DNA of 32,405 nucleotides, taken from IMG/VR virus record IMGVR_UViG_3300033993_002892, positions 1 through 32,405 of that record; one strand, 5' to 3'. This document shows positions 1 to 32,405 of this stretch, piece by piece. Position numbers and translations under genes: made by a program. A model generated the notes under the pieces. That model was not told the origin of the DNA and did not search any database. It worked only from the letters and a program-made list of their open reading frames with translations. Numbering within the stretch: the stretch's first letter is position 1; each line of letters begins with the position of its first letter. This DNA is from a virus.

Positions 1-2
1 AA

Positions 3-275
3 AGATTGTACTACATACAAGTTTGGGTCATTACAGAATCACAACCATTACATGTTTTACGAAATTATGAAAAAAGATGTTTTAGAGGTAAAGATTGCTA
101 CCATTTAGACCATATAGTACCAATATCACACGGTTTTTATAATAAAATACCACCTGAAAAAATTGGTGGTATGTCTAATTTAAGGTTCATAAAATCAGAA
201 AGAAACATGAGAAAAGGCCATAGATTAACTACAGAATCACATAAAGTATTAAGAAAAATCAGAAGAAGAATATAA
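3..275 (+). CDS. HNH endonuclease, C-terminal part (5' end outside window)
   Basis: The reading frame is open to the left edge, so the start lies outside the window and only the C-terminal ~90 residues are seen. They carry an HNH-type core: LDHIVPIS supplies the Asp-His pair, followed by PPEKIGGMSNLRFI and a final N-x-x-KG-H. This layout (DH, then IG-x-x-SNLR, then an Asn a short way on) is typical of the metal-binding nicking site of phage HNH homing endonucleases. A preceding ITESQPL...NYEKRCFRGKD stretch is also seen in phage homing nucleases. The gene converges on the next gene and overlaps its 3' end by 27 bases. It probably acts as a free-standing or intron-borne homing nuclease; the target gene is not visible here. 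Confidence 0.75.
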   Translation, partial: RLYYIQVWVITESQPLHVLRNYEKRCFRGKDCYHLDHIVPISHGFYNKIPPEKIGGMSNLRFIKSERNMRKGHRLTTESHKVLRKIRRRI

Positions 276-662
276 CTGATTTTTAAAATCAAGATCAACC
301 ATAAATTTACCTTTTAAAAGTTTACGACCAAGGAGTATTGGAAATTTCATCTTACTTCTATCTGCTAAAGTAAAATTAGTTCTAACTTTACGTCCTAATA
401 CGTTTATTAGTATTTTGACTACATATCTTTCTTCAATGTGACCAAAAGAAGATTTAATGATTTTTTTCTTAAAAGAATCAAAAGTTACAACTTGTTTATT
501 AAGAAGAAGGCATGAAATCACACCTTCTTCTTCTTTAACCCATTTTACACCTAGAGAAGATGTGGCTGCACCAGTATCAACACGAGCATGAATCATGTTA
601 ACATTTAACTCAGGTAAAGAAACAAATTCTTCCGAACCGATTATAGTTTTTTGTTTACTCAT
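249..662 (-). CDS. Retropepsin-like aspartic protease, ATP-dependent zinc protease/RimB family
   Basis: Protein of 137 aa with an aspartic protease signature, VDTGAATSS at about residues 28-36, inside a pattern (IGSEEFVSLPEL, then H-A-R-V-DTGA) that matches the Zn_protease/RimB-like retropepsin family. The second family landmark, ILLGRKLLKGKFMVD near the C terminus, is also present. In bacteria these proteins are linked to RimK-type peptide modification; the phage role is unknown. I chose the ATG at 662, which overlaps the upstream stop in the 8-base arrangement ATGAGTAA; an in-frame ATG at 674 is possible but would overlap more. It is cotranscribed with the phosphoesterase upstream. Confidence 0.75.
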   Translation of the reverse strand: MSKQKTIIGSEEFVSLPELNVNMIHARVDTGAATSSLGVKWVKEEEGVISCLLLNKQVVTFDSFKKKIIKSSFGHIEERYVVKILINVLGRKVRTNFTLADRSKMKFPILLGRKLLKGKFMVDLDFKNQLYSSSDFS

Positions 663-1257
663 GGTGACTATCAACTAATGAAACTTTTCTTTTTAAAAGA
701 GTTTTTTTAATTTCATTGTATGAAATAGGGGTGTACCCTATAACATTACAACCAACATCCATTACCCGTCTTTTGTAGTAGTCTTGGTTTGATTTCATTA
801 AACTACCATGACAATGTCCGTGAAGATGCCATGAACCATGATGGGCTCTGTTCCAACTAAGGATTGGGTAGTGGCTCATTATGATATGGGTACTTCCACT
901 TCTATCATCAGAATCTTTATCCTCTACAGTAATTTCGGTACCATACTCATAGATTTTTTCAATCCTATCAAGTTTGGATATGTCTTTTAACTTATCATGG
1001 TTACCCATAATGTGATGAATTTTACCTTTAACGGAATATAGAAACCATTTAGATAATTCATCGTTACCAAAAGATAAGTCACCAAGGTTGTAGACAACAT
1101 CATCGTCACCAACAACCGAGTTCCAGTTTTTAATTAAATCGACGTGCATTTCTTGGATATCTTTAAAAGGCCTACCGTCAAACTTTAAGACGTTATGGTG
1201 ACCAAGGTGTAAGTCACTAATGAAAAAAATGTTTTGTTTTTGATATTTTGTTTTCAT
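655..1257 (-). CDS. Calcineurin-like metallophosphoesterase
   Basis: Protein of 200 aa with the full metallophosphoesterase signature: SDLHLGH at 14-20, NLGDLSF at 57-63, GNHD at 85-88, SHYP at 128-131 and HGHCHG at 146-151. These supply the two-metal site residues (D, H, D, N, H, H, H). The compact length fits the small YfcE/phage phosphoesterase group, which hydrolyses phosphodiesters; the substrate cannot be read from sequence. It overlaps the downstream retropepsin gene by 8 bases, so the two are probably translationally coupled. It is one of three unrelated metallophosphoesterases in this window, and follows the terminated small RNA A. Confidence 0.88.
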   Translation of the reverse strand: MKTKYQKQNIFFISDLHLGHHNVLKFDGRPFKDIQEMHVDLIKNWNSVVGDDDVVYNLGDLSFGNDELSKWFLYSVKGKIHHIMGNHDKLKDISKLDRIEKIYEYGTEITVEDKDSDDRSGSTHIIMSHYPILSWNRAHHGSWHLHGHCHGSLMKSNQDYYKRRVMDVGCNVIGYTPISYNEIKKTLLKRKVSLVDSHHE

Positions 1258-1294
1258 ATTACAAATTTATAAATTTATTATCGTATTAAAAAAT

Positions 1295-1403
1295 AAAAAG
1301 GGACAAATCTTTCGAAAAGCCCCTTTTTAAAATGTGGTAGTCGGTGAAAACCTTGATGCTAAAATCGTTTAAACTAACAAGGAGTGATTATAACAACCGA
1401 CTA
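1295..1403 (-). ncRNA. Structured small RNA A with its own terminator
   Basis: On the minus strand an eight-base stem TAGTCGGT/ACCGACTA (1396-1403 with 1338-1345) encloses a second stem CCTTG/CAAGG (1378-1382 with 1351-1355). A terminator-like hairpin follows, with AAAAAGGG at 1295-1302 pairing with CCCTTTTT at 1321-1328. A promoter-like TTG-N20-TATTTAAT would start transcription at about 1403, exactly at the 5' end of the outer stem. No reading frame fits. Promoter, stem and terminator together support a transcript of about 110 nt. Its function is unknown; it could also act in the leader of the downstream phosphoesterase gene. Confidence 0.55.
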
Positions 1404-1408
1404 TGTTA

Positions 1409-1439
1409 ATTAAATAGTTAATCAGCACCTAAAAATCAA
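1409..1439 (-). promoter_or_regulatory. Putative promoter of RNA A
   Basis: Minus-strand TTG (1437-1439), 20-base spacer, TATTTAAT (1409-1416). The -33 element and spacing match the Bacteroidota consensus; the -7 box is imperfect. The predicted start falls on the outer stem of RNA A. Confidence 0.4.
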
Positions 1440-1615
1440 TCTTCAAAAATATTTTTTTTATGCTTTGGTTTACGGGTATAATCTTTCACACCTTTGTGAA
1501 CTTTATGATTAGGAAGATTGTAAAGACCAGCTTCAATCAAAGCTTTTCTATGAGCAGTTTTTTCAATCTGTCTTAAAGTTTCTGCTGATATTTTTATAGA
1601 CTTCATCTTTTTCAT
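1436..1615 (-). CDS. Small basic phage protein of unknown function (59 aa)
   Basis: A 59-residue frame starting MKKMKSIKISAETL and ending KNIFED. It has a basic core with the pattern HRKALIEAGLY, PN-H-K-V-HK and DYTRKPKHKK. I recall similar H-R-K-x-x-I-E-x-G...PN-x-x-VHK...K-Y-x-RK strings from uncharacterised small proteins of T4-like phages, which supports a real gene. A strong host-like promoter box, TATCTTTG, lies 4 bases before the ATG, and an ATATTTAT box lies further upstream. Its stop overlaps the promoter of RNA A. The high Lys/Arg content suggests nucleic acid or ribosome contact, but that is a guess. Confidence 0.7.
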   Translation of the reverse strand: MKKMKSIKISAETLRQIEKTAHRKALIEAGLYNLPNHKVHKGVKDYTRKPKHKKNIFED

Positions 1616-1619
1616 AATA

Positions 1620-1650
1620 CAAAGATATGAATATAAATATATATGGCAAA
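1620..1650 (-). promoter_or_regulatory. Host-like promoter of the 59-aa gene
   Basis: Minus-strand TTTG (1647-1650), 19-base spacer, TATCTTTG (1620-1627): a full match to the Bacteroidota TTTG / TAnnTTTG promoter. Only 4 bases separate the -7 box from the ATG, so the mRNA is probably leaderless. An ATATTTAT box sits inside the spacer (1633-1640). Confidence 0.7.
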
Positions 1651-1651
1651 A

Positions 1652-2059
1652 TCAAACTGTATGTTCTATTCGTACTCTTACACAATTTTGTGGTAAATGA
1701 TGAATATGTCTGTAATTATTTATATAACCCATCATGTTAGCACTACCAATTGCGTTAGCTGAATGTATAACAACATCAACCACAGGCTTACCATCCAACC
1801 ATTGTTCAACCAACCACTTAGTACAATCCATACCTGTTTTTTCAGTTATGTTATCGTAATTTAATGTATAGTTGTGGTATACGTTTTTATGCCACTCTCG
1901 CATCGCGGAGTCACCTAAGTCGTGGTCAAATGAAATTAATTCAATGCTCTCCAACCCAACTTTATTTACCAAATTAACAAATTCGTGAAAGTTTCTAACG
2001 ACCAACCAATCTTTGTCGATTGGTGTTCTAATATCATCTAAGTAAATTTTATTTTTCAT
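1652..2059 (-). CDS. Cyclic-phosphate-processing receiver-like (cREC) domain protein
   Basis: Protein of 135 aa. The N terminus IYLDDIRTP, then SFDHDLG at about 42-48, then the C-terminal VIHSANAIGSANM block match the stand-alone receiver-like domain described as cREC, found in phages and bacteria near NAD and cyclic-phosphate RNA metabolism. The paired Asp residues (LDD, DHD) resemble the acidic pocket of response regulators, but there is no phosphotransfer partner. The start overlaps the DHFR stop as ATGA, so the genes are coupled. The exact substrate is unknown; a role in processing 2',3'-cyclic phosphate or ADP-ribose products is what has been proposed for the family. Confidence 0.7.
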   Translation of the reverse strand: MKNKIYLDDIRTPIDKDWLVVRNFHEFVNLVNKVGLESIELISFDHDLGDSAMREWHKNVYHNYTLNYDNITEKTGMDCTKWLVEQWLDGKPVVDVVIHSANAIGSANMMGYINNYRHIHHLPQNCVRVRIEHTV

Positions 2060-2523
2060 TTTTTAATCCAAGTTTGTAATTTAAAACCTTCTTTTTGTTC
2101 ATCGTAGAAACACTTCCAACCTTGTTCAGGTCCATATTCAGGAAAGTAAGTGTCTCCTTGATATTCTCCGTCCACCAAAGATACGTAAATTCTTTGGATA
2201 AAAGGGAAGAATTGTTTATAAATCTCACCACCACCTATAATAAAAACTTGTGGGTCTTCAGCAAAATCTTTAATAACATCTTCTACCCTGTCATAAATTA
2301 AACAGTGTTCAGGTCTAAAATCTTTATCTTTAGTTAAGACAACATTTAATCTTTTAGGTAATGGTTTACCAATCGACTCAAATGTTTTTCGACCCATTAT
2401 TACTGTTGAATTTAAAGTTAACTTTTTAAAGTTTTTTAAATCTTCGGGTAGATGCCATAACAACTTGTTATCCCCACCTATTAATCTGTTTTTGTCGTGT
2501 GCGACTACTGCTGCAAAGTTCAT
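2056..2523 (-). CDS. folA: Dihydrofolate reductase
   Basis: Full-length DHFR of 155 aa. Visible landmarks: the N-terminal strand MNFAAVVAHDKNRLIGGDNKL, the WHLPEDL segment with the catalytic acidic residue near 27, the NADPH-binding VIMGRKTFES at 42-50, and IIGGGEIY near 95-102. It reduces dihydrofolate to tetrahydrofolate with NADPH in the cytoplasm and supports thymidylate synthesis during phage replication. No thymidylate synthase lies in this window. It leads a two-gene operon with the cREC protein (ATGA overlap). The closest T4 counterpart is frd. Confidence 0.95.
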   Translation of the reverse strand: MNFAAVVAHDKNRLIGGDNKLLWHLPEDLKNFKKLTLNSTVIMGRKTFESIGKPLPKRLNVVLTKDKDFRPEHCLIYDRVEDVIKDFAEDPQVFIIGGGEIYKQFFPFIQRIYVSLVDGEYQGDTYFPEYGPEQGWKCFYDEQKEGFKLQTWIKK

Positions 2524-2570
2524 GTGTTAAATATAATAAGATTTACAAATAAATACAAGATTAATCATCA

Positions 2571-2598
2571 AAAAAGGGACCATTAGGTCCCTTTTGTT
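2571..2598 (-). terminator. Rho-independent terminator after the lipoprotein gene
   Basis: Hairpin AAAAGGGACC / GGTCCCTTTT with loop ATTA (2582-2585). The A/T arms give a U tract on either strand. It sits directly after the stop of the lipoprotein gene and before DHFR. Confidence 0.85.
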
Positions 2599-3024
2599 TT
2601 AATAGGTAAATTCTATTAAACCCATATCATCAGTAGATTCATTAAGTCCGTAAGATTCTTCAACATGGTCGTCATAATAAGTGTGTGAACTAACAATAAC
2701 TCTACTATAAGACTTTTGAACTCCATCGATAAAAACTCTCATCTCAAAATGATAAGATAACTGTGCTCTCACTGAGAAAAAGATTTTATCACCTCTCTTA
2801 AGGTTAAGATATTCATAACGCCAAATTTGTGGTATTTTAGCCTTATCAATAGATGGTTTTTTGTCTGAATAATTAGGTAAAGCGTAAATATCTATAATAT
2901 TAGAAGAACCCATACCAGGGGTATTTAAAAAAGTAACCTCAAACATAACTTTGTGATATTCAACTTTTTTACAAGAAGTGAAAGCTGTTAAAACTACTAA
3001 TGTTAATATTATAAATTTTTTCAT
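2599..3024 (-). CDS. Predicted lipoprotein of unknown function
   Basis: Protein of 141 aa with a Bacteroidota lipoprotein signal: MKK, a hydrophobic run to residue ~15, then the lipobox FTSCKK, so Cys18 should be lipidated after signal peptidase II cleavage. The mature part is beta-rich with no family I recognise. A surface or periplasmic lipoprotein encoded by a phage could alter host adsorption or superinfection, but nothing here proves that. The gene has its own host-like promoter five bases before the ATG and its own terminator, so it is a single-gene unit, as expected for an early or lysogenic-conversion-like moron. Confidence 0.75.
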   Translation of the reverse strand: MKKFIILTLVVLTAFTSCKKVEYHKVMFEVTFLNTPGMGSSNIIDIYALPNYSDKKPSIDKAKIPQIWRYEYLNLKRGDKIFFSVRAQLSYHFEMRVFIDGVQKSYSRVIVSSHTYYDDHVEESYGLNESTDDMGLIEFTY

Positions 3025-3029
3025 ATATA

Positions 3030-3060
3030 CAAAGATACTAAATTTTATTCTACCACCAAA
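3030..3060 (-). promoter_or_regulatory. Host-like promoter of the lipoprotein gene
   Basis: Minus-strand TTTG (3057-3060), 19-base spacer, TATCTTTG (3030-3037), five bases before the ATG. It is a perfect match to the Bacteroidota consensus. The -33 element touches the divergent ATATTTAT box at 3060-3067. Confidence 0.75.
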
Positions 3061-3078
3061 TATTTATTAATAAATATT
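3059..3078. promoter_or_regulatory. 20-bp perfect palindrome containing an ATATTTAT box
   Basis: Arms AATATTTATT and AATAAATATT meet with no spacer. The left arm holds the ATATTTAT box (3060-3067), 14 bases before the start of the gene at 3082; the right arm gives the same box on the other strand. Lying between divergent genes, it could be an operator or a two-way promoter. Confidence 0.5.
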
Positions 3079-3081
3079 AAA

Positions 3082-3366
3082 ATGAAAAAAGTAATTAGAC
3101 TTAATGAAAATGATATAGAAAATCTTGTTAAAAAGATTTTAAAAGAAGATAATAGACCTAGAGGTGGCATTTTATATGGTGGTAGATCCGAAATGATTGA
3201 TGAGGTTGTTAATAGAATTAATGAGTATGGTGAAGAATATACTCAAGAACTTATTAAACTTAACAATAGATTTCCTTCCACTAAATATACAAAAATTAAC
3301 CCTCCAACAAGTGTTGAACTTCCAAAGGGCGTTAAAGTAAGAAGTACTGTTTATCCAAATAAATAA
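3082..3366 (+). CDS. Small protein with putative capsid-targeting N-terminal peptide
   Basis: Protein of 94 aa. The first ~23 residues, MKKVIRLNENDIENLVKKILKED, when read in pieces (KVIRL, then ENLVKKILKE), belong to a type of N terminus shared by otherwise unrelated proteins of large Bacteroidota phages. It ends in ILKE, which fits the (L/I)-x-E cut site of T4-type prohead proteases. The rest (glycine-rich LYGGRSEM, then a helical stretch, then Pro-rich tail) is not recognised. An ATATTTAT box lies upstream inside a palindrome, and a terminator follows the stop at once, so it is a single-gene unit. Function unknown; a virion-internal protein is the best guess. Confidence 0.65.
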   Translation: MKKVIRLNENDIENLVKKILKEDNRPRGGILYGGRSEMIDEVVNRINEYGEEYTQELIKLNNRFPSTKYTKINPPTSVELPKGVKVRSTVYPNK

Positions 3367-3392
3367 AAAAAGGGACTATTCAGTTCCTTTTT
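3367..3392. terminator. Bidirectional terminator between convergent genes
   Basis: GGGACT/AGTTCC stem (one G-T pair) with loop ATTC, flanked by A and T runs. It serves the plus gene ending at 3366, and the last codons and stop of the minus gene (3376) are written inside it. Confidence 0.75.
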
Positions 3393-4164
3393 CTTTTAAA
3401 TCTTTTTCATAATCTTTCCAGTTACGATATTCACAAACCTCATTAATATCTAACAATCGATAATTGGTTTCATCGAATTTACCCACCCAATCTCTGTGAA
3501 AGTGACCATAATACCAATAATCAGGTTTATTTTTTTCTTTTAAGATATTACACATCTTAGTTAATAGGTCTCTTTCTTCTCTTAAATCTTCATATAATTT
3601 AGGGTCGTCTTTCGCAAATTGTCCCACCAAATAACCAAAACCCATTTTGTTGTTGGGTTCACAAAAATCAGGTGCGGTATGTGTTACAATAATATCAATA
3701 TTTTCAAAGGTTCTAAGTTTTTCTTCATCTAAGACAAAAACTTCGTCATGCCAATGAAGTTCAACCTCACGATTAACTCTTGCATATTCAAGTTGTTCTC
3801 TCATACGAGGTCTACGGTCAACACTTACAGCACCACCAACACCGAGGATTTTAGTACCTTCAATGTCAATAACAGTATAATCAGCTAATAAATGTAGATT
3901 ATCAAAATGGTTAGCCAAATGACCGTCAAAAAACTTAGGGTTATCGTGGTTACCACGGATGGCATACATTTGGATGTTATACTCTTTTAAGAATTTATTT
4001 AATTCACCCAAAGTATTCATATCGTTATACTCATTGGTAAATCCAATACCGAAATCACCTACCTGATAGATAGTACAATCTTTTATTTTATATGTTTTGA
4101 TGTACCACTTGATATGGTTAAAGTTACCGTGGATGTCACCTAAAAACAACAAAGGTTTTTTCAT
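3376..4164 (-). CDS. Calcineurin-like metallophosphoesterase (second type)
   Basis: Protein of 262 aa with FLGDIHGNF at 7-15, QVGDFGIG near 34-41, RGNHDNP near 71-77, VTHTAPD near 160 and YGHFHRDW near 219-226. All metal ligands of the calcineurin-like fold are present. The length and the IHGN motif resemble the Ser/Thr-phosphatase-like or ApaH-like branch rather than the 200-aa enzyme at 655-1257. It could remove phosphate from proteins or nucleotides; substrate unknown. It is coupled by ATGA to a 49-aa gene upstream, and its C-terminal KGTE codons form part of the terminator. Confidence 0.85.
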   Translation of the reverse strand: MKKPLLFLGDIHGNFNHIKWYIKTYKIKDCTIYQVGDFGIGFTNEYNDMNTLGELNKFLKEYNIQMYAIRGNHDNPKFFDGHLANHFDNLHLLADYTVIDIEGTKILGVGGAVSVDRRPRMREQLEYARVNREVELHWHDEVFVLDEEKLRTFENIDIIVTHTAPDFCEPNNKMGFGYLVGQFAKDDPKLYEDLREERDLLTKMCNILKEKNKPDYWYYGHFHRDWVGKFDETNYRLLDINEVCEYRNWKDYEKDLKEKGTE

Positions 4165-4310
4165 TTTTCTTTTACTTTATAAATTTCTAACAAATTTTTT
4201 GGTTTTAAATCTTTTATTTTTGCGAACATTTCTATCGCTAATTCAAGACTTTTGGTTTTAATCTTATTTATGACATCACCCGATTTGTTTAATAAATGAT
4301 ATTCTTTCAT
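4161..4310 (-). CDS. Small protein of unknown function (49 aa)
   Basis: A 49-residue frame beginning MKEYHLLNKSGDVINKIK and ending IYKVKEK. It is mostly helical and basic with no recognised motif. Support comes from context: the stop overlaps the next start as ATGA, and two TAnnTTTG-like boxes (TATATTTG, 4329-4347 region) lie upstream after the terminator of RNA B. It is probably an accessory partner of the phosphoesterase. Confidence 0.6.
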   Translation of the reverse strand: MKEYHLLNKSGDVINKIKTKSLELAIEMFAKIKDLKPKNLLEIYKVKEK

Positions 4311-4349
4311 GAGACATTCTTTATTAAGCAAATATACGACAAATATATC

Positions 4350-4524
4350 AAAAATAAAACCCCTAAGAATTATTTTCTTAGGGGTTTCAGCTAAAGATTG
4401 AGGGAGGGACTCTCACCCTCCAAAACCTCTCTTCGAGTATAAATACAAAGGGTACCTATTTATACCTTATAATTTGAGACCAGCCTATCCGTCAATAGTC
4501 CGTGTATATCTTCCACCACTCAGC
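4350..4524 (-). ncRNA. Structured small RNA B ending in a terminator
   Basis: About 175 nt of minus-strand non-coding sequence, read from a promoter-like TTG-N20-TACATTTA. It contains a 9-bp hairpin GTATAAATA/TATTTATAC (4437-4445 with 4457-4465), a 6-bp hairpin GGAGGG/CCCTCC (4403-4408 with 4416-4421), and a 10-bp terminator CCCCTAAGAA/TTCTTAGGGG (4360-4369 with 4375-4384) followed on the minus strand by TTTTATTTTTG. It lacks a T-arm and so is not a tRNA. No family recognised. Confidence 0.6.
4360..4384 (-). terminator. Terminator of RNA B
   Basis: Ten-base perfect stem with loop 4370-4374, followed on the minus strand by a T-rich run. It lies just upstream of the 49-aa gene. Confidence 0.85.
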
Positions 4525-4530
4525 CTAATA

Positions 4531-4561
4531 TAAATGTAGGAAACTATTTTTAGACTGTCAA
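4531..4561 (-). promoter_or_regulatory. Putative promoter of RNA B
   Basis: Minus-strand TTG (4559-4561), 20-base spacer, TACATTTA (4531-4538). The -33 region reads TTGACAGTC, identical to that of RNA C. It overlaps a TTAGACT/AGTCTAA hairpin (4550-4572) that may end the upstream gene. Confidence 0.55.
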
Positions 4562-4569
4562 GAAATAGT

Positions 4570-4887
4570 CTAAATAAAATTAAATTGTTTTAGAATTTTT
4601 TCGGGTTCTATTGGACCTTCTTTAATTATTTTCCAAGTACCGTTTCTAACTTGTTCAATAACAACCCTAACAGGCCAAGGTGGGTAAACCTCAACATCTT
4701 CATTTTCATGTTCTATTGTTAAAGTTACCACTCTTTCACCTTCTTCTTCAAAGATTGGACCCAATTTAATAAATCGGTGGTGGCTAATAAACAAACCTTT
4801 AAATACCGCACCACCGTTAGAGACCATAAGAATACCTTCTTTTGGTTTCATGATTGGTTTTTCTCTATGTTTACTGAACTTACTCAA
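4570..4887 (-). CDS. Protein of unknown function (105 aa)
   Basis: No family recognised. The core is beta-rich: GILMVSNGGAVFKGLFISHHRFIKLGP, read in pieces, then TLTIEHENEDVEVYPPWPVRVVIEQV and a C-terminal helix. The track of overlaps suggests a TTG start at 4887, giving TTGA with the upstream stop; an ATG at 4851 (MKPKEGILM) is a good alternative. It is coupled to the 63-aa gene upstream and sits in the operon behind the DNA glycosylase. A TTAGACT/AGTCTAA hairpin at the stop codon may end the transcript. Confidence 0.7.
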   Translation of the reverse strand: MSKFSKHREKPIMKPKEGILMVSNGGAVFKGLFISHHRFIKLGPIFEEEGERVVTLTIEHENEDVEVYPPWPVRVVIEQVRNGTWKIIKEGPIEPEKILKQFNFI

Positions 4888-5075
4888 AATTTATAATATT
4901 CTTTTACGATTTCAGTTATTTCTTCTTCTGATAGGTAAAATTTACCAACAGCCTTTTTTATTAAATAAACAGGGCTAATGTCATTAGGTTCAACGTTATC
5001 AAGAGCTTTTTGGAGTCTTGTTTTTTCCATACTGAAATTAATCTCATCAAAATATTTTTCTTTTATATTACTCAT
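4884..5075 (-). CDS. Small acidic protein of unknown function (63 aa)
   Basis: A 63-residue helical protein starting MSNIKEKYFDEINFSMEK, with a C-terminal half (LSEEEITEIVKEYYKF) that looks like a small helical bundle. It overlaps the glycosylase stop as ATGAGTAA, the same 8-base overlap as at 655-662. A host-like TATCTTTG box lies four bases before the ATG, so it may also be transcribed on its own as a leaderless mRNA. Confidence 0.65.
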   Translation of the reverse strand: MSNIKEKYFDEINFSMEKTRLQKALDNVEPNDISPVYLIKKAVGKFYLSEEEITEIVKEYYKF

Positions 5076-5886
5076 AAGACAAAGATAAATTATATTTTTT
5101 ATCGTACCAAAATTTTCTATTATTTTTATCTACTAAATTGGCCATATCTTTTTTACCGTAACACTTTAACCACTGACCAAATGTTAACTTATCCATATTA
5201 AATGGGTTTGTCCATTCTTTTAATTGTCCACCACCTATAGCATAAGTTTCCAAAGGAATAGATTTACATAATTCAAAGATAATTGGTTGTTTACTTATAT
5301 ACTCCTTAGCGGGTAAAAAAGGGTTCTCATCAATACGGTAAAGAATTTCAGCTCTTAAATAATTACCGATACCGTTAAAGTATTGTTGGTCCATTAAAAC
5401 TTCATAGATTGGTTTTTGAAACAACTTTTTATCTATGTTGTCTCTAACATTTTTAACAAAATTATCAAATTCTCTAATAGGGTCTGGACCCCTTTTGATT
5501 GACCATCCATCTGACCACTGCCATCTCGCAAACCTTCTCATATCAACAAGACACAAAGACTCACCATCGTTAGTGTCAAAAATAAGGTGAGCGTGTTTTG
5601 GTAATCTATCTGATGGGACCATTTGCCAATGACCTGACATACCCATGTTACATACCATAACTTCATTATTAAAATGTTTAAAACATTCAGGTTTTCTACA
5701 AAACTTAATCATAAATTCTTTACCCCTAGTTTCCGATATTAATGTAAATCCAAGAGACCAAGAATTAGTTTTTAAATCTGTCTTAACTTTGCTGACATCA
5801 GATTTTCTAATATTAATAAAAGTTTTGTTTTCAACTATTTCATTGAAGTATTCTGACATTATTTTTACTTCACTTATTTCCGGCAT
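5068..5886 (-). CDS. Fpg/Nei family DNA glycosylase
   Basis: Protein of 272 aa. Pro2-Glu3, the catalytic N terminus of this family, are present; MPEISEV replaces the common MPEGPEV. RGKEF at 54-58 matches the conserved beta-strand Lys, and DMRRFARW at 115-122 and the helix-two-turn-helix QYFNGIGNYLRAEILYR at 168-184 complete the fold. It should excise oxidised bases and cut the strand by beta/delta elimination. The C terminus has no CxxC pair, so the usual zinc finger is missing or replaced by a zincless finger. It heads an operon with two small genes. Confidence 0.88.
   Translation of the reverse strand: MPEISEVKIMSEYFNEIVENKTFINIRKSDVSKVKTDLKTNSWSLGFTLISETRGKEFMIKFCRKPECFKHFNNEVMVCNMGMSGHWQMVPSDRLPKHAHLIFDTNDGESLCLVDMRRFARWQWSDGWSIKRGPDPIREFDNFVKNVRDNIDKKLFQKPIYEVLMDQQYFNGIGNYLRAEILYRIDENPFLPAKEYISKQPIIFELCKSIPLETYAIGGGQLKEWTNPFNMDKLTFGQWLKCYGKKDMANLVDKNNRKFWYDKKYNLSLSYE
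5080..5110 (-). promoter_or_regulatory. Host-like internal promoter before the 63-aa gene
   Basis: Minus-strand TATCTTTG (5080-5087) four bases before the ATG, with TTTG about 20 bases further upstream inside the glycosylase gene. Spacing suggests a leaderless transcript. Confidence 0.5.
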
Positions 5887-5900
5887 AACACTAATTTTTG

Positions 5901-5908
5901 ATATTTAT
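5901..5908 (+). promoter_or_regulatory. Additional ATATTTAT box
   Basis: The sequence GATATTTATAATAATAA resembles the boxes before other genes but lies 50 bases before the nearest plus start (5959), which has its own box. It may be a second promoter or chance. Confidence 0.3.
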
Positions 5909-5945
5909 AATAATAAGAAATTATTTTATTTCAGAACAGCTTCAA

Positions 5946-5953
5946 ATATTTAT
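5946..5953 (+). promoter_or_regulatory. ATATTTAT box, 5 bases before the start at 5959
   Basis: Reads AAATATTTATATCATATG. The spacing puts the likely transcription start at the ATG (leaderless mRNA). Confidence 0.6.
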
Positions 5954-5958
5954 ATCAT

Positions 5959-7167
5959 ATGAGAAAATTAATTTTAAATATCTTAAAAGAAGAAAATGAA
6001 ATTCTTGAGAGGATGATGGGACTCAAATTGGGTAAAGTAAAATCTGCCCTTCCAAGTCAATATTTAGTTAAAACCACAAAAAAACAAGAAAAGTTAAGTA
6101 CCGAAAAAAGAAGGTTAAAACTTATCTCAAGTAGAGTTAACACTTTATACTCCCAAATTGAAAATGAACTTAAAACTTTAAATTGGTCTGACCTTGAACT
6201 TACACCTCGTGATGATTTTTTCTTTGTTGTTCTCCCTAAAAAAATTAAAACTAAAATAGAAAGATTGTCGAAATATTATGAAGAACTTTTAGAAGGAGAT
6301 TTTTTAAACTTAATCGTACCAAAAGATAAAATTACACAACTTTACGAAGATAATAAAAATTACATAAGAGAAGATTTTATATACGTTTATGTAGACCCAC
6401 CAAGAAATAGAACACATTTTCCTAAAGGTTTACCAAAATCTATTTTAGGTTATGATATGGGTATGAAAATATATAGAAACTTACTTGACAAATTAAGTTT
6501 TATTCAATCTGAACCAAACGCTACCCCAAGTGTACAGGCAATTTATAGAAGATTAGTTGAATCTCCTGAAGTTAATGCCGTAATATATATCGACCTTGTA
6601 TTGGTTATAGATAAAAAAATTAGTAAGGAAGAAAAAATTAAAATTTTAAGAGAAAGTATCTACGAAAGATATAAAATGAAACCAAATAGAAGATTAGTCT
6701 TAAACAAAACAATAGTTTTAGACTCAAGTTTAAAAAGAGAAATTGGTGAAAAAAGAATTTTAAGTATGATTGAAGGACTTTTTTATGAGTCAAAAAATTT
6801 AGATTACACACCTTTTTCTCATATAGGTTATATACCAGCTACCACACAAGGTCAAGAAGAATATAAAGTTGTTAAAGAAGACATTGGTTTTAGACCTTCT
6901 TATATGAAACCCGAAATAAATGTTATAATAACTTTTGATGTTCCTGATGCCAGTCAAAATTTAATACCTATATTAGAGGATATTTTAACAAGAAAAAGTA
7001 TTAAAATCAATTCAATCACTGGTGGTAATAACATACACAACTCTTATAGATTAGATATAACTGTTTTTAACAATAGAGACATCCATTTTTTGATAGATGA
7101 TTTAAATCTCGAATTAATGGTAAAATATGACGCTAGAATTCAAGATGTAATGCATCAAATAAAATAA
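5959..7167 (+). CDS. Unknown protein with putative capsid-targeting N terminus (402 aa)
   Basis: The first 12 residues, MRKLILNILKEE, match the shared tag with a possible cut after ILKE. The rest shows no family I recognise: a coiled-coil-prone, Lys-rich region at 35-80 (TKKQEKLSTEKRRLKLISSR), then an alpha/beta body with FIYVYVDPPRNRTHFPKG near 135 and two similar strand-rich blocks, DLVLVIDKKISKEEK near 205 and NVIITFDVPDASQN near 312. The two late blocks could be repeated ferredoxin-like units. The ATATTTAT box five bases before the ATG groups it with the other tagged genes. Probably a virion-internal protein; function unknown. A 65-aa gene follows after 18 bases. Confidence 0.7.
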   Translation: MRKLILNILKEENEILERMMGLKLGKVKSALPSQYLVKTTKKQEKLSTEKRRLKLISSRVNTLYSQIENELKTLNWSDLELTPRDDFFFVVLPKKIKTKIERLSKYYEELLEGDFLNLIVPKDKITQLYEDNKNYIREDFIYVYVDPPRNRTHFPKGLPKSILGYDMGMKIYRNLLDKLSFIQSEPNATPSVQAIYRRLVESPEVNAVIYIDLVLVIDKKISKEEKIKILRESIYERYKMKPNRRLVLNKTIVLDSSLKREIGEKRILSMIEGLFYESKNLDYTPFSHIGYIPATTQGQEEYKVVKEDIGFRPSYMKPEINVIITFDVPDASQNLIPILEDILTRKSIKINSITGGNNIHNSYRLDITVFNNRDIHFLIDDLNLELMVKYDARIQDVMHQIK

Positions 7168-7185
7168 CAATAAAATAAGTTTCTT

Positions 7186-7383
7186 ATGGGGTTAAAAGAT
7201 AAAAATGGCAAGGAAATCAAACCTGGTCACGAGTTAAATGTTCCTTTGGAGGTTTTTTCAAATGGAATTGTTGTATTAGATAAAGAAAATCAACTGTCTT
7301 TGGAATTAAGACATGAATCTAAAAAGTTGCAATTAAAACATCTTAATGAAAATTTCTTAAAAGTTGTGGAAGTTTTAAATTGA
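7186..7383 (+). CDS. Small beta-rich protein of unknown function (65 aa)
   Basis: A 65-residue protein opening MGLKDKNGKEIKPGHELNVP. The DKNGKEIKPG phrase resembles the small SH3-like domains of YopX-type phage proteins, in which a short beta barrel follows this phrase, but the match is weak. It follows the 402-aa gene by 18 bases and probably shares its transcript. The stop codon abuts the structured region C. Confidence 0.6.
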   Translation: MGLKDKNGKEIKPGHELNVPLEVFSNGIVVLDKENQLSLELRHESKKLQLKHLNENFLKVVEVLN

Positions 7384-7389
7384 TTGGGT

Positions 7390-7480
7390 TTTCGTTGTAG
7401 ACAGACCCCGTACTATACCTGTCTTTTATTTGGGGTAGTTCTTGAAACCCGTTTTCAGAACCACAACTTCATTTATAAAT
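7390..7480 (-). ncRNA. Structured RNA C with an H-type pseudoknot
   Basis: On the minus strand ACCCC (7432-7436 complement) pairs with GGGGT (7405-7409), and GACAG (7419-7423) pairs with CTGTC (7400-7404). The order of the four arms gives an H-type pseudoknot with the two 3' arms adjacent. An outer GTTGT/ACAAC pairing and a TTCT...AGAA hairpin surround it. A host-like promoter TTG-N20-TATATTTG points into it. A clear terminator is lacking, so the 3' end is uncertain. The same complementarity exists on the plus strand, where it would be a 3' UTR structure of the 65-aa gene. Confidence 0.5.
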
Positions 7481-7485
7481 ACACA

Positions 7486-7516
7486 CAAATATATAAAAGT
7501 TTTTATTGACTGTCAA
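7486..7516 (-). promoter_or_regulatory. Putative promoter of RNA C
   Basis: Minus-strand TTG (7514-7516; context TTGACAGTC), 20-base spacer, TATATTTG (7486-7493). It fits the Bacteroidota consensus and shares nine bases at -33 with the promoter of RNA B. The stretch 7517-7604 beyond it holds no gene that I can see. Confidence 0.65.
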
Positions 7517-7604
7517 CGCTTTGTGTTAAATTTTTGTTAAGAAAAAGAAACTCGAGTTTTATAGCTGATTGCCAACTTCAACTTAACAATACAAATATTG
7601 TTCG

Positions 7605-8072
7605 TTAAATAAATTCTTCCCAATCAGCCTTTTTAATTGATTTTATTTTTCCGTTTTCTGCCCGACCAACAAACTCATACCAAATGGTTTCTTTAGCACC
7701 GACACCAATATTTTTATCTACACCGGTGTAAAATATAAAAGTACCTGTATAATTTAAATCAACAATTCTAACGTTGGTTTCTCTAATAGAACCAGCTAAG
7801 GTTATTATAGGGCTAACATCCGAATGTAATCTTTGGTCCAATGGTAACTCTTCCCAATCAGATTCTTTAATTTGTAACTTATAAGGAAATCTTCTATCAA
7901 CAAAAGAATGTTTATACTTTAATTCTTGGTCTTCAACGATATGAATATCGGTTAATATATTTTCAAAATCTTTGGTTTGCCAACCTTTAGTTTCATTCAA
8001 TAATGACTTTTCTTCTTGAGTTAAATCAGGAAGAATATTAGCATCTACTATTATGTTATCAAACATTCCCAT
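7605..8072 (-). CDS. Phage protein of unknown function, MGMFD type (155 aa)
   Basis: Starts MGMFDNIIVDANILPDLT and contains GWQTKDFEN at about 50-58. I recall this opening (MGMFD...LP...GWQTKD) from a widespread family of uncharacterised phage and bacterial proteins. The middle is beta-rich (ITLAGSIRETNVRIVDLNYTG), with a final FVGRAENGKIKSIKKADW. It follows the membrane protein gene with a one-base TAATG overlap. No function is assigned. Confidence 0.7.
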   Translation of the reverse strand: MGMFDNIIVDANILPDLTQEEKSLLNETKGWQTKDFENILTDIHIVEDQELKYKHSFVDRRFPYKLQIKESDWEELPLDQRLHSDVSPIITLAGSIRETNVRIVDLNYTGTFIFYTGVDKNIGVGAKETIWYEFVGRAENGKIKSIKKADWEEFI

Positions 8073-8374
8073 TATTTTTTACCACAAGCGGCACATTTTG
8101 GTTTTTTAAGTATTTCTTTTTTCAAAGTTTTAGGGTTAAAACCTGCCGGAGAACTTTCTTTTTCTAAACCACTTTTTTTAGGTTCAAAAAGTATAGCCCT
8201 ATTGATAATAGCAAATACTATCATAGAAACAAGACTTAAAGTTGAAATATTTTTAGCTATATACGGGTCTGTATCAACAAAAATATTAATTATGTAATGT
8301 ATGGATAGGTAAGCTGAAGTTAACATCCAAATAACCATGGAAGTAAAGAAAACGGGACTAGAGATTTTTTTCAT
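8072..8374 (-). CDS. Small membrane protein with C-terminal CxxC (100 aa)
   Basis: Two hydrophobic segments, about 8-32 and 42-64, predict a two-pass inner membrane protein. The cytoplasmic tail is Lys-rich and ends in KCAACGKK, a CxxC pair that could bind zinc or act in thiol chemistry. Coupled by TAATG to the next gene. Holin or spanin function cannot be excluded, but there is no lysin beside it. Confidence 0.6.
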   Translation of the reverse strand: MKKISSPVFFTSMVIWMLTSAYLSIHYIINIFVDTDPYIAKNISTLSLVSMIVFAIINRAILFEPKKSGLEKESSPAGFNPKTLKKEILKKPKCAACGKK

Positions 8375-8411
8375 ATTTTTAAATTGTTTTTTATTTTATT
8401 TTCTATTCTAA

Positions 8412-8963
8412 TCAAAGGTAATTAAAATTGAGTAAGTTTGCGTAATCGTAATTTAATCTTATTGTAATATCACCAATAGTTCTATCGTAAACTATTTCAT
8501 TATGGGTAAACCTGGATGGGCAGCTCATTTCCTGAATAAAAGAACCATAAAGTTGCCATTTTTCTTTTGTCACACCAACTGGGTCTAATTTTTCTAATGT
8601 AACATCGAACTTTCTATCCGATTCCATCCATCCACGTAAAAATTCAACAACATTTACATCAGAAATTGTATCTTTTATTTTAAGTTCTATGGGATTCCAA
8701 GTTTGTCTAACAGGTAGATAATTTCCATTAATTACTTGTCTTTCAACATTAATATTAGGTCTTGATTCTACTCTAACAAAAAATAAAATATCACCAGGTG
8801 CTGACCTAGAAATATCCAAAATGTTGTTAATTGGTAATCCATGTACTTTCAAAATCCAACGGTATATAATTCTTTCTTCGTAATTTAGAGTTATAGGTCT
8901 AAAGAAAAATTCTTCTTTAACCAACACACCCATTGAATGTCTTACCAGATTCTTTTTAATCAT
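8412..8963 (-). CDS. Putative tail-tube-like structural protein
   Basis: Protein of 183 aa. The C-terminal half contains EFLRGWMESDRKFDVTLEKLDP, then G-V-T-KEKWQLYGSFI and ITIRLNYDYANL. A pattern of L-x-x-LDP-x-G-x-x-x-x-x-W-x-L-x-G, followed by a beta strand of alternating hydrophobics, is typical of T4 gp19-type tail tube proteins and their relatives. The N-terminal half is less clear. The assignment is by recall of the pattern only. The gene stands alone behind a terminator. Confidence 0.5.
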   Translation of the reverse strand: MIKKNLVRHSMGVLVKEEFFFRPITLNYEERIIYRWILKVHGLPINNILDISRSAPGDILFFVRVESRPNINVERQVINGNYLPVRQTWNPIELKIKDTISDVNVVEFLRGWMESDRKFDVTLEKLDPVGVTKEKWQLYGSFIQEMSCPSRFTHNEIVYDRTIGDITIRLNYDYANLLNFNYL

Positions 8964-9000
8964 AACTAAAATATACCTGCTTATAATTAGTATGTAAATA

Positions 9001-9025
9001 AAAAACCCACTTTTTGGGTGGGTTT
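9001..9025 (-). terminator. Terminator after the acidic UVR-like gene
   Basis: AAAAACCCAC / GTGGGTTTTT with loop TTTTTGG. It lies just downstream of the stop at 9032 on the minus strand. Confidence 0.85.
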
Positions 9026-9031
9026 TTGGTA

Positions 9032-9604
9032 TTAATTATTTTCTTTTTTCTCGGATTTAATCTCATCCATCATTTTTTTAATTTCAGAGGCTTTCTCATA
9101 AAATTCTTGTTCAACAGCTCTATCTAAAGCTATTTTAAGTTTAGCTAATTTTAAGTTTTTAATTTCTTCAACACCACTTTTTCTTTTTCTACCAAGTGTT
9201 TTTTCCCATCTTTCAGCAATCTCATCAGGTGATATAATATCATCATCAGAATTAGATGACCTACTAAAAGAACTGTAAGAAATTGAGCCGTCTGGTGATG
9301 TCCAGCTTTTAGTTTCCCACTCACCACTTTCATCTTTACCTTTTTCAATGTCTAATTCATCTTCAGGTATTTTATAATCAGGTATTTTGTAACTACTATT
9401 AAGTGGTATAATTCTAAAATCTAATGGTGAACCAAAATCTTTTTTATTAAATAACATTTTTATTAATTCTTGAAAGTCTTTTTGTGCTCTTTCCATTTCT
9501 TTTTTAAATTCTTCGTCGTTTAACATACGATTGTTAAACTTTTCCCAACGACCCATAAAGTCGTCATTATCAAAAAAATCATCGTCATTATCAAAAATTC
9601 CCAT
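9032..9604 (-). CDS. Acidic protein with UVR-like C-terminal helix pair (190 aa)
   Basis: The N terminus is very acidic (MGIFDNDDDFFDNDDFMG). A Ser-rich linker follows near 110-135 (SPDGSISYSSFSRSSNSDDD). The C-terminal ~40 residues, LKLAKLKIALDRAVEQEF then YEKASEIKKMMDEIK, resemble the UVR motif, the helical hairpin by which UvrB and UvrC bind each other and which also occurs in Clp-linked proteins. Function unknown; a protein-protein adaptor is plausible. The start has an ATATTTAT box 16 bases upstream. Confidence 0.65.
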   Translation of the reverse strand: MGIFDNDDDFFDNDDFMGRWEKFNNRMLNDEEFKKEMERAQKDFQELIKMLFNKKDFGSPLDFRIIPLNSSYKIPDYKIPEDELDIEKGKDESGEWETKSWTSPDGSISYSSFSRSSNSDDDIISPDEIAERWEKTLGRKRKSGVEEIKNLKLAKLKIALDRAVEQEFYEKASEIKKMMDEIKSEKKENN

Positions 9605-9620
9605 AAGTAATTGTTTTTAT

Positions 9621-9628
9621 ATAAATAT
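9621..9628 (-). promoter_or_regulatory. ATATTTAT box, 16 bases before the start at 9604
   Basis: Minus-strand GATATTTATATAA. The spacing is longer than in the main class. Confidence 0.45.
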
Positions 9629-9673
9629 CGTTATGGTTAACAAATTTGTCAAGCCATAAAAAAGGGTCTCATT

Positions 9674-10045
9674 TTAAAACTTGATTGTATAGTGAATACC
9701 AAAACCTTTAGACCTTGGGTTATAATCTATATCTAACCCTTTTATGAATGTTGGTTTAACAATTACTGATCCGTCTGGTTTAATACCTAAATATTTTTGA
9801 ATAAAAATATCGGTATTTTTACCTATTTTAGGTAAAAGCATCTTTTTTAAAGAGTCATGACCTTTTGGGTTTTTATTGTAAAGAATTAGTGTATCAGCTA
9901 ATTTTAATTTTAGTTGATTGTTTTTTAATTCTTGTGCTTGAGCTTTTGAAAGACCTAAAGTCAATAAAGAAGCTAAACCAATGACAACGTCTTTGACACC
10001 TTCATTTAATTCTTCTTTAATAACACTTTTGATTATATCTCTCAT
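9674..10045 (-). CDS. Small protein with putative capsid-targeting N terminus (123 aa)
   Basis: Opens MRDIIKSVIKEELNEG; the tag would be cut after VIKE or LNE. A short hydrophobic, Ala/Leu-rich segment follows (VVIGLASLLTLGLSKAQA, about 20-38). It could be a membrane-active or signal-like helix and ends in AQA, a common signal peptidase site in this phylum. The remainder is a basic, beta-rich domain ending YNPRSKGFGIHYTIKF. An ATATTTAT box sits six bases before the ATG. One reading is a virion-delivered protein; another is a secreted protein with an unusually long N-region. Confidence 0.6.
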   Translation of the reverse strand: MRDIIKSVIKEELNEGVKDVVIGLASLLTLGLSKAQAQELKNNQLKLKLADTLILYNKNPKGHDSLKKMLLPKIGKNTDIFIQKYLGIKPDGSVIVKPTFIKGLDIDYNPRSKGFGIHYTIKF

Positions 10046-10051
10046 ATAATC

Positions 10052-10059
10052 ATAAATAT
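10052..10059 (-). promoter_or_regulatory. ATATTTAT box, 6 bases before the start at 10045
   Basis: Minus-strand GTATATTTATGATTATATG. It overlaps the stop region of the gene ending at 10062. Confidence 0.55.
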
Positions 10060-10061
10060 AC

Positions 10062-10247
10062 CTAATCTTTTAAATGTTTTTTAAGTTCTGTTGAACCCTT
10101 AACATGGTGGGGATTAAATGCACAATGTCGACATCCACTACCACAACACCTACCCCTTCGAGCCAAATAAGATTCGGTTAAGATTATTTGACCTTTTTCA
10201 AGGTAATAATCTACCCCTTGTTCAAATTTAAATTCTTTTTCTTCCAT
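10062..10247 (-). CDS. DUF5522-like Cys-rich small protein
   Basis: A 61-residue protein with ILTESYLARRGRCCGSGCRHCAFNPHH. The CCGSGC-x-x-C block after T-E-x-Y-x-x-x-RG matches the small DUF5522 family common in Bacteroidota chromosomes, whose function is unknown; the Cys cluster suggests metal or iron-sulfur binding. The start overlaps the aminotransferase stop (TAATG), so the two are coupled. The pair looks like a host-derived metabolic cassette. Confidence 0.75.
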   Translation of the reverse strand: MEEKEFKFEQGVDYYLEKGQIILTESYLARRGRCCGSGCRHCAFNPHHVKGSTELKKHLKD

Positions 10248-11503
10248 TAGTTTAGTTTACTCAATGCGTTTTTTATATTTTTAATTATAATTTCGATTTC
10301 ACCTATTTTACAAGTACCAACAGACAGACGATACCAACTTGAGTCGGCGGAAGAGCCAAAAGCCGAAAAAGGTACAATCGCTAATTTAGCCTCATCTAAT
10401 AAATATTTTGTAATGTCAGATGTTGTTTGAAGTATTTTACCTTCATTTGTTTTTTGACCAATCAAGTTAAACTGTACAGTTAGATAAATCGCTGCCTGTG
10501 GGGTTATAACATCAACTTTAAAACCTTCTGTTTTTAAATCTTGAAAACCCTTATAAAAACCGTCAAGTCGTAAACTTATTTTTGTTTTTTGTGACTCTAT
10601 AAATTTATCGTATATGTTTAAGTCAGATAAATATTTTGCCGTCGCCAATTGTTCAGCCTTGGGTGCCCAAGCACCTACATGTGTTAAAATAGCCTTCATT
10701 TTATCTATAATGAATTTAGATCCCATACTCCAACCAACACGAACACCCGTAGCTGAAAGTGATTTTGATATACCGTCAACAAAAACAGTATATTCTTTCA
10801 TTTCTGGTCTTAAACTTACAGGATTATAGTGTTTAGTATTACCAAAAGTAAGTGCCCAATAAATTTGGTCGTACATTAAATAAACAGGTTTTTGTGTTGG
10901 TAAACGTTTTTTGTTTTCTTCCAATATTAAATCACAAATTTCTTCTAATTTTTCTTTTTTAAACACCGTACCTGTAGGATTTTGTGGTGAACAAAGTGCT
11001 ATGAATGAGGCATCAGAAATATAAGGTTTAATGTCTTTTGCACTTGGCATAAAATTTTCTTCAGGAGAAACCTCGATAACTACCGATTTAGCTCCATTTA
11101 AATATGTGTAGTGATTATTGTTCCAAGACGGTACAGCAAATATTACCGTGTCTTTTGGATCAACCAAAGCCTTAAATATACCATAAATTATAGGTCTTGC
11201 ACCTCCTGCAATCAAAATTTCATCAGGTTTATAATCAAGTTGTCCACGTTGTTTTAATAAATTACTAACCGCTGTTCTTAATTCAATCATACCGTCAGCG
11301 GTAGGATAGTTTGTTTGATTTGTGGAATACTCATCTATTATGTACTGTTTAAGTTCAGTTGGTATTGGAAACTCTTCGGGGTTGAAGTCACCAATCGTAA
11401 GGTTATATATTTTTTCACCTTGTTTTATTTTTTCATTTACCTCACCCGCTAATTTTATTATTTCGGAACCTATAATGTTTTCCGCAATCTTTGAAACTTT
11501 CAT
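10247..11503 (-). CDS. PLP-dependent class I/II aminotransferase (aspartate aminotransferase-like)
   Basis: Full-length fold-type I aminotransferase of 418 aa. Visible: GDFNPEEFPIP at 38-48, NPTG at 175-178 with its PLP-binding Asn, YDQIY at 211-215, the Schiff-base Lys247 in DGISKSLSATGVRVGW, Arg255, and the C-terminal carboxylate-binding Arg in WYRLSVGT near 392. It should move an amino group between an amino acid and a 2-oxo acid in the cytoplasm; the exact substrate is not readable. Such an enzyme is rare in phages and suggests acquisition from a Bacteroidota host. It is followed by a coupled DUF5522-like gene. Confidence 0.9.
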   Translation of the reverse strand: MKVSKIAENIIGSEIIKLAGEVNEKIKQGEKIYNLTIGDFNPEEFPIPTELKQYIIDEYSTNQTNYPTADGMIELRTAVSNLLKQRGQLDYKPDEILIAGGARPIIYGIFKALVDPKDTVIFAVPSWNNNHYTYLNGAKSVVIEVSPEENFMPSAKDIKPYISDASFIALCSPQNPTGTVFKKEKLEEICDLILEENKKRLPTQKPVYLMYDQIYWALTFGNTKHYNPVSLRPEMKEYTVFVDGISKSLSATGVRVGWSMGSKFIIDKMKAILTHVGAWAPKAEQLATAKYLSDLNIYDKFIESQKTKISLRLDGFYKGFQDLKTEGFKVDVITPQAAIYLTVQFNLIGQKTNEGKILQTTSDITKYLLDEAKLAIVPFSAFGSSADSSWYRLSVGTCKIGEIEIIIKNIKNALSKLN

Positions 11504-11512
11504 TTTATAATT

Positions 11513-11833
11513 TTAAAAACCATAGTTATTTCTTGGTACACTTCTATCAAGTTTTTGAAGTTCAACCATTTCTTCACTAACTTCTTCTTTAGTTAAATGA
11601 CCTTTAACATCCCCATCACAACTTCTCCAAATTTCAAAAGTTGTTACACCATCACCATAAAGACCGTAACCACCGCCAACAACCGATATACGATGACCAT
11701 TATCAAATTCCATGATTGCCTGTATTCCACCCAAACCGTTTCTGTGTGGGTAAAACTTTAAATCCTTAAAGGTTTTGTAACCGTAATAAGAATCTGTTAA
11801 ATTATGACTCTTTATCCTCTTGTATGGCTTCAC
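11513..11833 (-). CDS. Phage protein of unknown function (106 aa)
   Basis: The core YKTFKDLKFYPHR, then G-L-G-G-I-QAIMEFDNGHRISVVGGGYGLYGDG, then GHLTKEEVSEEMVELQKL, is recalled from uncharacterised small phage proteins in which a Gly-rich hairpin is followed by a helix of this form. A GTG start at 11833 would overlap the upstream gene by 32 bases; a shorter start is possible but no ATG precedes the conserved core. Function unknown. Confidence 0.65.
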   Translation of the reverse strand: MKPYKRIKSHNLTDSYYGYKTFKDLKFYPHRNGLGGIQAIMEFDNGHRISVVGGGYGLYGDGVTTFEIWRSCDGDVKGHLTKEEVSEEMVELQKLDRSVPRNNYGF

Positions 11834-12026
11834 GTGATTTTACTTCTTCAATAATTTTTTTATACTCTTTTAATAAGTTCTCATAGGACGCTAAATCCAA
11901 AGGTTTAAGTTGGTTAAAATATTTACCAATTTTTGATTCTGCCATTGTTATTTCACCCTTTTTAATTTGGGTCATTAGGTTAGTTACTTTTCTTTCAAAT
12001 GTTTCTATTTGTTTCTCTGGACTCAT
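11802..12026 (-). CDS. Small helical protein of unknown function (74 aa)
   Basis: A 74-residue, charged, all-helical protein starting MSPEKQIETFERKVTNLM, with coiled-coil spacing through much of its length. No motif is recognised. It shares a divergent promoter region with the reductase gene at 12087. A weaker TATCTTTA box lies upstream at 12042-12049. Confidence 0.6.
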   Translation of the reverse strand: MSPEKQIETFERKVTNLMTQIKKGEITMAESKIGKYFNQLKPLDLASYENLLKEYKKIIEEVKSREAIQEDKES

Positions 12027-12073
12027 ATTGTTTATTTTTATTAAAGATAATAAGAAACTTATATAAAATCAAA

Positions 12074-12081
12074 ATATTTAT
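12074..12081 (+). promoter_or_regulatory. ATATTTAT box, 5 bases before the start at 12087
   Basis: Reads AAAATATTTATAAAATATG. It would drive the reductase/PPK2 operon as a leaderless mRNA. Confidence 0.6.
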
Positions 12082-12086
12082 AAAAT

Positions 12087-12881
12087 ATGTCTGATATTAG
12101 ATTAAAAATTAAAGAAGAGGTTTTAAAGTTTCGTAAAGAAATTTTATCCGAGGAGATGGTTCAATCTGAGGCTTATAAAGCCTTAAAAAATACACTAAAA
12201 ACACTTAAGAAAAAAAATAAGGTTCTTTTACTAACCTGTTCTAATAGATTTAATTGGGATGAGGAAAATATTGATATACCTAAATCAACAATTATTGGTA
12301 GTTATTTGGAAGAAGAGTTAGGTGATAAGGCTGTTTTAATAGATGTTCCTGAATTAAAAATATTTGCCTGTGAAGGTAATGTTTCTAGAAAAGATGGTAA
12401 TAGTTGTGGACTTAAAAAGGCTTTGTTAAAGAATAAAGATAAAAATCCTTCAGGGTTTCATAGATGTTGGGCAAGTATCAATAATAAATCGGATGAGTTG
12501 TGGAAGATTTCAAAAGAATTATTTGAATCTGATGCTGTTGTATTTTTTAGTTCGGTTAGATGGGGTCAAGCAAATATGTATTATCAAAATTTAATTGAAC
12601 GTTTGACTTGGATTGAAAACAGACATGCAACTTTAGGTGAAGACAATATTGTTAAAAATATTGAGTCAGGTTTTATTTGTGTTGGTCAAAATTGGAATGG
12701 TGAAAATGTAACTGAAGTACAGAAAAAAGTTCACGATTTTTACGGTTTTAAAACCAACGATAATTTATATTGGAATTGGCAATATGGTAATAACATTAAT
12801 GATGAATCACAAGAATCATATAAAAAGGCTTACAATAAATTTGTTAAAGACACTAAATTAAAAGATTTTACAGAAGAATAA
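12087..12881 (+). CDS. Flavodoxin-fold NAD(P)H-dependent FMN reductase-like protein, N-terminally tagged
   Basis: Protein of 264 aa. The first ~40 residues form a helical extension containing VLKFRKEILSEE, an (L/I)-x-E site like those of the other tagged proteins. The flavodoxin-like domain follows: a first strand NKVLLLTCSNR near 43-53, a Cys-rich insert CEGNVSRKDGNSCGL near 91-105, and the FMN-binding-type strand and loop DAVVFFSSVRWGQANMYYQN near 150-169 ahead of LIERLTWIENR. It probably binds FMN and transfers electrons from NAD(P)H. It overlaps the PPK2 gene by one base (TAATG), so the two proteins should be made together. Confidence 0.72.
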   Translation: MSDIRLKIKEEVLKFRKEILSEEMVQSEAYKALKNTLKTLKKKNKVLLLTCSNRFNWDEENIDIPKSTIIGSYLEEELGDKAVLIDVPELKIFACEGNVSRKDGNSCGLKKALLKNKDKNPSGFHRCWASINNKSDELWKISKELFESDAVVFFSSVRWGQANMYYQNLIERLTWIENRHATLGEDNIVKNIESGFICVGQNWNGENVTEVQKKVHDFYGFKTNDNLYWNWQYGNNINDESQESYKKAYNKFVKDTKLKDFTEE

Positions 12882-14086
12882 TGTCATATTTAAAACAAAT
12901 AATTAAAAAAGAACTTATCAGTGAAGGTTTTTTTAAAGATATGGTTAAAAAATCTTTTAAAAAAAATAATGAGGCCCTTGAACAAAAGGTTCAACATATT
13001 GATGATATTTTTGATGAATTAAAAAAACAAAGTGTTATACCTACTGAAGATAGTCTTGTAACTTCAAAAAAAGGTAAAAAGTATTTAGCTTCTAGCCCAC
13101 AAGGTAAAATGATATTAACTAACAGTGAATATCAAAAAATAATTAATTTACTTGAATTAATCTTAACGTCTGAAAAAAGTGATAATTTAAATTTTGATTT
13201 ATTAAAAAGAAATTTTAGTAATATTCTTTTAAGTAAAGGTGAAAGAACTAAAAATGTTATTAAGTATCTTGAAAAAGTCGTTAAATCTTTAGAAAAAAGG
13301 TTTAGTTACGAAAAGAATTTACCAGCCGAAGAATACTACGAACCTGAAGAGGAAGAAAAATCAGAAATACCAAGAAAACAATATATTAAAGAAAAAAATG
13401 CGTTACAAGTTGAGTTACTTAAAATGCAAGAATGGTTAAAAAAACAAGGTAGTTCTGTTATTATTGTTTTTGAAGGTCGTGACACCGCAGGTAAAGGTTC
13501 AACTATTAAAAAATTTACTGAACATTTAGACCCAAGATTCTACAAAGTTGTTACAAAAGGAATCCCAACAGCTGAAGAAAGAAAAGATTGGTTTGGTCGT
13601 TATAGAAGTGATATTGAACCAGGAAAGATTATTTTCTTTGATAGAAGTTGGTATAATCGTGGTATTGTAGAACCTGTTATGGGTTACTCTTCTTATGAAG
13701 AATATGAATCTTTTATGGCTCAAGTTAATAGTTTTGAAAAAGAATTAGTTTCTAGTGGTAATTTTTTAATTAAATTTTGGTTATCCGTAACTAAAGAAAC
13801 TCAAGCTAGAAGATTTAAGATGAGACAAACTTCTCCTTTAGCTTATTGGAAGTATAGTCCTAATGATGCTAAAGCTCAAGAGATGTGGGACCAATATACC
13901 AAATATAAAAATAGAGTTTTAAAATTAACTTCAACTTCTCAAGCACCTTGGATTGTTGTTGATTCTAATGATAAACGTATTTCAGGTTTAAATGCTATGA
14001 GATATGTATTGAATCAAGTACCTTATGAAGGTAAAAACGAAACAGTTATTGGTGAACCTTATCCTGAGGCGGTAACAAAAATTTAA
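12881..14086 (+). CDS. ppk2: Polyphosphate kinase 2 with N-terminal extension
   Basis: Protein of 401 aa. Residues 165-385 are a complete PPK2 domain: Walker A EGRDTAGKG at 198-206, IPTAEERKDWFGRY near 228-241, Walker B DRSWYNRG at 254-261, and the lid KMRQTSPLAYWKYSP at 313-327. PPK2 moves phosphate between polyphosphate and nucleotides, so it could regenerate NTPs from host polyphosphate. The first ~160 residues are extra: a tag MSYLKQIIKKELISEG with possible cuts at KKE or ISE, then a helical, charged region. A tag plus linker ahead of a full enzyme is what a virion-packaged enzyme would look like. It converges with the LpxH-like gene with 4 bases of overlap. Confidence 0.9.
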   Translation: MSYLKQIIKKELISEGFFKDMVKKSFKKNNEALEQKVQHIDDIFDELKKQSVIPTEDSLVTSKKGKKYLASSPQGKMILTNSEYQKIINLLELILTSEKSDNLNFDLLKRNFSNILLSKGERTKNVIKYLEKVVKSLEKRFSYEKNLPAEEYYEPEEEEKSEIPRKQYIKEKNALQVELLKMQEWLKKQGSSVIIVFEGRDTAGKGSTIKKFTEHLDPRFYKVVTKGIPTAEERKDWFGRYRSDIEPGKIIFFDRSWYNRGIVEPVMGYSSYEEYESFMAQVNSFEKELVSSGNFLIKFWLSVTKETQARRFKMRQTSPLAYWKYSPNDAKAQEMWDQYTKYKNRVLKLTSTSQAPWIVVDSNDKRISGLNAMRYVLNQVPYEGKNETVIGEPYPEAVTKI

Positions 14087-14793
14087 ACAAAAATAATTTT
14101 CCAATTACCTTCAAAATCCTCAACCAAACAGGTAGAATTTTCACAAAAATCACCAGAGTTCATATAATCAGCCTCCAGTTTTGGTTGGTGTATATGTCCA
14201 CACACAGCAACATCATAACCTTTTTGTTTTGTTAAATCTTTAGCATTTTTTTCAAAATCTGAAACAAAATTAATGGCACTTTTAACACTTTGTTTAATTG
14301 TGTTTGCTAAGGAGTGGTAAGGTAAATTAAAAGTTTTTCTTATTTTATTATATATTGTATTTAATCTTATAACAAAATCGTAGGACCAACCACCCAAAAC
14401 AGCTAACCATCTAACCTCCATTATAACAAAATCTAAAACATCACCATGAAAACAGTAATATGTTCTACCATCAATACCGGTGTGTACATACTTTCTAACT
14501 ATTTGAATGTTGTTCATTGTAAAAGGTATAAAAGGTTTTAGAAAATCATCGTGATTACCTCTAATATAGATAACCTCACAACCTTTTTCAGACCTTTTCA
14601 TAAACTTTCTAAATATTTTTGTACAATCATCATTCCACTTACCTTTGTTTTTTAAGGCCCAACCATCAACAATATCACCATTTAATATTATTTTTTCTGA
14701 TTTATTTTCTTTTAAAAACTTTAATATTTTTTCTGTCTGTGATTGTCTTGCACCTAAATGTAAATCACTCATTATTATTGTTTTCCATTTCAT
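14083..14793 (-). CDS. LpxH-like metallophosphoesterase (UDP-2,3-diacylglucosamine diphosphatase-like)
   Basis: Protein of 236 aa. SDLHLGARQSQ at 8-18, LNGDIVDGWAL near 39-49, IRGNHDDFLKPF near 77-88, CFHGDVLD near 113-120 and VCGHIHQPKLE near 199-209 follow the order seen in LpxH-type enzymes, which cleave the pyrophosphate of UDP-diacylglucosamine in lipid A synthesis. Bacteroidota carry many homologues of unclear substrate. I start it at the ATG 14793, which overlaps the glycosyltransferase stop as ATGA. The pairing with a glycosyltransferase suggests action on a nucleotide sugar or membrane glycolipid precursor. Confidence 0.82.
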   Translation of the reverse strand: MKWKTIIMSDLHLGARQSQTEKILKFLKENKSEKIILNGDIVDGWALKNKGKWNDDCTKIFRKFMKRSEKGCEVIYIRGNHDDFLKPFIPFTMNNIQIVRKYVHTGIDGRTYYCFHGDVLDFVIMEVRWLAVLGGWSYDFVIRLNTIYNKIRKTFNLPYHSLANTIKQSVKSAINFVSDFEKNAKDLTKQKGYDVAVCGHIHQPKLEADYMNSGDFCENSTCLVEDFEGNWKIIFV

Positions 14794-15494
14794 GACCAAT
14801 AGTTTTTGTCGTGTTTAAAATAATCAGTATTATTTCTATTAATATAAGACCCAATAAAAATTTTAAGCATATAGAACAAACCTTTATTATCAAATCTTCG
14901 TGGTGTAGTGAAGACAACACTATCTAATACATCAAAATTACTTGAATTTATTTTACGTGTTAATTGGTAGTCTTCAGCAATAGTCAACTTTTCATCAAAC
15001 CCACCTATTTCTTTAAATTTTTCTGATTTGATTAACATAAAACCACCTAAACAAAATGGCGAGACCCACTTTGTGAGTTTTTGAAATTTATGAAATAAAT
15101 TATATATGGAATTATACCTACCATTTGATGTGTTAAATTTACAAGAAATTAAATCTTTATTTTTAGATTCTATATGTTTTATAGAATTTATTAGTAGTTC
15201 GTTGTCTAACAAAAATATGTCGGCATCTAAAAATAAAACATAAGGTGTTTTACAGAATTTAAAACCATTGTTTCTGGCCACAGAAGGTAAACCACCTTTT
15301 ACAACTTTAAGTTTAAAAAAATATTTATCCTCTTCTAATATTTTTTTAGTAAACTTATCATCCGATATATCAGCGACGATAACACTAACATTTTCTATGT
15401 CACTTTGGTGATTTAATAATTCTAAGGTTTTTTTAATTGTTAAACCTTCATTTTTACAGGGTATAACAATTGTTAATTTTTTAGATAAACTCAT
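14790..15494 (-). CDS. Family 2 glycosyltransferase
   Basis: Protein of 234 aa with the GT-A pattern of family 2: LTIVIPCKNEGLTIKKTLELL at 7-27 (first strand and nucleotide-binding turn, read in two pieces), SVARNNGFKFCKTPYVLFLDADIFL with the DxD-type metal site near 93-95, then GGFMLIKSEKFKEIGGFDE and the catalytic-base AEDYQL near 175-180. It should transfer a sugar from an NDP-sugar; there are no clear membrane spans. Together with the coupled LpxH-like gene it could alter host surface glycans or lipids, or glycosylate phage components. Confidence 0.88.
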   Translation of the reverse strand: MSLSKKLTIVIPCKNEGLTIKKTLELLNHQSDIENVSVIVADISDDKFTKKILEEDKYFFKLKVVKGGLPSVARNNGFKFCKTPYVLFLDADIFLLDNELLINSIKHIESKNKDLISCKFNTSNGRYNSIYNLFHKFQKLTKWVSPFCLGGFMLIKSEKFKEIGGFDEKLTIAEDYQLTRKINSSNFDVLDSVVFTTPRRFDNKGLFYMLKIFIGSYINRNNTDYFKHDKNYWS

Positions 15495-15549
15495 ACATAT
15501 AATTATCTTGGGTGTATATATGTCAAGTTAATTATATGTTAAATTCTAA

Positions 15550-16191
15550 CTAACCGTTTTGGTCTCTTCTTCTACGAGATTTACGTTTAGGTATAAATTT
15601 AAATGGTAACATATCAATTTTAATCAATATAGATTCAAATATGCCTTTTGTATACCAACCTTCTTCGTTAGGTAATGAAATATAATTACTGTCGGTAAAG
15701 TATTGATTGTAATCTAAAAACTCTAAAAGACCCCCTGTTGGTGGTTCCAATGGTTGTACTGTAACTAAATCTAAACCCATTGTTTGTGCAGCAACTCTTC
15801 TAGCTATAGGCAACATGATATTCCCAAAATCAGGTTGATTATTATCTTGTGGGGCTCTATAACCTTGATTTAAAATATTACCACCGATTTGGTTCCATCT
15901 GTTAAAAATTTCTTCTTGTCTATTGTTGTTGTAAAACCTTTGATTGTCATGTAAATCTCGGAGTGTTAGTTGGTCGATTTCGTTTCTTATATTTTCAGTC
16001 AGTAAAGCAGTTAATTCAGCCTCAGCATCTATATTATGAAAAGCAGTTATGTCTTGTGCCATTTCAGGAGTCCATACAGCTCTAATTCTACGAGTTTCAC
16101 CAACAACATTAACTGAAGTAAATCTAATGTTAATAGTTTCTTTATTTGTTGGGTCGACAAAACAAAATCCAGGTACTGATTTACTAATCAT
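15550..16191 (-). CDS. T4 major-capsid-derived protein with scrambled segments (213 aa)
   Basis: Residues 34-80 (RRIRAVWTPEMAQDI, then HNIDAEAELTALL, then IRNEIDQLTLRDL) match the central helix region of T4-type major capsid proteins, which read K-A-x-x-S/T-x-E-L-AQD...H-x-D-A-x-AEL...EI-x-x-EI. Residues 127-160 (LPIARRVAAQTMGLDLVTVQPL, read in two pieces, then PPTG and LDY) match the more N-terminal capsid block RR-x-x-x...D-x-x-x-VQP-M-x-x-PTG. In gp23 the second block comes before the first; here the order is reversed. The protein is far shorter than gp23 (521 aa) and ends in a basic tail KRKSRRRRD. It is coupled by ATGA to the gene upstream. Confidence 0.55.
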   Translation of the reverse strand: MISKSVPGFCFVDPTNKETINIRFTSVNVVGETRRIRAVWTPEMAQDITAFHNIDAEAELTALLTENIRNEIDQLTLRDLHDNQRFYNNNRQEEIFNRWNQIGGNILNQGYRAPQDNNQPDFGNIMLPIARRVAAQTMGLDLVTVQPLEPPTGGLLEFLDYNQYFTDSNYISLPNEEGWYTKGIFESILIKIDMLPFKFIPKRKSRRRRDQNG

Positions 16192-16412
16192 AACGTAATT
16201 GTACTATAGTATCTGTTATTTATGGTATTAATTCCGTATCTTGATAAAATACCCTGTCTAGGTTGGAAATCTGTCACAGGGTCAACACTTATATAAGGTA
16301 CCCAAACATATCCAGGGTTAATAAAACCCTCACCTTTGGTTCCGTATATAATAATCCATTCAGGACCACCCCTTAAAAAATTATGTTTCCTTATGTTTCT
16401 TTCAATGACCAT
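16188..16412 (-). CDS. Small protein matching the C-terminal part of T4-type major capsid proteins (74 aa)
   Basis: Residues 30-62 read F-INPGYVWVPYISVDPVTDF, then QPRQGILSRYGIN. This matches the C-terminal gp23 region with YYAPYV-x-L-x-P...FQP-x-x-G-F-x-TRYGI-x-IN. The residues before it (RGGPEWIIIYGTKGEGF) are not assigned. It has an ATATTTAT box five bases before the ATG and overlaps the next capsid-derived gene as ATGA, so both are kept as one intact operon rather than decayed debris. Order along the transcript is capsid C-terminal piece, then middle, then N-terminal piece. Confidence 0.55.
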   Translation of the reverse strand: MVIERNIRKHNFLRGGPEWIIIYGTKGEGFINPGYVWVPYISVDPVTDFQPRQGILSRYGINTINNRYYSTITL

Positions 16413-16417
16413 ATTAT

Positions 16418-16425
16418 ATAAATAT
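16418..16425 (-). promoter_or_regulatory. ATATTTAT box, 5 bases before the start at 16412
   Basis: Minus-strand TAATATTTATATAATATG. It lies against the stop of the Mom-like gene. Confidence 0.58.
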
Positions 16426-17159
16426 TACTCAACTTCTAATGAAACTGTACACTTAGGGCAAGGATAATCAATATTAAAACGTTTATCTTTTACAATTTTA
16501 GTTCCACCACAACAATCGTATTCTTTGGTGTCGGTTTTTTTAGGATAAGATTGTTGTTCGTATAAACATTTTAAGTTTTCATCTATGATATAAGAGTATC
16601 TGTGTTTTTGTGTTCTGTTAATCCAAACACCTACTTTATCTTTGGTCGGACCTCTTGGATTGACCTTCCATTCATTTTTTTCATTCAAATGAAAGAAGTC
16701 AGATTTTTTATCAGTTAAACCGTAATACCTGAAATTACAAACTTGATAGATACTACCGTTGTGACGACTATCGTCCGCTAAGGTTATAACTGCCCTAACA
16801 CCTTCTTTCTTCAATAACCTTATACTGTTACCCAATAGATAAGAAGTTGCATTAGTACCGTTTAAATCAGGTAATACACACAGTCTACTAAGTTCTAATA
16901 CTGTTTGGTCGGTATTGGGTAATCCGAACCAGCCTTTTAAGGCAACATTACCTTGTGGATTACTAAAGGTAGTTACACCCATTAATTCGTTTGTTTCCTT
17001 ATAGTATAAGCCAAAAGAAAACTTAGCAAAGAATTTAGCGTCACCCAAATAATGGTATGTCTTAACAAAGTCATAAGCCACTTTTTTATCAATTTGTTTA
17101 ATCACAAAAATTGTGTTCGCCTTTACTTCTCTAGTAATGAACTTTATAATATTATCCAT
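16425..17159 (-). CDS. Mom-like DNA modification protein (GNAT fold)
   Basis: Protein of 244 aa. The block VKTYHYLGDAKFFAKFSFGL near 32-51, then LMGVTTFSNPQG, LELSRLCVLPDL, NATSYLLGNSIRLLK and ITLADDSRHNGSIYQVCNFRYYG follows the layout of Mu Mom and its relatives, a GNAT-fold family that carbamoylmethylates adenine or makes similar changes to protect DNA from restriction. The C terminus adds a zinc-ribbon-like pair: DCCGG near 214 and YPCPKC near 233. A role in protecting phage DNA is likely; the exact modification is not readable. It faces the gene at 17219 divergently. Confidence 0.75.
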   Translation of the reverse strand: MDNIIKFITREVKANTIFVIKQIDKKVAYDFVKTYHYLGDAKFFAKFSFGLYYKETNELMGVTTFSNPQGNVALKGWFGLPNTDQTVLELSRLCVLPDLNGTNATSYLLGNSIRLLKKEGVRAVITLADDSRHNGSIYQVCNFRYYGLTDKKSDFFHLNEKNEWKVNPRGPTKDKVGVWINRTQKHRYSYIIDENLKCLYEQQSYPKKTDTKEYDCCGGTKIVKDKRFNIDYPCPKCTVSLEVE

Positions 17160-17193
17160 AGTTTAAGTTTAAACAATAAAAATTACAACCTAA

Positions 17194-17201
17194 ATATTTA
17201 T
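17194..17201 (+). promoter_or_regulatory. ATATTTAT box, 17 bases before the start at 17219
   Basis: Reads TAAATATTTATTAAAA. The spacing leaves a short leader. Confidence 0.45.
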
Positions 17202-17218
17202 TAAAAAAAGAATGTTAT

Positions 17219-17668
17219 ATGGCAGAAAAAATTTCAGAATTCAAACTACAAGAACCTTTAAGAACCAATAGATGGTTATTAAAAGCAGGTAAAGTACCAG
17301 TGTGGTTGGTTCGTTCCACAAACTTAGAGACCTTTGTTGAGAAGGGAAAAACTTATACAAAATTAAATTTTTCCTTATTAAACACGGTTGATTACACAAT
17401 AGTACCTGATGATGTTATTCAGTTAAGAAAAATTAAATTAGAATTTTTAGATTCAGTTGGTCACGTAATTAACGGTTACGACATGAATGTTGAATTTGAA
17501 AAAATGAGTTTAAAGTGTGATTATTCTGACGATGGTTTATTAACCCACAATTTTGTCTTCTACGTTAAAAATTTAAACCAACTTCATACCAATGTTGGTG
17601 AGGAATCTGAAAAAGAAATTGTAGAAAATTACAAGAACAATAAGAAAAAAGAAGAAGTGAGGATTTAG
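17219..17668 (+). CDS. Putative virion protein of unknown function (149 aa)
   Basis: Opens MAEKISEFKLQEPLRTNRWLL and is beta-rich through most of its length (VPVWLVRSTN, TKLNFSLLNTVDYTI, IQLRKIKLEFLDSVG, LLTHNFVFYVKNL), with a charged C-terminal tail. The PLRTNRWL opening and strand pattern remind me of small tail-associated proteins of T4-like phages, but I cannot name a family. It has an ATATTTAT box and ends in a terminator whose loop contains its stop codon. Confidence 0.6.
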   Translation: MAEKISEFKLQEPLRTNRWLLKAGKVPVWLVRSTNLETFVEKGKTYTKLNFSLLNTVDYTIVPDDVIQLRKIKLEFLDSVGHVINGYDMNVEFEKMSLKCDYSDDGLLTHNFVFYVKNLNQLHTNVGEESEKEIVENYKNNKKKEEVRI

Positions 17669-17682
17669 TCCTCATTTTTTTT
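17657..17682. terminator. Terminator with the stop codon in its loop
   Basis: TGAGGA / TCCTCA stem; the loop TTTAG (17664-17668) includes the TAG stop of the gene at 17219. A run of eight T follows. Confidence 0.85.
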
Positions 17683-17683
17683 A

Positions 17684-18025
17684 TTATTGGATACTTAAAA
17701 ATTTTTTAATTATATTTTTTAAAACCGATTCTTCCTGTCTGAGTAGATACGGCGGTATTTCTAAAGAACCAAAATCTTGCTTATATCTCATATCCCAATA
17801 TATTCTATCAACCAAATCTTTTTTATTACCCCTAACAGGATATGGTTTTTTGTCAATTATTATATATTTATCACCCATAAATTTTGACATGTTTTTTGGG
17901 TAATCGGTTAAAAGTTCATCAATAAACCCAATAGGGTAATATTTAGTTAAATTTTCTAAGAGGTCATCATGTAATAAATCATTGATTTCAGATTCTTTTA
18001 ATATTTTACGGATAATATTTCTCAC
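17684..18025 (-). CDS. Small protein with putative capsid-targeting N terminus, GTG start (113 aa)
   Basis: Starts with GTG: MRNIIRKILKESEIND. The tag fits the family, with a possible cut after ILKE. The rest is a helical/basic protein containing YYPIGFIDELLTDYPKN, GDKYIIIDKKPYPVRGN and RIYWDMRYKQDFGSLEIP; no family recognised. The GTG start is favoured because the ATATTTAT box lies four bases before it, with the same sequence context (GATATTTATAATT) as the boxes at 18085 and 30087. Confidence 0.62.
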   Translation of the reverse strand: MRNIIRKILKESEINDLLHDDLLENLTKYYPIGFIDELLTDYPKNMSKFMGDKYIIIDKKPYPVRGNKKDLVDRIYWDMRYKQDFGSLEIPPYLLRQEESVLKNIIKKFLSIQ

Positions 18026-18029
18026 AATT

Positions 18030-18037
18030 ATAAATAT
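18030..18037 (-). promoter_or_regulatory. ATATTTAT box, 4 bases before the GTG at 18025
   Basis: Minus-strand GATATTTATAATTGTG. It decides the start codon of the gene. Confidence 0.6.
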
Positions 18038-18060
18038 CTGTAAAAATTAAATAAAATTTT

Positions 18061-18080
18061 TAACAGTTTTTTCACTGTTA
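18061..18080. repeat. Inverted repeat between divergent genes
   Basis: TAACAGT / ACTGTTA with loop TTTTTC. It lies between the divergent ATATTTAT boxes at 18030 and 18085. It may be an operator or the left-hand edge of the homing endonuclease insertion. Confidence 0.5.
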
Positions 18081-18084
18081 TTAG

Positions 18085-18092
18085 ATATTTAT
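18085..18092 (+). promoter_or_regulatory. ATATTTAT box, 6 bases before the start at 18099
   Basis: Reads GATATTTATAATTATATGG, nearly identical to the box before the second GIY-YIG gene. Confidence 0.6.
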
Positions 18093-18098
18093 AATTAT

Positions 18099-18242
18099 AT
18101 GGGAAGAAAAAAGAAATATTTAACAGAGGAAGAAAAAATAGAGGCTAACAAACGTTGGTGCATGGAATATTATGAACGTAATAAGGAATTAGTACGTGAA
18201 AAAAATAAAAAAAGATACCATGAAAGAAAAAAAGGAAAATGA
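18099..18242 (+). CDS. Small basic leader protein of the homing endonuclease (47 aa)
   Basis: A 47-residue, highly charged protein: MGRKKKYLTEEEKIEANKRW, then MEYYERNKELVREKNKKRYH. The repeated YYERNKE...EKNKKRY style occurs in short helical DNA-binding extensions of phage homing endonucleases. It has its own box and overlaps the GIY-YIG gene by 23 bases in another frame. It may be a separate small DNA-binding partner, or a domain split from the nuclease by a frameshift. Confidence 0.55.
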   Translation: MGRKKKYLTEEEKIEANKRWCMEYYERNKELVREKNKKRYHERKKGK

Positions 18243-18918
18243 ATTCTATTATGTGTATAAACTAACTAACCCGATAACTGGTGAGTTTTATTTTGGTAGT
18301 AGGAAATCAAAAAAACAGCCACATGAGGATTATAAATATTTAGGTAGTATGAAGACTTGGATTATAGATAAGTCCGTTTTAGTTAAAACAATAATTAAAT
18401 CAGATTTTAAGTCACATGAAGAGTGTGTGATTTATGAAAGTGAAATTATACGTCTAAATATAAATGATATTTTAAATAGGAATTATAATATACCAAATGT
18501 TGGGTTTTATACTAAAGGTAAAAATTGTGGTGGTGATAAAAATTCATTTTACGGTAAAAAACATAGTGAAGAACATAAAAAACTTATATCTAATTTAACT
18601 AAAGGTGAGAAAAACCCATCCTATGGTAAAAAATGGGTTAATAACGGTAAAGAAACCATTTTAATAGAAAAAGAACGGTTAGGTTATTATTTAAACAATG
18701 GTTGGGTGTTTGGTAATTTAAATTCTGTCACATTTAACACTTCCAATAGAAAGTGGGTTAATAATGGTGAAAAAATGTTATATATAAAAGAAGAGGAATT
18801 AAGTTATTATTTAAATAATGGTTGGGTTTCAGGCCGTATTATTACAAATAAAATGTTAGAGGGCAACAAAAAAATAAGTCAAACTTTTAAACTTAGAAAA
18901 ACAAAAAAGGGTGAATAG
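18220..18918 (+). CDS. GIY-YIG homing endonuclease with NUMOD3-like and repeated Trp motifs
   Basis: From the ATG at 18220 the protein has 232 aa (a GTG at 18196 is possible). The GIY-YIG core is YYVYKLTN...FYFGSRKSKK. A NUMOD3-like stretch NSFYGKKHSEEHKKLIS follows near 108-124. Two copies of a ~30-residue unit, KWVNNG-x-x-x-x-x-I-x-x-E-x-x-x-YYLNNGWV-x-G, lie at about 140-170 and 181-211; this repeat is typical of the C-terminal DNA-binding part of such nucleases. It should nick a specific site and spread by homing. The stop codon lies in the loop of a terminator. Confidence 0.85.
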   Translation: MKEKKENEFYYVYKLTNPITGEFYFGSRKSKKQPHEDYKYLGSMKTWIIDKSVLVKTIIKSDFKSHEECVIYESEIIRLNINDILNRNYNIPNVGFYTKGKNCGGDKNSFYGKKHSEEHKKLISNLTKGEKNPSYGKKWVNNGKETILIEKERLGYYLNNGWVFGNLNSVTFNTSNRKWVNNGEKMLYIKEEELSYYLNNGWVSGRIITNKMLEGNKKISQTFKLRKTKKGE

Positions 18919-18932
18919 TTCACCCTTTTTTT
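18903..18932. terminator. Bidirectional terminator, stop codon in loop
   Basis: GGGTGAA / TTCACCC stem with loop TAG (18916-18918), which is the stop of the homing endonuclease gene; A and T runs flank it. It separates this gene from the convergent Ro60 gene. Confidence 0.88.
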
Positions 18933-20523
18933 ACACTGTTACCAACGTATTTTCAACCAAAGTTTTTGACTCGATATCATCCCAAGTAGATATTAATTGT
19001 TTAGCGTATTCAGTCTCACGGCCAGTCCAGCCTCCTAAAACACTTCCTCTGTAAATATTTTCAGGTACAACTGAGTTATTGTAACCAGCTACTTGGACTG
19101 TGAAGACGTTAACTTTTGGGTTAACCTTACTACGGTATTCATCAACCATCTTTAAAACATCAACATAACTGCCACCCTTTTGGTGTATGTCCGCTTTGTT
19201 AATACCTTGTCCGTAAAGACCACCATGCCCTGCTTGCATATCACTATATATAAAGATAGTATCATAGTGAACTTTTTTATCAATTGCTTCACGTAGAAAC
19301 AACCAAATACCGTGTTCACAAGATTGACCTTGTGCTTTACCTCTTTTACAAGTTTCTTCCAACTGAGTAATAATACCGTCTCTTTTAGAAACAGGTTTTA
19401 AACTTAATCTTTCACCAAAAACACCAACATATCCTTCATCAGAACATAATGCTGTGATGATAGAAGATAAGTTCGCAATTTCCGCGATGTGTGTACTTCC
19501 GTATTCAGAAGTCATTTGACCCCAAGAAGAACCTGAGTTATCAGACAAACAAGCCACCTTACCCTTTAATTTAGGAAAGTTTGCTAAGGAGATATCCAAA
19601 CACTCTTGTAAAGTGTCAAGAATTATACCCTTGTGATTAATATTAATATTAACAATTTGCTTATATGCCGTGTAATAACGAAATGGGAATTGTTTACCAT
19701 AAATAACACCACCTTTAAGGTCAGCCATCACTTTTTTAGCCAACTCTGTATCGTTCACCTCAGTAAAAATACCACGAAGGTTTCTTAAAAGAGCCATGTG
19801 TGGAACCTTAATTGTGTTAAGAATCTCCTTCCAAGTTTTACCTTGGGATTTTAAAGACTCCCATGTTTGTTCCGTTTCAGAAACAGCCACGTCACCATTC
19901 TTCATCAACTCATCAATAACTTCAGAGTGTGCGTGAGAAATACGAACCAAGTCAATTAAAGACTTTGATTTGTACTTATGGATTTGGTATCTTCCGAAAG
20001 TAGCCAACTTGTCTGCCCAAGTACGTTTTACGATAGAAGGAAGATTATTCTTAGAACCCTTCAAGAACATGAAGTAATCAAATTGATTGGTAATATCATC
20101 GGGACGACCAACGATTTCCATACCGATTTTCTTCATGAAACCTGGGTTTGCCTCATTAAATTCAACACGTTTCGGGTGTTGAGACGCTCTAATGAATATA
20201 ACCGCTGGGTTAAGTCTCATGAACATTTCGTGACGAAGTTTCACCGCGAACTCAAGAGTGGCTTTGAAATCATAGTCCAATGCGGCATCAATGGTTTTTG
20301 TAAACACATCACTAGTTGTTTCACTTGGATCAGTGTACATACCTAAAATGTCGTGTCTCTTCAACGTTGACAAGTTTGATGGTTTATCATGAGAACCTCT
20401 GTAATAAGAAGGTTCACCAAAGATAGACGATGCTGCCACGATACGTAATGTATCCATTGGGTTCAATGTGTAAGATGTTCCACCATCGAAATTTTCTACT
20501 GCTTTTGATTTGAACTTTGTCAT
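18931..20523 (-). CDS. Ro60/Rsr-like RNA-binding protein (TROVE plus vWA domains)
   Basis: Protein of 530 aa. The N-terminal ~330 residues have the TROVE HEAT-repeat character: YTLNPMDTLRIVAASSIFGE near 18-37, then DYDFKATLEFAVKLRHEMFMRLNP in pieces, then VPHMALLRNLRGIF near 240-253. The C-terminal part is a vWA domain with the metal site LSDNSGSSWG (DxSxS) near 322-331 and IIFIYSDMQAG-type strand YDTIFIYSDMQAGHGG near 417-432. Ro60 rings bind misfolded RNAs and Y RNAs; bacterial Rsr works with Y RNA and exonucleases in RNA decay. A phage copy could redirect RNA turnover. A large structured RNA lies two genes upstream. Confidence 0.88.
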   Translation of the reverse strand: MTKFKSKAVENFDGGTSYTLNPMDTLRIVAASSIFGEPSYYRGSHDKPSNLSTLKRHDILGMYTDPSETTSDVFTKTIDAALDYDFKATLEFAVKLRHEMFMRLNPAVIFIRASQHPKRVEFNEANPGFMKKIGMEIVGRPDDITNQFDYFMFLKGSKNNLPSIVKRTWADKLATFGRYQIHKYKSKSLIDLVRISHAHSEVIDELMKNGDVAVSETEQTWESLKSQGKTWKEILNTIKVPHMALLRNLRGIFTEVNDTELAKKVMADLKGGVIYGKQFPFRYYTAYKQIVNININHKGIILDTLQECLDISLANFPKLKGKVACLSDNSGSSWGQMTSEYGSTHIAEIANLSSIITALCSDEGYVGVFGERLSLKPVSKRDGIITQLEETCKRGKAQGQSCEHGIWLFLREAIDKKVHYDTIFIYSDMQAGHGGLYGQGINKADIHQKGGSYVDVLKMVDEYRSKVNPKVNVFTVQVAGYNNSVVPENIYRGSVLGGWTGRETEYAKQLISTWDDIESKTLVENTLVTV

Positions 20524-20526
20524 AAC

Positions 20527-20862
20527 TTAAAATTTAATTATTAATACGTTTTTATTTAATTCTTCTGCCTTTTTAATTGAGTCTAGGGTACCTTTACTCT
20601 TGCCATCCCAAAAGGCTACTATTAATTCCGATTCATTTATAATATCTGTGTTTCTTAAAAACCCTGCTTTTCTACCGTGTGTTTTCCAATCAGGATAAAA
20701 AATCTTTGTCGGTATTTCATTTAACTTAGCGTACTGTTCACCTAGTGAGTCCGCCCCCATTGCTCCACCTGAAACCAAAAGTGTTATATTCAAAGTTGAT
20801 AAGGTTTCCTTTACCAATTTATAATCACTGAATGTTCTACTACCTATTACTGCTACTTTCAT
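20527..20862 (-). CDS. SLOG-fold nucleotide-binding protein (DUF2493/YspA-like)
   Basis: Protein of 111 aa. VAVIGSRTFSDY at 3-14, LLVSGGAMGADSLGEQYA at 28-45, FYPDWKTHGRKAGFLRN near 55-71 and IVAFWDGKSKGT near 81-92 are the landmarks of the short cpYpsA-related SLOG group. Proteins with this fold bind nucleotide ligands such as NAD or ADP-ribose derivatives; phage members have no settled function. It ends three bases before the Ro60 gene and follows RNA D, so the three probably form one functional unit. Confidence 0.82.
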   Translation of the reverse strand: MKVAVIGSRTFSDYKLVKETLSTLNITLLVSGGAMGADSLGEQYAKLNEIPTKIFYPDWKTHGRKAGFLRNTDIINESELIVAFWDGKSKGTLDSIKKAEELNKNVLIIKF

Positions 20863-20871
20863 GTTAATAAA

Positions 20872-20906
20872 ATAAAAAAGTCCCTACAATTTTACTCGTA
20901 GGGACT
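20872..20906 (-). terminator. Terminator of RNA D, just before the SLOG gene
   Basis: AGTCCCTAC (20879-20887) pairs with GTAGGGACT (20898-20906), followed on the minus strand by a T run. An alternative pairing of the CAGTC arm with GACTG at 20925-20929 would disrupt it, so attenuation is possible. Confidence 0.85.
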
Positions 20907-21002
20907 GTCAGGTCTCACTACCGCAGTCTATGGACCGTGGCGTGGACAATATTAGTTCCTATTGAGTATATTAGATAAAAGTGTTTTGTCGTTTTTCATA
21001 AA

Positions 21003-21028
21003 TTGATGTAACTTTTATCACCGCTTCA
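21003..21028 (-). repeat. Direct repeat R2 in RNA D
   Basis: Minus-strand TGAAGCGGT ... TTACATCAA, partner of 21293-21318; identical flanks with a variable centre. Confidence 0.6.
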
Positions 21029-21124
21029 ACAGAAGATTTTTAGATTCCTTAGAATTACCTGAGAATGTCTCAGAATAATGTTTCTTGTGTTCCCACCTAG
21101 GGGAAAACCAGGAGTAACCCTGAA

Positions 21125-21150
21125 TAGGTTTGAGAGACGCTAATAAACTC
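21125..21150 (-). repeat. Direct repeat R4 in RNA D
   Basis: Partner of 21181-21206, 24 of 26 bases identical. Core GAGTTTATTAGCG, with a GAG/CTC mini-hairpin. Confidence 0.75.
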
Positions 21151-21180
21151 GGGGATTTTAAAGATCCTACCTAAACTTTT

Positions 21181-21206
21181 TAGGTTTTAGAGTCGCTAAT
21201 AAACTC
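21181..21206 (-). repeat. Direct repeat R3 in RNA D
   Basis: Partner of 21125-21150. Core GAGTTTATTAGCG followed by ACTC, forming GAGT/ACTC. Confidence 0.75.
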
Positions 21207-21292
21207 CACAAAGTTACTTCAGATGATACTTTTGGTATCATTGGACTATACCTGTGAGAAAAAGTCCGGTTTCTGAATCATAGTTGTATATT

Positions 21293-21318
21293 TTGATGTA
21301 ATCATCCCAACCGCTTCA
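21293..21318 (-). repeat. Direct repeat R1 in RNA D
   Basis: Partner of 21003-21028 (TGAAGCGGT ... TTACATCAA). Confidence 0.6.
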
Positions 21319-21361
21319 GGTAAACTAAGAAAATCAATATTTTTAAGAACGTTTTGTTTGT

Positions 21362-21392
21362 TAATACTAATCATAAAAAGCGTTTCTGTCAA
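21362..21392 (-). promoter_or_regulatory. Putative promoter of RNA D
   Basis: Minus-strand TTG (21390-21392; context TTGACAG), 20-base spacer, TAGTATTA (21362-21369). The -7 box is imperfect, but TTGACAG and the spacing match the promoters of RNAs B and C. It overlaps the terminator of the gene upstream. Confidence 0.45.
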
Positions 21393-21398
21393 TACGCT
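21375..21398 (-). terminator. Terminator after the nuclease-like gene
   Basis: AGCGT / ACGCT stem (21379-21383 with 21394-21398), followed on the minus strand by TTTTTATG. Confidence 0.65.
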
Positions 21399-21411
21399 AG
21401 TTAAGTTTTTT

Positions 21412-21807
21412 TTAATTTAAAAAATAATTCCACTTATTTTTGTAGGTACCTAACTTACCTTTCATCACACGTTTTTCTTCACCATAAGTTTCAGTGATGG
21501 CTGCCAATTCGTTTGTTGGTACTACATAGATTTCAGGATCAACACTAACATCTTCAAATTTATTATTATAAATAACAAATACGACAAAATGGTTATCTTT
21601 TGCCACAACGTTATTAACAACTAAAGAAGAGTATCCTCTGACAGCCTTAACATCTACAGAAATAGGTTGTCCGTCTTTTTTAATAACACGGATGTCGACA
21701 CTTTTTTTATTACCCTGACTCATGTAAGCCTCTAATTCCATTCTATAAAATTTAGAAAGTATTAGATATTCACTCGCAATACCTGTATTAAAAGTATCTT
21801 TTCTCAT
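21412..21807 (-). CDS. PD-(D/E)XK-like nuclease or Holliday-junction-resolvase-like protein
   Basis: Protein of 131 aa. GIASEYLILSKFYRMELEAYMS at about 9-30 (helix with Glu), then KKSVDIRVIKKDGQPISVDVKAVRG near 35-60 follow the alpha-beta-beta core of the restriction-endonuclease-like fold: Asp in VDI, and the V-D-V-K pair in place of (D/E)XK. Small stand-alone proteins of this kind include resolvases and group-specific endonucleases. The fold is fairly convincing; the substrate is not known. It has a small terminator after it and is a single-gene unit. Confidence 0.62.
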   Translation of the reverse strand: MRKDTFNTGIASEYLILSKFYRMELEAYMSQGNKKSVDIRVIKKDGQPISVDVKAVRGYSSLVVNNVVAKDNHFVVFVIYNNKFEDVSVDPEIYVVPTNELAAITETYGEEKRVMKGKLGTYKNKWNYFLN

Positions 21808-21835
21808 AGTGTAAAATTACAAACAATAACTGAAT

Positions 21836-21865
21836 AAAAAAAGGGGTCACCCCCTTTTTTTTTTA
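21836..21865 (-). terminator. Terminator of the adhesin operon
   Basis: GGGG-TCAC-CCCC hairpin flanked by A7 and T10 runs. The stop codon of the 1059-aa gene is in the T-rich side. Confidence 0.75.
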
Positions 21866-24800
21866 TTTTAATAATGTAACATGTCCGACTATTTCACGTC
21901 TAATACCTTTTATATCTATTATGGTTAATTTATAAACATAAATTTGGTCCTGACATAATGTACCTTTAAAAGTACCGTCCCATTCTTTATTTGAAGCATT
22001 ATGAATAACACTACCCCAGCGGTCAAAAATCATGATATCATAATTTTTTATTCCACTACCTTTTGGTTTAAAAGTTTCATTTATACCATCTCCGTTTGGT
22101 GAAAATGAATTAGGTACCCAAATTAACAATTCTTCATCAATTGTTAAAACTTTAACCACTGTGTCTTTACAACCATGTTCACTTACTAACATTAAACTAA
22201 TAGGATAATTACCAGGTGTTTCATAAACTTGTTCTGGGTTCTTAACCATTGAAGTTGAGTCTTCGTTTAATTGCCAAAACCAACTTTGAATATTCATTTG
22301 TTGTTCTGCTGGGTAAAAAGTTACTTTGTTATCAGAAACATGGTTTGGCATATTAGGTGACCAATTAAAATCAGCATTTGGTTTTGGGTACACAGTTAAT
22401 ACGTTACCGTATTTAAAAGTTTCTTTACAACCATTTTTACCAATTGTAGTGATTTTTAAATCATAATTACCTGAATTTAAACAAATGTTGATACTATCAC
22501 CCATAAATGATTTACCATTAAAATCATATGTTACAAGATTAGATAAGTTTTTAACTTTTGAATCATATAAAAAACAAAAAGGTTCACAAACATTATTTTT
22601 ATCTAAATTCAATGTTGGTTGTGGAGCTGCGTTAACTGAAAGTGTAACTGGAGTATATATGGTGTAAGTAGGACAAGATACGTCATAAACACTAACATTA
22701 TATATCATAGTACCCATAGCTACACCTGTTTGTATGCCACTATTAGGTGTTGTTAAATAAACACTAGGTTCCCAATTATAAGCGTAATTACCACTTCCGT
22801 TGTCCGCTTGTGTGGTTAAAGTAAAACTATCCCCTTTACAAAGAGTTTTATTAGTGGGTACATTTTTCCAAACAATAGGATTAAGTACTTGTAAGTTAGT
22901 GGTGCCGTATGTTTTACACCCATTTAAATCAACAGTTAAAGTATAATTACCTACGTTTGATAGATTAACGTTAGGTATAAATAAATTTTGTGTGTTTGAA
23001 TTATACCCAGGTCCTATCCAAGTATAAGAAGAACCACCTAACGGACCATCAATTGTGTATAGACTGTTATAACATAATTGAGTGTATGGGGTTAATGTAA
23101 AATTAATTTTAGGGTTAACCACTAAAGTAGTTGTGTTTGTGTTGTAACAAGTTAAATTTCCGTTTGTAAATGCCACTGTAACTACATAATTACCGTTCCA
23201 ACTCGGATTTAAATTTTGAAAATAAGTCGTTGGTTGAGTGACATTAAAACCGTTTGGTCCTGCCCATGTATATGAAATAGCCCCTTGAGCATTAGCGGTT
23301 AAAGTGGCGTTATCGTTTTCACAAACATTTATCAAAGATACAACACTTACTGTATTAACTGGTACTACAGACAAATTAGTCATGTTAGAAGTCACACAAG
23401 ATACGGTTCCTATACTCCAAACAGCGTTTACGGAATAATTTCCAGAAACAAAAGGTTGTATATTGTTAAATGTTAATGTTTGTTGTTGTAAATTAAAATT
23501 ATTTGGTCCAAACCAATTGTATGTTGGGTTAGCTGATGCCGATGCTGTTACAATTATACCGTTAGAGTTTTGACAAACATTTTGTGGTAAAGAAACAGAT
23601 ACAGGATTCATTGGTACTATTGAAACGTTTGAAACCGCGGTTGAACTACAAACTAATGTTGTTTGACTACTTGAAAAATAAGCGGTCACAGAGTAATCAC
23701 CTGAAATTGTGGGTGTAACGTTAACTAAACTTGGGTTTGGTAAGTTACTTGTATAGGCGTTAGGCCCGTTCCACGTATATGACGTAGCTCCGTTTACAAA
23801 AGCGTTTAAATTAATATTTGTACCCTGACATTGGGTGTAAGAAGGTGTTACAACAACTTGTGCTACTGGTACTACGGCCGCACTTGAAGAAGAAAAAGCT
23901 TTGCATTGACCCCCATTTGTAAAAGTACTTGTTACAGTAAAATTATATAAACCAGTATTAACAGGTTGTGCAGGGTTAAAACTTATAGATTGTGTGTTAG
24001 CCACAAAGTTATTAGGTCCTGTCCATGAATAAGTCATAGAACCCCCACCTGTCACTGTGTTATTAAAATTTAAAACACTTCCTTGACAAACAGGTCCGTT
24101 GTTAGTTATTGATGTTGACGGATTTGGGTTAACCCAAACTTGAATCGTATTTGTTCCATTACACCCACAACCGTTTGGTGGTGTAACATTTAAAGTATAA
24201 ACACCACTTTGTAAAACATTTGTGGCAGTAAAAGTAGGACTTAATACAGAACTTGTGTAATTCATAGGTCCTGTCCATGTGTAAGTATAAGTGTTAGGTG
24301 TACAAGTACCCGAACCAGGTCCCAACAAAATAGACGCGTTTAATGAAACAACACCACCGATACAAACAGGTGAGTTACTTGTTAAATTAATAGTCATAGT
24401 ACTTGGACTACTATTAACGTAAACATAGTATTCTTCAGTCTCACCATAACTATAAGAAGTACAAGGTTGAATGAAGTTACCTGAACTAGAATAAACACAT
24501 CTAACTCTCATCCTATAAGTTCCTGCCGGTACTGTTGGTACTGTCCAAGCTGGCATAGGTGCGAACACACCAGCAGGAGGAGTAACACCTGTCTGAGTAA
24601 CTCTTTCACCACCAGGAACTGCTCCTGTAAAAGCCGCTTGATTATAAACCCCGTCATTATTCCAATCAACGAACACCGCACATCCTTGAGCGAATGTAAT
24701 ACCTGATTGAAAATTACTTGTTATCACTTGTCCTGGTGAACATATCATGTAATATTGACAACCCCAAAGACGGTAGTTTCTCATGTTACCACTTAGAACT

Positions 24801-25042
24801 TGAGCATTACAACCTGAATTATTATTAACAATGTTAAATGTCGCACCCGCAGTGTTGTAACTGTTGATGAAATCATTCACACTGTTACCAGGTGAATTTG
24901 AAGGTCCGAATTGATTACATGGTTGGTTAAAGTAAATCGGCATACAATAAGGTGCTGGACCAACACCTACTTGTGATTTTGAAATTCGTGGGATAAATAC
25001 AACTATTGCAGTTAAAATCCCTAATATAATTTTTTTAATCAT
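21863..25042 (-). CDS. Secreted multi-domain adhesin-like protein with type IX (type B) sorting domain
   Basis: Protein of 1059 aa. A signal peptide (MIKKIILGILTAIVVFI...KSQ) is followed by a GEVED domain at about 95-210 (VFVDWNNDGVYN ... GETEEYYVYV). Seven or so Ig/PKD-like repeats of ~80 residues come next, each with a Cys near the start and a T-W-x-GPN core (for example YTWAGPNGFN, YNWFGPNNFN). A PKD domain lies near 880-960. The last ~90 residues, VPNSFSPNGDGINE, IFDRWGSVI, WDGTF and the final VGHVTLLK, are the CHU_C domain recognised by the type IX secretion system. It should be exported to the host surface or medium. This is a host-style protein inside a phage. Confidence 0.9.
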   Translation of the reverse strand: MIKKIILGILTAIVVFIPRISKSQVGVGPAPYCMPIYFNQPCNQFGPSNSPGNSVNDFINSYNTAGATFNIVNNNSGCNAQVLSGNMRNYRLWGCQYYMICSPGQVITSNFQSGITFAQGCAVFVDWNNDGVYNQAAFTGAVPGGERVTQTGVTPPAGVFAPMPAWTVPTVPAGTYRMRVRCVYSSSGNFIQPCTSYSYGETEEYYVYVNSSPSTMTINLTSNSPVCIGGVVSLNASILLGPGSGTCTPNTYTYTWTGPMNYTSSVLSPTFTATNVLQSGVYTLNVTPPNGCGCNGTNTIQVWVNPNPSTSITNNGPVCQGSVLNFNNTVTGGGSMTYSWTGPNNFVANTQSISFNPAQPVNTGLYNFTVTSTFTNGGQCKAFSSSSAAVVPVAQVVVTPSYTQCQGTNINLNAFVNGATSYTWNGPNAYTSNLPNPSLVNVTPTISGDYSVTAYFSSSQTTLVCSSTAVSNVSIVPMNPVSVSLPQNVCQNSNGIIVTASASANPTYNWFGPNNFNLQQQTLTFNNIQPFVSGNYSVNAVWSIGTVSCVTSNMTNLSVVPVNTVSVVSLINVCENDNATLTANAQGAISYTWAGPNGFNVTQPTTYFQNLNPSWNGNYVVTVAFTNGNLTCYNTNTTTLVVNPKINFTLTPYTQLCYNSLYTIDGPLGGSSYTWIGPGYNSNTQNLFIPNVNLSNVGNYTLTVDLNGCKTYGTTNLQVLNPIVWKNVPTNKTLCKGDSFTLTTQADNGSGNYAYNWEPSVYLTTPNSGIQTGVAMGTMIYNVSVYDVSCPTYTIYTPVTLSVNAAPQPTLNLDKNNVCEPFCFLYDSKVKNLSNLVTYDFNGKSFMGDSINICLNSGNYDLKITTIGKNGCKETFKYGNVLTVYPKPNADFNWSPNMPNHVSDNKVTFYPAEQQMNIQSWFWQLNEDSTSMVKNPEQVYETPGNYPISLMLVSEHGCKDTVVKVLTIDEELLIWVPNSFSPNGDGINETFKPKGSGIKNYDIMIFDRWGSVIHNASNKEWDGTFKGTLCQDQIYVYKLTIIDIKGIRREIVGHVTLLK

Positions 25043-25445
25043 TTTTGAAAATTAATTTTGAGGTTGGTACTAATACGATTGCGTCTTTAAAACCATCTAA
25101 AGTTATAATTGATTCCGTGTCGTTATTTCTATAAGATTCAAACCTAGAAATATCTATTATAGTTTCATCCAAAGATTCTCCTTCTTTGTAATAATTTCTT
25201 TTTACATAAAAAGATTGTGAATAATACCACAGTTCTTTGCAGTATTTAATTTTATTATTTGTTTTAAAAAATTCAAAATCAAAACCCGTACCGTGTTTGG
25301 TTCTAACATAAGGTTCAAATTTTTGGGATTTTTTGTCGTTTTTGACAAAAAGTAGAGCGTTTGATTGTTCAACGGTGTATGGTGATTGTGCCTTGACAAT
25401 CAAACAAGCCGTAAAGATTAAAATTGTTAGTAATAGTTTTTTCAT
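25035..25445 (-). CDS. Secreted protein of unknown function, partner of the adhesin (136 aa)
   Basis: A signal peptide MKKLLLTILIFTACLIVKAQS ends in the typical Bacteroidota KAQ site. The mature part (~115 aa) is mixed alpha/beta with many charged and aromatic residues (WYYSQSFYVKRNYYKEGES); no family recognised. It could be read as a lipoprotein only if Cys14 were used, but the context is not a lipobox. The last 8 bases overlap the adhesin gene (ATGATTAA), so both are coupled. Likely an extracytoplasmic helper of the adhesin. Confidence 0.7.
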   Translation of the reverse strand: MKKLLLTILIFTACLIVKAQSPYTVEQSNALLFVKNDKKSQKFEPYVRTKHGTGFDFEFFKTNNKIKYCKELWYYSQSFYVKRNYYKEGESLDETIIDISRFESYRNNDTESIITLDGFKDAIVLVPTSKLIFKND

Positions 25446-25542
25446 ATTATATAAAGTTTATATATAATATATATTAAAGAATTTTAACTATTTCTACACA
25501 AATGAGTGAGTAGTGCAATATAATTAGGGAAGACGGTAAAAT

Positions 25543-25569
25543 AAAAATCTCACTTAAAGTGAGATTTTT
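25543..25569 (-). terminator. Terminator after the 65-aa acidic gene
   Basis: AAAAATCTCACTT / AAGTGAGATTTTT, a perfect 13-bp stem. It is strong on both strands. The rest of the gap 25446-25573 shows nothing further. Confidence 0.88.
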
Positions 25570-25573
25570 ATTA

Positions 25574-25771
25574 CTAAACTCCTTCGTAGAATTTTGCTTT
25601 AATTTCTTCTAACTCCTCTTCAGTAAAATCATCATCATACTCAACGTCCTCAACCCAAACGCTGCTTTCATCATTACGGACAACAATTGAAAACTCTCTC
25701 CCATCTTCGGTCGTTCCGTAGTATCTTTTTAAACAAAACATTAATTGTTCACTTTCAAAATCAATAGTCAT
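25574..25771 (-). CDS. Small acidic protein of unknown function (65 aa)
   Basis: A 65-residue acidic protein: MTIDFESEQLMFCLKRYYG, then SIVVRNDESSVWVEDVEYDD and a C-terminal TEEELEEIKAKFYEGV helix. No family recognised. It lies 20 bases after tRNA-Arg, probably on the same transcript, and ends at a strong terminator. Confidence 0.65.
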   Translation of the reverse strand: MTIDFESEQLMFCLKRYYGTTEDGREFSIVVRNDESSVWVEDVEYDDDFTEEELEEIKAKFYEGV

Positions 25772-25790
25772 AGTTTTTATATTAAATTAG

Positions 25791-25864
25791 TGATCCCGAC
25801 AGGATTCGAACCTGTGACCGACAGTTTAGAAAACTGTTGCTCTATCCGACTGAGCTACAGGACC
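25791..25864 (-). tRNA. tRNA-Arg (anticodon TCT)
   Basis: Complete cloverleaf of 74 nt: acceptor GGTCCTG/CGGGATC (two G-T wobbles), D arm GCTC/GAGC, anticodon stem ACAGT/ACTGT with loop TTTCTAA, and T arm ACAGG-TTCGAAT-CCTGT. The anticodon TCT reads AGA, the most used Arg codon in this AT-rich genome. CCA is not encoded. Confidence 0.95.
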
Positions 25865-25910
25865 AAAATATGTAACAGAGGTGGGTTAAAATTTTTAAGC
25901 CCTTACCTTT

Positions 25911-25984
25911 GTAGTCAGGACAGGATTCGAACCTGTATCTTTAGGGCAACACCCTTTGTGTTTACCGTTTCACCACTCTGACTA
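25911..25984 (-). tRNA. tRNA with irregular anticodon arm, possibly Asn (GTT)
   Basis: Acceptor TAGTCAG/CTGACTA pairs perfectly, the D loop has GG, and the T arm ACAGG-TTCGAAT-CCTGT is canonical. The anticodon arm AGGGTGTTGCCCT is odd: with a 7-base loop it gives GTT (Asn) after U33, but only three pairs close it and the next two are A-A. A 5-base loop with four pairs is more stable. There is also one extra base before the 3' acceptor strand. It may be functional, a divergent Gln/Asn tRNA, or a tRNA mimic. Confidence 0.6.
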
Positions 25985-26247
25985 TATTCGCCCCAAATGA
26001 GATTACTTTGAGGACTAGATTTTAACGGGTTACTCTGGCTGTTTCGAGAACCATATCTTCCTAGCTTGGGGGCTAGGCTCTTTTTCATTAGTGTCTTACC
26101 ACATAAAAACCTGTCAACCTTTACGTCAGTGGTGCTGGTCTTGCTACCATTTACCTGCTACGAATTCCCATTAAGGTTGGGACCTTTTTACTACCATCAC
26201 TTTTTTAAAGAATGTGACCAATCTTCCTGAGTATCTCTTACTCGTTG
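25985..26247 (-). ncRNA. Structured non-coding region E between tRNAs
   Basis: 263 bases on the tRNA transcript with no frame and many hairpins on the minus strand: GAGTA/TACTC (26231-26245), CCCA/TGGG, TGGT/ACCA, CCTAGC/GCTAGG with loop CCCCAA (about 26073-26090), a T-arm-like TGGTT-CTCGAAAC-AGCCA (about 26046-26063), and CCTCAAA/TTTGGGG (about 25991-26013). No complete cloverleaf can be drawn. It is either a structured RNA processed together with the tRNAs or a group of decayed tRNAs. Confidence 0.5.
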
Positions 26248-26319
26248 TACTCCCGCACGGACTCGAACCGAAATTTATGCCGTGAAAGGGCATTGTCCTA
26301 ACCTTTAGACGACGGGAGC
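26248..26319 (-). tRNA. tRNA-Glu (anticodon TTC)
   Basis: 72 nt cloverleaf: acceptor GCTCCCG/CGGGAGT, D arm GTCT/GGAC, anticodon stem ATGCC/GGCAT with loop CTTTCAC, and T arm with TTCGAGT loop and an imperfect stem. The pattern CGTCTAAAGG...GGACA...CCTTTCACGG is characteristic of tRNA-Glu. CCA is not encoded. It is the first gene of the tRNA transcript. Confidence 0.93.
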
Positions 26320-26339
26320 ATTTATCTCAAAGAACAATA

Positions 26340-26370
26340 CAAATATATTAACAATATTTTATAAAAACAA
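26340..26370 (-). promoter_or_regulatory. Promoter of the tRNA transcript
   Basis: Minus-strand TTG (26368-26370), 20-base spacer, TATATTTG (26340-26347). It is a full match to the Bacteroidota consensus, about 20 bases before tRNA-Glu. Confidence 0.72.
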
Positions 26371-26530
26371 AAAATCCGACCATTTTTTTAGTCGGATTTT
26401 GAGGTTGTATGTATATGGGACATAACTACATGTGACACTCAGTCCGATTTTTTAAATCGATTTTCTCTCTTATTTTAAAAAACCTGAATGTCATAGTTAC
26501 GAGAATATTTTTAGTTTGTAATTATTAAAT
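26365..26530 (-). ncRNA. Structured small RNA F with terminator
   Basis: On the minus strand a 10-bp stem TGACATTCAG/CTGAGTGTCA (26484-26493 with 26433-26442) encloses a CGATT/AATCG hairpin. A TATGT/ACATA hairpin follows, then a terminator. A promoter TTG-N20-TATAGTTG points into it. There is no frame. About 165 nt; family unknown. Confidence 0.58.
26371..26400 (-). terminator. Terminator of RNA F
   Basis: AAAATCCGAC / GTCGGATTTT with a 10-base loop, followed on the minus strand by a T run. It ends exactly where the tRNA promoter begins. Confidence 0.88.
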
Positions 26531-26535
26531 ATATA

Positions 26536-26566
26536 CAACTATATAAAAAGTTTATTTAGAAATCAA
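26536..26566 (-). promoter_or_regulatory. Putative promoter of RNA F
   Basis: Minus-strand TTG (26564-26566), 20-base spacer, TATAGTTG (26536-26543). The spacer end CTTTTTATATA resembles that of RNA C. Confidence 0.52.
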
Positions 26567-26571
26567 TTTTT

Positions 26572-27798
26572 TTAATCGTTACCCATTAAACTTTTATCTG
26601 TAACCAAGGAACCAATTCTATATAATTTCCGTTTAAATCTATCAGCCTTTTTGTGAAATCTTCTTTCAAAAAATTTAAAAAACTCATATGGGTCATCCAT
26701 AGCTTTTTGTGGGACAAAATCCATAAGTTTACCCTTATAAACACCTGATTTAACCATTTCTCTATTCAATAATTGTAGAACATAGTCCCAACCTTGTATT
26801 AAATGTTTCATACCGGCTTTAGGTGTTTTTCTAATGTCGATTGAAGGTAATCCTTGGCCTTTTCTTTCCATTTGTTTACCAATATCATCCATCATTTCAA
26901 AAAAATCTAATCCTTTAATTTTAAAACTTTTAATAAACTCATCAACATTAAAATTTTCCAACATTTTAACTTCTTTCCACACACTAGATTTTTTAAGAGC
27001 ATCCATAAACTCTTCAGTTGTTTTTATATCTTGGTCTTTGATGCTATAATAAAATTGCGTTATTCTAGCATTAATCTCAAATCCAAGGTGTAAATAAATT
27101 AAATGTAAAAAATTACCCCATTGTGGGTATTTACGGTCATCCATTAATCTAACAGCGGCATTCAACATTGCCTCACGTCCTTGAAAAGGATCACCAGACG
27201 TTTTCATTCTGTTATAGTTTTCATAAGCATGAGTTAATTCATGACTTATTGTTGGTCTTATTTGTTTTTTAAATGCCTCAAGATTTAAACTATCTAATTG
27301 GTCTTGTGTTAAATAAACTGTAAAACCAAAACTTTGGTTGACAAAAATTTCATTAGGACCTAGTTTGGATATGGCTTTTTTTGAACTATCAAAAGCGTGA
27401 TGAGCCTCAACAAAATCAGGTGCATCTGTTCTACTCTTTATTTCAGACTCTAAAACTTCTTTAGGAAAAAACATCAAAGTCAACTTTATATTCGGGTTAT
27501 ACAAAGGGAATTGCTTAAATCTAGGGTCTTTTATTAAACCTTTTAAATCAGAGTAACCGCCTAGTTTAATAACCCAGTTGGTGAATTCTTTTCCGACCAT
27601 TTTGGTTACACCTCTATATAGTTTACCTTCAACTTCTTCACCTTCTTCATTTGGGTAGGTCATATCTTTTTCTTCTATTTCATCTTGTGAAATAATACCT
27701 TTAGCCATACCAGAAATAATTAAAGAAAAGTAATCGACCCAAAAATCTACCGATTTTGGTACCCCCATTATTTCATTTAATAATTGTTGTTTTTTCAT
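26572..27798 (-). CDS. HExxH zinc metallopeptidase-like phage protein
   Basis: From the ATG at 27798 the protein has 408 aa (a TTG one codon earlier is unlikely). ISHELTHAYENY at about 184-195 is a clear HExxH zinc site, and FEINARITQFYY about 50 residues later offers the third ligand in the E-x-x-A-R style of gluzincin-like peptidases. The opening LLNEIMGVPKSVDFW is short, with LNE as a possible prohead-protease site. It probably cleaves protein or peptidoglycan-linked peptides and could be carried in the virion. An ATATTTAT box five bases upstream supports the start and late expression. Confidence 0.7.
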   Translation of the reverse strand: MKKQQLLNEIMGVPKSVDFWVDYFSLIISGMAKGIISQDEIEEKDMTYPNEEGEEVEGKLYRGVTKMVGKEFTNWVIKLGGYSDLKGLIKDPRFKQFPLYNPNIKLTLMFFPKEVLESEIKSRTDAPDFVEAHHAFDSSKKAISKLGPNEIFVNQSFGFTVYLTQDQLDSLNLEAFKKQIRPTISHELTHAYENYNRMKTSGDPFQGREAMLNAAVRLMDDRKYPQWGNFLHLIYLHLGFEINARITQFYYSIKDQDIKTTEEFMDALKKSSVWKEVKMLENFNVDEFIKSFKIKGLDFFEMMDDIGKQMERKGQGLPSIDIRKTPKAGMKHLIQGWDYVLQLLNREMVKSGVYKGKLMDFVPQKAMDDPYEFFKFFERRFHKKADRFKRKLYRIGSLVTDKSLMGND

Positions 27799-27803
27799 CA
27801 ATT

Positions 27804-27811
27804 ATAAATAT
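27804..27811 (-). promoter_or_regulatory. ATATTTAT box, 5 bases before the start at 27798
   Basis: Minus-strand GATATTTATAATTGATG. It lies between the DnaJ stop and the ATG. Confidence 0.6.
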
Positions 27812-28770
27812 CACGAAAAGTTGGTTGTTTCTTTCAGTTTAAGTAATAATTCTTTTTCGCCCTCGGTAATAGTCTTAGGTATTTTTGGTACTATTTTAAT
27901 ATATAAATCCCCTATAACACCAGTATCTTCATCTTTTATACCCTGACCCCTTAATCTAAAAATTTTATTCGATTCACAATGATTAGGTACGGTTATTTTA
28001 AATTTACCACCTAAAGTATCTATTTCGATTTCTTTACCCAAAACCATATCAACAAAAGAAAGTTCCTCAATTTGATTGATGTTTAAACCATCTAATTGGT
28101 ATTTTGGGTGTGGTGTAACTCTTATACCTAAATAAATGTCACCCCTATCAGCCCCTGTTACATCATTACCAGCATTTGTAACCACTAATTTAGCACCATC
28201 AGTCATACCTCTAGGTATTGTTATATCTAAATTGTCAACTTCTTTTTTAATACCAACACCACTACAAGTATTACAATTTTCAGTTCTCATACTACCAGTA
28301 CCACCACAAGTATTACACATCATAAATGTTTGCATCCCATGCATATTTTGTACATGAGCACCCCTACCACCACAACTAGTACATGTTGAAAATTTAAGAG
28401 CTCCCTTACCATTACAACTACCACATGACCTATCTACAAAAAAATTAATTTTTTTAGTACACCCATGAAATACCTCTTCAACAGATATGTTAATTTCTAA
28501 ATTTAATGGTCTAGCTTTCATCCTAAAACCACCATTCCTACCAAAAGGGTTACCAAAAGGGTTTCTACCAAATGGGTTTTGAAACTGTGGTTCTCTTGGT
28601 TCTTGTTTTTTACCTGTTAAAATTTCATAAGCTTCCGTAACTTTCTTAAATTCTTCTTCATTACCACCTTTATCAGGATGGGTCTCTATAGCCTTTTTAC
28701 GGTAAGCCTTTTTAACCTCTTCTTCAGTTGCTCCAGGTTTTAAACCTAATATGTCGTGGTATTTACTCAT
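27811..28770 (-). CDS. dnaJ: DnaJ (Hsp40) type I co-chaperone
   Basis: Starting at MSKYHDILGL (ATG 28770; a TTG start at 28833 would add 21 residues that look like leader), the protein has 319 aa. The J domain has HPD at 31-33, the Gly/Phe region has three NPFGRN-like repeats, and four CxxCxGxG zinc motifs follow (CGSCNGKG, CTSCGGRG, CNTCGGTG, CNTCSGVG). The C-terminal substrate domain contains DITIPRGMTDG and HPKYQLDG. It should stimulate host DnaK and may help fold phage structural proteins or start replication. It is rather short for DnaJ (usually ~375 aa). No GrpE or DnaK is nearby. Confidence 0.92.
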   Translation of the reverse strand: MSKYHDILGLKPGATEEEVKKAYRKKAIETHPDKGGNEEEFKKVTEAYEILTGKKQEPREPQFQNPFGRNPFGNPFGRNGGFRMKARPLNLEINISVEEVFHGCTKKINFFVDRSCGSCNGKGALKFSTCTSCGGRGAHVQNMHGMQTFMMCNTCGGTGSMRTENCNTCSGVGIKKEVDNLDITIPRGMTDGAKLVVTNAGNDVTGADRGDIYLGIRVTPHPKYQLDGLNINQIEELSFVDMVLGKEIEIDTLGGKFKITVPNHCESNKIFRLRGQGIKDEDTGVIGDLYIKIVPKIPKTITEGEKELLLKLKETTNFS

Positions 28771-28850
28771 AGTGTTGTTTGTAATTCCGTTAATCTGATT
28801 AACATAATCCATTATTTTTTTATAGTGGTCCAATTTAATTTGTGTGGAAC

Positions 28851-28858
28851 ATATTTAT
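28851..28858 (+). promoter_or_regulatory. ATATTTAT box, 7 bases before the start at 28866
   Basis: Reads ACATATTTATATATAGTATG. It supports the ATG at 28866 over the earlier ATG at 28842. Confidence 0.52.
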
Positions 28859-28865
28859 ATATAGT

Positions 28866-29507
28866 ATGTATCAGATAGTTTTAACAGAAAATCGTAAAAA
28901 AATTAAGGTTCTCCACACTTATAGTAGAGAATCTGATGTTAATTATAGGTTTGAAAAATTAAAATCTCAAGTTATTTTTTTCCCCAAAACTAAGATATAT
29001 CGAGATAAAAAATTAGTAGATGTTAACTATGAAATTCTTCTTTTAAAAAAAAGAACTGAAAATGATGATAATAGAATCATTAAGAATGAATTAGGTAAGT
29101 TTGTCGAGGAGGTTGTCGACGATAATGAATGGGTTATTGTTGATACAGCTCCTTATTTAATTGAAGAGACTTTTAATATTTCAGGTGCTAATCGTAAATT
29201 GACTGCAAAAGAAATTGTAGACTATGTTGTTTTACCTAATAAACAAAAGAAAGCACCTAAACAAGTTTTAATGTTAAATAATAAAATTGTTGTTGAAGGA
29301 TTGGAACTATATTTGGTAACTTGTAAAGATATTGATGAAACCATTAGACTTTACAACAAAATACGAGTTTATTGTTTTGATAATAAAGTTGTTGATATTA
29401 TATTTTTTGGTTCAATCCCTAAAGAAAATCGTAAAACTTGGTATAAAAAAATTCATGAAAGAACAGGTATTGGTTATAACAGACTTTATCGTTCTAATTC
29501 AAGGTAA
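28866..29507 (+). CDS. Phage protein of unknown function (213 aa)
   Basis: Starts MYQIVLTENRKKIKVLHTYS. The protein is alpha/beta with RESDVNYRFEKLKSQVIFFP, then a region with EWVIVDTAPYLIEETFNI, then LELYLVTCKDIDETIRLYNKIRV and a basic end with RTGIGYNRLYRSNSR. It does not match a family I can name, though I recall similar proteins in large Bacteroidota phages. The ATG at 28866 is chosen because of the ATATTTAT box and because the eight residues before it are unlike the rest. It converges on the next gene (14-base overlap). Confidence 0.65.
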   Translation: MYQIVLTENRKKIKVLHTYSRESDVNYRFEKLKSQVIFFPKTKIYRDKKLVDVNYEILLLKKRTENDDNRIIKNELGKFVEEVVDDNEWVIVDTAPYLIEETFNISGANRKLTAKEIVDYVVLPNKQKKAPKQVLMLNNKIVVEGLELYLVTCKDIDETIRLYNKIRVYCFDNKVVDIIFFGSIPKENRKTWYKKIHERTGIGYNRLYRSNSR

Positions 29508-29931
29508 ACCTTCTAATATCTTTTTGAATTAATTTAATGTCATCTCTGACAAGGTAAATTTTATCACCACTTTCAATTATACCGTCAAAGTGGTTAAAAA
29601 TAAGTTCTAAACGCCAGGTTTTTAAGTATATTTCTTGTGTATCATCTTCAATCACTATATTTTTCAACCACATTTTATCGTAAAGTCTATTAAAAAATAC
29701 AACCCAATTTAAATTTAGAGAATGGTGGTAAACCCAAGGTGTTTTAGATTCTTTTAAAATATTATCAATCTCATAGGTACTTTTTACAATTATTACTTCT
29801 TTACCTTCATATAAATCCGAAGTTTCTTTAATTAAGTCATCATCACTTAAATGTGATTTCCTTTCATAATCAGAAAAAATTTTTTCAGTTGAATTGATTA
29901 TTTCGGTCAAAAAATTATCAGTTAATTTCAT
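29494..29931 (-). CDS. Protein of unknown function (145 aa)
   Basis: Opens MKLTDNFLTEIINSTEKIFSD. The body is alpha/beta with KEVIIVKSTYEIDNILKESK, WVYHHSLNLNWVVFF and LKTWRLELIFNHFDG; no family recognised. It ends in a 3' overlap with the plus gene and has no ATATTTAT box. Upstream is the RNase HII remnant. Confidence 0.62.
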   Translation of the reverse strand: MKLTDNFLTEIINSTEKIFSDYERKSHLSDDDLIKETSDLYEGKEVIIVKSTYEIDNILKESKTPWVYHHSLNLNWVVFFNRLYDKMWLKNIVIEDDTQEIYLKTWRLELIFNHFDGIIESGDKIYLVRDDIKLIQKDIRRFTLN

Positions 29932-29961
29932 AAATTAATTGTAAATAAAATTAATTTAGTA

Positions 29962-30048
29962 TTAAATGATATTCTTTAAAAATGATTTACGATGGTGTTC
30001 AGTGATACCAATTTCTTTAATCATATTAATGTGGTTAGAAGAACCATA
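29962..30048 (-). pseudogene. RNase HII C-terminal remnant
   Basis: The minus strand encodes Y-G-S-S-N, then HINMIKEIGITEHHRKSF and LKNII before a stop. This matches the end of the intact RNase HII gene nearby (YHIDMIRTYGETQYHRKSF, LKSIKLY). It lacks everything before it, and an in-frame stop lies just upstream. It sits on the far side of the GIY-YIG gene from the intact copy. It is best explained as leftover flanking sequence after homing-endonuclease insertion or recombination. Confidence 0.75.
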
Positions 30049-30086
30049 TAAGTTTTAATATTTATGTTTTTTATATCCATATAGGG

Positions 30087-30094
30087 ATATTTAT
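30087..30094 (+). promoter_or_regulatory. ATATTTAT box, 4 bases before the start at 30099
   Basis: Reads GATATTTATAATTATGG. A second copy at 30058-30065 lies 34 bases before the ATG. Confidence 0.6.
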
Positions 30095-30098
30095 AATT

Positions 30099-30812
30099 AT
30101 GGAAAATATCTACTACGTTTACATTTATAGAGACCCAAAAAATAACATCCCTTTTTACGTTGGGAAGGGTAAAAATAATAGAATTTTTGATTTATTAAAA
30201 GAATCTAAATCTAATAATATAGAATTTAATTACTTAAAACATAAAAAAGTACGTGAAATATTATCTAAAGATTTAGAACCACTTATAGAATATCATTCTA
30301 GAAATTTATCTGAAATTCAGGCTTATAAATTAGAAGAAAAATTAATTAAAAAATATGGTAGAATTTGTACTAATAATGGTTGTTTAACTAATTTAACTTC
30401 TGGTGGTGAAGGTATTAAAAATATTACAGAAGATGCTCGTAAAAAAATGTCACACAATAAAGGTAAAAAATTTTCTGATGAAACTAAGAAAAAAATGAGT
30501 GAAAACAATATTATGAATATTAAAAAAGTGTTTGAAATATGGGTTGAAAAATACGGTTTAGATGAAGCGATAAAAAAAGAAAATGAAAGAAGAAAAAAAA
30601 TAGGGACATATGTAAGTAATAGATATAAAAATAAAAAATTACTCACTGGTAAAGTATATAAGTACGATTTGAATTTAAACTGCATTGTTATATATGAAAA
30701 TAAATATGAAGCTTATTCTACAGAAAAAATGGATAAACGTACACTAAATAAGTATTTAACAACTAAGACAGTTTATAAAGGACATTATTTTTCACAACAA
30801 CCTTTAATATAG
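30099..30812 (+). CDS. GIY-YIG homing endonuclease beside RNase HII
   Basis: Protein of 237 aa. The GIY-YIG core is YYVYIYRDP...FYVGKGKNNR at 5-27. NUMOD3-like NKGKKFSDETKKKMSENN lies near 121-138, and a NUMOD1/IENR-like C terminus, KVYKYDLNLNCIVIYENKYEA near 187-207, ends in TTKTVYKGHYFS. It should cut a specific DNA site, probably in the RNase HII gene of phages lacking the insertion: its stop overlaps the rnhB 3' end by nine bases and an rnhB remnant flanks its other side. It has its own box, so it is free-standing and not intron-encoded. Confidence 0.88.
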   Translation: MENIYYVYIYRDPKNNIPFYVGKGKNNRIFDLLKESKSNNIEFNYLKHKKVREILSKDLEPLIEYHSRNLSEIQAYKLEEKLIKKYGRICTNNGCLTNLTSGGEGIKNITEDARKKMSHNKGKKFSDETKKKMSENNIMNIKKVFEIWVEKYGLDEAIKKENERRKKIGTYVSNRYKNKKLLTGKVYKYDLNLNCIVIYENKYEAYSTEKMDKRTLNKYLTTKTVYKGHYFSQQPLI

Positions 30813-31391
30813 TTTAATACTTTTTAAAAAACTTTTTCTATGGTATTGGGTTTCACCGTAAGTTCTAATCATGTCAATGTGGTATTTTGTACCGTAGCCT
30901 TTATTACTTCCCCAACCATATTCTGGGAATTCATTATGTAACTCAATCATATATTCATCTCTAGATACTTTAGCTAAAATAGATGCCGCAGCTATTGAAT
31001 AATAAGTGTCGTCTCCTTTGATTACACAAGTGTGTGGGATATCTTTATATTTGTTAAAATAATTACCGTCTACTAGTATGTGGTTAAAACCCTCCATATA
31101 ATCCAAACAATTATGCATAGATAACATGGTTGCTTGTAAAATGTTAATTTTATCAATTGCCTCAGGTAGAATTACGGAAATCGAATAGTTTAAGGCATTC
31201 TCAATTATAATTTTATAAGCCTCTTTTCTTTTCTTTTCAGAAAGTTTCTTAGAGTCTCTTACGATTGGGTAGTCGAAGTCTTTAGGTAGTATTACAGCTG
31301 CAGAAACAACTGGCCCCGCAAGACAACCGCGACCAGCTTCATCAATACCCACTTCGATATTGTTTGCGTCAAGATAAGGTCTTAAACTCAT
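30804..31391 (-). CDS. rnhB: Ribonuclease HII
   Basis: Full-length RNase HII of 195 aa: GIDEAGRGCLAGPVVSAAV at 15-33 with the catalytic Asp-Glu pair, RDSKKLSEKKR near 45-55, ILVDGNYF near 106-113 and the catalytic Asp in AKVSRDEYM near 141-149, then GYGTKYHIDMI...HRKSF at the end. It removes RNA primers and single ribonucleotides from DNA using Mg2+. It ends a four-gene operon (Nudix, two small genes, rnhB), overlapping its neighbour by ATGA. The 3' end meets the homing endonuclease gene. Confidence 0.95.
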   Translation of the reverse strand: MSLRPYLDANNIEVGIDEAGRGCLAGPVVSAAVILPKDFDYPIVRDSKKLSEKKRKEAYKIIIENALNYSISVILPEAIDKINILQATMLSMHNCLDYMEGFNHILVDGNYFNKYKDIPHTCVIKGDDTYYSIAAASILAKVSRDEYMIELHNEFPEYGWGSNKGYGTKYHIDMIRTYGETQYHRKSFLKSIKLY

Positions 31392-31636
31392 TTGGTAGTA
31401 AATTTAAATACTATTTCATATAGAATAACTTCAAACTCATCAACTAAGTCAGTCATTGGCATATTTTTTTCACGTAAAATTTCTATTTGTAAAGATTCGT
31501 GATTTTTTTTATCCAAATTAAAAGTTATGGATTTAGGTATTGGGAATCCTTTTTTAACTTCTTCCATCTCTTTTAAAGAAAAAGCGAAATCAACATATTC
31601 TTTAAAAGAAACAATTTTATAAACAGATGTACTCAT
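31388..31636 (-). CDS. Small protein of unknown function (82 aa)
   Basis: Opens MSTSVYKIVSFKEYVDFAF; the middle ITFNLDKKNHESLQIEI is strand-rich and the end LVDEFEVILYEIVFKF is hydrophobic/acidic. No family recognised. It is coupled to rnhB by ATGA and to the gene upstream by TAATG, so it belongs to the operon. Confidence 0.68.
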   Translation of the reverse strand: MSTSVYKIVSFKEYVDFAFSLKEMEEVKKGFPIPKSITFNLDKKNHESLQIEILREKNMPMTDLVDEFEVILYEIVFKFTTK

Positions 31637-31824
31637 TAAAACAATTTTTTTATTTTACCCCAAAAGGTTAATTTTTTTTCTATATGTATTTTATTAGGTT
31701 CTATTAATATTTCTTCACCTAACCCATTAGTTATTTCACGTATAAAATTTTCTTTTTTAATTTCAGTTGCGACCATATCTTGTAGCATCTTACGTTCTTC
31801 ATCTTTAAATAAATTCCTATCCAT
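31636..31824 (-). CDS. Small protein of unknown function (62 aa)
   Basis: Opens MDRNLFKDEERKMLQDMVATEI and ends in the basic, amphipathic IEKKLTFWGKIKKLF, which could touch membrane or nucleic acid. No family recognised. It overlaps the Nudix gene by eight bases and the next gene by one. Confidence 0.62.
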   Translation of the reverse strand: MDRNLFKDEERKMLQDMVATEIKKENFIREITNGLGEEILIEPNKIHIEKKLTFWGKIKKLF

Positions 31825-32260
31825 TTAATAATTTTTTAAGTTCTAATTTTAAATTTTCTCTTAAACTTAATAAAGGTTTAATCATTTCTAAAGATTTTCT
31901 AAAACCTGGGTGTAATGGTGAAGGTAAAGTTTCTTCAGTAAACCAACCATAATCATCATTTTCATCTTTTTGTAATTTAGGTACTTCAAATTCAGTATCA
32001 ACAAAACCAACCATAACATAATGGGTGTGACCCATAACATTTGATGTACCAACAATTTTAATATCTTTAACCTTATTAGGGTTTAATCCAATTTCTTCTT
32101 TTATCTCTCTTTTAACAGTTTCTATTGGGTCTTCATTATCTTCCATACCACCCGCTAATGCAGACCACGTGATTGGGTAATTTACCCTATGTAACATAAA
32201 AAATTTATTACTATCTCTTGCTACAATTATTATACCTACTGATTGATACTTTTTTGACAT
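31817..32260 (-). CDS. Nudix hydrolase
   Basis: Protein of 147 aa with a perfect Nudix box, G-x5-E-x7-REIKEEIG, at about residues 37-59, and a preceding beta strand WSALAGG. It hydrolyses a nucleoside diphosphate linked to another group (for example a dNTP, ADP-ribose or NAD-type substrate); which one is not readable. It heads the operon leading to rnhB. An ATATTTAT box lies 22 bases before the ATG. Confidence 0.9.
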   Translation of the reverse strand: MSKKYQSVGIIIVARDSNKFFMLHRVNYPITWSALAGGMEDNEDPIETVKREIKEEIGLNPNKVKDIKIVGTSNVMGHTHYVMVGFVDTEFEVPKLQKDENDDYGWFTEETLPSPLHPGFRKSLEMIKPLLSLRENLKLELKKLLNG

Positions 32261-32282
32261 AAATAACTTGTTTACTATTATT

Positions 32283-32290
32283 ATAAATAT
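32283..32290 (-). promoter_or_regulatory. ATATTTAT box, 22 bases before the start at 32260
   Basis: Minus-strand GATATTTATAATAATAG, the same context as the box at 5901. It is the most distant of the set. Confidence 0.42.
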
Positions 32291-32298
32291 CCAATAAA

Positions 32299-32322
32299 AA
32301 ACCCCACTCTTTGGTGGGGTTT
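32299..32322 (-). terminator. Terminator between the last gene and the Nudix operon
   Basis: AAACCCCAC / GTGGGGTTT with loop TCTTTG. It follows the stop of the partial gene on the minus strand. Confidence 0.82.
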
Positions 32323-32339
32323 AAAATTTTTTAGGTTTT

Positions 32340-32405
32340 TTATTTACTATATTCTTTTAAACAGTGACCTGTCCAAGCTAATAAACCTAAAATTACCGGA
32401 ATAAT
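32340..32405 (-). CDS. C-terminal end of a small membrane protein (partial)
   Basis: A frame open to the right edge encodes IIPVILGLLAWTGHCLKEYS-K and a stop. It is hydrophobic with a short basic tail, so it is probably the last membrane segment of a small protein whose start lies outside the window. A terminator follows at once, which supports a real gene end. Function unknown. Confidence 0.5.
   Translation of the reverse strand: MIPVILGLLAWTGHCLKEYSK

Follow-up and report, generated by a model that had tools for sequence, protein, structure and literature searches.

Unrelated proteins encoded in a 32,405-nt window begin with short basic/aliphatic peptides ending in (L/I)-x-E, and these N-terminal peptides are very probably T4-type capsid-targeting propeptides on a large, exchangeable set of cargo proteins. 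The window, which is the whole stretch of DNA analyzed, is a 32-kb piece of a jumbo T4-like phage. The tagged proteins would be made late in infection from a late-type box; the tag would bind the prohead scaffold core; an S77 (gp21-type) protease would cut after (L/I)-x-E while also trimming gp23; and the freed bodies would stay inside the head alongside the DNA until their delivery to the next cell. The first-pass annotation had read six proteins in this way, and our analysis supports its interpretation, with packaging, cleavage and injection as predicted steps.

Seven genes of the window carry candidate tags

The six ORFs of that annotation (3082, 5959, 10045, 12087, 12881 and 18025) exist with these starts, and each opens with a short basic/aliphatic peptide, the 12087 tag being doubtful. 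A seventh tag, at 27801 on the minus strand, is added here. Scores are from a 10-column tag profile trained without the window and applied at a threshold of at least 13 bits; a slash marks the end of a tag. Since ORF calling was mechanical (longest first, at least 60 aa, or 50 in some pools, with no gene finder), starts and counts are approximate.

3082..3366, + strand: tagged gene, 94 aa; long tag MKKVIRLNENDIENLVKKILKE at 3082-3147; 25.5 and 27.1 bits
5959..7167, + strand: tagged gene, 402 aa; MRKLILNILKE at 5959-5991; 14.8 bits
9674..10045, - strand: tagged gene, 123 aa; MRDIIKSVIKE at 10013-10045; 13.2 bits, barely over threshold
12087..12881, + strand: gene, 264 aa, with the weakest candidate tag, MSDIRLKIKEEVLKFRKEILSE (12087-12152)
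12881..14086, + strand: tagged PPK2 (polyphosphate kinase 2), 401 aa; MSYLKQIIKKELISE/GFFKDM, tag 12881-12925; PF03976, E = 1.3e-73
17684..18025, - strand: tagged gene, 113 aa, GTG start; VRNIIRKILKE at 17993-18025; 23.6 bits
26572..27801, - strand: seventh tagged gene, HExxH protein, ATG at 27798; MKKQQLLNE/IMGVPK, tag 27772-27798

The bodies behind the first six tags are unrelated, as had been proposed, with Pfam assigning PPK2 to the 12881 protein and nothing above cut-off to the other five. BLAST alignments of the 3082 protein to relatives end at residues 22 to 24 in three of the four contigs matched, and at residue 22 for a further contig, G017. In the relatives L181 and G017, the gene standing in the place of 5959 has a different N-terminal half, which begins with MENLITE/GRYD or MSNLLNE/GRYD. 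The 12881 and 27801 tags are supported because their orthologues keep (L/I)-x-E: in PPK2, GFFKD is preceded by ISE, LSE or ITE in three contigs (in G003, LSE stands at another place), and the 27801 orthologues read LLNE/VMGVPK in G001 and LLKE/IMGVPK in G017. The (L/I)-x-E site is absent from the 12087 relative in G003 (66% identity). The 12087 protein is perhaps flavodoxin/FMN-reductase-like, a hint only, given a weak structure model (pLDDT 63) with flavodoxin-like matches at a best E of 5e-4; PDB sequence searches with the 12087 and 26572-27801 proteins gave no match at E values up to 1. For the HExxH protein, the predicted structure was poor (pLDDT 47) and was discarded.

Tagged genes accompany a T4-type head module

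One protein of the window resembles part of gp23, which supports its assignment to a T4-like phage, whose host is probably a member of the Bacteroidota.

15550..16191, - strand: gp23-related protein, part only; 44% over 102 aa of the gp23 of G005

The counterpart of this protein in G017 (11262-11816) matches PF07068. G017 is a 318-kb relative that matches 30 of the 48 window ORFs, 26 of these in the same order. The first-pass annotation had tied its reading to a T4-type prohead protease in the same genome; the window, a fragment, lacks S77, and it is G017 that carries the protease (E = 6.9e-31), followed in order by a tagged gene, a scaffold-like gene and gp23. S77 is also present in the relatives G002 and immuto (the cultured Flavobacterium phage vB_FspM_immuto, with S77 at 124714), and in T4. 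It was not found in G001, G003 or G004, nor in four of the six records of the set that includes G017, all of which may be fragments. gp23 was found in 12 of 12 S77 contigs tested.

The tag recurs in related phages, where the earlier annotation had suggested looking. Among 212 S77 loci found, 80 were fetched and 40 of these listed; all 18 close loci listed (L058 to L073, L075 and L076) contain tag-like starts, recognized by eye or by profile. A long- or short-tag gene directly follows the protease in 16 of these 18, as it does in G017, the exceptions being L058 (in which the next gene starts MNRLNKLKHIEELNKRLLSE) and L076.

As described in sections of PMC9026906 and PMC3012670, the T4 internal proteins IPI, IPII and IPIII and Alt have capsid targeting sequences that are cut by gp21, and the system described here is similar in its short N-terminal propeptide, (L/I)-x-E ending, diverse bodies, S77 protease and gp23. 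In T4 IPIII, a change of the Glu to Asp abolishes cutting (PMC9026906). The system described here differs from T4 in the number of tagged proteins, which by profile is about 25 per genome (G017 and G005), in a box and tag that appear able to move as one cassette, and in cargo that includes PPK2, sigma-70 and SprT-like proteins, for which T4-type packaging is predicted from sequence. The T4 IPIII tag is MKTYQEFIAE, unlike the KKIIKE-type tag found here. T4 gp24 starts with MAKINELLRE, at the end of which it is presumably cut, and has hydrophobic residues at -6, -3 and -2 from the Glu, as do the tags here.

In the giant phage SPN3US, the prohead protease trims internal head proteins, including ejection proteins, and several propeptides exceed 100 residues, with only one (20 residues) of T4 length in the portions of PMC5694885 available. 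The tags described here are 7 to 22 residues long, unlike the long SPN3US type (about 80 to >160 residues). Polyvalent proteins are predicted to be injected with the DNA, their packaging being deduced from domains and context in the available text of PMC5512222; packaging is deduced here from a sequence tag instead. The tagged L120 protein has the Pfam domain "ADP-ribosyltransferase in polyvalent proteins" (ART-PolyVal; E = 7e-17). A 984-aa tagged protein with two domain families is a candidate for this class, the remaining tagged proteins scanned having one domain or none above Pfam cut-offs.

The tagged cargo further includes PPK2, a sigma-70 protein (E = 7e-14), a poly(A) polymerase, SprT-like proteins and a GP88/L5-gp82 protein. 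PPK2 in three 634- to 735-kb phages has a different tag, F-(I/M)-N-E, and one tag form is found in 38 of 933 ORFs of a 642-kb phage (coverage was 640 of 642 kb for W01 and 400 kb of 635 and 735 kb for W02 and W03). By eye, L112 and L096 had been guessed to be ADP-ribosyltransferases; neither has a Pfam match, and the ADP-ribosyltransferase statement refers to L120. The ART-PolyVal, sigma-70 and GP88/L5-gp82 cargo is compatible with injected effectors. To our knowledge, no internal proteins of the poly(A) polymerase or sigma-70 kind have been described, and this counts against packaging.

It is possible, but unlikely, that the tag loads proteins into the prohead via scaffold or head proteins and that most of these, like T4 gp67 and gp68, are core or assembly proteins that are cut up and lost and are not injected effectors. 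Several small tagged proteins do follow the protease, the expected place of core proteins, and gp21 cuts T4 core proteins according to sections of PMC9026906. However, the head module is distant from most profile matches in G005 and G017, and some tagged proteins have enzyme domains.

Many jumbo-phage genes have no known role. Were the tag a packaging label, a scan of N termini would yield a testable list of injected proteins for uncultured phages, would highlight functions in early takeover or counter-defence (polyphosphate kinase, ADP-ribosyltransferase and sigma factor), and would provide a new peptide with which phage heads could be loaded. Neither virion proteomes nor N-terminal sequencing turned up for these uncultured phages; among cultured relatives, no virion proteome appears in the literature listing for immuto or in the available text of PMC7077304, which contains neither "mass spectrometry" nor the FspM name.

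Tags and gp23 end in the same site

The end of the tag and the end of the gp23 propeptide have (L/I)-x-E in common. Long tags have Glu at P1 in 35 of 37 cases (it is missing in 2) and Ile or Leu at P3 in 32 (3 Met, 2 Val), a tally made by hand on 39 rows from a search with the upstream half of the tag only, after two chance captures were dropped. At the gp23 N-terminal site, Leu or Ile at P3 and Glu at P1 were present in 46 of 46 ORFs matched (80 S77 loci; 32 distinct segments). In orthologous cargo, L/I and E are likewise conserved around a variable middle residue, and other tag sequences retain the same ending. Since the profile was iterated from seeds selected for [IL]xE, its P3 and P1 scores are partly circular; the long-tag upstream-half and gp23 tallies are not.

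This shared rule bears on whether the peptide might instead be an uncut docking helix for the tail, the membrane or a phage replication site, with (L/I)-x-E reflecting helix amphipathicity, an idea to which we give little credence. The peptide is indeed a short basic amphipathic segment whose cleavage is only predicted, and 348 of 624 BLAST pairs of long-tag proteins extend past the tag, in part because some bodies are related. Against docking, Ile/Leu at P3 and Glu at P1 are kept while P2 varies, gp23 follows the same rule, other tag sequences end alike, and the Glu is the commonest alignment end (83 of 624 long-tag pairs, with 276 of 624 ending within -2 to +5).

A putative late promoter may travel with the tag

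The sequence ATATTTAT, a putative late promoter, occurs 23 times in the window, versus 8.2 expected.

3060..3067, + strand: ATATTTAT box upstream of 3082; common to the G004 tagged gene at 27227
5946..5953, + strand: ATATTTAT box upstream of 5959
10052..10059, - strand: ATATTTAT box upstream of 10045
12074..12081, + strand: ATATTTAT box upstream of 12087 and 12881
18030..18037, - strand: ATATTTAT box upstream of 18025, within the conserved box-start-tag block
27804..27811, - strand: ATATTTAT box upstream of 27801
17993..18052, - strand: putative promoter-plus-tag cassette common to L001; 60 nt, 91.7%, whose last codon is precisely that of Glu-11

The box lies no more than 40 nt upstream of 6/6 tagged ORFs counted in the window versus 5/42 others (P = 4e-5), where 3082, 5959, 10045 and 18025 were taken by profile, 12087 and 27801 were added by hand, and 12881 was counted among the 42. 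The earlier annotation had placed all tagged genes under the box, directly or by operon; in the window, 12881 directly follows the boxed 12087. Relatives show a partial link: 12/24 tagged versus 57/363 other ORFs in G017, no significant link in G005 (7/28 versus 29/223; P = 0.08), and 19/52 versus 68/463 in six contigs including the window (P = 2e-4).

Between the window and the near-identical contig L001, the box, start codon and exactly 11 tag codons of gene 18025 are alike, and different bodies follow. The 3082 cassette has a second copy in G004, at the tagged gene 27227, also with a different body. Box, start codon and tag therefore look like a promoter-plus-tag cassette that can travel as one DNA unit, and a cassette mobile as one unit would make bodies exchangeable behind a fixed tag and account for fast cargo exchange between such phages. 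That box and tag DNA travel together would also fit a DNA or RNA element, a promoter plus AT-rich translation start copied by recombination and devoid of protein signal. We regard this as very improbable: among 36 long tags, variation is about twofold higher at third codon positions (0.46) than at first (0.226) and second (0.186) positions, from which it follows that selection acts on the peptide; moreover, distant contigs have long tags in common, and for many tagged genes the box is missing from the nearest 40 nt.

Capsid targeting may extend beyond this clade. It seems rather likely that T4-like jumbo and huge phages use a general cargo code, in which lineage-specific N-terminal tags ending in (L/I)-x-E, each joined to a late-type box in a mobile cassette, would turn captured genes into head-packaged, injected cargo. 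If so, each genome would supply tens of injected proteins, among them PPK2, a sigma factor and an ADP-ribosyltransferase, and these could be catalogued from sequence.

Tags are concentrated at N termini

The loose pattern [ILVM][ILMV]xE occurs in the N-terminal part of 15/48 window ORFs versus 34/292 internal windows (P = 9e-4, Fisher's test). Its N-terminal excess is absent from G013 (ratio, 1.00) and G003 (0.85) and small in G011 (1.66); G013 nonetheless carries clear tags. An initial profile, for which G005 was the sole training contig, matched many internal positions (in the window, 3 internal and 4 N-terminal matches at 11 bits) and was replaced by the refined one. At 13 bits or more, the latter matched 4 of 1530 N-terminal versus 1 of 7832 internal positions in the window. 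These four matches among 48 ORFs, namely, 3082, 5959, 10045 and 18025, compare with 0.025 proteins expected from shuffled N termini (200 shuffles; largest, 1); the other three of the seven tags (12087, 12881 and 27801) fall below threshold.

One S77-lacking phage, a crAss-like phage in which neither S77 nor gp23 was found, served as the negative control and gave 0/3060 N-terminal and 0/26351 internal matches. The profile also gave 0 N-terminal versus 3 internal matches in the 642-kb phage. Immuto has three matches, one of which, an annotated nucleotide-sugar epimerase, is probably due to chance; its remaining tag candidates were chosen by eye. One tag peptide (29 aa) searched against 50,697 phage records returned only four weak Agrobacterium-phage matches (E = 4 to 8), and a gapped-triplet N-terminal motif search of all contigs yielded patterns mainly resembling conserved structural genes.

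Chance in an AT-rich, Lys/Ile-rich proteome, to which the internal occurrences of the loose pattern (34/292) and its missing enrichment in some contigs might point, has a negligible probability given the shuffled N termini, the crAss control and the held-out profile; composition is rejected as an explanation, and chance is ruled out for the tag set, 12087 alone excepted. In relatives, the profile matched 113 of 53070 N-terminal versus 27 of 359173 internal positions. Among 1854 proteins there were 119 matches versus 1.55 with shuffled N termini (40 shuffles; largest, 5), a count that retains probable non-tags: seven copies of one conserved gene that is matched internally, three of a second, short conserved gene, the epimerase of immuto and G002 13937. 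When 59 of the 119, picked by hand and mostly >110 aa, were aligned, the Glu was the only invariant column, and mean column identity was 5%.

A tag at the N termini of window proteins and their relatives

The first-pass annotation had described six window proteins, starting at 3082, 5959, 10045, 12087, 12881 and 18025, as opening with a short basic/aliphatic peptide that ends in (L/I)-x-E; all six N termini were confirmed as described, and a seventh was found at 27801(-). A search of related phage contigs recovered this candidate capsid-targeting tag in two forms, a long one approximating MKKxI(K/R)L(N/T)ExDIxxLVxKI(I/L)xE and a short one approximating M(K/R)(N/D)LI(K/R)KI(L/I)(K/R)E, the latter similar to the last half of the former. 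A profile built without the window scored at least 13 bits at 113 of 53,070 N-terminal versus 27 of 359,173 internal positions in the relatives, and at 17 bits it gave 92 N-terminal versus 8 internal matches. In the held-out window, at least 13 bits was reached at 4 of 1530 N-terminal versus 1 of 7832 internal positions. When the first 40 residues were shuffled as a null, 0.025 matches were expected versus 4 observed in the window, 0.25 versus 28 in the related contig G005, and 1.55 versus 119 in all contigs.

A crAss-like control phage, in which searches for the S77 (gp21-type) prohead protease and the major capsid protein gp23 found neither, gave no profile matches (0/3060 N-terminal and 0/26,351 internal positions), and the loose pattern [ILVM][ILMV]xE showed no N-terminal excess there (10/102 versus 110/1023). 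The N-terminal ratio of the loose pattern was uneven elsewhere (window, 2.39; G005, 2.96; G013, 1.00; G003, 0.85). In an alignment of 59 tagged proteins, picked by profile and by hand, glutamate formed the sole invariant column, and mean column identity was 5%.

The (L/I)-x-E site

To guard against circularity, long tags were selected on their upstream half only, giving 39 rows, from which 2 chance captures were removed. Tallied from these selected rows, glutamate occupied the expected position in 35 of 37 long tags, and the residue two before it was Ile or Leu in 32 (the remainder being 3 Met and 2 Val); the middle residue was variable. In T4, the gp23 propeptide is given as 65 residues and the cleavage rule as L/I-X-E (PMC9026906), and the T4 gp23 sequence reads FLTE↓AE at residue 65. 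Among 80 loci, 46 gp23 ORFs were matched (32 distinct segments), and all 46 carried (L/I)-(T/N/S)-E with S, T, A or N as the next residue, which we take, by eye rather than by alignment, as the probable counterpart of the T4 site. Among orthologous cargo, PPK2 proteins had ISE, LSE or ITE ahead of GFFKD, (I/V)MGVPK proteins were preceded by LNE, LNE and LKE, and GRYD proteins by ITE and LNE. In these orthologues the ends of the site are kept and its middle changes, the pattern expected of a protease site.

Genome context of the tagged genes

The window (30% GC, from a virus record) encodes the following features.

18931-20523 (-), a Ro/TROVE-like protein that shares 51% identity with gp540 of Bacillus phage G
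25790-26319 (-), three genes for tRNAs specific for Arg, Asn and Glu
15550-16191 and 16188-16412 (-), a pair of small proteins whose matches to G005 gp23 fall in separate parts of it, in reversed order

A search with the Ro/TROVE-like protein retrieved G017 (IMGVR_UViG_3300027793_000052), a 317,983-base contig. It matched 30 of the 48 window ORFs at up to 88% identity, 26 of the 30 in the same order, reversed, with a circular shift allowed; for the 3082 protein, one of the 30, the match spanned the tag only. The T4-type prohead protease expected in the same genome was not found within the 32,405-base window, itself a fragment, and was present in G017 (S77, E 6.9e-31), as was gp23 (E 5.9e-63). 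Because this relative shares ORFs and gene order with it and carries S77 and gp23, the window is, judged by these comparisons, a fragment of a jumbo T4-like phage. The host probably belongs to the Bacteroidota, since the gp23 is akin to that of a Flavobacterium phage and the window protein at 21863-25042 ends in what we take to be a gliding-type sorting domain. Another relative, G002, carries S77 (E 4.6e-30) and PPK2 (59% identical).

Among the 18 listed close S77 loci, 16 had at least one long- or short-tag gene immediately behind the protease; where the contig extends, a scaffold-like gene and gp23 came next, and G017 showed the same order. Distant S77 loci (L077 onward) mostly had no tagged gene directly after the protease; in several (L086, L096, L112, L120, L129), short-tag genes lay just behind gp23. 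A SprT-like tagged gene adjoined the scaffold-like gene in several loci, its Pfam assignment being above the cut-off in L073 and L076 and below it in L060. G005 and G017 held many further tagged genes elsewhere, often in runs.

The two gp23-like small proteins matched G005 gp23 at 44% over 102 aa (middle) and 32% over 63 aa (near the C terminus), respectively; both also occur in G001, and the first in G017 at 11262-11816. They are perhaps a capsid-derived accessory protein.

A box-plus-tag cassette

The related contig L001 was 99% identical to the window over 6.2 kb, after which 60 bases were shared at the 18025 gene (91.7% identity). This block comprised the upstream box and the GTG start codon and ended exactly with the last of the 11 tag codons (VRNIIRKILKE), and the bodies behind it were unrelated; a further 31-base match lay at the L001 end. 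At the same place, G001 and G017 had tagged genes with other bodies, and the five bodies at this place gave short or weak BLAST matches only, the best of them (E 7e-4) spanning 50 aa between the pair of genes from G017. The 3082 cassette (box, start and 14 codons; 89.6%) was repeated before a different body in G004, which also holds a 3082 orthologue. Codon positions 1, 2 and 3 differed among 36 long tags by 0.226, 0.186 and 0.46; since third positions differ most, it is the peptide, not the DNA, that is conserved.

The box accompanied tagged genes in the window (6/6 versus 5/42 other ORFs) and in G017 (12/24 versus 57/363); the link was unclear in G005 (7/28 versus 29/223, P = 0.08). The sequence TATAAATA serves as T4's late promoter and reads TATTTATA on the opposite strand; the box here is a candidate promoter.

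Cargo and proposed packaging route

A Pfam family was above the cut-off in 7 of the 39 profile-tagged proteins scanned singly. Tagged proteins matched PPK2 (window), ART-PolyVal (L120, 7e-17), sigma-70 (G005, 7e-14), poly(A) polymerase (G013, 8e-36), SprT-like (two above the cut-off, best 7e-6), GP88/L5-gp82 (G005) and Yae1_N (G016); one window protein, by a weak match, is perhaps flavodoxin-like. Many tags in G005 (L150-L160) and G017 (L285-L300) had, a short way behind them, another motif resembling DFDWxKD or DFGWAE. Proteins of differing length at window 9674-10045 (-), G002 3575 and G005 69365 had a similar post-start stretch, E.(F/V)K..(V/W)..G/A.A.LL... AQ.

Most likely, the tag would bind the scaffold core of the prohead and S77 would cleave it after the glutamate; the freed bodies would then remain in the head and be delivered to the next cell. 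For T4 IPIII, ten residues are described as enough for incorporation into the head, with residues 4 and 7 mainly serving targeting and 8 and 10 processing (PMC9026906), and T-even internal proteins as a diverse defence-protein set in which the targeting sequence alone is conserved (PMC3012670). The targeting-tag principle is already T4's, and here the tag is read from sequence and packaging is inferred. As far as the literature searched shows, what is new is the presence of the tag in such jumbo T4-like phages, how large the tagged set is, the joining of box and tag in one cassette, and dialects specific to each lineage. No prior description was found in the open-licence literature searched (bioRxiv preprints as such not included), and an earlier one elsewhere is possible; a word search for "capsid targeting" in a 2026 jumbo-phage review (PMC13282480) gave nothing.

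Tag dialects in huge phages and a cultured phage

Three 634- to 735-kb metagenomic genomes (LR756502, LR745206 and LR756501) encode PPK2 with a start ending in F-(I/M)-N-E. All three have an S77-like domain, below the Pfam cut-off (E 1e-4 to 8e-6), as the N-terminal part of a 700- to 800-aa ORF, perhaps a protease-scaffold fusion, directly before gp23.

W01 (LR756502, 642 kb), 225272-227371
W02 (635-kb phage), 198546-200669
W03 (735-kb phage), 73913-76336

Their gp23 N termini read INE, INE and MNE at the site assigned by eye. In LR756502, tens of proteins open with MK(H/Y)L..Y.(I/L)FES; L..Y.(I/L/V/M)FE occurred in 38 of 933 N termini versus 2 of 6318 internal windows, and a looser version of the start pattern in 113. 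Since many of these proteins appear to share a second body motif like DILxDLxDDG, the set is partly a gene family. The pattern (F/Y)..F(I/L/M/V).E was found in 24/933 N termini versus 12/6318 internal windows in LR756502, and in 14/541 versus 6/4017 and 24/515 versus 7/4044 in the other two genomes.

In the cultured Flavobacterium phage vB_FspM_immuto, two proteins start, by eye, with MKKQILSEQF(K/R)RMQ.LAGIITE and four with KKFLVENKLT-like sequences. One body (DRC..IA..KYD..PSAY.SGA) recurs in distant phages (G004 27887, G017 39025 and immuto 111184), each time behind a short N-terminal peptide, two reading LLQE|A and one ILSE|K.

Follow-up and report, generated by a model that had tools for sequence, protein, structure and literature searches.

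A conserved, noncoding RNA beside the Ro60 gene of a virus is very probably a phage Y-type RNA and the partner of the adjacent phage Ro60, as judged by comparison with related loci and with bacterial YrlA. The RNA lies in a 32-kb virus record (IMGVR_UViG_3300033993_002892; the window below is this whole stretch of 32,405 nt) and is built from two copies, A and B, of one RNA module, the first of which carries a large apical insert. The basal stem of the module covaries, is tied to Ro60 genes in phages of different hosts and has the topology of the YrlA stem that binds Ro60.

A conserved noncoding RNA and its Ro60 neighbour

The original prediction had placed a structured element here between a promoter-like site and a perfect terminator, and the element is real at that place (Table 1). 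The strand, which had not been given, is the minus strand, as for the neighbouring genes including Ro60, and the length is ~485 nt. The promoter region, 'GTATTGACAG...TTTTTAT...TAGTATTAAC', is kept in the relatives L004, L005, L007, L008 and L014 and occurs as a variant in L012, while the terminator is kept in all six distinct relatives according to their consensus fold. In other phage contigs, blastn detected homologues upstream of the Ro60 gene, and the predicted folding of the element beats that of shuffled sequences on both strands (z -3.5). The sole notable open reading frame (48 aa, TTG start) runs through module A and the first repeat; its frame and start are broken in the relatives, and a protein-coding origin of the repeats was rejected. 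Another long, structured-looking noncoding stretch was seen between tRNAs in L007 (4100-4440), upstream of the two-module RNA.

Table 1. Features of the RNA locus in the window; parts of the modules are listed in 5' to 3' order of the RNA.
Feature	Position	Strand	Basis
Phage Ro60 (TROVE), presumed protein partner	18931..20523	-	Pfam TROVE, 32.7 bits vs cut-off 23
Intervening YspA/SLOG-family gene, outside the RNA	20527..20862	-	Pfam YAcAr PF10686, E 4.6e-13
Noncoding two-module RNA, probably Y-type	20873..21357, ends approximate	-	blastn homologues, consensus fold, ORF unconserved
Promoter-like site TTGACA-17-TAGTAT, 5' of RNA	21364..21392	-	10/12 consensus letters; consensus match only
Intrinsic terminator hairpin AGTCCCTACGAGTAAAATTGTAGGGACT	20879..20906, then T6 to 20873	-	11 pairs, loop 6
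Module A	21053..21326	-	P1/P2 in consensus of six relatives; halves located by script
Module A: P1 5' strand	21326-21316
Module A: GAAGCGG	21317-21311
Module A: UACAUC	21300-21295
Module A: insert	21294-21080
Module A: P2', AUUCUC and P1'	21079-21053
Apical insert of module A, 215 nt, holds R3/R4	21080..21294	-	no Rfam match
Inner direct repeat copy (R3/R4)	21125..21150	-	92% to partner
Inner direct repeat copy (R3/R4), hairpin GAGUU-7 nt-GACUC	21181..21206	-	repeat comparison
Module B, complete simple stem of Ro60-binding type	20956..21036	-	covariance model R1
Module B: P1, GAAGCGG, P2, UACAUC, 22-nt loop, P2', UAAUAUAC, P1'	GAAGCGG 21027-21021; UACAUC 21010-21005

The second gene 3' of the RNA has a Pfam TROVE domain, which bears out the Ro60 gene predicted two genes downstream. 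Its product shares 51% identity with gp540 of Bacillus phage G and 86% with the Ro60 of L008 and L009. An AlphaFold2 model (pLDDT 81) matches the phage, Deinococcus and Xenopus Ro60/Rsr structures 9kop, 9l5y, 2nvo and 1yvp (E 4e-15 to 1e-10), and the DNSGS motif (MIDAS) is conserved in the Ro60 alignment. By sequence and predicted fold, the neighbour thus belongs to the Ro60 class, with a TROVE domain, a HEAT-repeat ring and a vWA fold with MIDAS. Both its profile and its predicted fold match Ro60 of Thermus phage phiLo (PDB 9l5y, 9kop), although identity in the fold search is 19-20%.

Two further genes of the window may be mentioned. A phage-encoded protein of 1059 aa at 21863-25042 (-) has GEVED and PKD/Ig repeats and a CHU_C type IX secretion signal, which suggests a Bacteroidota host; a NUMOD3-bearing protein (a motif of homing-endonuclease type) is encoded on the opposite strand (+) at 18196-18918, just past Ro60. 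Elsewhere in the phage set, Ro60 frames with one in-frame stop occur at L090 4517-6154 (-) and in contigs G013, G016, G017, G019, G025 and G004, and suppressor-like tRNAs with anticodon tta in some phages (L047 2249; phage G, L022 8468). Stop recoding is possible in the Ro60 frames concerned.

The nested direct repeats of the original prediction were both recovered by repeat comparison. The outer pair (R1/R2; 20998-21028 and 21288-21318) is 71% identical over 31 nt and represents the two copies of the module, whose parts follow in the order P1, GAAGCGG, P2, UACWUC, apical insert, P2', AUWnUCUC, P1'. The two copies are homologous rather than alike by chance, because one of them, module B, scores 74.1 bits (E 3.9e-17 over the window) with the covariance model R1 described below, among whose 30 training sequences it is included. 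Module A is weak as a contiguous match to the model owing to its insert. RNAalifold recovered both modules and the terminator from the six distinct relatives without prior knowledge of the unit and likewise predicted an extension of the outer helix of module A.

The insert measures 176-237 nt in the relatives, and many other phages have inserts of 100-240 nt, homologous or analogous, in their first module, with one or two simple units after it. The inner pair of repeats (R3/R4, 26 nt each) is limited to the window RNA and the relatives L004/L005 and L008, i.e., to three of the six relative types; the hairpin in one copy shows one double change among its pairs in the consensus of relatives. The six window-type relatives, of which three have R3/R4, yielded no secure consensus structure for the insert, which we regard as a putative structured domain of about 215 nt.

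A covarying module tied to phage Ro60

A DNA search with the element matched an unannotated stretch just upstream of the Ro60 gene of Bacillus phage G, and one recurrent unit, the module, was found when the upstream regions of 16 Ro60 relatives were compared. Sequence-pattern scans of 2.9 million viral contigs gave 27 distinct representatives of this unit. In these, the outer P1 positions, which were free of any selection on pairing, pair at 4.93 of 6 positions, compared with 2.75 when partners are mismatched. In an alignment of 30 modules, 88% of the cells are paired and 125 double changes occur, against 65% and 42 after shuffling. The covariation score of 0.616 (shuffled, 0.202) was reached by none of 500 shuffles, and every slid control remained at or below 0.25. 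Homologues from related phages, to which the original prediction had pointed as a source of covariation, therefore show strong covariation in the stems of the module, and the P1/P2 basal stem is real.

The covariance model R1 was built from these 30 modules. With it, chance pattern matches in coding DNA do not exceed 23 bits, and those within coding genes (L024, L026, L040, L041, L044, L052, L053, L057 and L097; up to 22.5 bits) were dropped. Bacterial genomes are essentially free of the module: a scan of 84,980 genomes returned seven pattern matches, six of which are chance matches of at most 23 bits. The only strong module among them, L111, lies on a Ruminococcus MAG contig with a phage-G-like Ro60 and is probably on a phage contig.

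The module is strictly linked to Ro60 across phages of different hosts. It is present at 76 of 77 phage Ro60 loci that were gathered by protein profile alone and then scanned, with their flanks, with model R1, although part of these loci come from phages that also supplied training modules. All 159 matches are on the Ro60 strand, 106 of them upstream and 53 downstream of the gene; the module lies within 1 kb of Ro60 at 70 loci, and 46 loci have two or more modules. When 18 module-bearing contigs were searched as a whole, nine had a Ro60 gene, the other nine being fragments of less than 60 kb.

The cultured phage G shares both the module and the Ro60 neighbour with the window, but differs in having five tandem modules and two others, all unannotated in its record. 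Its seven modules are found within 405190-412842 of the 497-kb genome, around Ro60 at 407414. The five tandem units (406667-407293; L022 3203-3829) occupy the 1-kb gap directly upstream of gp540, with a further, YrlA-like unit at 405190 and one more unit at 412772.

The linkage extends to distant phages. In Arthrobacter phage Atuin, modules of 42 and 39 bits flank a Ro60 that is only 23% identical. A TROVE gene is accompanied by a module (29 bits) and a YrlA-type RNA in Streptomyces phage BRock, and by a weak module (15 bits, E 0.17) and a YrlA-type RNA in Rhizobium phage TM30. No clear R1 module was found near the TROVE genes of crAss-like phages, Thermus phage phiLo, Caulobacter CcrColossus and Xanthomonas Olaya; the latter two have YrlA-like RNAs. 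The tRNA array of phage BRock also holds a manA RNA motif (L207 5914-6077), which at 49.7 bits is below the gathering score of 55.2.

Relation to YrlA and to other structured RNAs

YrlA is a Y RNA whose basal stem binds Rsr/Ro60 and whose tRNA-like domain binds PNPase; Y RNAs and YrlA measure 90-150 nt (PMC8394870). Both YrlA and the window RNA adjoin a Ro60/Rsr gene and have a long basal stem of two helices and an asymmetric internal loop, with P1 closed by GA/UC and UAC after P2. In the true YrlA of the bacterial loci L120 and L121, as in the Rfam model, the GA/UC-closed P1 is followed by a junction of 5 nt, P2 and UAC, with 8 nt on the returning side; the phage module has a 5' junction of about 5-7 nt and ~8 nt on the 3' side. 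The topology of the module is thus that of the Ro60-binding stem of YrlA. A tandem of three YrlA-type matches, only the middle one near the Rfam cut-off, was also noted in a gammaproteobacterial genome (L121 1286-1780).

Differences are likewise evident. The window RNA has two stems where YrlA has one, is about 485 nt long, and bears a domain of 215 nt in place of a tRNA-like one; a tRNA-like effector domain was sought in the window RNA and not found. The conserved letters are GAAGCGG..UACWUC..AUWnUCUC in the module, compared with GAAUGC..CUAC..AAACUUGUC in YrlA. The window RNA does not match the Rfam model RF02553 (gathering cut-off 69 bits) even at E<=10, and the best match of model R1 at true bacterial YrlA loci is one of 7 bits, elsewhere than the YrlA RNA. 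By Rfam score, size and tRNA-like domain, the window RNA is not a member of YrlA. It had been described as much larger than known Y RNAs; its size, however, does not place it outside the Y RNA class, since it results from two Y-type stems and the insert. The shared topology, a few shared letters and a series of chimeric relatives suggest that the module is homologous to the YrlA stem.

These sister RNAs score 32-36 bits with RF02553, below its cut-off. Since ordinary neighbouring tRNAs also match RF02553 in 13 of 14 control genomes, such a match is weak evidence on its own, and only those framed by module halves were counted. In phage G, positions 405190-405351 score 44 bits with model R1 and 405233-405319 score 36 bits (E 6e-7) with RF02553; L054 3506-3659 is matched by both models, RF02553 being aligned over its full length (1-114) with both stems included. 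As in YrlA, the apical part of these two RNAs, and of those in L045 and L067, is a permuted tRNA (3' half, linker, 5' half), and both models recognise these RNAs, RF02553 below its cut-off. In L038/L047, L103 and G006 (37110), the tRNA-like parts are linked via the acceptor end. In L047 4222-4360, a tRNA-like RNA with its parts in normal order has a circularly permuted unit in place of the anticodon arm, and a GUAA tetraloop closes P1. The permutations preserve the spatial plan, which speaks for the stem and the tRNA-like domain being genuine parts that can be separated. L008 and L009, whose Ro60 is close to that of the window, come from contigs of 318 and 132 kb, where a tRNA-like unit of this kind is present as well. 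Y-type units are interspersed in the tRNA arrays of L054/L032, L045, L050 and L067 (contigs G001, G003 and G004), some of them with permuted tRNA-like domains and anticodon-like triplets.

At gathering scores, the matches of Rfam 15 in the window are tRNAs only, and a search of the element at E<=10 gave nothing credible; Y RNA, GOLLD, ROOL and group I introns, the families named in the original prediction, are all without a match. The stretch GGUAUAGUCC resembled a core element of group I introns, but Rfam found nothing, the stretch is unconserved, and the candidate was rejected. Group II introns had no Rfam match at either threshold, and a SNORD79 snoRNA-like match (E 0.035, under the cut-off) was dismissed as AT-rich chance similarity.

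Function, alternatives and implications

Y RNA and Ro60 workings in prokaryotes are known mainly from Deinococcus, where Y RNAs gate the RNA-binding ring of Ro60. Each module is predicted to be a Ro60-binding stem, the phage counterpart of the YrlA basal stem, composed of a P1 closed by the invariant GA/UC, an asymmetric internal loop (AGCGG / AUAnUCU), P2 and UACWUC. Module B would hold one Ro60 ring and module A a second one, with the 215-nt domain at the apex of A, where YrlA and many sister phage RNAs bear their tRNA-like effector domain. Transcription of the RNA would start at its own promoter and end at its own terminator. The RNA would recruit Ro60, possibly in two copies, as Y RNA biology suggests, and either present its inserted domain to an effector or gate the ring as in Deinococcus. 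The phiLo Ro60, a solved phage structure, was deposited as a dimer (9l5y), which may hint, at most suggestively, at a two-stem RNA with two Ro60.

A new Ro60 partner was one of the two identities originally proposed, and we infer it from the covarying module, its presence at Ro60 loci, the common strand and the YrlA topology. The other, a GOLLD/ROOL-type large phage RNA or some structural RNA that merely lies beside Ro60, would account for large size, ornate fold and phage origin. GOLLD and ROOL are indeed large structured phage RNAs, but the window RNA matches neither in Rfam and has another anatomy and gene linkage; furthermore, the module is strictly tied to Ro60 and in many phages suffices alone. 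We therefore consider this identity extremely improbable.

The constant strand and the mostly close upstream position of the modules would also suit an element of the Ro60 operon that acts in cis as leader or attenuator, with Ro60 regulating its own synthesis by binding to the modules of its transcript. We regard this as very improbable, since the window RNA has its own perfect terminator, the SLOG gene separates it from Ro60, and one third of the modules are downstream of Ro60; modules are also found in tRNA arrays kilobases away, as in G028 (module at 21048, Ro60 at 3170). Slightly less probable still, in our view, is a role in tRNA processing or repair, in which permuted tRNA genes would release the module in the manner of an intron to give working tRNAs. 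Modules do sit in tRNA arrays and frame permuted tRNA halves in phage G (1733), L054, L045 and L067, some with anticodon-like triplets and a CCA end. Many modules, however, lack any tRNA part, among them the two of the window and five of phage G; the anticodon stems of the tRNA-like parts appear poor by eye, and L047 4222 has the reversed order with the module closed by GUAA. The topology is moreover that of YrlA, which to our knowledge remains unspliced. Autoregulation by Ro60 and a role in tRNA splicing are less likely than a Y-type partner of Ro60 acting in trans, but Ro60 might regulate its own synthesis alongside such a trans role.

Phages carrying YrlA have been reported (PMC7765460), and TROVE proteins of jumbo phages were noted together with a tRNA-like partner (PMC7824862). 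In the literature consulted, which did not include the central Y RNA papers from 2014, 2018 and 2020, we found no mention of the stem class of the module, of Y RNAs with several stems or of the inserted domain. Phage Y RNAs as such are known, whereas the multi-module build, a stem class for which Rfam has no model, and the inserted domain look new. They suggest that the Ro60-RNA machines of giant phages are of the phages' own making and more elaborate. It is conceivable, though we incline slightly against it, that large phages use multivalent Y RNA scaffolds with two to five Ro60 stems per transcript and a freely swapped effector domain, which may be absent, tRNA-like (permuted, acceptor-linked or reversed) or a large new domain such as the one of 215 nt. 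Several Ro60 rings would then be arranged around an effector other than PNPase, and the assembly might serve tRNA or RNA quality control in the infected cell.

The phage set provides well over a hundred Ro60-linked copies of a compact, covarying stem of Ro60-binding type, and model R1 supplies a covariance model where Rfam has none. The many natural swaps and circular permutations make stem and effector domain separable by experiment, and in the cultured phage G the reading of the module as Y-type is directly testable. The set also suggests RNAs able to hold more than one Ro60 and points to a phage use of Ro60 that is linked to tRNA arrays.
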